From the NCBI GenBank assembly GCA_029555025.1, contig JAKPTZ010000057.1, forward strand, positions 1 to 57,791: a DNA stretch of 57,791 nt. Direction: 5' to 3'. This document shows positions 1-57,791 of this stretch, piece by piece (positions within the stretch are counted from its first letter, which is position 1; every line of letters begins with the position of its first letter). Source of the stretch: Deltaproteobacteria bacterium (GTDB taxonomy: Bacteria > Myxococcota_A > UBA9042 > DTJE01). Made by a program: the position numbers and the translations under genes. Under the pieces are notes generated by a model. That model was not told the origin of the DNA, did no database searches, and saw nothing but the letters and a program-made list of their open reading frames with translations.

Positions 1-800
1 TATGACGCAAGAAGATCCTTCCAGTGGTTGCCACGAATACCGTAAAGATCCGCGACCTTCTTGACGAATGTCGATTCGGCCCTGGCCGTGCCCTCAAGCT
101 TGTCCCCGTTTTCAAGCGGCACGTCGAAAAGGGAAAGAAGCGTGACCACCACATTTTCGGGCATAAGTTCGGGCATGCGCAGCGGGATGGCCATCGCGGC
201 GTCCTTCATGTCCGTAATGACCGGCTTCTTCAGCGCATCGGCAAGCCTGGCGGCATCGATGACGCCGTCGTACTCGAACCAGTCGATGAAGTTGTCGGCC
301 AGCATCCGGTACTCCTCGTCCGTCTGGAGTTCGGAAACGGTGGCCATTATCCCGCACAGATCGATTATGGGACGCAGCCATTCGATGACATCCCACTTCC
401 GGGGCGCCGGGATCATCACGTCGTGACTGACATAACCGGTTACAAGCCCGTAGTCGGCGTCTTCCGGGTCGTCGGAGACGATCACCGAACAGACGGCATA
501 GACGCCCTCGCGGTCGTGGGCCAGGGCACCGGTCGGGATGAAGACAGCCCAGTTCCCGTTAACGATTTCGGCGTTCGTCAGGAAGTCCCCGTCATCATCG
601 ACGAATGGCTCGCGCCCCTTGATGAAACGTCCGGCCGAATCCCGCACGCCGACCCATGCCTCGACATACTCGGGAATTCCCGCCTTTTTCGGGTCAATCC
701 GGAACTTCAGAAGGGTTCCGACCTCGTCGGAAAACACATCGACCTTTTCAATCTCGAAACGCTTCGCATCGGGATCATTATCGATATCAAGCGAATACAT
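1..800 (-). CDS. TerB-like hypothetical protein, C-terminus cut by window edge
   Basis: The frame stays open from an ATG at 800 down to the window edge, giving 266 visible codons. There is no signal peptide, so the product is probably cytoplasmic. Residues 1-130 read as a beta-rich domain (MYSLDIDNDPDAKRFEIEKV and onward). Residues from about 140 (RKWDVIEWLRPIIDLCG) are helical with acidic turns resembling TerB-type domains; the family call is by pattern only. GTG at 809 is an alternative start and no strong ribosome-binding site decides between them. The gene diverges from the lipoprotein gene at 965. Function unknown. Confidence 0.6.
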   Translation of the reverse strand, partial: MYSLDIDNDPDAKRFEIEKVDVFSDEVGTLLKFRIDPKKAGIPEYVEAWVGVRDSAGRFIKGREPFVDDDGDFLTNAEIVNGNWAVFIPTGALAHDREGVYAVCSVIVSDDPEDADYGLVTGYVSHDVMIPAPRKWDVIEWLRPIIDLCGIMATVSELQTDEEYRMLADNFIDWFEYDGVIDAARLADALKKPVITDMKDAAMAIPLRMPELMPENVVVTLLSLFDVPLENGDKLEGTARAESTFVKKVADLYGIRGNHWKDLLAS

Positions 801-892
801 TGTATGCACGTCCCACAAAGAGAATCGGCCTGATAATGCCTCAAGTGCCCCGAGCTTTCAAACAATCCGGGGAAAGTTTGTGATTTGCCGAC

Positions 893-935
893 TATAATGG
901 TCCGGTCGGATCGACTTTCCGCCCGGTTTCCGGGC
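893..935 (+). promoter_or_regulatory. -10 element and 5'-UTR hairpin before the 965 lipoprotein gene
   Basis: A perfect TATAAT lies at 893-898, with no good -35 hexamer at standard spacing. Downstream, GCCCGG (921-926), a TTT loop and CCGGGC (930-935) form a 6-bp hairpin that would sit in the leader just before the Shine-Dalgarno at 955-959. It may stabilise the transcript or modulate translation. Confidence 0.4.
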
Positions 936-964
936 AGTGTCCCGTTGACTTGATGGAGGCCCGA

Positions 965-3760
965 ATGAAAGGTAACAGCCTGTTTCTTATGGTTGCAGTG
1001 ACGGCGGCCACGGTTGCGTTCATGTCCGGTGCGGGATGCGGCGGCGACGCGACGCCCGGGCAGGACGTGCTTCAGGATTCGGTCGATCCTGGCGACATCC
1101 CCGGTGATGATGTCGATCCGGCCGACGTGCCGCCGACCGACGTCGGAACGGACACGATGCCTGACACGCCACCCGACGCGGCAGACATCGGTCTGGACGA
1201 AATCGGCCCGGACATCGACCAGGATGTCCCGTTCCAGTATCCAGACGCAAAACTGATCAACGAAAACAGGAATTCGCCCGTAAGCGTTCCGGACGAACCA
1301 TACCTTCAGAAGATGACCCAGTACTTCAATACACCCGACGTGCTGCCATCGACGGACATTCGCGATATCCGGAGGATTGAGGGCGGGATTTTGCTTGGAA
1401 CGGCGGGTGGACTCCTGGCGAAGGGGGACGGGGAATCGCAATTCAGCCTGGCGTGGCCGCTGCCGGTCAAGACCCCGCGCGAACCGTTGGACAAGGGGAT
1501 CCGGCATTTCTCGGACCACGACCTTGACGGAAGAACCGTGTTCGTCACATCGAACTTGCTGGTAACCATCGACGTTGAATCGGGCGAGTTCGACCAGTGG
1601 CACGTGTCCGGCGCGGATCTGCAGGCTGTGGTCGTCACGCCCTCGGACGGACAGGTTTACATCGGCCGCGGCGACGGACTTTTCCGCCTTGACCAGGCCG
1701 CTTCCGAGGGCCAGAGCGAGGCCACGCTTGAACTTGTGGCGGGGACTGCCGATATCGACATCCGAGACCTGGCCGCAAGCGACACTTCCTCCCAGGTCTT
1801 CGCGGCCACGAAGGACGGCCTTCTGATGTATGAACCTGGAAAGGAACTGAAGACCTTTACCGGCGACAACAGCGGACTGGCGGACAGCAACGTGATGTCG
1901 GTGGCGATGTGCGGCTCGACTCTGGCCGTCGGATCCGAGACCGGATTCACGATTACCGGCGATCGCAGCATCTGGACCACCAGAACCACGGGAATCGGGC
2001 AACTCGCATGGGGCGAAGTCATCGACATCGCCTGCGCCGACTGGGGATTCGTGCTCGGTCACGAGATGGGCGCGACCGCCCTGGCGCTTGATTTCGGGGC
2101 CAGCGAATACTTCTATGGCCTGCGCTGGATGGCCGACGAAGTCGATTACGAAGGCGGCTCGGAAGAACTGCACCTGCTGGGAAAACGACTGCCGGCGGTG
2201 GCGACCGGTCCCCAGGGGGAAATCTGGCTTGGCGGCCCGAACGGGCTTTCCAGGATAATTCGCGTCGAAAGAACCCTGGCCGACAAGGAAGTGGTCTTCG
2301 ACGACATGGTCAAGCACTTCTGGAGAATGGACGGCTTCTTCTCGAGTGACGGGAACACGGCATCCCCCTGGGATCCAATGGCGGAAATGCGCCTTCACGA
2401 CAAGGACAACGACGGACTCTGGACCCAGATGATGATCGGAGGCTGGTGCTTCGCCTACGCCGCGACGGGGGACGAGAAGTATTACGAATATGCGCACCGG
2501 GCCATGGAGAACATGTACAAGCTGATTGATTTCCCGTGGGTCACGTTCGGGGAACTTGGCAAGGAACGCGGGTTCATTTCCCGGTCGATCATCAGCCAGG
2601 ACTCGGACTTCATCCCTTGCAGCGGCGACTTCGTCAACAACGGTGGTTCCGGGGGATGCCCCGGCCCCGGCGAGCCTTGCACGGTACCGTGCATCGACGG
2701 CAAGCTGAACTATTACGATTACAAGGTCTGCTGCGCGGAGATGGTGACCAAGGTCGATTCGGAAGGCGTGCCCCACGCGACGCATCTGCGCTGGAACCCG
2801 ATCGAGGTTGATGGAAAGAAGTACGTCTGGAAGGCCGACACGAGCAGCGACGAAATCGCCGGGCACGCTTTCGGCTTCCCGATCTATTACGACCTGTGTG
2901 CAAAGGACGACGAGGAACGGGCCAAAGTGGCAGGTTATGTCGCTGATTTGGCCGGTTACATAGCCCGGAACGGCATGAACCTGATCGACCTCGACGGAAC
3001 CCACACGACCTTCGGAATCTTCGGGCCGGATACGGTCGGCATCGCGGTCGATGGTCTTGACGTCTGCATGGCAAACGGCCACAGCCTGGAACTGTGCATG
3101 GGCGAGTATTACGGTGGCGCGTGGCTGAATTCGAACGAAGGCATCGGCCTGCTTCTGGCGGCATGGCACATGACCGGGGACAAGTTCTTTTACGACACGT
3201 ACGAAAACCTGATTACGACGCACAAGTACAACAAGGCGATGATTCCGTCCGAGGACACGCTGACAATCGTCAACCCCTCGATTGCGAACCACTCAGACCA
3301 TGAACTCGCAATGCTCGCGTACACCACTGTCCTGCGGTACGAACCGAACGCGGAAAGGCTTGCCGCATGGAGGGATGGCTTCCAGTTCCTGTACGACTGG
3401 GAAAAGCCGGAAAGGAACCCCTGGTGGGCAGGTGTCGCCGCCCTGTCGGGCATGCCCGACCCCGATGCCGAAAACGCCCGCCGCACCTTGCGGGAACTGC
3501 CGGACGACCTTCGTGAATGGCTGATGGACAACTGCCACCGCAAGGATTACAAAATCAACCCGGCCAAGGATCGTCACGGGGATCGGCAGTTCACGGCGGT
3601 TCCCCCGTTCGATGAGATCCGGACGTTCTGGTGGAACGGCAACCCATACGATTGCAGTGAAGGCGGTGACGGTCGTTCCTGGAACGCCCCGACCGTATTC
3701 CTGCTGCCGTATTACATGGCAAAGTACACAGGCCTGATCACCGATGCCCCTGGCGACTAG
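965..3760 (+). CDS. Secreted lipoprotein, beta-propeller plus alpha-helical toroid-like domain
   Basis: The ATG at 965 is chosen because GGAGG (955-959) sits 5 nt upstream; in-frame TTG/ATG codons at 950-955 overlap that site. The 931-residue product has a signal peptide ending in a lipobox (MSGAGC), then an Asp/Pro-rich stalk of about 70 residues (PGDIPGDDVDPADVPPTD). Next comes a region of short repeats resembling a regulator-type propeller (ILLGTAGGLL, VFAATKDGLL). From about residue 440 there is a Trp/Tyr-rich helical region with several Cys (YYEYAHRAMENMYKLIDFPW), like an (alpha/alpha)6 toroid of the kind used by glycan-active enzymes. It is probably surface-anchored. The substrate and any catalytic residues cannot be named. 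Confidence 0.85.
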   Translation: MKGNSLFLMVAVTAATVAFMSGAGCGGDATPGQDVLQDSVDPGDIPGDDVDPADVPPTDVGTDTMPDTPPDAADIGLDEIGPDIDQDVPFQYPDAKLINENRNSPVSVPDEPYLQKMTQYFNTPDVLPSTDIRDIRRIEGGILLGTAGGLLAKGDGESQFSLAWPLPVKTPREPLDKGIRHFSDHDLDGRTVFVTSNLLVTIDVESGEFDQWHVSGADLQAVVVTPSDGQVYIGRGDGLFRLDQAASEGQSEATLELVAGTADIDIRDLAASDTSSQVFAATKDGLLMYEPGKELKTFTGDNSGLADSNVMSVAMCGSTLAVGSETGFTITGDRSIWTTRTTGIGQLAWGEVIDIACADWGFVLGHEMGATALALDFGASEYFYGLRWMADEVDYEGGSEELHLLGKRLPAVATGPQGEIWLGGPNGLSRIIRVERTLADKEVVFDDMVKHFWRMDGFFSSDGNTASPWDPMAEMRLHDKDNDGLWTQMMIGGWCFAYAATGDEKYYEYAHRAMENMYKLIDFPWVTFGELGKERGFISRSIISQDSDFIPCSGDFVNNGGSGGCPGPGEPCTVPCIDGKLNYYDYKVCCAEMVTKVDSEGVPHATHLRWNPIEVDGKKYVWKADTSSDEIAGHAFGFPIYYDLCAKDDEERAKVAGYVADLAGYIARNGMNLIDLDGTHTTFGIFGPDTVGIAVDGLDVCMANGHSLELCMGEYYGGAWLNSNEGIGLLLAAWHMTGDKFFYDTYENLITTHKYNKAMIPSEDTLTIVNPSIANHSDHELAMLAYTTVLRYEPNAERLAAWRDGFQFLYDWEKPERNPWWAGVAALSGMPDPDAENARRTLRELPDDLREWLMDNCHRKDYKINPAKDRHGDRQFTAVPPFDEIRTFWWNGNPYDCSEGGDGRSWNAPTVFLLPYYMAKYTGLITDAPGD

Positions 3761-3781
3761 CCGCTCCCTGTTCACGCGAAC

Positions 3782-3810
3782 TTGAACTGAAAAGTCCCGA
3801 AGCATATTAT
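3782..3810 (+). promoter_or_regulatory. Sigma70-type promoter for the 3841 lipoprotein gene
   Basis: TTGAAC (3782-3787), a 17-bp spacer and TATTAT (3805-3810), placed 30 bases before the gene start. Predicted from sequence match only. Confidence 0.5.
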
Positions 3811-3840
3811 CCATACAGCTCAAGGCAAACAGGCGCCCCG

Positions 3841-5328
3841 ATGAAAAGACCTCGGAAGTACGACAGGCCTCGAACGGCCGTGGCCTGGATGGCGGCAATT
3901 CTGCTGGTGACGGGCTGCGCGGGCGGAAACCGGGACGTGCTGGACGCCGAGCCGGATCAAATCACCGACGACCTGCACCCGGCCGATGTTGACGCCCCGG
4001 AGGTCGTGCCTGACGATGGCGCGGGACAGGACCCTGGCAATGCGCGCCCGGACGAAGGCGAATCCGGCGACGATTATGGAAACGGTTCCAACTGCTATGA
4101 GTTCTTCTGTGATTATTCCGACTTCGCCTGCCTGGACGAAGGCACGTATTACACCCGCGAGTTCTACGCGCACCCGGAAGGGGACCAGTGTTACACCCGG
4201 CCCTGCGGGCTTTCCGGACCACGAAAATGCCAGGAGGGAACCCTTTGCTACTCAAGGGAAAGAAGCGGCTTCGAGGATGGGCTCGACGTCTGGAACGCGA
4301 CCGGACGGCCTTGCCGGCCGATGGACTGCGACGAGGAATCCGGAAAATTCTGTGACGGATTCAAATTCTGCGACACGCTGCCCGGGAAATGCGGTGGACC
4401 TGGAGTCTGCGTGAATCCGAACTTTCCCGACCACATGACAGGCCCCGAAAACGGCTGGCAGTTCGTCTGCGGATGCGACGGCGTCACCTACTCCGGCTGG
4501 GAACAACGCGCCCGGGCCGCCACGTCGGTCAGGGGCGAGGGTCCCTGCTGCGACGAATCGAAGCTGAACTTCACCCGGGACAACGCCCCCGGCTTTTCCG
4601 AATTCCGCGTGTGCATGCACGGAAAGCTGCCATCCGGACTTTCCCCTTCAATCAAGGCCGTGCTCGACGCGGCAACATTCGGTACGGCCGGTGAGGGCGC
4701 GCAGTGCCCCGAAGGCGATTCGGCCTGGGTTGGCAAGTTGACCAAGGCACCTGACGGCTCAATCGACCCGGATCAGTTCATGGCACTTTGCAGACTTGCG
4801 GACATCGACGATCAGTTCGCGGTCACGGGACACGCGGAAGGCTTCTGCGAATCGATTCCATGCTACGACAAGCGCAAGTGCGTCGAACTTTACTGCCTGT
4901 CGCCATGCGGATGCTGCCCGTGCCAGGCGAACAGGCTCATTTGCGGGTACAACAATGAAACAACAATCTGCGACGAAAAGGCCGGCTGCTGGCGCAGGGG
5001 ACCCGAATGCACCGAATGGGCGCCGTGCACCGACGGCGAGGAAACCGATTTCTGCCGGATCGACTGCGAAACGATGGCCAGGTACCTGAACAACGCGGCG
5101 ACAAACCCGACTTCATGCTTCGACGACGACGACTGCGTGGTCATGCCGGCCTTCTGCAATCCCGAGGACGGCCCCTGCTGGGTGCCGTTCGGAAAATTCC
5201 CCGAATGGTATCGTGATGAACGGGACTTCGCCGCGGACTGGACATCAAACTGCGTCGATTTCGAGTCGTGTGGCTGCGGCGACCGGCCTGCGGCCAGATG
5301 CATTGGCGGGACATGCCGCGCCGGCTGA
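3841..5328 (+). CDS. Cys-rich lipoprotein with Kazal-like domain
   Basis: A 495-residue protein with a signal peptide and lipobox (LLVTGC), then an Asp/Glu-rich stalk. The mature part is unusually rich in Cys, arranged in short disulfide-type modules (CYEFFCDYSDFACLDEG). Around residues 189-233 there is a Kazal-type signature, VCGCDGVTYSGWEQRARAA followed by GEGPC, the fold of many serine-protease inhibitors. A protease-inhibitor or extracellular matrix-binding role is possible but is inference. It has its own promoter upstream and lies on the same strand as the preceding lipoprotein gene. Confidence 0.8.
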   Translation: MKRPRKYDRPRTAVAWMAAILLVTGCAGGNRDVLDAEPDQITDDLHPADVDAPEVVPDDGAGQDPGNARPDEGESGDDYGNGSNCYEFFCDYSDFACLDEGTYYTREFYAHPEGDQCYTRPCGLSGPRKCQEGTLCYSRERSGFEDGLDVWNATGRPCRPMDCDEESGKFCDGFKFCDTLPGKCGGPGVCVNPNFPDHMTGPENGWQFVCGCDGVTYSGWEQRARAATSVRGEGPCCDESKLNFTRDNAPGFSEFRVCMHGKLPSGLSPSIKAVLDAATFGTAGEGAQCPEGDSAWVGKLTKAPDGSIDPDQFMALCRLADIDDQFAVTGHAEGFCESIPCYDKRKCVELYCLSPCGCCPCQANRLICGYNNETTICDEKAGCWRRGPECTEWAPCTDGEETDFCRIDCETMARYLNNAATNPTSCFDDDDCVVMPAFCNPEDGPCWVPFGKFPEWYRDERDFAADWTSNCVDFESCGCGDRPAARCIGGTCRAG

Positions 5329-5342
5329 AATCCGCTTCAGCC
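5323..5342 (+). terminator. Possible terminator-like hairpin spanning the stop codon
   Basis: GGCTGAA (5323-5329), loop ATCCGC, TTCAGCC (5336-5342) form a perfect 7-bp stem that includes the TGA stop. No T-run follows, so a Rho-independent terminator is not established. The rest of 5343-5507 shows nothing I can identify. Confidence 0.3.
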
Positions 5343-5507
5343 ACGCTCCGGACCACCTGATTCCAACCGACAACGTAAAGCCGAAATCCATGCCGATGCT
5401 CGCGGGGCCGCAAACGACCTGATTGAACGCGATTCGCGACAGCCCAATGTGCAAGCCTGCGTATTATTGTCCGTTTCACATCATTTACATTCTTTACCAG
5501 AATACCC

Positions 5508-5541
5508 TTGCAATTTTTCCAGCTTGTGACATAATTCACAA
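5508..5541 (+). promoter_or_regulatory. Rex operator overlapping the hydrogenase-operon promoter
   Basis: A -35-like TTGCAA (5508-5513), 16 bp, then CATAAT (5530-5535) make a sigma70 promoter. The -10 lies in the centre of TTGTGACATAATTCACAA (5524-5541). That 18-mer matches the established Rex consensus TTGTGAA-N4-TTCACAA except at position 7. Rex bound here would block RNA polymerase. Since the next gene is rex itself and the hydrogenase genes follow, both autorepression and derepression by high NADH are expected. Confidence 0.85.
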
Positions 5542-5550
5542 CGTAAGCTG

Positions 5551-5569
5551 ACAGAGGTTGCAACTCTGT
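5551..5569. promoter_or_regulatory. Inverted repeat in the rex leader
   Basis: ACAGAG (5551-5556), 7-nt spacer GTTGCAA, CTCTGT (5564-5569). It lies immediately downstream of the expected transcription start, between the Rex operator and the rex ribosome-binding site. It could be a second repressor site or an mRNA hairpin. Confidence 0.35.
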
Positions 5570-5627
5570 TAGAAAACCGCACAACCCGGACAATTCGCGT
5601 CCGGATTGCTGAAGCAGGGGTTACAGA

Positions 5628-6263
5628 ATGCTTTCGGAGAAGACAGTCGAGCGCCTGAGCGAATACAGGCGACACCTTTCGGATCTTCAGGCCCGCGGGG
5701 TGACGCACGTCTTTTCAAACCTGCTGGCCGCCGAGACCCGGGTAACGGCCGCGCAGGTGCGGCGCGATATGATGAACCTGGGGTTGTCCGGCAGCACCGC
5801 CACGGGATACTCGGTTTCCGACCTGCTGGAACACCTGGCCGGACTGCTGGATCACCCTCATTCAACCAGGGTCGCGCTGATTGGAACGGGAAACCTGGGA
5901 CGCGCGCTGCTGGCCTTCTTCAGGGCAAGGCCGGGAAAGGCCGTCATTGCAATGGCATTCGACAGCGACCCGGAAAAATCGAACAGGGTGTGCTGCGGAT
6001 GTCGCGTGTATCCGATGGACTCGCTTGAGGCAAGAATCAGGGAAGATGAAATCCGGACCGCCATTCTGTGCGTCCCGGAACAGGACGCCAACGCTGTCGC
6101 GCAGAGGCTTGTGAATGCCGGTGTAACCGGAATCCTGAATTTTGCCCCGACCAGGCTGAAGGTCGGTGATCAGGTCTATGTCGACACGATGGATATCAGC
6201 AGCGTGATCGAAAAGGTTGGCTATTACGCCGTCAGGGGCACAAGGGCCCCGGGCAGAAAATAA
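5628..6263 (+). CDS. rex: Redox-sensing transcriptional repressor Rex
   Basis: A 211-residue protein, the normal length for Rex. The N-terminal part (about 1-75) is the winged helix, with the family sequence VTAAQVRRDMMNLG. A Rossmann NAD(H)-binding domain follows, with GTGNLG at 86-91, and the C-terminal end has the helix (DISSVIEKVGYYAV) that swaps in Rex dimers. Rex senses NADH/NAD+ and leaves DNA when NADH is high. A purine-rich AGGGG site lies 6-7 nt before the ATG. It is the first gene of the hydrogenase operon, 14 nt from hydC, and carries a Rex operator in its own promoter. Confidence 0.95.
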   Translation: MLSEKTVERLSEYRRHLSDLQARGVTHVFSNLLAAETRVTAAQVRRDMMNLGLSGSTATGYSVSDLLEHLAGLLDHPHSTRVALIGTGNLGRALLAFFRARPGKAVIAMAFDSDPEKSNRVCCGCRVYPMDSLEARIREDEIRTAILCVPEQDANAVAQRLVNAGVTGILNFAPTRLKVGDQVYVDTMDISSVIEKVGYYAVRGTRAPGRK

Positions 6264-6277
6264 CTTATGGTGGCACG

Positions 6278-6745
6278 ATGAATGATCAGATCGAACAGAT
6301 CCTCGGACGGTTCGCGGATGCTGAAAGAGACAGCCTGATCCCGATCCTGCAGGAAGTACAGGCAAGCGAAGGCTACCTGTCACGGGACGCTGTCGTTCGC
6401 GTCGCAAAGCACCTGAACATTGCACCAAGCAAGGTTTACGGGGTCGCGACCTTCTATAACCAGTTCAGGTTTCAGGCTCGTGGCAAGTACAACATACAGG
6501 TCTGCCGCGGGACGGCCTGCCACGTGAAGGGTTCGGCCGCCGTCCTGGAGGCGCTCAAGCGCAACCTGAAGATCGAGCCGGGACAGACGACCAAGGATGG
6601 GCTCTTCAGCCTGGAAATCGTTGCGTGCATCGGGGCCTGCGGACTTGCCCCGGTCATCGCGGTCAACGGCGAATTCCATGCCCAGGTGACCCCAGACAAG
6701 ATCACCAGGATTCTGAACACTTACCGCAGGAGGGCCGAAGCATGA
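6278..6745 (+). CDS. hydC: NADH-dependent [FeFe] hydrogenase NuoE-like subunit (HydC)
   Basis: A 155-residue thioredoxin-like [2Fe-2S] protein of the NuoE/24-kDa family. The four ligands appear as C76, C81, C117 and C121 (CRGTACHVKG and CIGACGLAP). In trimeric HydABC hydrogenases this small subunit carries electrons beside the flavin subunit. Its stop codon overlaps the start of the next gene in ATGA (6742-6745), so the two are translationally coupled. The hydC/hydB/hydA names follow the Thermotoga-type convention; HndA is the Desulfovibrio equivalent. Confidence 0.93.
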   Translation: MNDQIEQILGRFADAERDSLIPILQEVQASEGYLSRDAVVRVAKHLNIAPSKVYGVATFYNQFRFQARGKYNIQVCRGTACHVKGSAAVLEALKRNLKIEPGQTTKDGLFSLEIVACIGACGLAPVIAVNGEFHAQVTPDKITRILNTYRRRAEA

Positions 6746-8733
6746 GTCCCGACGTCATCATTAACGGCAATCAGGGCAACGGCAATCAGGGCAAACCCGG
6801 CCCGGAACTGAAGGCCGAATTGCTTAACATCATTTCCGGCGCGGTCAGCGAACGGCACGACGCGCTTCGGATGGTCAGGCGTGAAGTCGTGGCGAAGCCC
6901 GTGATCTTCATGGGAACCGGCACATGCGGACTTGGCGCCGGGGCGGCGGCCACGCTCGAAGGCATCCGCGGATACCTTAACGAGCACGATATCGACGCGG
7001 ACATCGTGGAAGTTGGCTGTATAGGCCTGTGCGCGTGCGAACCGCTCATGGATGTCCAGCTTCCCGGCAGGCCGCGCCTTTCGTTCAAGCACGTCACCGT
7101 CGATCGCGTGCATCCGATTCTTGACGCTGTGTTCCAGGATGAACTCCCCGAAGAAACCATCCGGAAGGACGTACTTTTGCAGTTCAACCCGGGCGACGAG
7201 GATCAGGCGTGGGACGGCGTCGTCACAATGAAGGATCACCCGTTCTTCGGTCCGCAGACCCGCTGGGTTCTTGAAAACTGTGGGCTGATCGATCCATCCA
7301 GCGTCACCGAATACGTTGCCCGCGGCGGCTACAAGGCACTTGCCTCGATGATCCACAGCGTCACCCCCGGCGAGGTATGCAGCCTTGTCGAGCAGAGCGG
7401 CCTGCGCGGACGCGGGGGCGGCGGCTTCAAGACGGGCACCAAGTGGAAGTTCGCGCATGAGGCCCAGGCCAACCAGAAGTACCTCATCTGCAACGCGGAC
7501 GAGGGCGACCCGGGCGCCTTCATGGATCGCGCCGTTATTGAAGGCGACCCCCACCGCCTTGTCGAGGGCATGGCGATTGCCGCCTACGCAATCGGCGCCT
7601 CCAAGGGATATGTGTATATCCGTGCCGAATACCCGCTGGCAATCAAGCGCCTGAAGGAAGCCCTCGGCGTCGCCAGGGAACTTGGCCTTCTGGGTCATAA
7701 CATCCTCAACAGCGGTTTCGACTTCGAAATAAAGATCAAGGAAGGCGCCGGGGCTTTCGTCTGCGGCGAGGAAACCGCCCTGATCAACTCCATCGAGGGC
7801 AAGCGCGGAATGCCGAGGCCCAGGCCGCCCTACCCGGCCGTCAAGGGACTCTTCGGCAAGCCGACGGTGATCAACAACGTCGAAACCCTGGCAAACCTGC
7901 CAATCCTGATGCGCAACGGCGCCGAATGGTTCAGCAGCGTCGGGACGGCCGGCAGCAAGGGAACCAAGGTCTTCGCGCTGTCGGGCAAGGTCGTGAACAC
8001 CGGGCTGGTTGAAATTCCGATGGGAACTTCAATCGGTGACATCGTCATGAAGATCGGCGGTGGCGTCCCCGGCGAACACCAGTTCAAGGCGGTACAGATC
8101 GGCGGCCCGTCCGGCGGTTGCATCCCGAGCCAGCACATCGACACGCTGGTCGATTACGAATCGCTCAAGACGGTCGGCGCCATGATGGGATCGGGCGGTC
8201 TCGTGGTCATGGACGAAAAGACCTGCATGGTCGATCTGGCAAAGTTCTTCATGGACTTCATCCAGCGCGAAAGCTGCGGGAAGTGCATTCCATGCCGCGA
8301 GGGAACCAGGCGCATGCTGGAAATCCTTCAGAGGATTACCAGGGGACGCCGCAACGAAAAGGATATCGAGGCACTGGAACGCTTCCAGGGCGTGCTCTAC
8401 CTTGAAAGGCTGGGACAGGTCATCAAGGACACGAGCCTTTGCGGACTGGGCCAGACGGCACCGAACCCGGTTCTTTCGACGCTGCGCTGGTTCAGGGAGG
8501 AGTACGAGGAACACATTTATGACAGGAAGTGCCGGGCCGGCGCGTGCACCGAACTCCTCCGGTACAGCATCGACGCCGACAAGTGCATCGGCTGCACCCT
8601 GTGTGCACGCCATTGCCCGACCGAGGCGATCATGGGAGCCCCGAAGAGCCCCCATTACATCATCCCGGACAAGTGCATTGGCTGTGGAACCTGTTTCAGC
8701 GATTGTCGTCACGGCGCCGTGATTGTGGAGTAA
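6742..8733 (+). CDS. hydB: NADH-dependent [FeFe] hydrogenase NuoF-like flavin subunit (HydB)
   Basis: The ATG at 6742 is preferred over upstream in-frame codons because AGGAGG (6728-6733) precedes it by 8 nt. The 663-residue protein has an N-terminal thioredoxin-like [2Fe-2S] domain (C62, C93, C97, C99), a NuoF core with FMN/NADH motifs (GLRGRGGGGF, NADEGDPGAFMDR, GAGAFVCGEETAL), a SCGKCIPCREGTRRM [4Fe-4S] site and a C-terminal 2[4Fe-4S] ferredoxin (CIGCTLCARHCP, CIGCGTCFSDC). This is the usual architecture of HydB from NAD-linked, often electron-bifurcating hydrogenases. It exchanges electrons with NAD(H) and, if bifurcating, with ferredoxin; bifurcation itself cannot be read from sequence. 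Confidence 0.93.
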   Translation: MSPDVIINGNQGNGNQGKPGPELKAELLNIISGAVSERHDALRMVRREVVAKPVIFMGTGTCGLGAGAAATLEGIRGYLNEHDIDADIVEVGCIGLCACEPLMDVQLPGRPRLSFKHVTVDRVHPILDAVFQDELPEETIRKDVLLQFNPGDEDQAWDGVVTMKDHPFFGPQTRWVLENCGLIDPSSVTEYVARGGYKALASMIHSVTPGEVCSLVEQSGLRGRGGGGFKTGTKWKFAHEAQANQKYLICNADEGDPGAFMDRAVIEGDPHRLVEGMAIAAYAIGASKGYVYIRAEYPLAIKRLKEALGVARELGLLGHNILNSGFDFEIKIKEGAGAFVCGEETALINSIEGKRGMPRPRPPYPAVKGLFGKPTVINNVETLANLPILMRNGAEWFSSVGTAGSKGTKVFALSGKVVNTGLVEIPMGTSIGDIVMKIGGGVPGEHQFKAVQIGGPSGGCIPSQHIDTLVDYESLKTVGAMMGSGGLVVMDEKTCMVDLAKFFMDFIQRESCGKCIPCREGTRRMLEILQRITRGRRNEKDIEALERFQGVLYLERLGQVIKDTSLCGLGQTAPNPVLSTLRWFREEYEEHIYDRKCRAGACTELLRYSIDADKCIGCTLCARHCPTEAIMGAPKSPHYIIPDKCIGCGTCFSDCRHGAVIVE

Positions 8734-8747
8734 CCGGGAGGTTCCAG

Positions 8748-10469
8748 ATGATTACCATTGAAGTCAACAACCGTAAGATCGAGGCAAATCCCGGCGAAAT
8801 GCTGCTGGATTCGCTTGAAAGGGCGGGCATCAAGGTACCGACCCTGTGCTACATGAAGGATCTGTTCCCGACCGGCGCGTGCCGCATGTGCGTCGTCGAG
8901 GTCGAGGGTGTCCCAGGCCTGGTTCCGAGCTGCGCCTTCCCCGTCCGCGACGGGATGAAGATCCAGACCCACTCGGAACGGGCGGTCAAGGCACGCAAGA
9001 CGATTCTCGAACTGCTGCTTTCAAACCACCCGGACGACTGCCTTTACTGCGCAAGGAACGGCGACTGCCACCTGCAGGATCTTTCCGAGGAACTTGGGGT
9101 CCGTCAGCGGCGCTACACCGGCCTGCGGGCGGAACTGAAGCCGGACACCAGCAGTCCGTCCATCGTGCGCGACCCGAACAAGTGCATCCTTTGCGGGAAA
9201 TGCGTCCGCGTCTGCGAGGAAGTCCAGGGCGTTTCAGCCATCGACTTCGTCGGCAGGGGATCCAAGACAAAGGTGGCCCCGGCATTCAACCGCGGATTGA
9301 ACGTGTCCAGTTGCGTCGATTGCGGACAGTGCATCATCGTCTGCCCGACAGGCGCGCTGACGGAAAAGAGCAAGTTCAAGGACATCTTCAACGCTATCGA
9401 CGACCCGAAAAAGTTCGTGGTTGTTCAGCACGCCCCGGCCGTCTCCGTGACGCTGGGCGAACTCTTTGGAATGGCCCCGGGGGCCGACGTGAACGGTGCC
9501 ATGAACGCGGCTCTTCGCCGTCTTGGCTTTGACCGCGTATTCGATACTTCGTTCTCGGCCGACCTTACCATCATGGAAGAGGCCAGCGAACTGTTCCACC
9601 GGGTCAAAAACGGCGGAACGCTTCCGATGTTCACATCGTGCTGTCCGGCCTGGATCGACTTCATGGAACAGAACTACCCTGACATGCTGGCAAACCTGTC
9701 TTCGTGCAAGAGCCCCCAGCAGATGCTTGGGGCGGTGATAAAGAGCTTCTATGCCAGGAAGCAGGGAATCGACCCGAAGGACATCTATGTGGTGTCCATC
9801 ATGCCCTGCACCGCCAAGAAGTATGAAGCACAGCTTCCAACCCACGTCAGCGAAGGATACCCGGACGTCGATGCAGTCCTTACCACGCGCGAACTTGCAC
9901 GCATCATCAAGATGCGCGGACTTCACCTGAACAACCTGGAACCGGAAGGCGCCGACACTGCTTTCGGGGAAAGGAGTTCGGCGGGCAAGCTGTTCGGGGC
10001 AAGCGGCGGCGTCATGGAGGCCGCCATCAGGACGGCGTACTTCATGGGGACCGGGGCCGAGCTTGAGGAACTGAAGGTCAAGGCCGTGCGCGGGCTCGAT
10101 GGCGTGAAGGAAGCCCACGTGAAGATCGGCGACCTGGAAATCGGCGTCGCGGTCGTCAACACGCTTGGCAATGCCAGGAAGCTGGTCGAGGAAATCCGGA
10201 ACGGACGATCCGATCTCCACTTCATTGAAGTCATGGCATGCCCAGGCGGGTGCATCGGTGGCGGCGGCCAGCCGATCGGTGCGGATCTGAAGGCCATCAA
10301 GGCCAGACTGAAGGCCCTTTACGAAATCGATCGCGACGAAAGCCTGAGGGTTTCCCACAAGAACCAGCAGGTCAAGCGTCTGTACGAGGAGTATCTGGGC
10401 GAGCCGCTTGGCGAAAAGAGCCACCACCTGCTGCATACGACGTATTCCAGGAGGGACATTGATTTCTAA
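8748..10469 (+). CDS. hydA: [FeFe] hydrogenase catalytic subunit (HydA)
   Basis: The ATG at 8748 follows a GGGAGG site. The 573-residue protein has an N-terminal [2Fe-2S] domain (C34, C45, C48, C62), a His-Cys3 [4Fe-4S] site (H94, C98, C101, C107), a 2[4Fe-4S] ferredoxin (C146-C156 and C189-C199) and a complete H-cluster domain. The H-cluster motifs are TSCCPAW (298-299), MPCTAKKYEA (C354), FGASGGVMEAA and MACPGGCIGGGGQP (C498, C502). All four H-cluster cysteines are present, so it should be active in H2 production or uptake. The maturases HydE, HydF and HydG are not in this window. It is co-transcribed with hydB, 14 nt upstream. Confidence 0.95.
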   Translation: MITIEVNNRKIEANPGEMLLDSLERAGIKVPTLCYMKDLFPTGACRMCVVEVEGVPGLVPSCAFPVRDGMKIQTHSERAVKARKTILELLLSNHPDDCLYCARNGDCHLQDLSEELGVRQRRYTGLRAELKPDTSSPSIVRDPNKCILCGKCVRVCEEVQGVSAIDFVGRGSKTKVAPAFNRGLNVSSCVDCGQCIIVCPTGALTEKSKFKDIFNAIDDPKKFVVVQHAPAVSVTLGELFGMAPGADVNGAMNAALRRLGFDRVFDTSFSADLTIMEEASELFHRVKNGGTLPMFTSCCPAWIDFMEQNYPDMLANLSSCKSPQQMLGAVIKSFYARKQGIDPKDIYVVSIMPCTAKKYEAQLPTHVSEGYPDVDAVLTTRELARIIKMRGLHLNNLEPEGADTAFGERSSAGKLFGASGGVMEAAIRTAYFMGTGAELEELKVKAVRGLDGVKEAHVKIGDLEIGVAVVNTLGNARKLVEEIRNGRSDLHFIEVMACPGGCIGGGGQPIGADLKAIKARLKALYEIDRDESLRVSHKNQQVKRLYEEYLGEPLGEKSHHLLHTTYSRRDIDF

Positions 10470-10519
10470 CGGCCGTTGGGCGATGTTAATGTCCTGACGG
10501 CACTGGCGGAGCTGCTGAA

Positions 10520-12520
10520 ATGGCGCTTGAACTGGTCACCACAATTGGGGATCGCTGCAAGGTCTGCTACACCTGCGTGCGGGAATGTCCGGCCAAGGCA
10601 ATACGCATCAGCGGAGGTCAGGCCGAGGTCATCCAGGAGCGGTGCATCGGATGCGGAAACTGCGTCCAGGTATGCAGCCAGAAGGCCAAGGCCGTCATGA
10701 GTTCCGTCGAACAGGTGAAGGAACTGCTGGAAAGACCGGGGCTGAAGGTTTCGGCGTGTGTTGCCCCGAGCTTCCCGGTCGAGTTCACCGACTGCAGTCC
10801 GGAGCAGTTCATCGGCATGGTTCGCGCACTTGGTTTCGACCTTGTCAACGAGGTCGCGTTCGGCGCGGATCTGGTGTCCGAGAAGTACAACGAACTGGTG
10901 AAGCGCCATTCCGGAACAAAGCGGCGGTTCATCGCGACGGCCTGCGCCGCCGCGGTGGAATACGTCGAACACCTGTCGCCCCACCTGACTGAATCGCTGG
11001 CACCGCTTGCTTCACCGATGGTGGCGATGGCCCGGTACGTCCACCGGATGTACGGCGATGACGTGGCGGTGGTATTCATCGGCCCGTGCATCGCGAAGAA
11101 GGCCGAGGCGGTCGAGCTTTCCCGGGGGCAGGTCGATCAGGTTCTGACCTTCGGCGAACTGCGCGAGATGTTCCGGGACGCCGGCATCGATCCCGACAAA
11201 GTCATTCCGACCAACTTCGATCCTCCATTTGCCAAGCTGGGCGGGATATACCCGGTCAGCGGGGGGCTTGTCCAGACCGCCAAGATCGACGAGCGACTGA
11301 TGTCTTCCGAAGCGGCGGTGGTTGACGGACACAATACGTTCGTCGAGGCAATCAGGGAATTCGAGTCCGGGGCTATCCAGGCTACCGTTGTCGAGGTCAT
11401 GGCCTGCAACGGATGCATCATGGGGCCATCCGTTTCAAGTTCGGTTCCGCTTTACTCGCGACGGGCCATGATTGCCGATTACATCCGCCACAGGATGACG
11501 ACGTTCGATCCCGAGAAGTGGGTCGAGGACATGTACCGCTATCCCGACCTGGATCTTTCGCAGACCTTCAAGCCCGAGGATCGGCGCATGCCGACCCCAA
11601 GCCGGGAGGAAGTCAACGACATCCTTGCCAGACTGGGAAAGGAGACCGCCGAAGACGAACTGAACTGCGGGGCCTGTGGTTACGATACATGCCTGGAACA
11701 TGCCATCGCCATCTTCCAGGGCCTGGCCGAAGGTGAGATGTGCCTTCCACACACCATTGACCAGCTCAAGAGCTCGGTCACTGAACTGGCGGACGTTAAC
11801 AAGCGACTGGAACATGCCCAGCACGCCCTTGTCCAGGGCGAAAAACTTGCAAGCATGGGTCAGCTTGCGGCCGGCATCGCCCACGAGGTCAACAACCCGC
11901 TTGGCGTTGTTCTGATGTATTCACACCTGCTGTCCGAAGACTGCGATGTGAAGCCCGAGATGAGGGAGGATCTTAAGATCATCACGGAGCAGGCAGACAG
12001 GTGCAAGCGCATCGTGTCCGGACTGCTGAACTTCGCAAGGCAGAACCGGGTGCTTCTGCAGCCGACCGTGCTGCGCAAATTTCTGGAATCTTCGTTGCTC
12101 GGGGTGCAGATTCCGGACAACATCAAGGTGGAAATCCAGTGCCCGGATCACGAAGCGATGGCGGAGCTGGACTCCGACCAGTTGATGCAGGTCTTTACCA
12201 ACCTGCTGGTCAACGCGATCGAGGCCATGCCGGACGGTGGCCGGATCGTCCTTGGCTGCCAGTTCACCGAGCGACAGGTAATCTTCCGGATTGCGGACAA
12301 CGGGGTTGGCATTCCCCCCGAAAATGCCGAAAAGGTGTTCACGCCGTTCTTCACGACCAAGCCGGTCGGACGGGGAACCGGGCTGGGACTGCCGGTAAGC
12401 TACGGCATCGTCAAGATGCATCGTGGCGACATCAGGTTTGAATCGAATGTGGATCCCGATCGCGGGCCGACCGGGACAACTTTCTTTATCACGCTGCCCA
12501 GGTACGGGAACAACGTGTGA
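10520..12520 (+). CDS. hydS: [FeFe]-hydrogenase-derived sensor histidine kinase (HydS type)
   Basis: A 666-residue cytoplasmic protein. It starts with a 2[4Fe-4S] ferredoxin (C13-C23, C42-C52), then a degenerate H-cluster domain, a further FeS motif (C383, C386, C391, C408) and a histidine kinase with phospho-acceptor H455 (GIAHEVNNP) and ATPase boxes (DNGVGIP, GRGTGLGLP). The H-cluster motifs differ from HydA: TACAAAVEY for TSCCPAW, IGPCIAKK for MPCTAKK, and MACNGCIMGP for MACPGGCIGGG. So one cluster Cys and the CxxxC spacing are changed. Sensory [FeFe] hydrogenases fused to kinases are known; here the likely signal is H2 or redox state. It lies 50 nt after hydA, with two response proteins following. 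Confidence 0.88.
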   Translation: MALELVTTIGDRCKVCYTCVRECPAKAIRISGGQAEVIQERCIGCGNCVQVCSQKAKAVMSSVEQVKELLERPGLKVSACVAPSFPVEFTDCSPEQFIGMVRALGFDLVNEVAFGADLVSEKYNELVKRHSGTKRRFIATACAAAVEYVEHLSPHLTESLAPLASPMVAMARYVHRMYGDDVAVVFIGPCIAKKAEAVELSRGQVDQVLTFGELREMFRDAGIDPDKVIPTNFDPPFAKLGGIYPVSGGLVQTAKIDERLMSSEAAVVDGHNTFVEAIREFESGAIQATVVEVMACNGCIMGPSVSSSVPLYSRRAMIADYIRHRMTTFDPEKWVEDMYRYPDLDLSQTFKPEDRRMPTPSREEVNDILARLGKETAEDELNCGACGYDTCLEHAIAIFQGLAEGEMCLPHTIDQLKSSVTELADVNKRLEHAQHALVQGEKLASMGQLAAGIAHEVNNPLGVVLMYSHLLSEDCDVKPEMREDLKIITEQADRCKRIVSGLLNFARQNRVLLQPTVLRKFLESSLLGVQIPDNIKVEIQCPDHEAMAELDSDQLMQVFTNLLVNAIEAMPDGGRIVLGCQFTERQVIFRIADNGVGIPPENAEKVFTPFFTTKPVGRGTGLGLPVSYGIVKMHRGDIRFESNVDPDRGPTGTTFFITLPRYGNNV

Positions 12521-12533
12521 AAAGGTGAGGAAA

Positions 12534-12950
12534 ATGAGCGAGCAGATGAGAAACGGGAATGGCAGAAGGATCTTGATTGTCGATGATGACGTCGATTTCC
12601 TGGACATCACCGAGGCACGCCTGAAGGCTGACGGGTTTACGGTGATCAGGTGCGAAGGGCAGGCAGCCGCGGAAGAGTTTCTTTCGAAGGGCGAACCTTT
12701 CGACCTTGCCATCGTGGATCTGATGATGGAATTCATGGACAGCGGGTTCGTAATCAGCCGGAAGATCAAGAAGATCGACGCGACACGGCCGGTCATCATG
12801 GCAACCGGGGTCGAGGCGGAGACCGGACTCGGGTTCGATGCCGCCACGCGTGAGGAACGGTCGTGGATCCAGGCGGACGTGATGCTCGAGAAGCCCCTTC
12901 GTTACGACCAGATCAGGAAGCACATCGACATGCTGCTTCCCGTGGAATAG
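12534..12950 (+). CDS. Single-domain response regulator
   Basis: The ATG at 12534 follows a GGTGAGG site. The 138-residue product is one receiver domain: acidic pocket DDD (about 17-19), phospho-acceptor D62 (AIVDLMME) and the conserved Lys in MLEKPLR. There is no DNA-binding or enzymatic output domain. It lies 13 nt after the HydS-type kinase and is the likely acceptor of its phosphate. Confidence 0.88.
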   Translation: MSEQMRNGNGRRILIVDDDVDFLDITEARLKADGFTVIRCEGQAAAEEFLSKGEPFDLAIVDLMMEFMDSGFVISRKIKKIDATRPVIMATGVEAETGLGFDAATREERSWIQADVMLEKPLRYDQIRKHIDMLLPVE

Positions 12951-12979
12951 ACTTCGCCCGCCCTTGCGTGAGGTATATC

Positions 12980-14125
12980 TTGGACGAGCTTCGAGTACTG
13001 GTTGTCGATGACGAGCTTGGCATCAGGATGGCCATAGCGAAGGCACTTCGCAACGTGGTCGTCGAGGTGCCGGAGTTCAAGTCCAGTTTTGCCCTCGTGA
13101 CGGATTCGGCGGAGACGGCCGAAGACGCCTATGAAATGGTGAAGCAGAATCCGCCGGACATACTCCTGCTGGATCAAAAGCTGCCGGGAATGAGCGGAAT
13201 CGAACTTCTCGAGAAGCTGGTCGCCGAGCAGGTCGAAGTCCTTACCATAATGATTACCGCGTATGCGTCGCTTGAAACGGCAGTCGCGGCCACCAAGAGC
13301 GGGGCGTTCGATTTTCTGGCAAAGCCCTTCACCCCATACGAGCTGCGCGCTTGCCTGTTCAAGGCCGCCAAGCACATCGTCCTTCAGCGGCAGGCCATGA
13401 AGCTGGTCGCCGAAAGGAAAAGGGTCCGCTTCGAGTTTCTGTCCGTCGTCGCGCACGAATTGAAATCCCCGACGGCCGCGGTCGAGGGATACCTGATGAT
13501 GATGAAGGATCGCGTGATGGGCGACACGCTGGACGACTACACCGACGTGATGGATCGCGCCATCTTCCGCCTGTCCGGCATGCACAAGCTCATTGCCGAC
13601 CTTCTGGATCTGACCAGGATCGAGTCCGGAAGCAAGAGGCGCGATGTCGTCGATGTCGATGTACTGCGAATTGCAGATCTGTCGGCGGATTCCGGACGTG
13701 AACTGGGCAAGAGGCGCGGCATCACGGTCGATGTCCATAAGGACGGAGAAACGACCATGAAGGCCGACAGCGGCGAGATAGAGCTTATCATCAACAACTT
13801 CGTGTCGAATGCAGTCAAGTACAACCGCGACCAGGGCCATGTCGATGTGACGGTCGGCAGAACCCCGGACGGAATGATGAGGATCCAGGTCAGGGATACC
13901 GGCATCGGAATGAAGCCGGAGGACGTGAAGCGTCTCTTCGGCGAATTCGTCAGGATCAAGAACGAGAAGACTAAGAGAATCGAGGGTTCCGGTCTCGGGC
14001 TTTCGATCGTCAAGAAGCTGGTTGACCTTTACCAGGGCCGCATCGAGGTTCACAGCGAATGGGAAGTCGGCACCCAATTCACGGTATTCATCGCCGACGC
14101 GGATCCGGCCATCCAGGAGTCCTGA
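12980..14125 (+). CDS. Receiver-histidine kinase hybrid
   Basis: I choose the TTG at 12980 because GTGAGG (12968-12973) precedes it and the receiver begins at once (MDELRVLVVDDE). The 381-residue product has an N-terminal receiver (D65 in LLLDQKLPG, K115 in FLAKPF), a HisKA domain with H159 (VVAHELKSP) and a HATPase domain (NNFVSNAVKYN, DTGIGM, GSGLGLSI). It has no transmembrane segment. Placed last in the hydrogenase operon, it could receive phosphate from HydS and pass it to the single-domain regulator or to an unlinked output. Its target is not visible here. Confidence 0.85.
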   Translation: MDELRVLVVDDELGIRMAIAKALRNVVVEVPEFKSSFALVTDSAETAEDAYEMVKQNPPDILLLDQKLPGMSGIELLEKLVAEQVEVLTIMITAYASLETAVAATKSGAFDFLAKPFTPYELRACLFKAAKHIVLQRQAMKLVAERKRVRFEFLSVVAHELKSPTAAVEGYLMMMKDRVMGDTLDDYTDVMDRAIFRLSGMHKLIADLLDLTRIESGSKRRDVVDVDVLRIADLSADSGRELGKRRGITVDVHKDGETTMKADSGEIELIINNFVSNAVKYNRDQGHVDVTVGRTPDGMMRIQVRDTGIGMKPEDVKRLFGEFVRIKNEKTKRIEGSGLGLSIVKKLVDLYQGRIEVHSEWEVGTQFTVFIADADPAIQES

Positions 14126-14156
14126 ACGCCTTACGAATTCCGTTTCTGCTGCAAAT

Positions 14157-14186
14157 TTGCACTTTTGCATGACCACCTTATAGAAT
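14157..14186 (+). promoter_or_regulatory. Sigma70-type promoter for the MopE-like lipoprotein gene
   Basis: TTGCAC (14157-14162), an 18-bp spacer and TAGAAT (14181-14186), with the predicted start of transcription about 20 bases before the ATG. The -35 overlaps the palindrome GCAAATTTGC (14151-14160), a possible operator. Confidence 0.45.
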
Positions 14187-14212
14187 AGGGCGTCTCTTTA
14201 TCGGAGCGTTTT

Positions 14213-15946
14213 ATGGTGAAGCGTCTCAGTGTGATAATCAGTTTCGCGTTTCTGGCGTTTTCTGCATGCGGTTCCGACAACCCGATTGTCGATGTGACCG
14301 AGGGCGACGACATCAATGTCTCCGAAACGACGGAACAGGACATTGCCGGCGAGGATATCGTCGAGGACACGGGGCGGACGGACACGGTGACCGATCTTGG
14401 TTACCTTGACACGAACCAGCCGGACACGAACCAGCCGGACATGAACCAGCCGGACACGAACCAGCCGGACATGAACCAGCCGGACATGAACCAGCCGGAC
14501 ATGAACCAGCCGGACATGAACCAGCCGGACGACAACCCGATCGAGGATCTCCCGGTCGAGGACGTACCGGTTGAAGACATCCCGGTCGAGGACGTACCGG
14601 TTGAAGAGACCGAAATGCCCTGGATGTGCGCCGTTGACGACGACTGCGCCGATTACTTCGACGATGCCGACTACGATCAGTGCCACCGCCCGGCTTGCGA
14701 CACCGAATCCGGTGAATGCGTAATCATCCCGGTTGACGACGGCACCGAATGCTCCGACGGCGAATTCTGCACCGCCCCCGACACCTGCGTTGCCGGCGAA
14801 TGCATTCCCGGCGGCATGGTCACCTGCGATGACGGCGATGCGTGCACCTTCGATGAATGCGTCGGCGGCGCCTGCGTCAACACGCCCGACACAACCATCC
14901 TTACCTGCGGCATCGGTCCCTGCTATCGTGAAATTCCCGCCTGCGAAGCCGGCGTGGTCAACGAATGCGTTCCGGGCGAACCCCAGGCGGAAATCTGCGA
15001 CACCATCGACAACGACTGCAACGGCTTTGCCGACGATAACCTGACGGACACCGGCGCCGCTTGCGACAGCGACCTTCTGGGCCCGTGCCTGGCCGGTACC
15101 GTTGCCTGTGTGGAAGGCGTCCTGTCCTGCGTCCCGAACGTCCAGCCGACCGCCGAGAAGTGCGACAAGCAGGACAACGACTGTGACGGCGTCATCGACA
15201 ACGATCCCGTCAGCAACGGAATGCCCTGCGCCGTTCCCGGACAGCTTGGCAACTGCCAGGTTGGTGAAACCGGTTGCACCAACGGCCTGGTCGTATGCGT
15301 ACAGACCAACTTCCCGGAAGCGGAAAAGTGCGACGGCATCGACAACGACTGCGACAACGACATTGACGAAAACAGCCCCGGCGCCGGCGTCGCCTGCTCG
15401 ACCGGACTCCCTGGAATCTGCAATGACGGCACGACCAGTTGCGCAACCGGCAAGCTCGAATGCACCCAGACCACTTTCCCGCAAACCGAAATCTGCGACG
15501 GTCTTGATAACGACTGCGACGGCGTGACGGATCCGGCCAACACAACCGGCTGCACCACGTTCTTCAAGGACGTGGACGGCGACGGATTCGGCAGCGCCGA
15601 AACGGCCTGCCTGTGCGCCGCGGTGGCACCGTTCAACACGATCGTCGGCGGCGACTGCTGCGACACCGACAGCAGGGCCAAGCCGGTCGGGGCCGCTCCG
15701 TACACCACTCAGAACAACTGCAACTCCTGGGACTACAACTGCGATGGCACGGTTACCCGCCAGTACAACTACGGCGACGGTTCCTGTGGCGGGCTGCTGT
15801 TCTGCAAGCAGGACATGGTCGAGGGCTGGAAGGGCGCGGCGCCGAACTGCGGCGAGGTCGGAACCTTCCTGGAAAACTGCACCCTCGAGTTCATTCCGCC
15901 AGTCTGCCAGGAGACCACCAAGAAGCTGACCCAGGGCTGCTTCTGA
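14213..15946 (+). CDS. Repeat-stalked, Cys-rich lipoprotein with MopE-like motifs
   Basis: A 577-residue protein with a signal peptide and lipobox (AFSAC), then an acidic stalk carrying eight DxNQP pentads and a VEDVP/VEDIP repeat. The mature part holds many Cys pairs and at least four CDxxDNDCDG-type motifs (KCDKQDNDCDGVID, ICDGLDNDCDGVTD), as in myxobacterial MopE-like putative metal-binding repeats; the acidic loops suggest calcium or another divalent metal. A GGAG site precedes the ATG. It is probably displayed on the cell surface with a structural or adhesive role. No enzyme domain is visible. Confidence 0.85.
   Translation: MVKRLSVIISFAFLAFSACGSDNPIVDVTEGDDINVSETTEQDIAGEDIVEDTGRTDTVTDLGYLDTNQPDTNQPDMNQPDTNQPDMNQPDMNQPDMNQPDMNQPDDNPIEDLPVEDVPVEDIPVEDVPVEETEMPWMCAVDDDCADYFDDADYDQCHRPACDTESGECVIIPVDDGTECSDGEFCTAPDTCVAGECIPGGMVTCDDGDACTFDECVGGACVNTPDTTILTCGIGPCYREIPACEAGVVNECVPGEPQAEICDTIDNDCNGFADDNLTDTGAACDSDLLGPCLAGTVACVEGVLSCVPNVQPTAEKCDKQDNDCDGVIDNDPVSNGMPCAVPGQLGNCQVGETGCTNGLVVCVQTNFPEAEKCDGIDNDCDNDIDENSPGAGVACSTGLPGICNDGTTSCATGKLECTQTTFPQTEICDGLDNDCDGVTDPANTTGCTTFFKDVDGDGFGSAETACLCAAVAPFNTIVGGDCCDTDSRAKPVGAAPYTTQNNCNSWDYNCDGTVTRQYNYGDGSCGGLLFCKQDMVEGWKGAAPNCGEVGTFLENCTLEFIPPVCQETTKKLTQGCF
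14408..14527 (+). repeat. Eight in-frame 15-bp tandem repeats
   Basis: Eight contiguous copies of GACAYGAACCAGCCG encode D(T/M)NQP. Copies 1, 2 and 4 have ACG (Thr) and the other five have ATG (Met). The 15-bp length keeps the reading frame, so slippage would change stalk length without frameshift. Confidence 0.95.
14551..14607 (+). repeat. Two-copy 30-bp repeat encoding VEDVP/VEDIP
   Basis: The 27 bases at 14551-14577 recur exactly at 14581-14607, a 30-bp period. They extend the acidic stalk of the same lipoprotein. Confidence 0.85.
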
Positions 15947-16059
15947 TCCACCCTCTTCAACCTTTCCTGAACCTCAGGCCACATGATTGATCAGGTTGCC
16001 TGTCGATAATCACCTTGAGCGGAACCGTTCAACGTGCGGGCGAATTGGAGAAAATTACA

Positions 16060-16890
16060 TCAGTCCGCTGGTGAGCACGCACCGGAGAGCAACTGAACCA
16101 GCGCGTCATCTTCAGTGATAAGCGTGTGCCGAAACCTCTCGGCGAACTCCAGATCCGTGCCGAGTGCGGCCAGTTGCGCGGAGGCGCCGACAACCATTCG
16201 CCAGTATTCGGCGTATTCCGAATCGGGGCGTCCCATCAGGTATGGAAAATCGAAGCCTGCCGCCTTCAGCCTGCGCCTCTGATCGTTCATCAGGGTGCAA
16301 AGCATGTTTTCGTGGCACAAAGCCGCCTCAATCTTGGTGTCAAGGAACGAAGCAATATCGACGACGTGTTCACCCCTGACGAAATGGCGCGTGAAATAAA
16401 AATTTCCCAGCGGAACGTGCGGCTCAAGGCCCTGGCCGGCGTGCTCCGGATGGAAGTTTGGATAGCCGGCGGCCCAGCTTGCGTCAGCCACCGCCCGGGC
16501 GACAACGTGATGATCCGGGTTCTCATCATCGTTTTCGGCGGGATCGAACGACACGATTACTTCCGGCCTGATCTCCCTGATCTTGCGGATGAAACTTTCC
16601 CGAAGGACGCCGTATGGCACGTCCATCAGTTCGCAGTCGCGAAAACCCAGATGCGAAACCCCGGCCACGCCCAGGATCGACATCGCGCCCTCGAACTCGG
16701 CGCGGTTCCTTTCGATGGCCCCCGGGATGTCGGGCCGGGTGGAGTCCTTTTCGTCGTTGGTGACCCTTACGACATGAACGCGACACCCCCGCGACGACCA
16801 TAACGCCAGGGTGCCGCCAGCAAAAAGCGTGACGTCATCGGCGTGCGGAGTAAATGCAAGCACGCATGCGGGAATGAAATCCTTTGTCAA
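16060..16890 (-). CDS. PIG-L/LmbE-family deacetylase
   Basis: I choose the TTG at 16890 because GGAGG (plus-strand 16899-16903) lies 8 nt upstream; a GTG at 16905 overlaps that site. The 276-residue product has no signal peptide. It carries the family zinc motif near the N-terminus (TPHADDVTLFAGGTL) and the second motif PDHHVVA. PIG-L/LmbE enzymes remove acetyl groups from GlcNAc-type substrates. It is the last gene of the minus-strand glycolipid-type run, 38 nt after the porin, which suggests intracellular deacetylation of an imported amino sugar; that role is inference. Confidence 0.87.
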   Translation of the reverse strand: MTKDFIPACVLAFTPHADDVTLFAGGTLALWSSRGCRVHVVRVTNDEKDSTRPDIPGAIERNRAEFEGAMSILGVAGVSHLGFRDCELMDVPYGVLRESFIRKIREIRPEVIVSFDPAENDDENPDHHVVARAVADASWAAGYPNFHPEHAGQGLEPHVPLGNFYFTRHFVRGEHVVDIASFLDTKIEAALCHENMLCTLMNDQRRRLKAAGFDFPYLMGRPDSEYAEYWRMVVGASAQLAALGTDLEFAERFRHTLITEDDALVQLLSGACSPAD

Positions 16891-16928
16891 AATCGTGTCC
16901 TCCACCCCAACAAAACAAACGGCAAGTC

Positions 16929-18479
16929 CTAGAACATCACCGCCAGCGAACTTTCCACCATGTACTGGATGTTGGTGCTGGTCATGTCGCCACGGTTCAC
17001 AAACGCGGCAGCGGCCTTGCCAGGCACCAGCAATCCGCCGATGACGTGGAACGAAAGAAGATCCTTGTACCTGATTTCAAGATCAAGATCAGCCTCGACA
17101 CCGACAAGACTGCCGCCAAGCGCGTTGTCCGGCTGAAGCGAGAATCCGGCGCCGACGATAATCGCGGGAACGAAGATATCCTTGTAGTTGTAGGCAAGCG
17201 CAAAGTCGGTCAGGCTGAACCCCGACCGCAGAAGGTTGAAGGTGTTGCGCCGCTGGCCCATGAATTCATCAATGTTGTATCCCTGGTCACGGATTTCGTC
17301 CTCGGAGAGGATTATCGTCCTGCTGCGGCTCTTGCCGGAGTAGAAGAACGCGCCGTTTGTGCCGTTGCGGTCGTACAGATCGTCGGCGGAAAGCATCATG
17401 TGGTTGAGCTGGAAGTCGAAGCCGTGCTTCTTGATCTGGGCGAACGCCTGCAGTGCCCATGCCAGAGTCGTCTCGTCGGCGAAGGCGGCACCGCTGTCTG
17501 TCTTGCCGTACTGAAGCGCCAGATCGAGGCCAAAATTGATCCACTTGTAGTCGGCAGAAATCCGCGCGCTGGCGGTCATCAGGTCGAGAGTCTGCCCGAC
17601 CGTCTCGGCGTCGTGCATCCCCATCAGGGAAATGGCGAACTTCCACTGCCTGAAAGGAATCTCCGCGGCCGCTCCATAGACGAAAGTGTCGTGCTTGAAG
17701 TTGTTGGCATCCAGCCCGATACCTTCATAGGTCTGGCCTGGAAGCTGGCCGACCGTGGCCGTGATCTTCGCCTTGCCGAAATCGCTGCCGACACTGGCGG
17801 CACCAAGCCAGTGACCCAGGAAAAGCCTGGTGGGATCCTCAAAGAACTGGTAACCGACCTTGAAATTCAACTTCTTTTCAAAGAACTTGCCTTCAACGTA
17901 CAGTTCACGGTGCGCAAGGCGGAAAGTGTCGAAGTTTCCGCTGGTGTACTGATCCGGGTTGTGACGACTCCAGAGGTTCAGGCCAAGCTCCATTTCCCAG
18001 AAGATGCGCAGATGCTTGTCCGGCGTGATGGAAATCTGTGGCTTGAAGAACGTTCCCAGCATGCCGACGGTCTGGCCCTCGACGTCGTAGTACCGGGGCG
18101 TCGAATCGAAGTCGTAGTCGTTCCGATAGACGATTACCGTCTGCAGAAGGCCATGGAACTGGACGTACTTGCCCACGTTCCATTTCTTCTTCGGTTCTTC
18201 CGGCTTTTCCGGCGTCCCGGCCGAATCGCCTGGTTCCGCCACGGCAGCCGCCTCCGGATCCGGGGAAGAAGCCGGTTCGCCGGCAGATTCAACAACTGCT
18301 TCGTCTGCCGGTTCGACCGCCTGTTCCGTTGCGGGTACAGGTTCCTCGATCCCGACCGCTTCCGGCTGGGCCTCGGGTTCCACTTCCTGCGCCACTGCAT
18401 GCGACGACAGGATCATGATGAATGCTGCTGCAATTGCTCCACGGCCAAAAGCCGATTCATGGAAAATGCGCGTGATCAT
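16929..18479 (-). CDS. Outer-membrane beta-barrel porin with Glu/Pro/Ala-rich N-terminal linker
   Basis: The ATG follows a strong GGAGG site. The 516-residue protein has a cleavable signal peptide (AAAFIMILSSHAVAQ), an acidic Pro/Ala-rich linker (about residues 31-95) and then alternating hydrophobic/aromatic strands typical of a 16- or 18-strand porin. It ends ESSLAVMF, with the terminal Phe expected for BAM recognition. It lies 15 nt downstream of the endoglycoceramidase-like gene, so it may import released oligosaccharides. The linker could reach peptidoglycan. Exact porin family unknown. Confidence 0.85.
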   Translation of the reverse strand: MITRIFHESAFGRGAIAAAFIMILSSHAVAQEVEPEAQPEAVGIEEPVPATEQAVEPADEAVVESAGEPASSPDPEAAAVAEPGDSAGTPEKPEEPKKKWNVGKYVQFHGLLQTVIVYRNDYDFDSTPRYYDVEGQTVGMLGTFFKPQISITPDKHLRIFWEMELGLNLWSRHNPDQYTSGNFDTFRLAHRELYVEGKFFEKKLNFKVGYQFFEDPTRLFLGHWLGAASVGSDFGKAKITATVGQLPGQTYEGIGLDANNFKHDTFVYGAAAEIPFRQWKFAISLMGMHDAETVGQTLDLMTASARISADYKWINFGLDLALQYGKTDSGAAFADETTLAWALQAFAQIKKHGFDFQLNHMMLSADDLYDRNGTNGAFFYSGKSRSRTIILSEDEIRDQGYNIDEFMGQRRNTFNLLRSGFSLTDFALAYNYKDIFVPAIIVGAGFSLQPDNALGGSLVGVEADLDLEIRYKDLLSFHVIGGLLVPGKAAAAFVNRGDMTSTNIQYMVESSLAVMF

Positions 18480-18494
18480 GACGATTCCTCCAGA

Positions 18495-21074
18495 TTATCG
18501 GCTTATTACCTGGCCGCCCTTGACGAAGTACTTCCAGCCCTCGGTGGTCCACTCCTCGAACGGAGGCCTGATAATCACCTTGTGCTCGGCTTCCGGAAGG
18601 TCGTTCGTCGGATAGTAGTACATCACCTGGTCAGCCTGATCCCAGGCCATCCATCCGTCCGACAGCCACACATGGAATCCGTCGGGATACTGCGCGTTCG
18701 GGACATAGATGATCGTCGGCGCGTCGGTTTCCTTGCTTGAAAACACCAGTTCGAATTCGCGCCTTGGATCGGGAATGCCCTTTTCCGGGTCGTAGTAGTG
18801 GTAATCCGAGTAGAAGTGCATGGCAACCGGCTTGCCGGACAGCGCCCTCGGATACGGCCTGGACCACGCCAGTTCGCCGCGCGGCTTCTGGTCGGGACCG
18901 ATGATGCTGAAGTCTTCCTTGTTCCAGCCCTCGCCGTTTTCGTAAGTGTTGCGGATCGAGTAGCACCACAGGAAGCTCGACACGAACATCTTCTCGTACG
19001 ACTCGTAGTAGTTATCCAGGAAGTGCGCCGACAGCGAGTAATTGTTGCGGATCGACTGGAGGATGCCCTTTTCCTCCCAGTCCTCACCCTTGTACTTGTA
19101 ATTCCAGTAGGTGCCGAATTCACCGAAGACGACCGGAATGTTCCCGAGCGACTCCTTCGAAGAGGAAGCCGACGCAATCAGGTCGTTGGTGTAGTCGCGG
19201 TACTGAATCTCGTCCACCGAGAAATCGCGTTCAGGCATGTTGAACCCGAGCCACGGGTAGATGTCCGGGTAGTAGTGAGGCGCATAGACGGCCTGCTTGA
19301 TGCCGGCCGGCTTCGTCATGAACGTGCCGTTGATGCCGCCCGATCCGGTCGGCTCGAGCCAGATGATCGCGTTCTCATCGACCTTCTGGATCGCGTTCCC
19401 GACGCGCTCGAAGTACGGCTGCAGCAGGAAGTAGTCGAATGCATCCAGGACGCCCAGGGCGCCGAAAAGATCGACGTCGCCATAGCCCCACTTGACCCTG
19501 GTTTCCCATTCGGCGTCCGGCGGAAGAACTTCCAGGAACTTCAGAAGATAGAAGACCTTGGTTCCAAGCTGATCCCGGGCCGGATCACGGCACAGATCGA
19601 TGCAGGTCCCGACCTGGTTCGAACACAGCTTGTTGCAGGCCGTCTTCTGGGTGTTGCACTGCTCGGTGCAGTTGGACTTCTGCTCCTGGCATACCGCCTT
19701 GCAGTTGTCGTCGGCGCCGCACATGGCATCGCAGTCGGTTCCGCACTGTGCGTTGCAGTCCGTATTGCAGACCGTTCCGCAGGTGTTGGCGCAGGAATCG
19801 TCGCAGTTGTCGCCCGGCTCGAACGGCAAATCGATTGCCAGCGGGGATCCGTTCACAAGCAGTTCGTTCGGGAGCAGCAGATTCAGGACTTCCTTGACCG
19901 CAGCTTCATTGCCGACTTCGAAGAACAGGGCAAGGGCGGCAAAGACATAAAGCGAGGCGGCCGGTTCGTTCATCAGGTCGTAACCGATGATGTTCGGATA
20001 CTTGACAGCCCTCTTCGCCACCTCGACCCAGGCCCGCTCGAGCGACCCCTGGAAGTACTCCTTCATGTCCATCGCGTCTTCGCTGACTTCGTCGTCGTTG
20101 ATGTTCTTGACAGTGCCATCCGGCTCGATCCTGACATCCGGAAACACCGAGTCGCCTGCGAACATGGCGGCATAGCAACGCTGGATGTCGATGCTGAAGA
20201 TCATGTTGTCCCACCAGCCGGACAGCGGCAGCATGCCGGCCGTCTCGGACCGGTCGAACGGCTGGGCCGGCAGCTTGGCGCCGATTTCCTCGACAAGTCC
20301 CGCTGGCAGGTCGAATCCCAGGATCCCGGCGACCAGTTCGACGGTGTAGAGGAAATCGCTGCCCGGAATGCCGTCATTATCCTTGGCCATTGCGCCAAGC
20401 AGGTAAGTAGTGCCCCAGTTCGGGCTGTCGAACTTCTTGTAAGGCATGCACGCCTTCGTCGCCCAGGTTGGCGCGCCGTCTCCAACTACCTGGTTGTTGT
20501 GCGGCGGCAGCAGCGAGTACAGCATGTTTTCGATGTCCCCGCGGACGCCGGGCGCCTGGTCATTGAACTTGGCGACCATGTCGCGCCCCCACAGGTTCTC
20601 GTGCATGTTGATAAGCACGTATATGCCGTGGTCGTTGGCCTTGCTGATGATTGCCTCGAAGTAGTCCAGAAAGTCCTTGTCCGGAGTGTTCCTGTCATCC
20701 GGGAAGACCGACTCCCACAGGAAAAGCAGACGGACGGAGTTGAAACCGAGCGCACGGATCTGACCAAACCACTTGTCTGCCTCGTCCAGCGGGAACGGAC
20801 GGCCGACGAACGTGAAATCGCGGCCGTTGTCCAGCGGTACGTCAAGCATCACGGGCAGTTTGGCATCGCCGCTGACGTTGATGCCGCGGAAATGGACATA
20901 GCGGCCTTCCTGATCCTTGAACCAGGTCCGCTCGGTGACGATGCGCGAAACCGACTTGTCGAAAGCCGGCTCGTCGCTGGAACACCCGGCCGCCAGCATG
21001 CCGGCAAGCACAGCCACGACGGGCACCGCCACGGCGCCAATCCGCCATTTCGATCCTGTCCGGAACTTCTTCAT
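18495..21074 (-). CDS. Endoglycoceramidase-like GH5 lipoprotein with Cys-rich insertion
   Basis: An 859-residue lipoprotein (lipobox GMLAAGC) starting after GGAGGAAGACC. The GH5 barrel carries FNSVRLLFLWESVFP, INMHENLW, GDGAPTWA, the acid/base in YDLMNEP, YAPHYYPD and the nucleophile in VVFGEFG. The C-terminal part resembles the beta-sandwich of rhodococcal endoglycoceramidases (RPYPRALSG, YVPNAQYPDG). That family cleaves the glycan from ceramide in glycosphingolipids. Catalytic residues are intact. Unusual: residues 420-495 are a 16-Cys insertion with CxxxC spacing. It sits between a GH5 paralog and a porin, in a run with a ceramidase-like gene. Confidence 0.88.
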   Translation of the reverse strand: MKKFRTGSKWRIGAVAVPVVAVLAGMLAAGCSSDEPAFDKSVSRIVTERTWFKDQEGRYVHFRGINVSGDAKLPVMLDVPLDNGRDFTFVGRPFPLDEADKWFGQIRALGFNSVRLLFLWESVFPDDRNTPDKDFLDYFEAIISKANDHGIYVLINMHENLWGRDMVAKFNDQAPGVRGDIENMLYSLLPPHNNQVVGDGAPTWATKACMPYKKFDSPNWGTTYLLGAMAKDNDGIPGSDFLYTVELVAGILGFDLPAGLVEEIGAKLPAQPFDRSETAGMLPLSGWWDNMIFSIDIQRCYAAMFAGDSVFPDVRIEPDGTVKNINDDEVSEDAMDMKEYFQGSLERAWVEVAKRAVKYPNIIGYDLMNEPAASLYVFAALALFFEVGNEAAVKEVLNLLLPNELLVNGSPLAIDLPFEPGDNCDDSCANTCGTVCNTDCNAQCGTDCDAMCGADDNCKAVCQEQKSNCTEQCNTQKTACNKLCSNQVGTCIDLCRDPARDQLGTKVFYLLKFLEVLPPDAEWETRVKWGYGDVDLFGALGVLDAFDYFLLQPYFERVGNAIQKVDENAIIWLEPTGSGGINGTFMTKPAGIKQAVYAPHYYPDIYPWLGFNMPERDFSVDEIQYRDYTNDLIASASSSKESLGNIPVVFGEFGTYWNYKYKGEDWEEKGILQSIRNNYSLSAHFLDNYYESYEKMFVSSFLWCYSIRNTYENGEGWNKEDFSIIGPDQKPRGELAWSRPYPRALSGKPVAMHFYSDYHYYDPEKGIPDPRREFELVFSSKETDAPTIIYVPNAQYPDGFHVWLSDGWMAWDQADQVMYYYPTNDLPEAEHKVIIRPPFEEWTTEGWKYFVKGGQVISR

Positions 21075-21131
21075 GGTCTTCCTCCGGAATCGTTTTCAAT
21101 GCCCCCGCCCAAACGGGCGGGACGGCTCCAA

Positions 21132-22733
21132 TCACTCGGGTTGCGACTGCAAATCAGCCTTGAGTACGTCCAGCAGGGTCTGATTGACTTCCAGCTCAAG
21201 CGAACCGTAGGACGCGAACTTCTGCCTGACGGTCTCCTCGCTGTCGATAAACAGGTCGGGACGGTCGAACTCGCCGACAAGACGGCTCTTCACGCCCCAG
21301 CTTGACTTGTCGCCCCAGAGATCCGCGGCCACCGGATCCTGGACGTCCTTATAAGCCCACAGCGACCAGGACCAGCCGTATTTTCCCATCCACTCGACGA
21401 TGTATTCGACCGCCTCGTAAGCCCACGGCTCATCGAAGATGCCCGAGAAGCTGCCGATGAAATACGGTACGTTCCTGGTCTCCTGGGCGGTGCGGAAGAA
21501 GAAGTCGTAAAGATCGACCGTGCCCTTGAATGTGTCAAAATTCCTGGCCGACCATTCGAAGATGTGGGTCGAGAACACGACGTTGGTCCATCCGTATTCG
21601 GCAGGGTCGGCCATTCCGTCCATTCCCTTGAAGCCGTCGTGGATCACCAGCAGGTGATCGTCGCCAAGCGCGCGAATGGCCTTGACCAGCTTGTCGTACA
21701 TATCGTCGCGGGCCTTGCGCGACGGGGCGCCCATCGGTTCTGCAAGCAGGCTGTATGCCGCCACGACGTTCCTGTCGTGGAACCTGGCGGACATCTCTTC
21801 CCACAGATCCACCGTCATGTCCTGGTACATCTGGGTTGAATAAAGCAGCGCCGGGCCCGAGTAATCGTTCTGTCCGCCAGGGCATTCCTGGATGTCCAGA
21901 ACCGCATAGACTCCCCACTTCTCGCACCAGTCCAGCAAGGCATGGATCCGTGCGAACGCATCCTCGTTCCAGACCAGTTCCGTCGGCTGCGCCAGGTGGC
22001 TGCCCTTCGTCAGCGTGCGGTATCCAATCGGCACGCGCACCAGGTTGAACCCCTGCCCGGCGAGCCACTCGATGTCCCTTTCCTGAATCCAGGCGCCCTG
22101 ATAGGTGTCCAGCAGGGAGTCCCTGGCCTCGATTCCGAAACGTTCCTCAAGCTTGGTGTAGATCGGCAGATCCGAGTCGTCGTATATCGCGGGCAGGTAC
22201 TTTTCCAGTTCCGTGAAATAGGCTTCAACCGTGGCCGTGTCGGCAACTTCGCCAAGCTCGGTGCGCAGCAGTTCCAGCCATGCGTCAGCACCTATGCTGC
22301 CACCGCTGCCATCGCTGACGCCGACCATTCCGGCGACGATCTGCGGACCGATCGCGACAAGTACCGGTCGAACGATATCCTCGAGTTCCATCTCCACGGC
22401 GACCTTCCAGGCACGCGCCTGGGCCGAGTAATCGACAAGTGTCAGCCACGTTTCATGGTACAGGTATCCGCCAAGGTTCACGCCTTTCAGGACAACGACG
22501 TTTCCGTCCTCGTCAACGATGTTCATCCCTTCGGCGCGAAGGCGCGACATGCCGGATTCGACCACGTCCGGTGCGGTGTCGCCCGCGACATCCGGGACAA
22601 CGTCGGGGGAAGTCGTATCCGAACCCGAGTCCATCATGACGTCGTCGCCGGGGATGTCCCCGCTGTGCTGGTTGTCGTCGCCGCAACCGGTCGTCACGGC
22701 CAGGAAAGCGATGGCAATCAGTACACTCCTCAT
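21132..22733 (-). CDS. GH5 (exo-glucanase-like) lipoprotein, probable pseudoenzyme
   Basis: The ATG at 22733 with an AAGGA site gives 533 residues, a signal peptide (AFLAVTTGC) and an Asp-rich stalk. The fold matches exo-beta-1,3-glucanase-type GH5 (KGVNLGGYLYHETWL, FNLVRVPIGYR). Key positions have changed: the usual DLHGAPGSQNG reads DIQECPGGQND, NEP reads AEP, and the nucleophile motif GEF reads GSF (FIGSFSG, Ser codon AGC). The acid/base Glu remains. It may bind rather than cleave glycans. It starts 4 nt after the GH84 gene stop. Confidence 0.85.
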   Translation of the reverse strand: MRSVLIAIAFLAVTTGCGDDNQHSGDIPGDDVMMDSGSDTTSPDVVPDVAGDTAPDVVESGMSRLRAEGMNIVDEDGNVVVLKGVNLGGYLYHETWLTLVDYSAQARAWKVAVEMELEDIVRPVLVAIGPQIVAGMVGVSDGSGGSIGADAWLELLRTELGEVADTATVEAYFTELEKYLPAIYDDSDLPIYTKLEERFGIEARDSLLDTYQGAWIQERDIEWLAGQGFNLVRVPIGYRTLTKGSHLAQPTELVWNEDAFARIHALLDWCEKWGVYAVLDIQECPGGQNDYSGPALLYSTQMYQDMTVDLWEEMSARFHDRNVVAAYSLLAEPMGAPSRKARDDMYDKLVKAIRALGDDHLLVIHDGFKGMDGMADPAEYGWTNVVFSTHIFEWSARNFDTFKGTVDLYDFFFRTAQETRNVPYFIGSFSGIFDEPWAYEAVEYIVEWMGKYGWSWSLWAYKDVQDPVAADLWGDKSSWGVKSRLVGEFDRPDLFIDSEETVRQKFASYGSLELEVNQTLLDVLKADLQSQPE

Positions 22734-22737
22734 CTTC

Positions 22738-24921
22738 TCATTCCTTTCCCCTTCCGGGGTCTTCGCACACCACTTCGAACTCCATGAAGCCGAGGCCGTC
22801 GGCGGCCACGGCAATAACCACGCCTGCAAACATACCCGCGTGCGGCGGCAGCCATCCGATGGCGCCTTCCCTCACCGTCGCTCCGGGAAGCCCGAACACC
22901 GACACGGACGAGTCCATGGCGGACACCGGAACTGACCACTCGGAACCGGCGGTGCATGGGGGGACATCGAAAGCGACTTCGACAAGGCGCCCGGTTCCGA
23001 CTTTAACAACGGCCTTTGAAGCGGCCTCGAGCAGGTCCTCGATTTCGCCCTCGCCAAAGGTGAACCTGCAACTGTTGGACTCATACATGGAAACGGCGGC
23101 CTGCTCCAGGTAAGCGGCGGCGTTGCCGCCGGACGCCTTCTGAAGCAGCGCCTTCAGCACCAGCAGCCCGGTCTCGCCCTCGAGACGCGCCTTTTCGAGC
23201 GGATAATAGAGTTCATCGACTATGTCAGGCGCCAGATCCGAGTGGTGAACCTCGGACCAGGCAACCACCATGCGCGCCAGATGCGGCGCAAGTTCCAGGG
23301 CGTCACCGAGCCAACCGTCTCCGCCTTCCTTGAGCGAGTTCGCCAGCGAATCGGCCAGCCTGGCGACCGGCCGGCTTCCAGGCATCAACTGCGCATTTCC
23401 GTCGAACAGGGACATCAAATAGCGAACCAGTTCCCGGGAGCGCTCCGAATCCGAATCGAACGAAGCCCCGGAAGTCGCTTCCAGCCCGGCTGAAAAATCG
23501 ATTGCGGCATCCGGATCGTACCCGTCCGGGTTCCGCATGAAATCGGCGAAGGTGCCCATGGTCAACCGGCTCAGCCCGCCCTGTATCGACGGATTGTGCA
23601 TGATTCCGGTGACCGCGTCGGCAAGCGCCGGCTCACGGCCTGTATAAGTTGACAGCATTGTGCGGCCCAGGAATCCGTCGCCGCCGTCGTTTGCCCAGAA
23701 GTTGTCCCATATAACCGGCTTGCGGCCGGAAAACGATCGGAAATTGTCCATGTCGGCCGCGGTCATCACGGCATCGGACGTATGCGGTCCGGTCCAGAGG
23801 ATCTGGACGTCAGAATCCAGCGCAGACAAGGCCGAAAGATACGCCGCGCCATCCCCGCTGGCCTCCCCGAGGCTCTCGATACGCTCGTCCGAATACACCG
23901 TCGGGCAGAACGCCATGACGACATCCGGATTGATCCGGCGCAGATCATCAAGCAGCCTGTTGACGACGGCCGCATGGGCCTGGCCCATCTCGCCACCGAT
24001 CGGGTGCGCGGTCTCGAACTCGATGTCGTCGGCCAGCAGGGTCACGCTGGTGGCGCCGCGCAGGATGAACGCCTCGATTTTCGACTTCAGGATCTGGTAA
24101 TCGTCATCGGTCGTGGTGTCGAAGTCGATGAAGGGACTGATTCCAAAGGAGAAAGCCACCTCCCTGTCCGCGGCGTAGGAAATCAGCTCGCCGAAGAGTT
24201 CAAGGTCCGTTTCGGGGTACTGATCCCGCCACTCGGCCCTGTGGAACGGATCCCACTTCGGGCAGTAGATGTAGCTGCCCATGCCGGTTCGGGACAGCAG
24301 ATCGACCATGCGCCTGCGTTCTTCCCAGGACCACGGCACGCCGTAGAAGCCCTCGATGACCCCGCTCCACGGCCTGTCCGACACCCGGACATCGACCGGG
24401 GCCGGCGCCGGGGCGGCGACTGCCGCGGCAGGAACCATGGCGACAAGCGTCAGCGAGGAAACAGCCGCGTTTTCCGAAGCGGTCAAGGTGAGTTCGACAC
24501 AGCCGGCCTCACGGCCGGACAAGTCCAGCGCGACCGAGATGTCCGGCCACTCGACCACAGTGGCCGTGGATCCGCAGGCACCCATCAGCGCCACCGAAAC
24601 CGAATCCACGCCTCCGGACGCCTGGATTGACAGTGAACCCAGTTCCACCGGGCGCTGAAGCCACGGCTGGATGTCCAGCGTCAGCACCGTCTGCCCCGCA
24701 GGAACCTTCCAGGAGGTGCCGGGATTGCCGTCACGGATGGTTGCCGGACCGTCCTGCGCCTCGATCGGCCAGGGGAATGCCTCGTGCAGCGTATCGCTTG
24801 CGGCAATGCGGACGTGCGGAACGATATCTGCCATGACAGGCTTGACTGGCTCGTCCCCGCATCCCGCAACCATCGCACAGGCGGCCAGAAAGGCCGCCGC
24901 CAGTGTCGTCCTGCTGCGCAT
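22738..24921 (-). CDS. GH84-like beta-N-acetylhexosaminidase lipoprotein
   Basis: The ATG at 24921 starts a 727-residue lipoprotein (lipobox AMVAGC). A beta-sandwich (about 30-190) precedes the GH84 barrel. The barrel is recognised by GVIEGFYGVPWSWEERRRM, YIYCPKWDPFHR and the paired catalytic aspartates in LLADDIEFE. GH84 enzymes remove beta-linked GlcNAc, including O-GlcNAc, with substrate assistance. A helical region follows. In this operon it probably trims HexNAc from glycolipid or glycoprotein glycans outside the cell. It lies 13 nt after the dehydrogenase gene and 4 nt before the next start. Confidence 0.88.
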   Translation of the reverse strand: MRSRTTLAAAFLAACAMVAGCGDEPVKPVMADIVPHVRIAASDTLHEAFPWPIEAQDGPATIRDGNPGTSWKVPAGQTVLTLDIQPWLQRPVELGSLSIQASGGVDSVSVALMGACGSTATVVEWPDISVALDLSGREAGCVELTLTASENAAVSSLTLVAMVPAAAVAAPAPAPVDVRVSDRPWSGVIEGFYGVPWSWEERRRMVDLLSRTGMGSYIYCPKWDPFHRAEWRDQYPETDLELFGELISYAADREVAFSFGISPFIDFDTTTDDDYQILKSKIEAFILRGATSVTLLADDIEFETAHPIGGEMGQAHAAVVNRLLDDLRRINPDVVMAFCPTVYSDERIESLGEASGDGAAYLSALSALDSDVQILWTGPHTSDAVMTAADMDNFRSFSGRKPVIWDNFWANDGGDGFLGRTMLSTYTGREPALADAVTGIMHNPSIQGGLSRLTMGTFADFMRNPDGYDPDAAIDFSAGLEATSGASFDSDSERSRELVRYLMSLFDGNAQLMPGSRPVARLADSLANSLKEGGDGWLGDALELAPHLARMVVAWSEVHHSDLAPDIVDELYYPLEKARLEGETGLLVLKALLQKASGGNAAAYLEQAAVSMYESNSCRFTFGEGEIEDLLEAASKAVVKVGTGRLVEVAFDVPPCTAGSEWSVPVSAMDSSVSVFGLPGATVREGAIGWLPPHAGMFAGVVIAVAADGLGFMEFEVVCEDPGRGKE

Positions 24922-24934
24922 CGGCACCCCGCTG

Positions 24935-25954
24935 TCACACGTAGGAGTAAAACTTGACCAGCAGATCATCGACGCGCTCCTGCGTCGTTGGAACATGATG
25001 ATAAATCCCGTACGGCAGATGTGTCTCGCCCTTCAGATATTCGGGCAGCGCCAGCAGGGTCGCCACAATCTGGGCGCGGGTCACCTCGACCTGATCCGGG
25101 CGCCAGCAGACGCCCGCCTGATCCAGGAACCGAACCACCGGTTCAACGTCCTGCCCCTGGTAAATCCCGGTCAGAACCACCGCCATTGAAATGAGCTCGC
25201 CATGGATGTAGGGACGATGGGTCAGCGATTCCAGGCAGTACGCAAAGTAGTGCTCGGATCCCTCCTCGGGGCGACTGTTGCCGTGTGCGTCACAAAGCGC
25301 GACCTCGGCGTAGTAAAGATCCGAAATCAGCTTCAGGCCCAGGTTCGTGCAATCGCGAATTTCCACGGCGCCGGCCATCAGCCGGGCAAGCAGCGCTGCC
25401 GACTCAGCAGCCATCTGGTCGCTGTACTTTTCGCCTGTCACATCACGACCCAGCAGCCAATCCGGCAGGGCCGTGAAAATCGACAGGATGTCGCCGATGC
25501 CGGCGATATTCAGACGCTTCGGCGACCTGCGCAGCAGGTCGAAATCGATCAGCAGGTAGTCGGGATAAACCATCCCGACGTACCTGACGTGATGGTCAAC
25601 ACGCACACCGACGGCGGCAGTGAAGGCCGCATCGACGCTGACGATCGAAGGCATCAGGATCAGGCGGCCGCCAAGCAGCCAGACGGCCATCTTGGCAGCG
25701 TCGCATGCCGATCCGCCACCGATTCCGAACCAGGTCTTTACGCCCCCCGGCGCCCGCCTGATCTGCGCTTCCAGCAGGGACTGCTCCATCGTCTCGGGAA
25801 CCATCACGACCACGGGCGTGGCGGGAAACTCGTCCTTGACCAGATCCCATGCTTCCTGGGCGCAGATGACGCCGCAGTTGTCGAAATAACTTGCGTCAAG
25901 TGTCGATAGAAGCTTTTCCCCGTAAGTCGGTACCGCCTGTTTCCTGTTCTCCAT
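24935..25954 (-). CDS. sn-Glycerol-1-phosphate dehydrogenase-like protein (AraM/EgsA family)
   Basis: The ATG at 25954 follows GGAGA. The 339-residue cytoplasmic enzyme belongs to the iron-type alcohol dehydrogenase superfamily. It shows the NAD-binding GGGSACDAAK, SVDAAFT, and metal-ligand histidines in GSEHYFAY and YIHGELISM. The closest known group makes sn-glycerol-1-phosphate from dihydroxyacetone phosphate, the archaeal stereoisomer, as in Bacillus AraM. It is the second gene of the run, between ceramidase-like and GH84-like genes. Its link to secreted lipid and glycan hydrolases is not obvious; it may handle a released polyol phosphate. The exact substrate is uncertain. Confidence 0.82.
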   Translation of the reverse strand: MENRKQAVPTYGEKLLSTLDASYFDNCGVICAQEAWDLVKDEFPATPVVVMVPETMEQSLLEAQIRRAPGGVKTWFGIGGGSACDAAKMAVWLLGGRLILMPSIVSVDAAFTAAVGVRVDHHVRYVGMVYPDYLLIDFDLLRRSPKRLNIAGIGDILSIFTALPDWLLGRDVTGEKYSDQMAAESAALLARLMAGAVEIRDCTNLGLKLISDLYYAEVALCDAHGNSRPEEGSEHYFAYCLESLTHRPYIHGELISMAVVLTGIYQGQDVEPVVRFLDQAGVCWRPDQVEVTRAQIVATLLALPEYLKGETHLPYGIYHHVPTTQERVDDLLVKFYSYV

Positions 25955-26001
25955 CTCGCTTCTCCGTTCCCGAGCGGACAAGGCCGGTGCGGGAATCTTC
26001 G

Positions 26002-27636
26002 CTATTCGGCAGAGTCTTCACCAAAGAATGCGGCCTCGCTGGCCGCAATGTCCTCAAAAAGGGCGGCGTAACCGGCCATCAGGGTGCCGGCGACGTTGGG
26101 GCTTGCCGAATTGCGCTGATGCTCGTGGTTCGGCCTGTCCTCCTGATACCTTGGATAGATGTAGCCAATCTCCGTGTCGGAAAGGCAGGCGACGAAGCGG
26201 TTCGGCGTGTCGATGAACTGCTCGAGGTAAGGCTCGCGCTCGGCGTCGGCGAACTCGCCCGGCACCGGCTCGGGGTCGGGATAGACCCCCAGGACCAGTT
26301 CCGGGGTCAACTCGCCGGGGACGTTGACCCACGTAAGCAGTTCGCCGAACTTGACGACGCTTACGGGAACATCGACGCAGCCCATGAAGCCGCAGGGAGC
26401 GCCTTCGTCCCCGCTTTCCCCGTACAGGTAATCGATGAATCCGTTGATCAGGCCCGACTCGATTCCGGCCCAGAAGTCGAAATTCTCCAGCTTCATCGAC
26501 GGCCGCGACTCGGCCGCGAACATGTATTCGCACGACGGCGCCGGCGGATCGACAAGGGCCTGGTTGACGATGTCGCCATAGGCGTTGCCGACCTGCTCGG
26601 TCAACCACATGCCGGTGTTGTCCCAGTCCATTACGGGCGTCGCCATCAGGCCCAACGCGCCGGCAAAGAAGATGGCCATGCCGCCCTGCACTTCCTCGAC
26701 CTTCTGGCGCAGGTAGTGCGGGAAATCGCTGGAAACTTTCATGTTGTCCGGACCGCCTGACTCCGGATGGTTGGCAATGCTGACAAGCGTCCCGATGACG
26801 TCGCCGTCCTCCGCGACGCCCTGGATGATGCTGATGTTCCTGTCGATGACGACCGGCACGTCGATGTCGCGAACCAGGGAATCGGGCTGCTCGGCGCTGA
26901 CCACGCGGATGCCGGCCGGAACCATCGAGTCAAGCGCCTCGACTGCCGCCTGAGCGGTCTGCTCGTCGATAAAATCAAGATATTCGAGCGGCATGAGATC
27001 CCAGACACCCTGGGTGTCCGGCCCCTGATGCGTGTGCGTGGTGGCCCAGGTGACGTGGCTGTCCTCAAGATTGAACTGCGGGCGCAGTTCCTTGATTCTC
27101 GCGACGATGCGGTCGTAATGGGAAAGCCCCATGCCAATCGAGTCGGTCGCGCAGAACAGGTAGGCCTGGCCGGTGCTCTCGATTGCCATGCAACGGGACC
27201 AGATCGGATCGTGGATACCCTGGGCCTGCCGCGGGCCAAAACCCGCGATGTAAGTCGGGTCGTACTCGTCATTGTCGTTGGTGTCGGTAAAGGCCTCGCC
27301 ATCATCACGCCAGTTGTTGCCGTTGGTGTCCTCGAACGGTTCCACGACCGGGCTGACATCCCTCTTGCCGACGCCGATCTTCATTACGCACGGCGGAACA
27401 ACGTGAACTTCCGGGGCGGCGTCGATGGCGAGATCGGTGCCGCCTTCGTCCGGGACTGCCAGGTCCAGGCCGGAATCCGTCGGTTCAATTTCGTTATCCA
27501 TCACGTCCGAAACGGTGTCACCAATCGTGTCGGGAGAATCCTGGCCGGAAGAACAACCTGCCGCAAACGAAACCATGATCGCGAAGAGCGACATACGCAC
27601 AACGCCCGATCGGATAAATCCCTTTTGATTCAGCAT
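26002..27636 (-). CDS. Neutral/alkaline ceramidase-like lipoprotein
   Basis: A 544-residue lipoprotein (lipobox SFAAGC) with a GAGG site before the ATG and an Asp-rich stalk to about residue 80. The catalytic part matches the N-terminal domain of neutral ceramidases: VGKRDVSP, GPRQAQGIHDPIWSRCMA, the zinc motif TTHTHQGPD and a third His in SIANHPESGG. These enzymes split ceramide into sphingosine and fatty acid. The bacterial C-terminal immunoglobulin-like domain is short or absent. It is the first gene of the minus-strand run and diverges from tetR across an inverted repeat. Confidence 0.83.
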   Translation of the reverse strand: MLNQKGFIRSGVVRMSLFAIMVSFAAGCSSGQDSPDTIGDTVSDVMDNEIEPTDSGLDLAVPDEGGTDLAIDAAPEVHVVPPCVMKIGVGKRDVSPVVEPFEDTNGNNWRDDGEAFTDTNDNDEYDPTYIAGFGPRQAQGIHDPIWSRCMAIESTGQAYLFCATDSIGMGLSHYDRIVARIKELRPQFNLEDSHVTWATTHTHQGPDTQGVWDLMPLEYLDFIDEQTAQAAVEALDSMVPAGIRVVSAEQPDSLVRDIDVPVVIDRNISIIQGVAEDGDVIGTLVSIANHPESGGPDNMKVSSDFPHYLRQKVEEVQGGMAIFFAGALGLMATPVMDWDNTGMWLTEQVGNAYGDIVNQALVDPPAPSCEYMFAAESRPSMKLENFDFWAGIESGLINGFIDYLYGESGDEGAPCGFMGCVDVPVSVVKFGELLTWVNVPGELTPELVLGVYPDPEPVPGEFADAEREPYLEQFIDTPNRFVACLSDTEIGYIYPRYQEDRPNHEHQRNSASPNVAGTLMAGYAALFEDIAASEAAFFGEDSAE

Positions 27637-27670
27637 TTTGGAACCTCGAGCAGTCTGAAAAAATTCCGAA

Positions 27671-27719
27671 GGCTGTCATAATCTGTAACTTGACAGCCCC
27701 TGACATCAATCTCTATCAT
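27671..27719. promoter_or_regulatory. TetR operator candidate overlapping the tetR promoter
   Basis: GGCTGTCA (27671-27678), a 12-nt spacer and TGACAGCC (27691-27698) form a perfect 8-bp-arm inverted repeat between divergent genes. The right arm overlaps a perfect -35, TTGACA (27690-27695), which is followed after 18 bp by TATCAT (27714-27719), reading toward tetR. A repressor bound here would silence tetR and could also control the divergent ceramidase-like operon. Binding by this TetR protein is inference from position and symmetry. Confidence 0.65.
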
Positions 27720-27774
27720 GGACATTATAAGCAAGGCAATCTATTTTTGGTTGTCTTCTTAAAGGAAATCCAAG

Positions 27775-28383
27775 TTGGAAAAGATATCTCTCAGGGAAAG
27801 AAAAAAGACCAAGACCTGGGAAAGCCTTGTGAAGATTTCCACCCGGCTTTTCATTGAACAGGGATACGACAACACGACGGTCGATCAGATTGTCGAAAAG
27901 GCCGAAGTCTCCCAGCGAACATTTTTCCGTTACTTCCCCAGCAAGGAAGCGGTGATGTTCAGGGACTATGAAAAACGCGAGCAGGGATTGCTTCGCTATC
28001 TGAAGGAAGACGAGGACGGAATCGAGCCTTATCAGCGAATCAAGAACGCCCTGCTTGGAATGGCCAATGCATTCGATCAGGATCGCGAGACCATGCTTGC
28101 CGAATACAAGATAGTCATGGGTTCAAAGCACCTGATCGCACTGGATATCGAGCAGGACAGCCGGCTTGAGCGGCACGTTCACGCGGCCCTGCGGGAATTT
28201 CGTGGCAGGCCGTTCCTTTGCGACCGTGACGCCGAACTTGTTGGCGGCGCGATTTTCGGCTCGATTCGATCGGCGCTTGGTTACTGGTTCGAGGGTGGCT
28301 GCAAGGCCGACCTGGCTGAAATCAGCGGGCAATGTCTGAAGATTGTCGATGTTCTCGCCGCTGGTTTCCCCGGTCGAATCTGA
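27775..28383 (+). CDS. TetR-family transcriptional regulator
   Basis: The TTG at 27775 follows AAAGGA by 8 nt. The 202-residue protein has the TetR helix-turn-helix at about 12-58 (ISTRLFIEQGYDNTTVDQIV, VSQRTFFRYFPSKEAV) and a ligand-binding C-terminal helical domain. The FFRYF variant is common among TetR regulators of lipid or acyl-CoA genes, but the ligand cannot be assigned. It is divergent from the glycolipid-type operon and is followed at 28 nt by a secreted-protein gene, so it probably regulates both sides. Confidence 0.92.
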   Translation: MEKISLRERKKTKTWESLVKISTRLFIEQGYDNTTVDQIVEKAEVSQRTFFRYFPSKEAVMFRDYEKREQGLLRYLKEDEDGIEPYQRIKNALLGMANAFDQDRETMLAEYKIVMGSKHLIALDIEQDSRLERHVHAALREFRGRPFLCDRDAELVGGAIFGSIRSALGYWFEGGCKADLAEISGQCLKIVDVLAAGFPGRI

Positions 28384-28411
28384 GCAGTCTTCATTTCACA
28401 AGGAGTCGATG

Positions 28412-30091
28412 ATGAACGGTTTCCGGAACCGGCTGGGTTGTTTCGCCCTTTCCCTGGCCATCCCGATGGTTGCTCTCGGTTGCGGCGACGACTGCGACTG
28501 CCCGGACGGCGGCGCGCAATGTGCCGATGCCGTGGTGGCCGACACTACGTCCGAACTGCCGCAGGACAACGGGATGGAACTGGCGCCGGACGTTCTGGCC
28601 GACCTTCGGGAAGCAGATGCGGTCACAGACGCTGCGTTGGATACACCCGACTCCGCGGACGTCGTCCCGGATACCGGTTCGATGGAACCGGTCTATTGGA
28701 CTGCCGGGGCCACGAAGACCATCGAGTTCGACAACTTCGTGACTGTTGGCAGGAAAGAATTCTTCGGAATCGGCATGCACGCAAGCCCGGGCAAATCCTA
28801 CGACGGCGTTACCGGACCGGGCGAATGTGACCGGGACACCGGGCGGGGATATGTCGATATCAACATCGGCAAAACCCGCGCAGGTGCCGCCGCCGGTGCC
28901 AACTTCGTCTATCTGTGGGGCTACAACGAACGAACGACGGAGATACTCGACGTTACACCAAGGTTCCACGGAATCTTCCACCGCAACTACGGCACGTCAC
29001 CGGCTCCGGAGGACGACGTGGTGCCGATCATCTACAACGCATTCGGCGAGTCTGACATGGACGGCTACTCCGAGGAACGTATCGCCGAGATGAGCAGCGA
29101 ATTCGGGGAATTCATCACCAGGTCAGGAAAATACTCGATCGAAAGCATGCCGAACCTGCCGCCGATCGAACAGGTCGGCCACATGTCCTGGCACCCGACA
29201 TTCAGGATGCGCGGGGGCGGGGACGGCAAGGGCGAGGTTCTTCCCGACTGGCAGGTGGCCGAATTCGCGAAGACGACGAACATGATGATTGGCGACGCAT
29301 ACGCCTATGTATCGAACCGCTGGGACACCAACGACCCGGACGAGGCCCTGACCGCCATCATCACGGGTCAGATTGGCGATATCGGTGAAGGCTACGACCA
29401 CTGGATCGAGACCGACGACGAGGCCCATCGAAGCTACTTCGACTCCGGATTCACGCTTGCCGAGTCGCTTGTCAGGAACAGGAATCCCGACGCGGTCGTA
29501 TGGATGTGGCTGCAGGGATACGCGTTCGGCAACAGTATCAAGGAAGCCGAGTGCGAGGGCGAATACTCGGACTCCTGGGCCGCCGGCACTTTCCCGCCAC
29601 TTGATTACCTTATCAAGGAAACCCTGTCGGTAATCGCTGCCGGAGCGACTGGAATCGTATTTTTCGGATATCCATCGACCAGCGGCCCGGAAGCCGAAAT
29701 CATGCACACCATCTTCCGCGGCCTCAGCTTCCCGGAGGTGTACGAACCGGCGCTCCTCAGCCCCAGGCTTGACATGGGCGTCAACACCACGTTCATGGGA
29801 GAGGAAGGCTACGACGGAAGGGGACGGGCACACCTGGCAGTCAAGTGGGACGAGGCAGGCAGGCAGGCATTCATAATCGGTGCAAATCCCGGTGCACGGG
29901 CAACCACGGTGGAACTGGAATTTCCGTGGTCCGTGGCCAAGGTTGAACTCCTTGACTGGAACGTTCCCAGGTTCAGGCCGACCGAACGTGTCGAGGTGCG
30001 GAACCGCAAACTGCTCTGGACCTTCGATCGCGACGAAGGGATGCTGATGAGGGTCACGCCACTTGCGGCACCGGCCGGCAGTGACGATTGA
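28412..30091 (+). CDS. Secreted lipoprotein of unknown function, barrel-like core
   Basis: ATG codons at 28409 and 28412 follow AGGAG; 28412 has the better spacing. The 559-residue product has a signal peptide and lipobox (MVALGC), a Cys cluster, then an Asp-rich stalk to about residue 85. The core has alternating strand/helix text with Trp-rich segments (NFVYLWGYNERT, AVVWMWLQGYAFG, GATGIVFFGYPS) and ends in a beta-rich part (VELLDWNVPRFRP). That layout resembles a TIM-barrel glycoside hydrolase with a C-terminal sandwich, but I recognise no family signature. It is in the tetR transcription unit. Confidence 0.75.
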   Translation: MNGFRNRLGCFALSLAIPMVALGCGDDCDCPDGGAQCADAVVADTTSELPQDNGMELAPDVLADLREADAVTDAALDTPDSADVVPDTGSMEPVYWTAGATKTIEFDNFVTVGRKEFFGIGMHASPGKSYDGVTGPGECDRDTGRGYVDINIGKTRAGAAAGANFVYLWGYNERTTEILDVTPRFHGIFHRNYGTSPAPEDDVVPIIYNAFGESDMDGYSEERIAEMSSEFGEFITRSGKYSIESMPNLPPIEQVGHMSWHPTFRMRGGGDGKGEVLPDWQVAEFAKTTNMMIGDAYAYVSNRWDTNDPDEALTAIITGQIGDIGEGYDHWIETDDEAHRSYFDSGFTLAESLVRNRNPDAVVWMWLQGYAFGNSIKEAECEGEYSDSWAAGTFPPLDYLIKETLSVIAAGATGIVFFGYPSTSGPEAEIMHTIFRGLSFPEVYEPALLSPRLDMGVNTTFMGEEGYDGRGRAHLAVKWDEAGRQAFIIGANPGARATTVELEFPWSVAKVELLDWNVPRFRPTERVEVRNRKLLWTFDRDEGMLMRVTPLAAPAGSDD

Positions 30092-30128
30092 TTTCGTGTG
30101 GTTGTTTCTTCCAGAAGGACACTGAACG

Positions 30129-31577
30129 ATGAAAAAGCTGGCGACGATTCTTGCGATTGCGGCCGCGCTGACGATGCTTGCCTGCGGGGGCGGCTCGCAG
30201 GGCACCGACGAAACCACCCCGGGGGACGTGCCTGGGGATGACGCGGCGACTGACGAGGGCTCCGGCGATGCAATCAACGACGCATCACCCGAAGATTTGC
30301 CACCGGTTGTTCCCGACAGCTTCCAGGTCGGTTACGCCGAACTCGACATCACCCCTCCCGTTGGAACCATCCTTGGCGGCTACGGCGTACCCGCGATGAA
30401 CCGAGTCACGGAAGGAACCCACGACCCGCTGATGGCCCAGGCCGCCCTGTTCACAAACAACGCCGGTCAGGCCCTTCTGCTGATCAGCGCCGACCTGGCG
30501 GGATACATGTGGGACTTCGGCGACTGGGGTCCCGGGATCAAGGTTCTGCGCCAGTCCATCGTCGACGCCCTGGCGCCGACCATGGCCATTACGCCGGAAC
30601 AGATCGTTATTGCCAGCAGCCACAGCCACGGCGCATCCGATCTGATGGGCTTCTCGCAGGAAATCGACGAAGGCCCGGACAAGGAACTCCTGGCCACAAC
30701 GATCACCCAGTTCACTTCACTGGCCCAGGCGGCCGCCGCCGCACTGAAGCCGGCAACGGTTCTTTACGGAAAGACGAACCTCGAAGGCATTTCGGCCAGG
30801 GACAAGGACTGCTCGCCAGTGCTCGACACCGAGGTCGGCATCATCCAGGCGCAAGACGGACAGGATAAGGTGATTGTGACAATCGCCAACTTCGCGAAGC
30901 ACCCGACCATCGCGCCCGAGTCGAACCGCCTGGCCACGGCCGATTTCATATGGGGCTACCGCGAGGAGATGAAGAAGGCTACCGACGCCCCGGCCATGTA
31001 CTTCCAGGGATTTGAAGCAGCGGTTCATGGCAGGTACAGTTTCTATGACGAGGAAGATTTCTGGGACAAGGTTTATGAAATCGGGAAGAACCTGGCAGAC
31101 GCGGTCCTGGCGGTTTCGGGAAGCCTGACCCCGGCGGGGGATTTCGGCATCCAAAGCCGCGAAGCCACGTATTCCTGCGTCGGCCGCGAGTCGTTCATGG
31201 TGGACGCCTACACTTACATGGGATTGCCGAAGCGCTTCATCGACGTCCAGCAGGACGGCACGCTCCTTGTCCGCGAGATTCCGGTCTCCTGGCACCGCCT
31301 GGGCAACGCGGAGTTCGTTGCCTTCCCCGGGGAGCCGTCGCCGGAGTACGGCGGGATGGCCAAGGAACGGATGTCCAGTTCCTTCAAGTTCGCCCTTGGA
31401 CTGGCAAACGACGCGACCGGCTACATGGTGGAACCGCAGTCGTTGGCAAATGACACGACAGGCCAGCTTGAAGGCTATGAACTGAAGATGGGCCTGGGCC
31501 CGGACGCCGGCCCGAGCGCGTGGGACGCCCTTCAAGGCCTTGGCTGGTTCGACGGTGGCTGGCAGCAGGAACCGTGA
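30129..31577 (+). CDS. Second neutral ceramidase-like lipoprotein
   Basis: A 482-residue lipoprotein (lipobox TMLACGGG) with an acidic stalk. The core begins FQVGYAELDITPPVGTILGG, typical of the ceramidase N-terminal domain. It retains the zinc motif ASSHSHGASD and the third His in NFAKHPTIAPES. It is diverged from the 26002-27636 copy and has a distinct substrate pocket, so it may act on another acyl-sphingoid or lack ceramidase activity; this family includes many uncharacterised hydrolases. An AAGGA site lies upstream and it starts 37 nt after the preceding gene. Confidence 0.8.
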   Translation: MKKLATILAIAAALTMLACGGGSQGTDETTPGDVPGDDAATDEGSGDAINDASPEDLPPVVPDSFQVGYAELDITPPVGTILGGYGVPAMNRVTEGTHDPLMAQAALFTNNAGQALLLISADLAGYMWDFGDWGPGIKVLRQSIVDALAPTMAITPEQIVIASSHSHGASDLMGFSQEIDEGPDKELLATTITQFTSLAQAAAAALKPATVLYGKTNLEGISARDKDCSPVLDTEVGIIQAQDGQDKVIVTIANFAKHPTIAPESNRLATADFIWGYREEMKKATDAPAMYFQGFEAAVHGRYSFYDEEDFWDKVYEIGKNLADAVLAVSGSLTPAGDFGIQSREATYSCVGRESFMVDAYTYMGLPKRFIDVQQDGTLLVREIPVSWHRLGNAEFVAFPGEPSPEYGGMAKERMSSSFKFALGLANDATGYMVEPQSLANDTTGQLEGYELKMGLGPDAGPSAWDALQGLGWFDGGWQQEP

Positions 31578-31646
31578 CACGTTTCGGCGTTCATGTTCGC
31601 CTTCCTTCCGGTGAAGCCTGACTTCCATTCGACACCAGCCCGGGTG

Positions 31647-31674
31647 TTGCCCAAATCGCGAATTACTTTAGAAT
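31647..31674 (+). promoter_or_regulatory. Sigma70-type promoter for the phosphoesterase fusion gene
   Basis: TTGCCC (31647-31652), a 16-bp spacer and TAGAAT (31669-31674), about 65 bases before the ATG at 31741. It indicates that the fusion gene can be expressed apart from the tetR unit. Confidence 0.45.
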
Positions 31675-31740
31675 GTGGCAGTTAACCGCTCCGGTAAGAC
31701 CGCGTGCCGTTCGTGCCGGACCACAGAAAAAGGGGAACAG

Positions 31741-33999
31741 ATGAAAAATCACAACGCCAGGGCGATGGTGGCAGCAGCAATTCTTATGATGATGACGGCG
31801 GGATGCGGAAGTTCGAATGCCGTGCAGGACGCGGCCCCCGATGCCGGCCCGGATATCGCCGACCCGCTTCAGGACGCGGCGGCAGACGACGCGCCGGACG
31901 TTGCGAATGACCCCGGGGATTCGCCGGATGCCACCACCGATGCCGATGCAGCAACTGGCCCCGACGACGTGGTCGATGTGCGTGAGGATGCGATTCCGGA
32001 CGCGGATTCCGGTCTGGAAGACACCGGGTTCCAGTGGGCCGGGGGATGCGAGCCGCGTCAGGCTTACCCGACATGGACGGTAATTGGCGACACCACATTC
32101 AAGCGGGGACCGCTGATCCAGATGTCCGACCGGGACACCGTCACCGTCGTCTTCAGAACCGAGAATCCAACCGAAGACGAAGGCTGTGTCGATTACACGT
32201 GGGACGGGACGCCAAGGACCGCATGCGGCCAGCCCGACGTCAACGGCCAGTACGAAATCACCATTGAAGGACTTCCCGCGGCGACCGAAATACACTACTC
32301 GGCAAGGGCGGGTGACCTGAAGACCACGGATCTGACCTTCCGGACGATGCCCGACCGGCCTGTGGAAATGAAGTTCGCCGTCTTCGCCGACAGTCATGCG
32401 AACGAGGCCAACCTTAAGAGATTTTCCGAACTGGCTCTTGCGGAAGGCGTCGATTTCGTCCTCGGCAACGGTGACCTTTCCGGCGAAGGCCTGCCGGAGG
32501 AATATGACCTGACCTTCCGGGGATTCCGCGACCTGGGCACACGCGTGAACATCTGGACGACCCTTGGAAACCACGACGAAAAGAACGCCGAGGGATATTT
32601 CGAGGCATTTGCCCTGCCGCAGGGAAACGTCGATGAAATCGATACCGGCTACGGCGAAGGCTGGTGGTCGCGCAGGCTTGGGAACGTATGGATTGGCGGC
32701 GGATGGATCCGTGATTTCTACCTTTCGACTTCTGACTCGGACTGGGGAGAAGTCGGCTGGTACCGCAGGCAGTTTGAGACAAATGAATTCAAGACCGCCC
32801 AGTGGAAACTGTTCTTCATTCACCAGCCGGCGTACAGCCTGCAGTGGGACGACACCTGCGTGTTCGACGGGGACGACTGCCTTAAGGTCGCAATGATTCC
32901 ATTGCTCAGCGAATTCGGGTTCCAGGCAAGTTTTCACGGTCACATGCACGGCATCGAGTACGGCGAGCAGGACGGGCTTCACATGTTCACAATCGGCGGC
33001 CTTTGCGATTGCGGCATGGACATGGACAACTGCCAGCCCACCGACATCTTTCCGGATCCGTACCACCGGATTTACGGCATTCCGACTTTTGCAATCGTCG
33101 AATCGAGATGCGATGGCCTGAAGATCCGGGCGGTTGACCTGGACGGCAACGACGTGATGAGCATCACAATCCCGGAAATTCCCATCCGGTACGACGAAAA
33201 CATTCGCCTGATGAGCTTCAACCTGAGGATGCCGTTCGACTCGGAGCCCGGCAAGAAGTGGGAAGAAAGGCAGCAGCCAGCGCTGAACATCATCAACGAA
33301 TTCAACCCCGACATCATGGTTGTTCAGGAGGGTTACCAGTTCACCCAGGACTTCATCAAGGAAAACATCCCGCGCCTGGACTGGATCGGTGAAAACCGAA
33401 GTGGAAGCATCGTGGATGAGTACTGCGCCATCTTCTTTGACAAGTCGAAATATGAGCTTATTGAAACGAAGACGCTGGCGCTGAGCGAAACCCCGGAAGT
33501 CATCGGCACGAAGTTCGACGAGGAAGACCAGTTGTATCCGCGCATCGTGACCTGGGGCCACTTCCGGAGGATTGCGGATCGCTTCGAATTCGACGTCTTT
33601 TCGACCCACTGGGATCACACTGGCGAAGAAGGCATCCGGGAAAAGATGGCCGTTGTCACGCTGCAACAGATGGCTTCCCTGGCCAACGGCCGTCCGGTGC
33701 TCCTGGCGGGCGACTTCAACTGCGGGTTCCAGTCGCTTCCGTGGAACGTCATGACGGGCGCCGCGGAATACCAGGGAGTGACCGGCAGCATGATCGATAC
33801 CTGGGTTGAACTCGGGTTGCCCGAGGAAGGTACGTACCACGCTTTTACTGGCGTCACCTCCGGAAACCGGATCGACTGGGTCATGCACAACGGCGGCTTC
33901 AAGGCCGTGTCGGCCGAAATCCTGAAGTCCAGCTATGACGGCATATATCCGTCAGATCATTTCCCGATCGGTGCCGAATTCAGGATCACGAAGCCTTGA
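31741..33999 (+). CDS. Lipoprotein fusing metallophosphoesterase and EEP phosphodiesterase domains
   Basis: The ATG at 31741 follows AGGGGA. The 752-residue lipoprotein (lipobox MMTAGC) has a long Asp/Ala-rich stalk, a purple-acid-phosphatase-type N-terminal sandwich, and a calcineurin-like domain (AVFADSHAN, GNGDLSGEG, LGNHDEKNA, HGHMHGIEYG). From about residue 490 comes an endonuclease/exonuclease/phosphatase domain (MSFNLRMPF, IMVVQEGYQ, LLAGDFNC, NRIDWVMH, YPSDHFPIG). Both sets of catalytic residues look complete. EEP enzymes include sphingomyelinases and nucleases; lipid headgroup removal fits the neighbours but is unproven. Confidence 0.87.
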   Translation: MKNHNARAMVAAAILMMMTAGCGSSNAVQDAAPDAGPDIADPLQDAAADDAPDVANDPGDSPDATTDADAATGPDDVVDVREDAIPDADSGLEDTGFQWAGGCEPRQAYPTWTVIGDTTFKRGPLIQMSDRDTVTVVFRTENPTEDEGCVDYTWDGTPRTACGQPDVNGQYEITIEGLPAATEIHYSARAGDLKTTDLTFRTMPDRPVEMKFAVFADSHANEANLKRFSELALAEGVDFVLGNGDLSGEGLPEEYDLTFRGFRDLGTRVNIWTTLGNHDEKNAEGYFEAFALPQGNVDEIDTGYGEGWWSRRLGNVWIGGGWIRDFYLSTSDSDWGEVGWYRRQFETNEFKTAQWKLFFIHQPAYSLQWDDTCVFDGDDCLKVAMIPLLSEFGFQASFHGHMHGIEYGEQDGLHMFTIGGLCDCGMDMDNCQPTDIFPDPYHRIYGIPTFAIVESRCDGLKIRAVDLDGNDVMSITIPEIPIRYDENIRLMSFNLRMPFDSEPGKKWEERQQPALNIINEFNPDIMVVQEGYQFTQDFIKENIPRLDWIGENRSGSIVDEYCAIFFDKSKYELIETKTLALSETPEVIGTKFDEEDQLYPRIVTWGHFRRIADRFEFDVFSTHWDHTGEEGIREKMAVVTLQQMASLANGRPVLLAGDFNCGFQSLPWNVMTGAAEYQGVTGSMIDTWVELGLPEEGTYHAFTGVTSGNRIDWVMHNGGFKAVSAEILKSSYDGIYPSDHFPIGAEFRITKP

Positions 34000-34006
34000 T
34001 CTTTTT
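33982..34006 (+). terminator. Weak Rho-independent terminator candidate
   Basis: AGGATCA (33982-33988) pairs with TGATCTT (33997-34003) with one G-T wobble and an 8-nt loop. It is followed by a short T-run to 34006. The stem overlaps the stop codon and is AU-rich. Confidence 0.4.
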
Positions 34007-34029
34007 CCCCCCGCACCGATCCATGCCGC

Positions 34030-34035
34030 TATAAT
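34030..34035 (+). promoter_or_regulatory. -10 element before the Arg/Pro repeat protein gene
   Basis: A perfect TATAAT lies 32 bases before the ATG at 34068. I find no convincing -35 at normal spacing. Confidence 0.35.
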
Positions 34036-34067
34036 GCCGGTATCGAACCGATGATCCGGAAGATGAA

Positions 34068-35279
34068 ATGAATACACGCATTGTTCCGCCTCTTGCGGCC
34101 CTGTTGGTCGCGCTGACCCCATGTCCATCACATGCGACCGAATCGACCGGGCAGGACGGCCCGCCGGTACTGGTCTGGGGCGTGACGGCCACCGAGGATG
34201 TGCCGAGGGAATCGGTCGATATGCTTTCATTCACCCTGGTCGATGAATTCGACGCCGTCACAGGCATGGCGACGACGGACGATCAACTGGTGGATGCCGG
34301 GATCGCGACCGTGGCGGATTCCGATGAATGGTCGGAAGATCCGTTGCTGTTCCTGGCTGCCGTCGCACGCCAGACCAGATCCGCCGAGGCCGTCACGGGC
34401 GAATTGAACGATGTCGGGGGCGCACTCGTCTTAACGCTTCAGCGAATCGATTCCGGCACCGGGCTGGTTGTCAGGCAGGTAACCGGTCAGACGCGTGACG
34501 ATGTCCAGATCCTTGTGGACTCCATTCCCGAGATGATTGCGCGTCTTTACGACATCGAGTACCAGACCGCCGGAACCGTTGCCGAATCGGGCAGCAGGAA
34601 CGGATACAGCTATGTAGTTGCGACTTTCGGAAATCCCTTTGAATGGATCAAGCCGCTCGCCAGGATTGGCAGGCTGCCGTTATGGGGCCACGGAGAAACC
34701 AGACACAATCAGCCCCGCCAGGAAATTTCGGGGATAAGGACCGGTGCCGGCGAAAGTGTCCATGCCAGGCCGCGATCAATGCTCCGGCCCGAACGACGGA
34801 TGCCTCCGCCCAGGCACGTCATGCCGGACAGGCCGGATCCACGGCGCGAACGTCCTGTCGTCCGACCGGAACGAAACATGCCTCCGCCCAGGCACGTCAT
34901 GCCGGACAGGCCGGATCCACGGCGCGAACGTCCTGTCGTACGACCGGAACGAAACATGCCCCCGCCCAGGCACGTCATGCCGGACAGGCCGGATCCACGG
35001 CGCGAACGTCCTGTTGTACGACCGGAACGAAACATGCCCCCGCCCAGGCACGTCATGCCGGACAGGCCGGATCCGCGGCGCGAACGTCCTGTTGTACGAC
35101 CGGAACGAAACATGCCCCCGCCCAGGCACGTCATGCCGGATCGCCCCGGCCCGCGCCAGTACCCGTCGGGGAGCGTGCAGTCCGGCAACGGGAAGAAACG
35201 GCCGTCCCAGGCGGCCCCGGGAAAACGTTCAAAGCCTTCCAGGCCGACCCGTGGGCGGGGCGGCTTCGGTCGCAGATAG
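34068..35279 (+). CDS. Secreted protein with Arg/Pro-rich tandem repeats
   Basis: A 403-residue protein with a signal peptide (LLVALTPCPSHA) and an N-terminal domain (about 25-190) shared with the next gene (VVRQVTGQTRDDVQILVDSI, a segment loosely like CsgG/TolB-type proteins). The C-terminal half is strongly basic: four full and one partial copy of a 26-residue repeat (RPERNMPPPRHVMPDRPDPR), then Lys/Arg-rich text. Such a tail could bind polyanions such as LPS, DNA or acidic polysaccharide. Function unknown. It is not a lipoprotein by lipobox. Confidence 0.8.
   Translation: MNTRIVPPLAALLVALTPCPSHATESTGQDGPPVLVWGVTATEDVPRESVDMLSFTLVDEFDAVTGMATTDDQLVDAGIATVADSDEWSEDPLLFLAAVARQTRSAEAVTGELNDVGGALVLTLQRIDSGTGLVVRQVTGQTRDDVQILVDSIPEMIARLYDIEYQTAGTVAESGSRNGYSYVVATFGNPFEWIKPLARIGRLPLWGHGETRHNQPRQEISGIRTGAGESVHARPRSMLRPERRMPPPRHVMPDRPDPRRERPVVRPERNMPPPRHVMPDRPDPRRERPVVRPERNMPPPRHVMPDRPDPRRERPVVRPERNMPPPRHVMPDRPDPRRERPVVRPERNMPPPRHVMPDRPGPRQYPSGSVQSGNGKKRPSQAAPGKRSKPSRPTRGRGGFGRR
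34785..35147 (+). repeat. 78-bp in-frame tandem repeats
   Basis: Units start at 34785, 34863, 34941, 35019 and 35097 (the last is partial). Each 78 bp encodes 26 residues beginning RPER and ending RPVV. Copies are nearly identical at the DNA level, which suggests recent amplification or gene conversion. Confidence 0.95.
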
Positions 35280-35414
35280 ACGGGCCGGATACATCTTCAG
35301 TACAATTTTTTTTCCCGACAAGGCGGCCTGGCTGCCTGCGAACCCATAGAATCTGTCCCGTGCCGGATCGGCGGCGACAGGCCACCGGCCGGCCACAAAA
35401 ACAGGGAGAGAATC

Positions 35415-36518
35415 ATGATGTTTTCAAAAAGACTGTTGCTGACGACGGCCTCGATGATTCCAATGCTTGCGCTTTCAAGTCCGTCAGTCTCCCTGGAAAG
35501 GGGGCCAGCCCTGTTCTGGGGTGTTTCCGCGATCACGGAGTTGCCGCAGGAAACCGTTGACGACGTGTCAGCCTGGCTGGGGGGGGAAATCGGGCGCGCC
35601 GCGGGTGTCAGGGTTCTGGATCAGGACGCTGTCGATGAAGGGTTCGATGCCGCGGTCGAAAGCGGGGATTGCCAGGAAAACGACATGCCGTGCATCGTTG
35701 CCGTTGCCAGGGCAATCGACGCGGCCGAGGCGGTCAGCGCGGATCTGGGAAAAGTCGGCGGCGTGTTCGTTCTTACAATCAGGAGAATCGGCGCGACCAG
35801 CGGTTCGGTAATCAGGCAGGTAACCGGCCAGACCGATGAGGGAATCGACGTCCTTGTGCGCGCGCTGCCCGACCTGGTCGCCACCCTGTATGACATCCCG
35901 CATAACCAGTTGGGAACCATCAGGGACAGCCGATACGAGGCAGGACTTAGCTACGTGATCGTCACCTATGGACGGCCGTTTGCATGGCTCAGGCCGGCCT
36001 ATCACCTTGGCAGCTATCCCTGGTGGTGGGCCGGGCCCGTCAGATACCACCACCATCACCACAGATGGTGGGGATGGCACCACAGGCACCCGGATCGGCG
36101 GCCGCACCATCCGGCCCACCGCCCGGGCCGCCACGATGGACGCCATGACGGGCGCCACGATGGCCGCCACGACGGACGCCACGACGGACATGGAAGGCAC
36201 GATCAGGATCGGCGGGATCGCAACCACGACGGCGGCGACCGCGTCAGGATCGAGAATCCACCCCGGGCGGTTGTTCCGGCTCGTCCGGAAGTCAGGCAGC
36301 CCCGCGACAACGCGCGCGGATCCGGCATCACGGCGCCTGCCCGTGATCACCGGACGACCCGTCCGACCGTGACCACGGCCGCACCTTCCGTACGGGACAG
36401 GGACATCAGGAAAGATTCAAAAAAGTCCAAGAAACCGGTTGAAAAGAAGTCGGGGCGGGGCGACAGGAAAGCCAGGCCGGGAAAGGCCGCCATGCCCGGT
36501 TCGATTCCCCGCCGCTGA
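35415..36518 (+). CDS. Secreted paralog with His-rich and RHDG-repeat tail
   Basis: A 367-residue protein, GGGAG before ATG 35415. Its N-terminal domain parallels the preceding gene (LFWGVSAITELPQETVDD, VIRQVTGQTDEGIDVLV), so the two arose by duplication. The tail differs: a His/Trp cluster around residue 212 (YHHHHHRWWGWHHRHPDRR), five RHDG repeats, then a basic Lys/Arg/Pro end. Clustered His suggests binding of Ni, Zn or Cu ions, or pH-dependent adhesion; this is inference. The signal peptide has no clear lipobox Cys. Confidence 0.78.
   Translation: MMFSKRLLLTTASMIPMLALSSPSVSLERGPALFWGVSAITELPQETVDDVSAWLGGEIGRAAGVRVLDQDAVDEGFDAAVESGDCQENDMPCIVAVARAIDAAEAVSADLGKVGGVFVLTIRRIGATSGSVIRQVTGQTDEGIDVLVRALPDLVATLYDIPHNQLGTIRDSRYEAGLSYVIVTYGRPFAWLRPAYHLGSYPWWWAGPVRYHHHHHRWWGWHHRHPDRRPHHPAHRPGRHDGRHDGRHDGRHDGRHDGHGRHDQDRRDRNHDGGDRVRIENPPRAVVPARPEVRQPRDNARGSGITAPARDHRTTRPTVTTAAPSVRDRDIRKDSKKSKKPVEKKSGRGDRKARPGKAAMPGSIPRR
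36129..36188 (+). repeat. Five 12-bp in-frame repeats encoding RHDG
   Basis: Five contiguous units of the CGCCACGAYGGN type (with synonymous changes) encode Arg-His-Asp-Gly. They follow a His-rich stretch in the same protein. Confidence 0.9.
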
Positions 36519-36581
36519 CATCCGGATAACAGGCTCCACTCATTTGAAGGTACAATCAGGCCCTCTTGAAATGGTCTGGCC

Positions 36582-37271
36582 ATGGACAAGGTCGCGCTTC
36601 TGGTCGGTAACTCGGACGGGATAGGACTGGCGATGACCCGAAGGCTGCTGGAACGCGGCTGGACGGTACACGGCATCTCACGAAGCCCGTCGCCCGTCAA
36701 CCACGCTTCCTGCACTCACCTGGCGATGAGCGTCTCGGATCCGGCATATCCCGCGGAGGTTAACCGGATCGCCGCAACGACGCGCCCGTCACTGTGCATC
36801 TACTGCGCTGGAATCGGTTTGAAGCTTGATGTCGGAAACATTGATCGGGAATTATCGGTCTTCGACGTCAACCTGATGGGGATGATCCGGACGTTCGCCG
36901 CCGTCGTCCCCGGAATGATTCAGAGGAATGGCGGCCACTTCATCGGCATTTCCAGCCTGGCGGACGAACTCAACGACCACGGACACCCATCGTACTCGGC
37001 CTCGAAGGCGGGATTCACGCGCTACCTGGAAAGCATCGCGCCGGCCATGCGAAGAAGGGGGGTGGCCGTGACGAACGTGCGCTTCGGATTCGTCCGAACC
37101 AAAATGCCGGAAGGCGACCGGCTGCCGTTCATCATGACCGTGGAAAGGGCCGCCGACCACCTTGAAAGGTGCATGTCCAGGCGGCCGGTACGCTATTCGA
37201 CGCCGAAGATAATGGTTCCGATGGTCAAGCTGGCCAGGGTCGTCCTGTTCTTCCGCCACCTGTTCGGCTGA
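36582..37271 (+). CDS. Short-chain dehydrogenase/reductase
   Basis: A 229-residue cytoplasmic protein. The nucleotide-binding motif is VGNSDGIGLAM (SDR TGxxxGIG type), with YCAG for the NNAG region, catalytic Ser in IGISSLAD and YSASK for the Tyr-Lys pair. It is therefore an active classical SDR; the substrate is unknown. A short hydrophobic C-terminus (ARVVLFFRHLFG) could touch the membrane. It converges with msrA, the two stop codons being 3 bases apart. Confidence 0.9.
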   Translation: MDKVALLVGNSDGIGLAMTRRLLERGWTVHGISRSPSPVNHASCTHLAMSVSDPAYPAEVNRIAATTRPSLCIYCAGIGLKLDVGNIDRELSVFDVNLMGMIRTFAAVVPGMIQRNGGHFIGISSLADELNDHGHPSYSASKAGFTRYLESIAPAMRRRGVAVTNVRFGFVRTKMPEGDRLPFIMTVERAADHLERCMSRRPVRYSTPKIMVPMVKLARVVLFFRHLFG

Positions 37272-37274
37272 TTG

Positions 37275-37856
37275 CTACTTGTCGTAATAGTCCTGGTGAT
37301 ACTCCTCGGCCATCCAGAACTGTCCGGCCGGCACCACCTGGGTCACGATCGGGTCGTCCCAGAGCCCGGACTTGTCCAATGCCGCAATCGCGCGCATGGC
37401 GTCTTCCCGCTCCTCTTCCGTCAGATAGAAGACGGCCGAACGGTACTGGGAACCGTACCCCGACAACGGATGCACGACGGAGGGATCATGGGTTCGAAGG
37501 AAACTCGCGATCAGCCGTTCGTAAGTAATGACACTCGGGTTGTAAAGAACTTTGACCGATTCCGCATGCCCGGTCGTACCGGTTGAGACCATCTCGTATG
37601 TGACGTCCGGCACGGTTCCCCCGCAATACCCGACGTCGGTATCGATTACGCCATCAACCTTCTTGAGCTTGTCCTCGATACCCCAGAAACAGCCACCGGC
37701 CACGATGGCCACCCCGAACGCCGGAGGCTGGGAGTCGTCCGTGCCGCCCTCGTCGGAAGCGAGCACTTCGCCAGCCAACTGGTCGTCGGCAAATTCGTCT
37801 TCAACGGCACACCCGGTTCCAATCAACAGCACAAATGCAATCACCAGCTTTTTCAT
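37275..37856 (-). CDS. msrA: Lipoprotein peptide-methionine (S)-S-oxide reductase
   Basis: The ATG at 37856 follows GGAG. The 193-residue protein starts with a lipoprotein signal peptide (FVLLIGTGC) and a short acidic linker, then a full MsrA domain: GCFWGIEDKL with the catalytic Cys, GYCGG, and TGHAESVKV. MsrA reduces methionine-S-sulfoxide in proteins. Most MsrA proteins are cytoplasmic; the lipobox here places it on the outer or inner membrane outside the cytoplasm, probably repairing envelope proteins. A periplasmic electron donor is not visible nearby. Confidence 0.92.
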   Translation of the reverse strand: MKKLVIAFVLLIGTGCAVEDEFADDQLAGEVLASDEGGTDDSQPPAFGVAIVAGGCFWGIEDKLKKVDGVIDTDVGYCGGTVPDVTYEMVSTGTTGHAESVKVLYNPSVITYERLIASFLRTHDPSVVHPLSGYGSQYRSAVFYLTEEEREDAMRAIAALDKSGLWDDPIVTQVVPAGQFWMAEEYHQDYYDK

Positions 37857-37947
37857 TCGGCAGCTCCGCAAGCCGGAAAGACCTTGATTGAATACTAAGG
37901 TTCGACGCGGCCGGACGCCGCATTGTAAACAAATACGCTTTGTAAAA

Positions 37948-37965
37948 CGGCACGTTACGGTGCCG
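37948..37965. promoter_or_regulatory. Inverted repeat between msrA and the 38113 gene
   Basis: CGGCAC (37948-37953), GTTACG, GTGCCG (37960-37965). A perfect 6-bp-arm repeat in the divergent region; possible operator or hairpin. Confidence 0.25.
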
Positions 37966-38033
37966 ACGACATCACTTCGCGGACAACCGGAACGTCAAGA
38001 CCGCCCAAAGCCGCAATCATCCGCCAAAGAAAC

Positions 38034-38084
38034 TGACAGAAGCTGTCAATTTCTATTGAAACGACTGCCGCCGTCTGGTAATAA
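38034..38084 (+). promoter_or_regulatory. Promoter with adjacent inverted repeat for the Cys-rich lipoprotein gene
   Basis: TTGAAA (38056-38061), 17 bp, TAATAA (38079-38084). Seven bases upstream of the -35 lies TGACAG-AAG-CTGTCA (38034-38048), with the same hexamer as the candidate operator at 27671-27698 but in the opposite arrangement. Confidence 0.5.
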
Positions 38085-38112
38085 AACCTCGGATTCAGAA
38101 GGAACCAACAAC

Positions 38113-38988
38113 ATGAAAACACTGTCCGTGGCGACCGCGGCCATTGCCGCTTTGCTTTCAATTGCATGCTCGGGGGGCGCCGGAGCCGAAGACGACCTGG
38201 GCGGAATGGACGTCCGCATCGTCCCGGACGCCGCGCTGGAGGACGCCAGGGCCGGCGACGAGACAGTCGGACGCGACGAGGGAGCCGGCACGGATACCGG
38301 CGAGACCGACAGTGGCAGCACCGATACGATGACGCTGGCGGACACGACATCGGAAGACGTGGCTCCTCCGGACACGGGAACTCCCGATACGACACTTGAC
38401 CAGGGGACGGTGACCGAGGTCGAGGCTTACGGCGAGTGCAACAACGACGCCGAGTGCGAAGGCGTCCTCGACGGGGTTCCGGTCAGCATGGAATGTTTCG
38501 CGTTTCCAGACAGCAAATACGGCTTCTGCACGAGAGGCTGCACAAAGGACGAGGATTGCCCGTCACATCCGTCTGGCTACACCCGCGGCTGCTACATCGA
38601 GGATGGCGATACTTCCGGGACATGCCTGCTGCTCTGCGGAGCGGTAGGTGGCGGCAACGGGTGTCCCGCCCACCTTCAGTGCGTTTCCAGCCAGTTCTGC
38701 CTGCCACCATCGACGACGGTGGCAACCAAGGAAGCCGGCGAGGCCTGCACTGGACCGGCCGAATGCCTCTCCGGGGAGTGCATCGAGGGCGAGGCGACCA
38801 GGGCGCACTGCGCGCTGAAGTGCCAGACCAACGAGGATTGTGCCGGGCCGGACGGCCTGTGGGCGGGAACCTGCACGAACGCCGGCGGCCTGAATTACAA
38901 CTTCTGCATCTTCATGTGCGGAATGATGGGCGGCGGAAAATCCTGTCCCGGCGAACTGGAGTGCGTCGGCATGTCGGTATGCCAGTGA
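38113..38988 (+). CDS. Cys-rich lipoprotein with acidic stalk
   Basis: The ATG at 38113 follows AAGGAA. The 291-residue lipoprotein (lipobox LLSIAC) has an Asp/Thr-rich stalk (about 20-100). Its mature part contains repeated small disulfide modules of the form CxxDxDCP (GCTKDEDCPSHPSGYTRGC, KCQTNEDCAGPDG) with a duplicated C-x-GG-x-CP segment. These look like the short Cys modules common in myxobacterial surface proteins. No catalytic domain. Function unknown. Confidence 0.8.
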   Translation: MKTLSVATAAIAALLSIACSGGAGAEDDLGGMDVRIVPDAALEDARAGDETVGRDEGAGTDTGETDSGSTDTMTLADTTSEDVAPPDTGTPDTTLDQGTVTEVEAYGECNNDAECEGVLDGVPVSMECFAFPDSKYGFCTRGCTKDEDCPSHPSGYTRGCYIEDGDTSGTCLLLCGAVGGGNGCPAHLQCVSSQFCLPPSTTVATKEAGEACTGPAECLSGECIEGEATRAHCALKCQTNEDCAGPDGLWAGTCTNAGGLNYNFCIFMCGMMGGGKSCPGELECVGMSVCQ

Positions 38989-39060
38989 CTGGAACCATTC
39001 CGGATATTCTGCCGTATCCTCTTAACGTAATATGATTGTCCGTCGATTGCGGGCGATACC

Positions 39061-40182
39061 ATGAAAAGACCTGGAATTCTTCTGTGCATCCTGGTCGGGA
39101 TGGCGGCTGGATGCGCCTCCGATCCGTTCGGAACCGACTTTTCAGGCATTGAAGCCGCGGATGTTGACGGAATCGATGATGCCACGGCCGACTCCCATGC
39201 CGGGCATGACCACGTCTCCGACATGCAGACGGATCAGACATCGGGGGACATCCCGGCAACGATCCCGCCCATTCGCTTGATGACCTTCAATACCGGGACA
39301 TCCGAAGCCAACGGGAAGGCGGATCCGGACGACCGGTACACCGAGTGGCATGCGAGCCAGTCAGACGAGTATTATGGGGATGGTCTGGCCTGGATGCCGG
39401 CAATCGAGGCCGCAAAGGATTTCATTGACGCTCAGGCGCCGGACATCATCGCCTTCCAGGAGATCTTTCATTCCGCCGAATGTGCCGACATCCCGCTGGA
39501 ATCAAGAACAGACTTCATTTGCACGGACTGGCGGCCTGGCGACCCGACGGTCGCGTCCATCATCACCGGGGATGATTACCAGGTGATGTGTAACCCCGGC
39601 AAGCCGGACAAATGCTCCGCCGTTCGGAAATCGTTCGGCCGGTTCAGGGGCTGTGACGACGACTTCTGCCTGGAAGGAATGACCGGCTGCACAGTGGATA
39701 CATGCGGCAAGGGCGCAAGAATCGGCCGTGCCACAATCGAATTGAATGGCGGTGGCGAAATCAACCTGGTCAGCGTCCATGCGTCGTCTGGATTCAAGGA
39801 AGACGAGATGCAGTGCCGGGCCTGGCAGTTCGAACAGATATTCGTCGATATGTGCGGTGCCGGGCCTGGCGCCACGGGCGATGTCAGCGTCGTCATGGGC
39901 GACTTCAACACCGATCCCGGACGTGCGGTCATATTCGATCCCAGCGCCGCCAGACTTCTTGATTTCGTCGGCGTGGACAAGGAGTTCCATTTCCTGACGG
40001 AGGTTGGGGAAGATGTTGCGCCGACGTACGGTGGTGTCGGAAACATCGATCATGTCGTCAGCAACATCCTTGAAGGCTCCTGCTGGGCGGCCGGCGTTAC
40101 CGAGGGACATCCACCCGTCATCGTGGATACCGTTTTCGATCACGTCCCCATCGTATGCGATGTCGCCATGCCATCATTGTGA
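39061..40182 (+). CDS. EEP-family phosphodiesterase lipoprotein
   Basis: A 373-residue lipoprotein (lipobox GMAAGC) with a short Asp/His stalk. The endonuclease/exonuclease/phosphatase core has LMTFNTG, IIAFQEI (metal Glu), VSVHASSG, VVMGDFNTD, GNIDHVVS and FDHVPIVCDV, so the metal and catalytic Asp/His residues are present. Additional Cys pairs (GCDDDFCLEGMTGC) suggest disulfides. This superfamily includes nucleases, sphingomyelinases and inositol phosphatases; the substrate is unassigned. It is the second EEP gene in the window. Confidence 0.87.
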   Translation: MKRPGILLCILVGMAAGCASDPFGTDFSGIEAADVDGIDDATADSHAGHDHVSDMQTDQTSGDIPATIPPIRLMTFNTGTSEANGKADPDDRYTEWHASQSDEYYGDGLAWMPAIEAAKDFIDAQAPDIIAFQEIFHSAECADIPLESRTDFICTDWRPGDPTVASIITGDDYQVMCNPGKPDKCSAVRKSFGRFRGCDDDFCLEGMTGCTVDTCGKGARIGRATIELNGGGEINLVSVHASSGFKEDEMQCRAWQFEQIFVDMCGAGPGATGDVSVVMGDFNTDPGRAVIFDPSAARLLDFVGVDKEFHFLTEVGEDVAPTYGGVGNIDHVVSNILEGSCWAAGVTEGHPPVIVDTVFDHVPIVCDVAMPSL

Positions 40183-40355
40183 CGGCACCCCGATCAGCAT
40201 AAGTCCGCGACACCAAGATTATTCCGGCAAGGTTGAACAGGCTCGCCGGCACGAAAATGGCTGACGCGCGGCATATCAATGTCGCCATGCTTGAAAAGCG
40301 AAGGTATAGTATGCAGGCAAATCATTCCTGCATCCTTGCAGCAAAGGGGAAAACC

Positions 40356-43300
40356 ATGATGTCAAGAAGTCGGCGGAGGAAGGAACAAGGCCACAGGATT
40401 CGGGGGATCTTCCTGACCTTCTCAATGACCGCGATTACCATGTTCATGGTCACCGTCGGCTGCGGGGGCGATGCGGGGCCCACCGACACGCTGAATTCGG
40501 ACGCAATCGATACTTTGGAAACAGACACGGGCGATCAGCCGGGGGGCGTGGTGCTCCACGCGGATCTTTCCGGCCTGGATGCGGACGAGACGGCCTGGCT
40601 GCATGTCGGCGCCAGGGTCTATCCGATGAAGGCCCACACCGATGAGACCCGCGACCTGTACCTGAACCAGAACGGATTGCAGGGCACGATCGACGATGAA
40701 GACGTGACCCACTATGCCGAGGGCGTAGATCTGCCGGATGACCGTGTCGCCCTGATGTGGGTGACGCACAGCCCGGAAGATGATCGCGATGGCGAGCACG
40801 GTCTTGGCCTGGTCGGGCTGCATATACCGCAGGTCGCGATGGAGAAGGCCAGAACCCTGCGTGCCTATCAGGGCTGGCCGCGATACCGGCAGTACCTTGA
40901 TAACCCCATGCCGAAGCGCAATGCGCAGTTCGTGCCGAAGAAGCTTGTTAAACGGGACGCCAACGACGATCCGGACGACATGCTCACACCGCTGGACACC
41001 GCAAAGGCGCTTCTCTTCCACCATCCGGCAGTCACGAGCCTTGATCCGGACGTGGCGGCCCTGGTGATGACGCACATCGAAAACGCCGTGGGGCTTTCCG
41101 AACTGACGGACGCGATATCGGCGCAGGGGCGCGCATACGAACACGACGACGATTACGAGGACGGCTGGGCGGTTCTGGTGCCGATTCTGGACGAGGAAGG
41201 AAACCGCCGAATGAAATCGGATGGAACGCCTTATTATCACTACGTTCTGTCGGACAGGACGGCGGAGGAGGCCGAGACTGCCGTCAAGTCCCTGCTTCGG
41301 GCCGCCCACAATGATCTCGAACTGCGGGACAAGACCTGGCACGTCCAGGACGGAACCGGCGCGATCGATGCATCCCCGGAACCGGTGGCAACACACACCC
41401 TGCGTGCCGCCGGCGCCTATGACTGGACACTCGATTACACCAACTCACGTTCCGGCCTCGAGGCCCGCGTCGAGGCCCTTTCCAACAACCCGGACAACGG
41501 CCTGCGGCGCGTGAAGATCGGCCTGAAGAACCACTGGCTGCGACACCTTACGTTCTATGTCGGATTCGTTAAGGCGGACGGCACGCGAATGACCATCCCA
41601 GCCTCGATGGCGACTTCCCATGACGACAAGGATCACGACATCATGTACGTCGGCAAGGTCCCGCCGGTCGTCGAAATCATGAGCATCCCGCTTCCTGCCG
41701 ACTGGGTCGATTTCACCATCGACGTGCCGAACGAGGCGCAATCCATCGAAATAATGGGCGGCGGGCTTGGCACCGGCAAGCTCGACTATCCCAAGGTTGC
41801 AAACAACGGGATGATCATGACGTTCGTTTTCGAGTACGGCATTCCGCTGTTCTTCCTGGCCGCCGGCGTGGGCATCGAAAACACGTCCTGGTACAAGGAT
41901 CTTATGGCGGATGACGACCTGGTCTTCGCGATCATCGCGGTCGCCGGCTTCCTCCTGGCGGGCGAGAACGCGGCCGAAATCGGCCTGGGCGGAAGCCCGA
42001 AGGCCGTCCTGTCGCGCAGCGCGACGCTGGTGGGCAACCTGATTTTGTCAAAGGCGTGCTCCAAGCTGGCCACTTACGTGACAAAGAAGCTGACCGAGGC
42101 TGAACTTGAAGGGGCCATTCCTTTCGTCGGCTGGGGTTTGAGAATGCTCAGCGTTTCGGCGACGCTGTCCGCGGTCGCCCAGACAACGGCGGAAGTGACC
42201 AGCAGCCCGTGGGTGATCAAGAACGGCGTAACGCCCACGATGGACATGCAGGTCACCATCTTCCATGACCCGGACGACTATCAGTTCCCGGCAACGGCCA
42301 CCAAGTACCAGGTCATCGCCACCTATGCCGACAAAAAGCACCGGATTCTTCCGATGAGAGCCCTTCCGGGAACGACCGTATCAGACCCGATTGTCGTGGA
42401 GTTCGAGGACGTTCCGGCCGGCGGCACCGTCGAGGTGACCGTTGGCTTCTTCGCACAGAACAACTGGCTTGCCGGCCGCGGAAGCACGGGAAGGGTCGCG
42501 AACCTGGTTCCTTCCGGACAGGACAAGCTGAAGCTCGATATCACCCTTGAGGAGATCAAGGTTCCACTGGATCAGACGACGAACTATCACCACAAACAGA
42601 AGCTGAATTACGCCAGCGGAAAGTATCAGTGGGTCGCGGGCGACGCGCCGACCGAGACGCTTTCCAGCCTTTCGTGCGCCAACGTCGGTTCCCACCTGTG
42701 TTCGCTCGACAACATCACCTTCAGCCAGCGCGCCGGCATGTTCGGGTACTCCTGGCAGGCCGCCGGTCCGAACATGGCCCAGTGCGACACCGGCACGACC
42801 GACATGCAGCTTCATTTCGTCCAGAACATGTCGGCGAAGGCCGATCCGAACATCGGCTACAAGACGCTTGACTGCGGAATGTCGGAAAAGACGACCATCG
42901 TCTATGAACTCATGGGTCCGGAAAACGGCACCGGCATGAATTTCTTCCTGGACACCAGGAACGGCAACTACCACCTGCGACGCGTGGTTGCCGACGAATC
43001 GACGCCGATGAGCTCATCCGGGCTGAGCTGGGGGCGATTCACGCAACCGCTTGACGACATCGCGATCAATGACGCCGGGTACGTGGTTGGCGCGAACTGG
43101 TCAAACAGCAAGCTGGAAATTCTGACGATTCCGGCCCAGGGATCTTCGGACGATGCGGCGCCGTGGGCCAGGCTGCTTGGCGGCGAAGGCACCAGGGAAG
43201 GACTGATGTACGGACCGAAGGCCATTGCGTTCACGGCGGAAGGCGTGCTGCTGGTTCTTGAAACGCTGAACAAGAGAATCCAGGCCCTGGATATCGACGG

Positions 43301-43637
43301 GAACCCGGTCAAGTACTTCAACGACAAGCAGGACTACTTCGCGGATCTGTTCGCGGATACGGAACTTGTAACGTACCTGGACATGGGCGTCGAATTCATG
43401 GGTTACATCTATGTTCTTTCGTACGTCAACGACGGCTCGAACGTTAACGACTACCGGCTGGACATCTACGACCCGCAGGGCGAATTCTTGAGCCGCACAA
43501 TCGGCGTGGCGGCCCACAAGATGACGGTCGATTTCTGGAGAAACGTGTACAGCCTGAATTACCAGAGCATTGCGGGCCCAGGTGGCAGGACCGAACCTTC
43601 GGTCAGCGAATGGATTCCTTCCACCCCCAATCCGTAA
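40356..43637 (+). CDS. Very large lipoprotein with internal hydrophobic segments and NHL-like C-terminus
   Basis: The ATG at 40356 follows AAAGGGG by 6 nt; farther-upstream in-frame codons are rejected. The 1,093-residue protein has a long positively charged N-terminus, signal peptide and lipobox (MVTVGC). Residues 486-507 and 522-536 are hydrophobic (GIPLFFLAAGVGI, LVFAIIAVAGFLLAG) and could be membrane segments. The C-terminal quarter looks propeller/NHL-like (KAIAFTAEGVLLVLETLNKR). I do not recognise the family. TATAGT at 40305-40310 may be its -10. Confidence 0.8.
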   Translation: MMSRSRRRKEQGHRIRGIFLTFSMTAITMFMVTVGCGGDAGPTDTLNSDAIDTLETDTGDQPGGVVLHADLSGLDADETAWLHVGARVYPMKAHTDETRDLYLNQNGLQGTIDDEDVTHYAEGVDLPDDRVALMWVTHSPEDDRDGEHGLGLVGLHIPQVAMEKARTLRAYQGWPRYRQYLDNPMPKRNAQFVPKKLVKRDANDDPDDMLTPLDTAKALLFHHPAVTSLDPDVAALVMTHIENAVGLSELTDAISAQGRAYEHDDDYEDGWAVLVPILDEEGNRRMKSDGTPYYHYVLSDRTAEEAETAVKSLLRAAHNDLELRDKTWHVQDGTGAIDASPEPVATHTLRAAGAYDWTLDYTNSRSGLEARVEALSNNPDNGLRRVKIGLKNHWLRHLTFYVGFVKADGTRMTIPASMATSHDDKDHDIMYVGKVPPVVEIMSIPLPADWVDFTIDVPNEAQSIEIMGGGLGTGKLDYPKVANNGMIMTFVFEYGIPLFFLAAGVGIENTSWYKDLMADDDLVFAIIAVAGFLLAGENAAEIGLGGSPKAVLSRSATLVGNLILSKACSKLATYVTKKLTEAELEGAIPFVGWGLRMLSVSATLSAVAQTTAEVTSSPWVIKNGVTPTMDMQVTIFHDPDDYQFPATATKYQVIATYADKKHRILPMRALPGTTVSDPIVVEFEDVPAGGTVEVTVGFFAQNNWLAGRGSTGRVANLVPSGQDKLKLDITLEEIKVPLDQTTNYHHKQKLNYASGKYQWVAGDAPTETLSSLSCANVGSHLCSLDNITFSQRAGMFGYSWQAAGPNMAQCDTGTTDMQLHFVQNMSAKADPNIGYKTLDCGMSEKTTIVYELMGPENGTGMNFFLDTRNGNYHLRRVVADESTPMSSSGLSWGRFTQPLDDIAINDAGYVVGANWSNSKLEILTIPAQGSSDDAAPWARLLGGEGTREGLMYGPKAIAFTAEGVLLVLETLNKRIQALDIDGNPVKYFNDKQDYFADLFADTELVTYLDMGVEFMGYIYVLSYVNDGSNVNDYRLDIYDPQGEFLSRTIGVAAHKMTVDFWRNVYSLNYQSIAGPGGRTEPSVSEWIPSTPNP

Positions 43638-43666
43638 CGACGTGCCTGGTTCGACCGGAGGCGATC

Positions 43667-45826
43667 ATGAAGCGAATTATTGTGGCGGCGGCCGTGCTCC
43701 AGATTTGTGCCGGATGTGAAGGTTCTGGCGGAGTCGATGACCAGGGTGGGCTGGGCGACCTGGGCTGGCAGGAGATTTTCGGTGACATGACCGAGTATCC
43801 TGACGCCGTGCCGGGCCAGGACGTGACCCTGATGCGGCCCGAAGAGCCGCGATCACCCGGGATGGCCTATCACGAGCACTCGCTTGGAATCCTTGACGAT
43901 GAAGTCAGCCTGAACGCGGACGACACGCTGATCGTTTATCTGGAACACCGCAGATCCGGCAGCAACGACCTTATGGACTCCGGGGTCGATCCCGGGGTCG
44001 ATGAATTCGAATACAGGTACTTCGATCGACATCAGCACACTTTCTGCTGGGAAGGCGGCTCGGTGGTCAGGCCACACGCCATGAGCCTTATCAACGAATC
44101 CGGCGACACCGTCCTTGACCTGCTCGAGGGTGAGGGGTGCAAGACCGTCTGGCTTGATGAAGGCCTCTATACCAAGGTGTTCGAGCACGGTGGCGGAGAC
44201 GAGGGAGACGAACTGATTTTCGTAAGTCCACAGAGCACGGCGGACGTCGATCGGATGAAGATGATGGCCAGGCCGCCGGTTCCGAGATCGACCGGGAAGG
44301 CGTGCAACGCGATTTCCACGCTGACCGCGGGAACCGTCAACCAGTTGAAGCAGGGGCAGATTGGCATCGCGGACACATGCACCCCGACGGGCTCGACGAC
44401 CGTCTGGGTTTTCGACCAGACCTGCCAGGACTTCAAGGGAACGCCGGGCTCGCCTTCCATGGATCCCAGGGCGGTCTATGCCGGCCCCAATACGACGGCG
44501 ATCATCTACACGGCCTCATCGTTTGCCGGCCGTTCGGTTGTCGTCACGAACCCCGGAACCCAGCCGGTCTGCCTGGACAACGGCAGATTCCTGCAGGACT
44601 ACACCTGGGCCTGGGATTTCAAGCGAAGTTTCAAGGTCTGGGCAAACCCGCCCGACGTGCCCGGCGCGGGCTGCCGCGTGACGTGGGCCGGCGAGGCGGC
44701 CGACCTGCCGAAGGCCGGACCCGCGGACGGGGAACTCTGGATATTCAGCGGTCAGTACAGGGCCGGGCATGCCTGGGTGTTGAAAGGTCCGTGCGAGGAC
44801 CTTTGCAACATCAATGCCTCGATGCTGATTGGCTCAATCTGGGCCGGGCCGAACACCGTCGCCACGCTTTACCGGGATACCGTTTATCTTGGTGAAAACT
44901 GGCCGTACCAGTACGCGACCGACACGCTTTCCACCTTTTCGGCAACGGTGAAGTCGATCTATGTCGAGAGCCTTGCGTCTTACAACAACAAGACGACACT
45001 GATCAGAAACAACAACTGCGATTACTGCAACCTGATCGGCCTTCGGCTGGCAGACAACCAGAGCCTGAAAGGCGCGTCCCTGATACAGGCCAACCTGACG
45101 AATGCCAGGATTGTCGGCGCTGACCTGTCAGGCGCGGTGGCCGACGGCGCCATATTCCGCGGGGCTAACATGTCCTCGTGCAACCTGAAGGGAGCAAAGC
45201 TGTCGAACACTGTATTCGAGGGCGACGACCACACTCAGCCGGCCGACCTGAGTTATGCGTACATGCCGAACGCCCGCCTGGATCACGCCCATATGAACGG
45301 AGTCAACGCCGCCTATGCCCAGATTTACGGCGGCCAGGCGACCGTTGCCCAGGCAACCATGCAGGGCATCCAGCTTCCAAATTCAGTCCTGTGCAACATG
45401 GACTTCAGCCAGGCAACCATGAAAGGTGCCTCGCTTACGGGGGCGAACCTGATCTCGACGACGTTCCGCGGGGTCGATCTGACGGGGGCCAACCTTGTCG
45501 GCGCGCTGCTCCAGGGAACCGTGTTCGACGGCGCCACGCTTTACGGCGCCAAACTGCAGAACGCGGGAATTGCCTTTGAAGGCGGGTCACTTCAGGTTAC
45601 GCGACTGGGGGACGACAACACCCTTCAGGTGGTGACTGTCAGCTTCGACAAGACTTCACTTCCGCCGGACACGACCAATGGCGACACGTTCTGTCCCTAT
45701 GGCGGACAAAGCTTCGAAGGTCTTCCCGGATGCGACACGACTGCGGAACTTACATCGATGGATCCGCCAAAGCCCCCGACCTGCATACCGAGCGCCACTC
45801 AATTCTGCGACCGCACAAGAAAGTAG
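43667..45826 (+). CDS. Pentapeptide-repeat lipoprotein with beta-gamma-crystallin-like domains
   Basis: The ATG at 43667 follows CGGAGG by 5 nt. The 719-residue lipoprotein (lipobox QICAGC) has an N-terminal module, then around 235-430 two sandwich-like regions (SSFAGRSVVVTN, YLGENWPYQY) reminiscent of beta-gamma-crystallin/Greek-key calcium binders. From about 454 to 640 comes a pentapeptide-repeat helix of A(D/N)LxG type (GASLIQANLTNARIVGADLS). Such quadrilateral beta-helices are rigid rods or DNA mimics; outside the cell a structural or adhesive role is likelier. Starts 29 nt after the previous gene. Confidence 0.85.
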   Translation: MKRIIVAAAVLQICAGCEGSGGVDDQGGLGDLGWQEIFGDMTEYPDAVPGQDVTLMRPEEPRSPGMAYHEHSLGILDDEVSLNADDTLIVYLEHRRSGSNDLMDSGVDPGVDEFEYRYFDRHQHTFCWEGGSVVRPHAMSLINESGDTVLDLLEGEGCKTVWLDEGLYTKVFEHGGGDEGDELIFVSPQSTADVDRMKMMARPPVPRSTGKACNAISTLTAGTVNQLKQGQIGIADTCTPTGSTTVWVFDQTCQDFKGTPGSPSMDPRAVYAGPNTTAIIYTASSFAGRSVVVTNPGTQPVCLDNGRFLQDYTWAWDFKRSFKVWANPPDVPGAGCRVTWAGEAADLPKAGPADGELWIFSGQYRAGHAWVLKGPCEDLCNINASMLIGSIWAGPNTVATLYRDTVYLGENWPYQYATDTLSTFSATVKSIYVESLASYNNKTTLIRNNNCDYCNLIGLRLADNQSLKGASLIQANLTNARIVGADLSGAVADGAIFRGANMSSCNLKGAKLSNTVFEGDDHTQPADLSYAYMPNARLDHAHMNGVNAAYAQIYGGQATVAQATMQGIQLPNSVLCNMDFSQATMKGASLTGANLISTTFRGVDLTGANLVGALLQGTVFDGATLYGAKLQNAGIAFEGGSLQVTRLGDDNTLQVVTVSFDKTSLPPDTTNGDTFCPYGGQSFEGLPGCDTTAELTSMDPPKPPTCIPSATQFCDRTRK

Positions 45827-45832
45827 GCAGGT

Positions 45833-47887
45833 TCAATGTGTCTTCGCGCAGCGGAAGCCGGTCTCGACTCCGTCGATGCTGGCCGCGGCCTCGCCACGTG
45901 CCGCGCTTCGCAGCCACGCGGCGTCGTGAACGGCATAATGTCCGCCCCTGGTAACCCGTGTCGAGCCTGCATCAGGCCCGTGTGGATTCAAAGGCGGACT
46001 GCTGGAGTAATAATTTGGGTCATACCAGTCAAAAACCCATTCCTGCACGTTACCTGACATGTCACAGGCGCCGAATGGACTGTCACCCGCCGGCGACCTG
46101 GAACAGGGGATTGCCGGAACCCCGGTTCCGCAACCGGGGGTGGTCGATTCAAGCATGACGGCGAGCCCGCATGAGGGGGCGCCGTTTCCCCAGGGATAAA
46201 GACGTTCATCGGTTCCCCTGGCCGCCAGTTCCCATTCGGCCTCGGTTGGAAGCCGCTTGCCGACCCACGAACAGTATGACTGCGCCTGTTCCCAGGTAAC
46301 GCAATTGATCGGGTACTGCTCCCGTCCAGAATGGCCCCACTGGCACAGGCCCTCGGTTCTGGTCGCGGAACACGCGCCGGCGCCGACGCACAGGGCATAC
46401 GCCGCGACCGTGACCTCGGTCCGGTCGATGAAGAATCCCGATATGGTCACGTAATGGCGCGGGTTTTCGCCGGGACGGCAGGCCGGGTCGGTCGCGGGAT
46501 CGCACCCCATGTAGAACATGCTGAACGGAACCTGCACCATGCCGTCCGGGACGCAGATGCCGGAAGAACCACACGAATACCCAAGGGCGCAGGTTCCGCA
46601 GGATCCGCCGCAGCCGTCACCGCCACACTCGCGCCCGGTGCAGTCCGGACGACACAGCCCTTCGTCGATCAAGCCGTCGCAGTCGTCATCGATGTCGTTA
46701 AGAATCTCGATGGACGACTTGTAAAGGGAATCGCAGGTCAATCCAAGCTGATCTGGTGAACAGACGACGGTGCCCCCCGCGCACGCGCCGACTCCGCAGG
46801 CTGCGCCCTTGGCAAGCTGGCTACCGTCAACTTCCGTGAACAGGAATCCCTGATCGGTCATGCCGTCGCAATCGTTGTCCTTCCCGTCGCACGTCTCGAC
46901 AACGGCCCCCTGCATCGGTTCGCAGTTGCCCGGATTTCCATCCACGCAATTCAATACGTCGTGCTGACATTCCCCCAGCCCGCATGGCGAGCTTCCCAGG
47001 AACTCATCGGTCAAACCGTCGCAATCGTTATCCACATCGTCGCAAATCTCGGCCGCCGGTATTGCGGCGCCGCACGGAGCAAATCCAGTCAGGGTACACT
47101 CCGCAACCCCTTCACACGTCCCATGGATGTTGGCCCTGGTGCACGACGTGTCCGCCCCGGACTGCAGGACGCCGCACTCGCACGGCTGTCCGTCGCCACC
47201 GGCCCAGTAACATGCCTTGTTTCCAGAATCATCGGAGTCAAGACATTCATAACCGTCCGGGCACCCGGAGTCTTCCAGGCATGGAATCAGGCAGAATGAC
47301 CCCGCCAGGCCGGACGGATCGGAAACCGGGATGCATGAAGCGACGGGCTGGTATCCTTCGGCGGCGCAGTCGGAATCAACGCGGCACGGCCTGCAGATGG
47401 TGGGGCTGAAGCCCGGATCGGCTGAATCGGATTGGACATCATACATAACGGAATCGTCCGTCACGTCCTGATCCGCAATTGCGTCACCATCACCGCCATC
47501 ACTCAAATCCCCGGCCTTCACGTCGTCTGCATCGGTGTCGGAACCATCATCGGCCAGCCCGGAATCATCGACGTCACCAACATCACTGCCGGCATCGATC
47601 TCGAAGTCCACCGCATCGTCGCCAGGATCTGTCTGCAGATCCTCCTGCGCAATATCAGACGCGTCGGCAGAATCAGGAACGGCATCAGGGACTTGAATCG
47701 AATCCGGCCTGGCGTCGTCCTCGGAGTCCGGCGGAATAAGGCTGTCCGGGGGCGCGTCCGATTCAGCGACGGAATCCTGGATTTCCTCGATCGAATCGTT
47801 GACTGGGATCCCGCCGCCGCAGCCGGCCCAGATCAGAGTCGCGCAAAACGACGCAAGGACAATCATCCGATTGCGAATACCGATCAT
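45833..47887 (-). CDS. Lipoprotein with MopE-like motifs and FGE-sulfatase-fold domain
   Basis: The ATG at 47887 follows GGAGAG. The 684-residue lipoprotein (lipobox IWAGC) has a long Asp-rich stalk, Cys modules, and three DNDCDG/DDDCDG motifs (about residues 280-415). From about 446 a formylglycine-generating-enzyme-type fold follows (FFIDRTEVTVAAY, RLPTEAEWELAARG, MSGNVQEWVFDW, VETGFRC). The conserved catalytic Cys pair of true FGE is not seen in the VTRGGHYAVHDAAW region, so sulfatase maturation is doubtful. It converges with the 43667 gene, 6 bases between stops. Confidence 0.85.
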   Translation of the reverse strand: MIGIRNRMIVLASFCATLIWAGCGGGIPVNDSIEEIQDSVAESDAPPDSLIPPDSEDDARPDSIQVPDAVPDSADASDIAQEDLQTDPGDDAVDFEIDAGSDVGDVDDSGLADDGSDTDADDVKAGDLSDGGDGDAIADQDVTDDSVMYDVQSDSADPGFSPTICRPCRVDSDCAAEGYQPVASCIPVSDPSGLAGSFCLIPCLEDSGCPDGYECLDSDDSGNKACYWAGGDGQPCECGVLQSGADTSCTRANIHGTCEGVAECTLTGFAPCGAAIPAAEICDDVDNDCDGLTDEFLGSSPCGLGECQHDVLNCVDGNPGNCEPMQGAVVETCDGKDNDCDGMTDQGFLFTEVDGSQLAKGAACGVGACAGGTVVCSPDQLGLTCDSLYKSSIEILNDIDDDCDGLIDEGLCRPDCTGRECGGDGCGGSCGTCALGYSCGSSGICVPDGMVQVPFSMFYMGCDPATDPACRPGENPRHYVTISGFFIDRTEVTVAAYALCVGAGACSATRTEGLCQWGHSGREQYPINCVTWEQAQSYCSWVGKRLPTEAEWELAARGTDERLYPWGNGAPSCGLAVMLESTTPGCGTGVPAIPCSRSPAGDSPFGACDMSGNVQEWVFDWYDPNYYSSSPPLNPHGPDAGSTRVTRGGHYAVHDAAWLRSAARGEAAASIDGVETGFRCAKTH

Positions 47888-47918
47888 GGAGCTCTCCAAT
47901 GCAGTAGTCCATCTGGGG

Positions 47919-47946
47919 ACTATACTCCGGACGCCGGGACTGTCAA
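47919..47946 (-). promoter_or_regulatory. Strong sigma70-type promoter for the FGE-fold lipoprotein gene
   Basis: On the minus strand, TTGACA (47946-47941), a 16-bp spacer and TATAGT (47924-47919), about 30 bases before the ATG at 47887. Confidence 0.6.
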
Positions 47947-47953
47947 AATCAGT

Positions 47954-47972
47954 CCGATGAGAGTCTCATCGG
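47954..47972. terminator. Perfect inverted repeat: terminator or operator
   Basis: CCGATGAGAGTCTCATCGG has 9-bp arms around one central base. It lies 48-66 bases after the stop of the EEP gene at 48020 and about 8 bases upstream of the TTGACA of the next gene. On the minus strand only TTTT follows at a distance, so it may be a weak terminator of the long upstream operon or a regulator site for the promoter. Confidence 0.45.
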
Positions 47973-48019
47973 CCAATAACCTCGCAATTCCGTTGTCCCT
48001 GGCAATGGCAGGCTCGCTT

Positions 48020-48868
48020 CTACAAGACGCGCCAGGCAACCCTGGCAAGCACCGGCAGGTGATCGGAAAGCTGGTTACCGTCTGCATCAACGAATTCTTC
48101 GGGAATGGACCACTCAACCGGTTCAAGTTCCAGATCGGGACAACTGCGGAACATTATTCGATCGATTCTCTCGTCGCCGCATTCAAGGAACCGGCACGAA
48201 TCGACAAGGCCGGTGGCGGCCAGGAAATCGTCAAGTGTCTGAAGGTCCTCGGGACGGGTGGCCTTCAGGTTGGTGTCGCCGGCCAGCAGGACCGCCACAC
48301 CTTCCGAATTCAGGGCAATGAACGACGCAAGCTGCGCTGACTGGGCCCTGCGGGCGGCGATGTCCTCTTCCGAGCCGCTGGCGTCCATGTGCAGGTTGTA
48401 AACGTCGATGGCGATGCCGGGTTCGACCTCGAGACGCGCGTAAAGGAATCCCTTTGTCGTCATGCAGTCGCCGCCGCTGTCGATAAGGCCGTTGCACTGC
48501 TCCCAGGCGACGCGGGTGAACTCGCCCGACGGGTATGCCGAAAACGTGTTCAGGCCGTCACCCATCTTGTCCCAGTCCGGGGTCTCCCACATCGGAGGTG
48601 ACTTGTGGGGGTGCGTCGTTCCGGCGTCCAGATCCGCGTGATACCAGAAGTCTTCCTGGACAAGAACCAGGTCATACGCGTTCAGCAGGGGCGCAATCCT
48701 CGGCATGTTCGCAACGGGATCCGAACCGGAAAGCTCGGCGGGAAGTCCCGCCACATTGTACGTCAGGACGCCGATTTCACCGGATGGAGCCGCCTCGCCG
48801 CCGCAGGCGCACAACAGGATCAGGACAACCGATGCAGGCCGGTTCCAGAATTGCGCAACTGACTTCAT
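48020..48868 (-). CDS. EEP-family (sphingomyelinase-like) lipoprotein
   Basis: The ATG at 48868 follows AAGGTG. The 282-residue lipoprotein has a signal peptide ending LILLCAC and little stalk. The EEP core reads VLTYNVAGLP, LVLVQEDFW, DVYNLHMDA, LLAGDTNLK (Asn retained) and NQLSDHLPVLARV. The layout KGFLYARLEVEPGIAIDVYN with LHMDA resembles neutral sphingomyelinase-type members, but nuclease or other phosphodiesterase activity cannot be excluded. Last gene of a co-directional run, 10 nt after the DUF3108-like gene. Confidence 0.85.
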   Translation of the reverse strand: MKSVAQFWNRPASVVLILLCACGGEAAPSGEIGVLTYNVAGLPAELSGSDPVANMPRIAPLLNAYDLVLVQEDFWYHADLDAGTTHPHKSPPMWETPDWDKMGDGLNTFSAYPSGEFTRVAWEQCNGLIDSGGDCMTTKGFLYARLEVEPGIAIDVYNLHMDASGSEEDIAARRAQSAQLASFIALNSEGVAVLLAGDTNLKATRPEDLQTLDDFLAATGLVDSCRFLECGDERIDRIMFRSCPDLELEPVEWSIPEEFVDADGNQLSDHLPVLARVAWRVL

Positions 48869-48878
48869 CAAGTCACCT

Positions 48879-49691
48879 TCAGGGAGTCGCAACCGGGGCC
48901 GGGGGCGGAAGGGGCTTGATCCACTCGGCCGGACTGAACTTCAACAGGACATTCACGGTCTTTCCGGACGTGATGCCGGCTTCCTTGCCGTCATACCGCA
49001 CGAAAAGGTGGGGCTTGTCCTTCGTGAACCACATGAACATCTTCGGGGCGATTGGGCCCAGGGCGCCCTTCAGCTTCATCTCCAGCTTATATGTGTCGAA
49101 CGTGCCCATCGGCGTGGTCACCTTTTCTTCACCGCGCAGGATGATGTACGCGGGAAGAACCTGCCCGTTCGTCAGCACAAAATCCCCGTCAATCCTGGCG
49201 CCGGGGCCCTGTTCGAACGGAAATCCGCGCAGCATGAAATACATGGCGTCCGACGAGAATGCCGTTGAACCCAGTTCGACAGACTTGCTTTCCTTCTTGC
49301 CGCCGGCGCGATCCTGGTAGTTGTAGTGAACCTTTCCACCCGCCCAGTCGTACGTCAGCTTCCAGCTTTCCTGCTCGGCGCCGGTGGAATCCTTTGACCA
49401 GGACAATGTCCGCAGGCTGCTTCCATTAAGTTCCATCACCGAATTCTCGGTCCATTCGATCCGCTTCGCACCCGACTTGTTGTTGTCGCCCTTTGCGGAA
49501 AAGACCACCTTGCCTCCATCACGTTTGACGTTCCAGGAATAGTTGTACAGGGCCTCCGTCTTCTTTTCGAAGCGGGTCATCTGCACACCGCTTTCCTGCG
49601 GGGCAATTTCAATGGGGCCAAGCTCGGCCGCAAGTGCCGCCGCCGGCAGCGCGACCGCAAGAACTGACACCAGACATGCAATCCTGTTCAC
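48879..49691 (-). CDS. DUF3108-like secreted protein
   Basis: The start is GTG at 49691, preceded by an AGGTGG site and overlapping the upstream stop as GTGA. The 270-residue protein has a signal peptide (LAVALPAAALAAE) and a beta-rich lipocalin-like body; VTTPMGTFDTYKLEMKLKG with a terminal beta-hairpin is the DUF3108 pattern. Members are periplasmic and of unknown role, possibly lipid or envelope related. Translationally coupled to the flavodoxin gene. Confidence 0.75.
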   Translation of the reverse strand: MNRIACLVSVLAVALPAAALAAELGPIEIAPQESGVQMTRFEKKTEALYNYSWNVKRDGGKVVFSAKGDNNKSGAKRIEWTENSVMELNGSSLRTLSWSKDSTGAEQESWKLTYDWAGGKVHYNYQDRAGGKKESKSVELGSTAFSSDAMYFMLRGFPFEQGPGARIDGDFVLTNGQVLPAYIILRGEEKVTTPMGTFDTYKLEMKLKGALGPIAPKMFMWFTKDKPHLFVRYDGKEAGITSGKTVNVLLKFSPAEWIKPLPPPAPVATP

Positions 49692-50266
49692 ATTTCCACC
49701 TGCAGCGACGAATCCCCCTCCGCGACGGGGTCCGCCTGATTTTCGGGTACATCATCCATGGAAATCGCCAGGCCAAGCCGCGGCGCGACCACGGACACCC
49801 ACGAATCGACAGCGTCGAAATCCCGGAAATCACCCCTTGGCGTCTTCATCATCTTCAAGATGATCCGCTCGAACAACGGGAATTTTTCCGGCACAAACCA
49901 ACCTGGAAACAGCCCGACCCCGACCGGCTTCAGGTCAAGACGATCGAAGACAGGCTGTGTGAAGGCAAGGACTTCCGGCGCCTTCTTCTGGCCATCCCTC
50001 ATCATGAGGCAGACCGTGAACATCGCGTGCGGAATTGCCCTGACGGCGGCCGCATGCTTCTCAATCCACCTGATCGCGGGGCCGTGCCACTTGCCGGCCC
50101 GCACACCGGAACCGACAATCACCGCATCGAACCCGGCAGGGGCCGGAGCCGACTCGACCGGAATCACCTTGACCTCCGCCCCGCCCTGTCGAAGCGCCGT
50201 GCCGATACGACGAGCCACATCCTCGGTACACCCGGAATGCGTTGCATAAACGACCAGAATCTTCAT
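49688..50266 (-). CDS. Flavodoxin-domain protein (HemG-like)
   Basis: The ATG at 50266 gives 192 residues starting MKILVVYATHSGCTEDVA, the FMN phosphate loop of flavodoxins. VIVGSGVRAGKWHGPAIRWI resembles the menaquinone-dependent protoporphyrinogen oxidase/flavodoxin group. It could be an electron carrier for the redox genes upstream (46 nt away). No haem-synthesis genes are nearby, so HemG function is uncertain. Its stop overlaps the next start by 4 nt. Confidence 0.82.
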   Translation of the reverse strand: MKILVVYATHSGCTEDVARRIGTALRQGGAEVKVIPVESAPAPAGFDAVIVGSGVRAGKWHGPAIRWIEKHAAAVRAIPHAMFTVCLMMRDGQKKAPEVLAFTQPVFDRLDLKPVGVGLFPGWFVPEKFPLFERIILKMMKTPRGDFRDFDAVDSWVSVVAPRLGLAISMDDVPENQADPVAEGDSSLQVEM

Positions 50267-50312
50267 CGCCGCCCCCGCAAAACAAGCCGCATGAAGGATA
50301 CCACCGGAAGAA

Positions 50313-51440
50313 TCATTTCTGACGAAGGAAATAATTGAACAAGGCAAGCGGACGATAAACGGCATGGGCAAACTTCGAGAAGGCGAACAGCAGCACCAGT
50401 TCCATTGAGACGATGGTGTGAATAATGAAGATCGCCGCGTTCAGGTCGTTTTCAAGGTGCGCCATGACCGCGACTTCCATCCAGAAACCTGTCAGGCCGG
50501 CCGCAAAAAGCGCCCCGAGCAGGGCCCAGTCGGCCAGGGTCGAATTGCGGTACTGCCGGGCGACACCCTTTATCCGGTAAATGATCGCCAGCGTCGCGCC
50601 CCACATCATGGCGATGCCGGCAACCGTGCCCAGTATCCTGCTTGGCCACCAGGTCGTCGTCGCGGGATCCTTCAGCAGGAAGTCCAGGATGGTCGCGAAA
50701 AGCAGGCCGATGAAGCCCCACATGATGCTCCAGTGGACGAACCACGGCTGGAAGGGCCACTTCCTGTCCTTGAAATACGGCTCCTCGTCGTCCTGGCACT
50801 TGCGGTAACGCCTCATTGTCAGCAGTTCGGCCCTGACGTTGTGAATTGCGCTGACGATTGCCTTTCGCGGATTCTCCAGCTTCGGCATTCCGGCAAACAG
50901 GCGACGCCCCATCAGAATCATTCCCAGCAGGGCCGACAGGCCCATGAACGTGAAGATGACCATCCCCATGTCGTGGATGACTGAAAATGAAAGGTGGTCA
51001 AAAATCCAGCGTTTCAGCACGTTATCCGGATCGACGCGATCCGAAACCATCATCATGAAAGTGCCCATGACGACGGCCAGCAGCACCGTGAACACGACTG
51101 CAAACGGGCTGTTCGTAAAAAGCAGGCGCGTCAGGCCGGTCGGCTCGTGATGGGCGATGGCGAACTTGCGCGCGGCGGCCATGAAGTCCCCGGGTCCGGC
51201 ATCGCGCGGACACGCGGCACTGCACTCGCCGCAGGCATAACAGAGCCATGGTTCCCGGGCCGAAAGAATCTCGTCCTTCATGCCAAGCGAGCCGTAACGC
51301 AGGAAGATTCGAGGATAATTGGCATCCTTCGCCGTCAGGCTGCAAACCGCCGTGCAGTTTCCGCAGTTATAGCAGGCCGGAAAGTCTTTCGCGCCGTACT
51401 TCTTCAGTTTCCCGGCCAGTGTCGGATCAATCTTTGCCAT
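50313..51440 (-). CDS. QmoC/HdrE-HdrC-like membrane subunit
   Basis: A 375-residue protein. The N-terminal HdrC-type domain has two [4Fe-4S] motifs (CYNCGNCTAVC, CYACGECSAACP). From about residue 108 there are five or six hydrophobic segments with histidines (IHDMGMVIFTFMG, IHTIVSMELVLL), as in NarI-type cytochrome b of QmoC. In sulfate reducers QmoC links a quinone pool to HdrA-like subunits. It lies 12 nt after the winged-helix HdrA gene, so it probably anchors these flavoproteins to the membrane and to menaquinone. Confidence 0.88.
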   Translation of the reverse strand: MAKIDPTLAGKLKKYGAKDFPACYNCGNCTAVCSLTAKDANYPRIFLRYGSLGMKDEILSAREPWLCYACGECSAACPRDAGPGDFMAAARKFAIAHHEPTGLTRLLFTNSPFAVVFTVLLAVVMGTFMMMVSDRVDPDNVLKRWIFDHLSFSVIHDMGMVIFTFMGLSALLGMILMGRRLFAGMPKLENPRKAIVSAIHNVRAELLTMRRYRKCQDDEEPYFKDRKWPFQPWFVHWSIMWGFIGLLFATILDFLLKDPATTTWWPSRILGTVAGIAMMWGATLAIIYRIKGVARQYRNSTLADWALLGALFAAGLTGFWMEVAVMAHLENDLNAAIFIIHTIVSMELVLLFAFSKFAHAVYRPLALFNYFLRQK

Positions 51441-51452
51441 CCCGGGCCCCCG

Positions 51453-53441
51453 TCAGCTCTTCTGCTGGTAAAGGTAGTACTGCTCGCTGTCGTCAAGGCC
51501 GGCCGGCTCGGCGACGCGGTACCTGTTCATCGTCATGACGTGCCTGGTGACCAGTGAAGCATCCAGGCCGGACGCCTTCGCGATGTCGGGAATCGATATC
51601 GGCCCGTCCTTCATGGCTTCCAGGATCATGTGCCACTGCGCAGGGTATTCCTTCATCGTCACCGAAGGCGCCGCCGACTCCTCGGCCGCGGCGGTTTCGG
51701 TGATATTGATGTTCTGATCCAGGGCGAATCCATCGATCATCCCCTCGATCTCGGCATCGGTGAAGCAGGCCAGTTCGATGGCGTTTGTCGGGCAAACCGG
51801 GGCGCAAACGCCGCAGCCGACGCACGAAGGTTCATCGACAATCGCGAAATTCCTTCCGTCGCGCTCCATCTCGACCAGCGCGCCATATTCACAGACCGCA
51901 GCGCACTTTCCGCACCAGACGCATTTGCTGCTGTCAACACGGGCAATCACCGGATCCAGGTCAATCACGCCCTTGCCGATGACCGCATTGATCTTGGCCG
52001 AAGCGGCTAGAGCCGACGACAGGGTCTCGGTCACGTTCTTCGGGCCCTGGCAGGAACCGCCCAGGAACACGCCATTGATCACCGTCTCGACCGGCCTCAA
52101 CTTCGGATGAATCTCGTTGAAAAAGCCGTCCGCGCCGATCGGCACCTTAAACGAGGCCGCGATCGCCCCACTGTCGGCCTGCGGCACCATGCCGGTCACA
52201 AGAACCACCAGATCGACCGGAACCTCAACCTCCTGCTTCTTCGTCAGCGAATCCTTCACCTTGATGACCGCCCCGCTCCCGTCGGCGGTCACGACCGGCG
52301 GCTCCTTCTCGGTGAACATGAAATAGACGTCCCCGGCCTTCGAGCTTTCGGTGTACATGACCTCCTGCTTTCCATAGGCCCGGATGTCGCGATAAAAGTG
52401 GTAAGCCTGCACCCCCGGATAGCGGCGGTGCATCGACAGGGACGCCTGTATCGCGCCGCTGCAACAAACGCGGCTGCAGTACTTGTTCTTTCCCTTCGTC
52501 TGCCTCATGCCGACGCAGTATATGAACCCGACGCTGCGGACCCTGCGCCCCTGGTGCATCAGTTCGCCGCTGCCGGATTCCACCAGCTTGACGAACTCGC
52601 CAATCGGGATGACGCCGGGGCTGCCCATCGAATACTCACCCGGCTCGGGCTTGTACGGGTCGAACCCGGTGGCGATCAGGACCGCGCCGACCGTGAACTC
52701 AAGATCCTCGGCGGGCTGGCCCCCGACGTTCACCTTGACCTGGAACTGGCCCATGCTGCCGCAGACGCCGGAAACCGTCGCGCCACAAAACAGCTTTATG
52801 TTCGGTGTGGCGCGAACGCGCGCGGCCAAATCCTGGACAATGCTTTCGCCGCTGACATCACCCGGGAACAAATCCTTCCGGCCCGCCAGTTTGCCGCCGG
52901 GCTCGGCCGCCTTCTCGACCAGCACGACCTCGTTTCCAATCGAGGCCAGCGATATCGCGGCCCTCATCCCGGCGACGCCCGCGCCGACAATCAGGACCGA
53001 TCTGGCGGCCGACACGCGGATCGTCTCGTGGGACTCGGCGCCCATGACCCGCCGGATGCCTGCCTCGACCAGTCCGGCGGCCTTCCCGGTCGCCAGCTTC
53101 CTGTCGTCGTGATGTGGCCAGGAACACTGCTCGCGCACGTTGACCTGGACGTACTGATACTGGTTCAGGCCGGCCCGCAAAGCCACGTTCCGAAAGGTGT
53201 GCAGATGCAATTTCGGGGAACAGCTTGCGACAACTATCGCGTCAAGCCCCTGCTCCTTGATGTCGGCCACCATGTCCTTCTGGTTGCTGTCGGCACAGGC
53301 GAACATCACGTCCTTGGCCACGACGACGAAATCGTCCTTGCCGGCCAGTTCGCGAACCTGGGCCACATCGACGTAGTCCGAGATGTTGCCGCCGCAGTGA
53401 CAGATATAGACGCCGATACGTTTCTTCTTTTTTTCTTCCAT
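51453..53441 (-). CDS. HdrA-like flavoprotein with C-terminal winged helix
   Basis: A 662-residue HdrA/QmoB-type protein. The N-terminal part has GVYICHCGGNISD, a FAD Rossmann motif (LIVGAGVAGMRAAISLA) and the KYCSRVCCSGAIQ cysteine cluster typical of HdrA. Two [4Fe-4S] motifs follow (CVWCGKCAAVCEYGA, CVGCGVCAPVCPTNA). After a linker, residues 600-662 read as a winged helix (ISIPDIAKASGLDASLVTRH), unusual for the family. It starts 3 nt after the HdrA-GltD gene stop and pairs with it as QmoA/QmoB do. Confidence 0.9.
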   Translation of the reverse strand: MEEKKKKRIGVYICHCGGNISDYVDVAQVRELAGKDDFVVVAKDVMFACADSNQKDMVADIKEQGLDAIVVASCSPKLHLHTFRNVALRAGLNQYQYVQVNVREQCSWPHHDDRKLATGKAAGLVEAGIRRVMGAESHETIRVSAARSVLIVGAGVAGMRAAISLASIGNEVVLVEKAAEPGGKLAGRKDLFPGDVSGESIVQDLAARVRATPNIKLFCGATVSGVCGSMGQFQVKVNVGGQPAEDLEFTVGAVLIATGFDPYKPEPGEYSMGSPGVIPIGEFVKLVESGSGELMHQGRRVRSVGFIYCVGMRQTKGKNKYCSRVCCSGAIQASLSMHRRYPGVQAYHFYRDIRAYGKQEVMYTESSKAGDVYFMFTEKEPPVVTADGSGAVIKVKDSLTKKQEVEVPVDLVVLVTGMVPQADSGAIAASFKVPIGADGFFNEIHPKLRPVETVINGVFLGGSCQGPKNVTETLSSALAASAKINAVIGKGVIDLDPVIARVDSSKCVWCGKCAAVCEYGALVEMERDGRNFAIVDEPSCVGCGVCAPVCPTNAIELACFTDAEIEGMIDGFALDQNINITETAAAEESAAPSVTMKEYPAQWHMILEAMKDGPISIPDIAKASGLDASLVTRHVMTMNRYRVAEPAGLDDSEQYYLYQQKS

Positions 53442-53444
53442 ACG

Positions 53445-56210
53445 TCAGTCCGTCACCGTCTTCCTGTTCAGATATTCGGCAACCTGGGCGGCCGCCGCGC
53501 CAGCGGAAAGAATCGAGTCCGGGATGTCCATCGGCGCCGCCGCCGTGCCAGCCACGAACACGCCGTCGACAGTTGTCACGGCCGGATTCACCATGGGATC
53601 CGCCTGCAGGATGTAACTGTAAGGATCCAGCTCCGGAACCTGCCCACGGAATTTTTCAACAATCAGGTTCTGCGGACGAAGTCCGACCGCCAGCACGACC
53701 AGGTCGTGTTTCACTTCCTTGACCACGCCGTTTTCCACGTCCTCGACACGCAGGATGACATCGCCGCGCCCCTTTCCGTCGTCGGTAATCTTCGCGACAC
53801 GGCCCTTGACGAAGCTGATGCCCATGCCCTTGCTCTGCTGGAAAAACTCCTCGTAATTCTTGCCGAAAGCACGGATATCCATGTAATAGACCGTGATATC
53901 TGCCAGCGGAAGCGCACCCATAAGAAGTTGGGCCTGCTTGGCGGAGTACATGCAGCAGATCTGCGAGCAAATCTGGCTGTTACGCGATGCGCCCGGGCAG
54001 GTCCGATAATTGTCCAGGCTGACGTCGCGAGACCCGGCACAAAGGACGTACGCAATATTGTCGGGAACCTTGCCGTCGCCCGGCCGGAGCACCGCGTTGA
54101 ACGGACGGGTCGGAGCGATCAGGCGTTCCATCTGCATGGAAGTGATCACGTTCGGAAGCTGCCGGGAATGGTAATGCGGCTTCTCGGCCGGATCCCACAG
54201 ATCATATCCTGTCGAAAGCACGACAGCGTCCGCCTTGACGTTCATCACCTGCTTCTTCTGGCTGAAGTCGATCGCGTATGCCGGACAGGCGACAACGCAC
54301 TGGTGACACTCGCGGCAGTTACTGCAGTCCATGCAGCGCGAAGCAGACCGAACCGCTTCCGAAGCCGTGAAGGTGCTTTCGATGTCGTCGAAATCGACAA
54401 TCCTGGATCGACCGTCGCGGAACTTTTCCGCAAGTGTTTCGGCCGAAGGGATATCGTGCCGGGACAACAGAGTCTGCTTATCGACGGCCGGCAGCGTGTC
54501 GCCATACTCGAACGCCGTCAGATCCTGGCCGGCCAGCCACTTGTCCATATAGAACGCAGCCCTGCGACCCTGGCCCACGGCCTCGATGATCGAGGTCGGA
54601 CCGGTCACCGCATCCCCGCCGGCGAAAACCCACGGGACGCCGGTCTGAAGCGTCCTTTCGTCCGCCGCGATGGTCCGATCCCTGCGCAGTTCAAGTTGAT
54701 CCTTGAAGGCGCCGGTGCCGGGACTCAGGCCGATCGCCTCGATGACCAGATCAACCGGCAGTTTGTATTCCGAACCCTTGACCTCGACAGGCTGCCTGCG
54801 GCCGTCGGGACCAGGTTCGCCAAGCTCCATCCTGATAAGCGTTGCTGACGTTACGCGGCCGTTTTCGCCCGAAAAGGCAACGGGGTTACACAGGACCGCA
54901 AACTCGACGCCCTCTTCCAGGGCCTCGTGGCGCTCCATCTCAAACGCCGGCATCTCGTGCAGACTGCGGCGATAGACGACCGTCACCTTATCGGAGCCCA
55001 GCCTGATGGCGGTCCTGGCCGAGTCCATCGCGGTATTCCCACCCCCGACCACCATGACCTTCTTTCCGGTCAGGTCACGCTTCTGGCCGATTTTCGATTC
55101 CCGCAGGATGTCCAGGCAGTTGACGATTCCGTCCAGATCGGCCCCCGGGGCGCGCAATCTGGTGGAGTCGTGCGTCCCCGTCGCCATGAACACGGCGTCG
55201 AACCCCTGTTCCTTCAGCGAATTCAGGTCGGTCACGCGGGTATTGCAGCGAATCTCGACGCCCAGGGCCGTCACGTTCTTCACATCGCGATCCACGACAT
55301 GGTTGGGAAGCCTGAACTCGGGCAGGGTCAGGCGCATCATGCCGCCGGGAAGCGGGGCGGCTTCGAAAATGACGACTTCATGCCCCCGCAGGGCCAGCGC
55401 GTACGCGGCGGTCAGGCCGGCGGGGCCGGAACCGACGATCGCGACGCGCCTGCCGGTGGGCGCCGCCTTCTCCCTGGGCTTGGGCTCCAGGTGCTTCGCA
55501 TAGTAGTCATCAGCGAAAAATCGCTTGATGCGCCGCATATCGACAGGGCCCTCGAGGCTGGCCCGGGTACACTCTGCCTGGCACGGCGCGTAGCACGCAC
55601 GACCAAGACAGCCCGGCAGAGGGACGTCCTCCAGATGAAGATCCATGGCGTCCTCGAACTGCCCGGCACGCACAAGCGACACATAACCGTAAGGCTTGAC
55701 GCCGCCCGGACATCCGGCGATGCACGGCGCCGAAACGCCCTTTCGCTCGATTGACGCAATCCTGGGATTCGCCAGGTTGAACGGGATATAGGCGACCTTG
55801 CGGTCGGCCAGATCCTCGTTATATGCGTCACTGCGAACCTCGGGGCATACGACTTCGCACTGCAGGCAACCGGTGCAATTCTCGGCGATGACGAACCTTG
55901 GCTCCTTCGTAAGCTGCACATCAAAACCGTCCGCCACCTTCTGAATCGAATCGATCGTGGTGTTCAGGGACAGCGTTATGCTGGTGTTGCGGGCCGTCTC
56001 GGACATCTTCGGTGTGGTGATGCACGCCGCGCAGTCCAGAGTCGGGAACACCTTGCTCAACTGGATCATCTTGCCGCCGATGGACAGCGCCTTTTCGACC
56101 AGCAGGACCTTGCGCCCCATGGACGCCAGGTTCAGCGCGGCCTCCTGTCCGGCAATGCCGCCGCCGACGACCATCACGTCGTACTTGTTTTCCGGTTTTC
56201 CCGCGCTCAT
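53445..56210 (-). CDS. HdrA-like flavoprotein with inserted GltD/NfnB-like module
   Basis: A 921-residue protein. An HdrA N-terminus (VVGGGIAGQEAALNLAS, FPTLDCAACITTPKM, [4Fe-4S] C112-C122) is interrupted by about 450 residues of NADPH:glutamate-synthase small-subunit type: Cys-rich helical domain (CIAGCPGGVKPYG, GCLGRACYAPCQAEC), FAD motif (AIVGSGPAGLTAAYALA) and NAD(P) motif (VVGGGNTAMDSARTAIRLG). HdrA sequence then resumes (CSNCRECHQCVVACP, SQICSQICCMYS, MDIPDSILSAGAAAAQ). It probably moves electrons between NAD(P)H and the Hdr/Qmo core. The start overlaps the mvhD-like stop as ATGA. Confidence 0.9.
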   Translation of the reverse strand: MSAGKPENKYDVMVVGGGIAGQEAALNLASMGRKVLLVEKALSIGGKMIQLSKVFPTLDCAACITTPKMSETARNTSITLSLNTTIDSIQKVADGFDVQLTKEPRFVIAENCTGCLQCEVVCPEVRSDAYNEDLADRKVAYIPFNLANPRIASIERKGVSAPCIAGCPGGVKPYGYVSLVRAGQFEDAMDLHLEDVPLPGCLGRACYAPCQAECTRASLEGPVDMRRIKRFFADDYYAKHLEPKPREKAAPTGRRVAIVGSGPAGLTAAYALALRGHEVVIFEAAPLPGGMMRLTLPEFRLPNHVVDRDVKNVTALGVEIRCNTRVTDLNSLKEQGFDAVFMATGTHDSTRLRAPGADLDGIVNCLDILRESKIGQKRDLTGKKVMVVGGGNTAMDSARTAIRLGSDKVTVVYRRSLHEMPAFEMERHEALEEGVEFAVLCNPVAFSGENGRVTSATLIRMELGEPGPDGRRQPVEVKGSEYKLPVDLVIEAIGLSPGTGAFKDQLELRRDRTIAADERTLQTGVPWVFAGGDAVTGPTSIIEAVGQGRRAAFYMDKWLAGQDLTAFEYGDTLPAVDKQTLLSRHDIPSAETLAEKFRDGRSRIVDFDDIESTFTASEAVRSASRCMDCSNCRECHQCVVACPAYAIDFSQKKQVMNVKADAVVLSTGYDLWDPAEKPHYHSRQLPNVITSMQMERLIAPTRPFNAVLRPGDGKVPDNIAYVLCAGSRDVSLDNYRTCPGASRNSQICSQICCMYSAKQAQLLMGALPLADITVYYMDIRAFGKNYEEFFQQSKGMGISFVKGRVAKITDDGKGRGDVILRVEDVENGVVKEVKHDLVVLAVGLRPQNLIVEKFRGQVPELDPYSYILQADPMVNPAVTTVDGVFVAGTAAAPMDIPDSILSAGAAAAQVAEYLNRKTVTD

Positions 56211-56617
56211 TCTGCCTTCCCGTTAAGTTCGACCAGAATCCTGGTGAAATTGGCCATGTGGCTTGCAAACTGCTCGGCGCAAACCGAACAGATTGCCGCC
56301 ATCCTGATGCGCTTCGGGTCGATTCCCTTCGCCTGCATCAGCTTCTGGGAATGTTCAATCAGCTCGTTGGTAAGTTCGCTGCACTTCGGGGTGTAGCTGC
56401 ACTCGTGACCGTCGGCCGCGATGAACACGCCGTCAAAACCCTGCGCGAACGCGTGCATTATCCACTTCGGCTTGATACCGGCCGAACACGGCACAGAAAT
56501 GACATATACCGACGGCGAGTAGTGGATCTTGCGCAATCCGGCCTGGTCGATGCCGGGATCCGAGATCTTTTCCGTGGAAAAGACCAGTATCTTTGGAGAG
56601 CTGGTTAACTTCTGCAT
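56207..56617 (-). CDS. MvhD/FlpD-like iron-sulfur subunit, divergent Cys motif
   Basis: I choose the ATG at 56617 because AGGTGA precedes it; ATG 56653 is an alternative lacking a ribosome-binding site. The 136-residue product resembles MvhD (PKILVFST, VISVPCSAGIKPKWIMHAFA, GFDGVFIAADGHECSYTPKC). MvhD passes electrons to HdrA. In the standard family an FCCNWC-type motif lies at the N-terminus; here it reads VFSTEKISD, with no Cys. Later Cys (VPCS, HECSYTPKC, ICSVC) remain. It is coupled by ATGA overlap to the HdrA gene. Confidence 0.8.
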   Translation of the reverse strand: MQKLTSSPKILVFSTEKISDPGIDQAGLRKIHYSPSVYVISVPCSAGIKPKWIMHAFAQGFDGVFIAADGHECSYTPKCSELTNELIEHSQKLMQAKGIDPKRIRMAAICSVCAEQFASHMANFTRILVELNGKAE

Positions 56618-56676
56618 GCGCGCGTTCACCTGAAAAGAGAATGGCCCCGACATGAACGCAAGGCGACATGCCGTTA

Positions 56677-56928
56677 TCAGGACTTCTTCAGGAACATCCT
56701 GACGTAGCTGGACTCCTCGACGACACCGAGGTAATCGTGGCCCATCTTCTGACACCATTTGGGAATATCGACCTTTGTGCCTTCATCGGACGAATACACT
56801 TCCAGGATTTCCCCGGATTCGATGTCACCCATGGCCTTCTTTGCCGCAAGCAGCGGGCCGGGGCAGGCGGTTCCACGGGCATCGACAAGGCTGGCAACCT
56901 TAAGTCCCTTCAGTTCATCGGTGGTCAT
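56677..56928 (-). CDS. tusA: TusA-family sulfur carrier
   Basis: An 83-residue protein with GGAGA before the ATG. The TusA signature is RGTACPGPLLAAKKAM, with the sulfur-binding Cys in CPGP, and the small two-layer fold (LEVYSSDEGTKVDIPKWCQK) follows. TusA carries persulfide between enzymes. It sits between dsrE-like and mvhD-like genes, suggesting sulfur transfer to or from the HdrA-like complex. Confidence 0.92.
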   Translation of the reverse strand: MTTDELKGLKVASLVDARGTACPGPLLAAKKAMGDIESGEILEVYSSDEGTKVDIPKWCQKMGHDYLGVVEESSYVRMFLKKS

Positions 56929-56943
56929 GGCGCATCTCCTTAA

Positions 56944-57462
56944 TCAGATGAAAAGCTGGATCTTGCTTTCGGACGCGTCGCTCAGGAAGGTGGCGACGCC
57001 GCAGATCTTCATGTTCGGGTAATCGATCAGTTCTTCCTTCTTGAAGCCCATCAGGTTCATGGACATCTCGCACACATTGATGTTGACGCCGAGCTCGCCC
57101 GCAAGCTTAAGCAACTCGGGAAGTGAAGCCACCTTGTGCTTCTTCATTATCCCCTTGATCATGGCGGTACCCATCCCGCCCATGTTCATCTTCGAAAGCG
57201 CCACCTTTTCGGCGCCCTTCGGCAGCATCCATCCGAACATCTTCGACATGAAGTCCTTGCCCGCGGCCTTCTTCGACGGCGCCCGAAGCGCCGCCGTGGC
57301 CCAGAAGGTGAAGAACAAATTCACCTTCATGTCGTATGCCGCCGCGCCGGTCGCAATGATCATCGCGGCAAGCAGCTTGTCCAGGTCGCCGGAAAAGACG
57401 ACCATGGAAATCTGTTCTGTCTCGGGGCCAGTTGAAACGGTTGTGTTTGTGTTTTCAGCCAT
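56944..57462 (-). CDS. DsrE/DsrE2-family sulfurtransferase-like protein
   Basis: A 172-residue protein (ATG 57462; TTG 57471 possible). The DsrE-type fold is indicated by VVFSGDLDKLLAAMIIATGA, LFFTFWATAAL and the conserved Cys in VNVCEMSMNLMG, a DsrE2-type pattern. Hydrophobic helices near residues 30-60 suggest membrane association. DsrE-type proteins receive or donate sulfane sulfur, often with TusA, whose gene is 15 nt downstream. First gene of the Hdr-like operon. Confidence 0.87.
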   Translation of the reverse strand: MAENTNTTVSTGPETEQISMVVFSGDLDKLLAAMIIATGAAAYDMKVNLFFTFWATAALRAPSKKAAGKDFMSKMFGWMLPKGAEKVALSKMNMGGMGTAMIKGIMKKHKVASLPELLKLAGELGVNINVCEMSMNLMGFKKEELIDYPNMKICGVATFLSDASESKIQLFI

Positions 57463-57483
57463 AGTGGACAAAACTTATCAATT

Positions 57484-57516
57484 TCATATGAGATGTCAAC
57501 AAATTCATTCAATCCC
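57484..57516 (-). promoter_or_regulatory. Possible promoter region of the dsrE-tusA-hdr operon
   Basis: The minus-strand text from 57516 contains TTGACA followed by an AT-rich stretch (TCATATGAAATTGATAAG). No -10 at ideal spacing is clear. The rest of 57517-57621 between the divergent genes shows nothing I can identify. Confidence 0.3.
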
Positions 57517-57621
57517 CCTGGGATTTAAGGGTTTTCACCGAAAATCGGTTCTTTCCGACCTTGTCTTGGACTTTGGATGCACCGCTGATTAACATTCAAG
57601 GGTCCCCGAACTGGTGAAGTG

Positions 57622-57791
57622 ATGGCGACAAGCCGGGAATTCATGGAATTCGTGCTCGAACAAATCTCCTCGATGCCGACAGTGCGCGCCAGGAAGATGT
57701 TCGGCGAATACGCGTTGTACTGCGATGACAAGGTCGTCGGACTGGTGTGCGACGAACAGGTCTTCATCAAGATAACGCCGGAAGGCAGGGC
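57622..57791 (+). CDS. TfoX N-terminal-domain protein, 3' end cut by window edge
   Basis: From ATG 57622 (GTG at 57619 possible) 56 codons are visible: MATSREFMEFVLEQISSM, then ARKMFGEYALYCDD and VGLVCDEQVFIKITPEG. This is the TfoX/Sxy N-terminal domain. In some bacteria such proteins affect competence genes; stand-alone copies in other phyla have unknown roles. It is divergent from the dsrE operon. Confidence 0.85.
   Translation, partial: MATSREFMEFVLEQISSMPTVRARKMFGEYALYCDDKVVGLVCDEQVFIKITPEGR

Follow-up and report, generated by a model that had tools for sequence, protein, structure and literature searches.

A TetR-linked gene set of Myxococcota with a candidate role in the breakdown of membrane glycolipids

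Introduction

Do the eleven neighbouring genes described here form one system and, if so, what would that system degrade? To our knowledge, few bacterial gene systems for the dismantling of glycolipids are known. The genes in question encode, among others, ceramidase-like lipoproteins, glycoside hydrolases and an outer-membrane barrel. They are contained in a stretch of DNA of 57,791 nucleotides (hereafter, the window), which makes up an entire contig (G000:C16) in a MAG of 3.49 Mb.

Results

Layout of the locus

Two arms can be distinguished (Table 1): (i) a minus-strand run of seven genes, in the order cer1, G1PDH-like, GH84, GH5deg, GH5egc, 18-strand barrel and PIG-L; and (ii) a plus-strand arm opposite cer1, which consists of tetR, lipo9, cer2 and the MPE-EEP fusion. 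Within the minus-strand run, the gaps amount to approximately 4 bases (GH5deg/GH84), 13 bases (GH84/G1PDH) and 20, 23, 15 and 57 bases at the other junctions. The divergent gap between cer1 and tetR is 138 bases long, and it is followed by gaps of 28 (tetR-lipo9), 37 (lipo9-cer2) and 163 bases (cer2-MPE-EEP). All these lengths were computed with lipoprotein-type starts, and two starts were re-set by hand from the translations. Lipobox-like signals are found in seven of the eleven proteins (GH5egc, GH5deg, GH84, cer1, lipo9, cer2 and MPE-EEP); PIG-L, the G1PDH-like protein and TetR have no lipoprotein signal, and the start of the barrel is signal-like. The gene list, order, strands and spacing given in the preliminary description were all confirmed by the coordinates and family assignments. 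ARAGORN reported two tRNAs for the window; they lie within a coding repeat, overlapping one another, and were disregarded.

Table 1. Features of the locus in window coordinates.
Feature	Position	Strand	Evidence
PIG-L de-N-acetylase, cytoplasmic	16060..16905	-	PF02585 1.4e-23
18-stranded outer-membrane barrel ("porin")	16929..18479	-	AF2 model, AlgE/OprD-like; adjoins GH5 in most related loci
GH5egc, endoglycoceramidase/sterylglucosidase-type lipoprotein with GH5_C domain and Cys-rich insert	18495..21074	-	PF00150 and PF18564
GH5deg, lipoprotein GH5 without catalytic nucleophile	21132..22733	-	GSF for GEF; LAEP for NEP
GH84 beta-N-acetylglucosaminidase lipoprotein	22738..24921	-	PF07555 9.1e-68; NagJ/5diy
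sn-glycerol-1-phosphate dehydrogenase-like (G1PDH-like), cytoplasmic	24935..25981	-	profile vs 5fb3 2e-32
cer1, ceramidase-superfamily lipoprotein	26002..27636	-	profile vs 2zws 5.6e-10
Inverted repeat GGCTGTCAT-N10-TTGACAGCC in divergent promoter	27671..27698	.	possible TetR operator, putative
TetR-family regulator	27775..28383	+	PF00440 (TetR_N) 3.5e-15
lipo9, lipoprotein of a new family, probably TIM barrel and beta-sandwich	28412..30091	+	weak Foldseek matches
cer2, second ceramidase-superfamily lipoprotein	30129..31577	+	PF04734 2.7e-5; G012 orthologue 68% identical
MPE-EEP lipoprotein, membership uncertain	31741..33999	+	PF00149 (Metallophos) 1.1e-14; PF03372 (Exo_endo_phos) 1.1e-11

Co-occurrence and colocalisation in relatives

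In a search of 52 class genomes, G1PDH-like had strong homologues in 12 genomes, lipo9 in 11, cer1 in 10 and GH84 in 10. Any two of these four overlap in 9-11 genomes, and all four are present together in 8. At the scope of the phylum (331 genomes), the 11 genomes with lipo9 all fall inside the 12 with G1PDH-like. The hypergeometric values of co-occurrence go from 1e-7 to 1e-19, with kinship ignored; a better argument is the on/off pattern inside the window's own family, where set members occur in 9 genomes and none of the four occurs in another 4, including a genome of the same genus. The set is kept across genera and families. Some of the MAGs that bear it are fragmented, and many source MAGs derive from lakes and sediments.

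The same genes are also clustered elsewhere. A stretch of 16 kb in one relative (G012:C8) holds G1PDH, lipo9, GH5, cer1, GH5deg, a further GH5 and GH84; G008:C48 has a similar cluster, and partial clusters, some of them mere pairs, occur in G005, G011, G003, G009 and G020. In addition, the clusters of relatives repeatedly contain tetR, PIG-L, GH5deg, GH5 and the porin. TetR homologues (86-88 bits) adjoin G1PDH in three of them (G003, G008 and G009), and in G003 and G009 a PIG-L homologue (181-184 bits) directly follows, which gives a TetR-G1PDH-PIGL run. In G005, G011 and G012, which are of one genus, a GH92 alpha-mannosidase is found with the set, as is an MFS_2 transporter; the latter is cut off in G012 and counts for two of the three. 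A GH31 gene lies near cer1 in G005.

A chance assembly of the genes was rejected on the grounds of phylogenetic profile and neighbourhood. The preliminary description had proposed a single glycosphingolipid pathway and had called for conservation in relatives, which is now documented by the renewed clustering in G012 and G008 and by the parts found in other genomes. The proposal stands as far as the system is concerned: gene neighbourhood, phylogenetic profile, cer1-GH5deg fusion (see below) and a common candidate operator together make one TetR-linked system well supported. As far as the substrate is concerned it stays tentative: "glycosphingolipid" goes back to remote homology.

TetR and candidate operator

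The palindrome TGGCA-N5-TGCCA, mostly in the form TGGCAC-N3-GTGCCA, is present in intergenic regions of the set in four relatives (G003, G008, G009 and G012), whose genomes contain 5, 19, 3 and 3 copies, respectively. It was found by eye and post hoc, and G003 and G009 belong to one genus. Three sites lie outside the discovery set: just upstream of the G012 cer2 orthologue, before a ceramidase-like gene of G003 and before a GH5deg paralogue of G009 (P ~2e-7 for the three, under the generous assumption of 20 target genes x 300 bases). The palindrome alone is not specific, because G008 (19 sites) and G005 (11 sites) have many copies away from the set, some of them intragenic; at the set itself it is absent in G005 and G011. 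On this basis, TGGCA-N5-TGCCA is a candidate for a common operator of the set in relatives. A search of the window returned only matches with two mismatches, at approximately the chance rate (one of them at 27691-27705), and hence TetR control of the window's own genes is something that we infer. The divergent promoter of the window holds another inverted repeat (Table 1).

GH5egc and its barrel partner

The two domains of GH5egc are recognised at 2.4e-24 (PF00150) and 2e-9 (Glyco_hydro_5_C, PF18564), and the protein matches SglA (8exd) at 4.5e-22. Its sequence is closer to sterylglucosidases than to endoglycoceramidase II, and against Endoglycoceramidase I (NF051847) it scores 49 bits, below the curated cut-off of 700 bits. 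The catalytic residues Glu369 and Glu651 are invariant, with NEP and GEFG/TEFG kept in 23 of 23 homologues. In the sterylglucosidase Sgl1, the sugar is contacted by K47, H142, D144, N269, Y453, W570 and E587, and mutating His142-Asp144 impairs activity (PMC8497620). The equivalents K71, H157, N368, Y601 (matched to Y453 by position only), W702 and E719 are invariant; the equivalent of D144 is N159 in the window's protein, i.e., Asp to Asn. At the His142-Asp144 site, all galactokinase-linked GH5s have HQD or HHD, and the window's branch has HEN.

The GH5egc family is many-copy, and the partnership with the porin, already proposed in the preliminary description, recurs in most related loci: GH5 adjoins the barrel in 16 of the 21 loci of one sample and in most of the ~78 loci of a larger one, some of whose porin calls are shadow frames. 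The AF2 model of the barrel (pLDDT 71) has 18 strands and finds AlgE (4azl, 1e-18) as the top PDB match, followed by the OprD family. The next genes in these GH5-barrel loci encode an SSS symporter (25 loci), galactokinase (13 loci) and, in several, galE or galT; for galactokinase, about 0.3 neighbours would be expected by chance (an estimate that takes each locus as 20 kb in a genome of 5 Mb). As such neighbours are far above chance, the GH5-barrel module probably supplies the lineages concerned, which fall into several deep-branching parts of the GH5 tree, with galactose or a galactoside. No galactokinase neighbour was found in the loci of the window's own GH5 clade in that tree and, given the HEN motif as well, the sugar of this branch may therefore differ. 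The galK of the window's genome sits on another contig, in a locus without GH5 or barrel. A pairing of GH5deg with GH5 is seen in no fewer than three separate GH5 subclades, and loci with G1PDH employ GH5s from different branches; consequently, the partnership has been assembled more than once.

GH5deg, a GH5 without its nucleophile

GH5deg retains a PF00150-type GH5 match (3.6e-22). Compared with solved GH5s, the nucleophile motif GEF has become GSF (Glu to Ser) and NEP has become AEP in each of the 10 homologues aligned; the same holds, across the phylum, for every further homologue with the motif recovered. The protein is under selection rather than decaying, since many of its columns are invariant. 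In G003 and G009, cer1 and GH5deg form a single ORF of ~1000 aa, to which both profiles match with >860 bits. GH5 modules with lost catalytic residues are already known (PMC3526467); in the literature searched, no conserved family of pseudo-GH5s joined to a ceramidase-like domain came up.

Ceramidase-like proteins and MPE-EEP

The cer1 of the window has no Pfam match. Nevertheless, 7 of 10 cer1 homologues match PF04734 at E<=0.01 (best 7.3e-8), and the cer1 profile finds the neutral ceramidase 2zws. In turn, cer2 reaches 23.4 bits against PF04734, below the cut-off of 32.1 bits. By these profile matches, both are remote members of the neutral-ceramidase superfamily. H201/H203, H290, E442 and Y492 are invariant in the alignment of cer1 homologues and are candidate zinc ligands; against 2zws, only two His regions are aligned with confidence. 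Neutral ceramidases need a serine. No serine is invariant across the ten cer1 homologues (the serine region of PaCD is itself not alignable), which makes a serine mechanism of cer1 doubtful. The link of the MPE-EEP fusion to the set is weak: one relative, G003, has an EEP homologue near its operator-preceded ceramidase-like gene.

Remaining members

GH84 scores 229 bits against a curated 25 bits, has the Asp-Asp pair of its family (LLADDIEF) and matches NagJ/5diy at 1e-37 to 1e-41. The G1PDH-like protein (model match, 1.3e-32) has the NAD motif GGGS and three invariant metal ligands (D163, H243 and H259), and obtains 113 bits against the NCBIfam model of sn-G1P dehydrogenase, below its cut-off of 413 bits. 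A role in archaeal-type lipid synthesis was rejected, because GGGP synthase had no match over the cut-off in 15 genomes; the step fits no textbook glycosphingolipid route either. PIG-L (84 bits against a curated 28 bits) stays below all BshB/MshB/Mca equivalog cut-offs. Regarding lipo9, the protein and its ten homologues had no significant Pfam match. Its AF2 model suggests the order TIM barrel plus beta-sandwich, and its Foldseek matches to TIM-barrel glycosidases are weak because the model is poor (pLDDT 51). By these comparisons, lipo9 represents a new lipoprotein family.

Discussion

Proposed function

The genes, families, residues, co-occurrence, colocalisation, fusion and palindrome are taken here as observed; all substrates and the direction in which the pathway runs are what we infer. 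With a probability of roughly 0.55, the set is a TetR-controlled regulon by which an amide-bearing glycolipid is broken down outside the cell and taken up. Lipoproteins at the surface or in the periplasm would dismantle the glycolipid: GH84 would take off beta-GlcNAc, GH5egc would split the sugar-lipid bond, and cer1 and cer2, as zinc hydrolases of the neutral-ceramidase superfamily, would cleave an acyl amide. GH5deg, incapable of GH5 catalysis, may bind the glycan and thereby guide cer1, to which it is fused in some species, to the substrate; lipo9 is probably a further glycosidase. The freed sugar would enter the periplasm through the 18-strand barrel. In the cytoplasm, PIG-L would de-N-acetylate a GlcNAc product and the G1PDH-like enzyme would oxidise a small polyol phosphate, or a product related to one. 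A compound of the pathway presumably lifts repression by TetR.

Several observations speak against this reading: (i) the galactokinase-linked cousins of GH5egc point to galactose, and one of the residues that contact the sugar is different in the window's GH5; (ii) it is not obvious what G1PDH would do in the breakdown of sphingolipids; (iii) the ceramidase link is remote, with no invariant serine in cer1; and (iv) the palindrome of the relatives, recognised post hoc, does not exceed chance in the window. The lipid would be a sphingolipid if the ceramidase kinship holds functionally, and a glycerolipid if galactose and G1P are the more reliable indications. A bolder version, unlikely as it stands, sees cer1 and GH5deg as a glycan-guided N-deacylase: a dead glycosidase would have been kept to read the sugar, and would direct a serine-less zinc amidase of the ceramidase type to intact glycolipids. 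The TetR regulon around this pair would be a new one, and would also pass an sn-glycerol-1-phosphate-type product on to metabolism.

Alternative explanations

A glycoglycerolipid (algal or cyanobacterial galactolipid, Gram-positive glycolipid or lipoteichoic-acid anchor) is a somewhat unlikely substrate. The G1PDH-like enzyme would then handle sn-glycerol-1-phosphate, and cer1 and cer2 would be lipid or other hydrolases. Such a substrate would agree with the SSS symporter, galE, galT and galK beside GH5-barrel pairs in several deep GH5 clades, with the lake or sediment origin of many MAGs and with the intact active-site residues of G1PDH, which in genomes with no GGGP synthase match leave a catabolic use of G1P open. 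However, the window's GH5 clade is not linked to galK, which in this genome is on another contig, and an amide better fits the regulon of the relatives, which has three genes of the ceramidase superfamily. The galactolipid hydrolase of Chlamydomonas was discarded as a precedent: it belongs to GH1, not GH5.

It is quite improbable that the set is a general utilisation locus for N-glycans, mucin or polysaccharides in which no lipid takes part and the ceramidase-like proteins cut some other amide or ester. The company of GH84, GH92 and MFS_2 in G005, G011 and G012 (partial MFS_2 in the last), the GH31 near cer1 in G005 and the missing invariant serine of cer1 would suit such a locus, but GH5egc has all the Sgl1 sugar contacts but one together with a GH5_C domain, a typical feature of glycolipid-active GH5s. 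Finally, the genes might remodel the cell's own envelope lipids instead of foraging. Myxococcota make sphingolipids, the degradative members are all lipoproteins and two enzymes are cytoplasmic; nevertheless, this explanation is very improbable, since the set is patchy and missing from the nearest same-genus genome, includes a dedicated outer-membrane barrel and comes without a GGGP synthase match over the cut-off in 15 genomes, and since neither GH84 nor GH92 is an envelope-remodelling enzyme.

Significance and comparison with known systems

If breakdown of an amide-bearing glycolipid is the correct reading, these bacteria would be consumers of membrane glycolipids. Uncultured Myxococcota gain a testable regulon, a conserved pseudo-GH5 physically linked to a ceramidase-like enzyme and a new lipoprotein family. 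Furthermore, across the phylum, the GH5-barrel pair and its link to galactose catabolism allow a prediction of what the GH5s concerned release.

GH5egc shares with the GH5_27/28/29 endoglycoceramidases and the GH5_12 glucosylceramidases/sterylglucosidases the GH5 fold, the Glu pair, GH5_C and the Lys/His/Asn/Tyr/Trp/Glu sugar contacts (PMC3526467, PMC8497620). Unlike the solved members of these subfamilies, to which it is related by ~35-81 bits only, it has a Cys-rich insert and usually lies beside an outer-membrane barrel gene, and its clade has Asn at the Asp144 equivalent and Glu instead of the neighbouring Gln. The N-terminal zinc-site region of cer1 aligns with that of neutral ceramidases (PaCD/CerN, human nCDase), but cer1 is short and strongly diverged, has no invariant serine and, in some species, is joined to a GH5 module. 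The G1PDH-like protein has the fold, NAD motif and three metal ligands of bacterial AraM and archaeal G1P dehydrogenase; it differs from them in its score (~115 bits by profile) and in belonging to genomes in which GGGP synthase had no match over the cut-off.

At the level of whole systems, we know of no glycosidases, outer-membrane barrel, G1PDH or PIG-L among the members of the Pseudomonas SphR-CerN sphingolipid response. This response also places a regulator over a secreted ceramidase, although SphR is an AraC-type activator, unlike the TetR of the set (PMC5150637). A system of the present make-up was not found in the literature searched. Polysaccharide utilisation loci and CAZyme gene clusters resemble the set in their co-regulated surface hydrolases, outer-membrane uptake protein and cytoplasmic enzymes; the set differs from them in having no SusC/D, an AlgE/OprD-like barrel, a likely glycolipid substrate and a pseudo-GH5. 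It combines known enzyme families in a new way and adds to them one new family and a conserved pseudoenzyme.

GH5 genes and their surroundings

The GH5 domain of the endoglycoceramidase/sterylglucosidase-type lipoprotein (GH5egc) is interrupted by an insert rich in cysteines (about residues 420-495), which is likewise there in the homologue at L016/L036 (L, locus from relatives). Relatives of GH5egc occur on contigs of archaeal MAGs, namely L107 and L109 (Heimdallarchaeota) and L108 (Methanotrichaceae), and in Calescibacteriota (L091/L099, Calescibacterium); in most Calescibacterium-type loci, the outer-membrane barrel gene still adjoins GH5.

In other Myxococcota families, the degenerate GH5 lipoprotein (GH5deg) is a lone gene (L184-L199) that also lacks the catalytic nucleophile and, in consequence, GH5deg exists outside the window-type system. 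The candidate operator also lies upstream of a short GH5deg paralogue (about 230 aa) that lacks the mid-barrel part.

In three genomes, the ceramidase-like cer1 or the G1PDH-like gene has a nearby member of a lipoprotein family (about 600-700 aa) that had no match in Pfam; by eye, its sequences resemble GH31/GH36.

In the window, two mutually overlapping tRNA predictions lie within the DMNQPDTNQPD coding repeat of a lipoprotein gene and are almost surely artefacts. Near-identical 78-base tandem units encode PPRHVMPDRPDPRRERPVVRPERNM.

Coordinates of the features described
Feature	Source	Positions
GH5egc	window	18495-21074 (-)
Short GH5deg paralogue	L204 (G009:C4)	8739-9425
Lipoprotein family	L160	18107-19999
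Lipoprotein family	L156	1366-3501
tRNA predictions	window	14411-14539
Tandem repeats	window	34744-35188

The GH5-barrel pair is accompanied by an SSS symporter, galE/galT/galK and UDP-sugar pyrophosphorylase at L041, L042, L073, L051, L096, L083, L061, L068, L075 and L077. Together, the pair and the galactose genes probably constitute a galactose-acquisition system of Myxococcota, which seems not to have been described so far.
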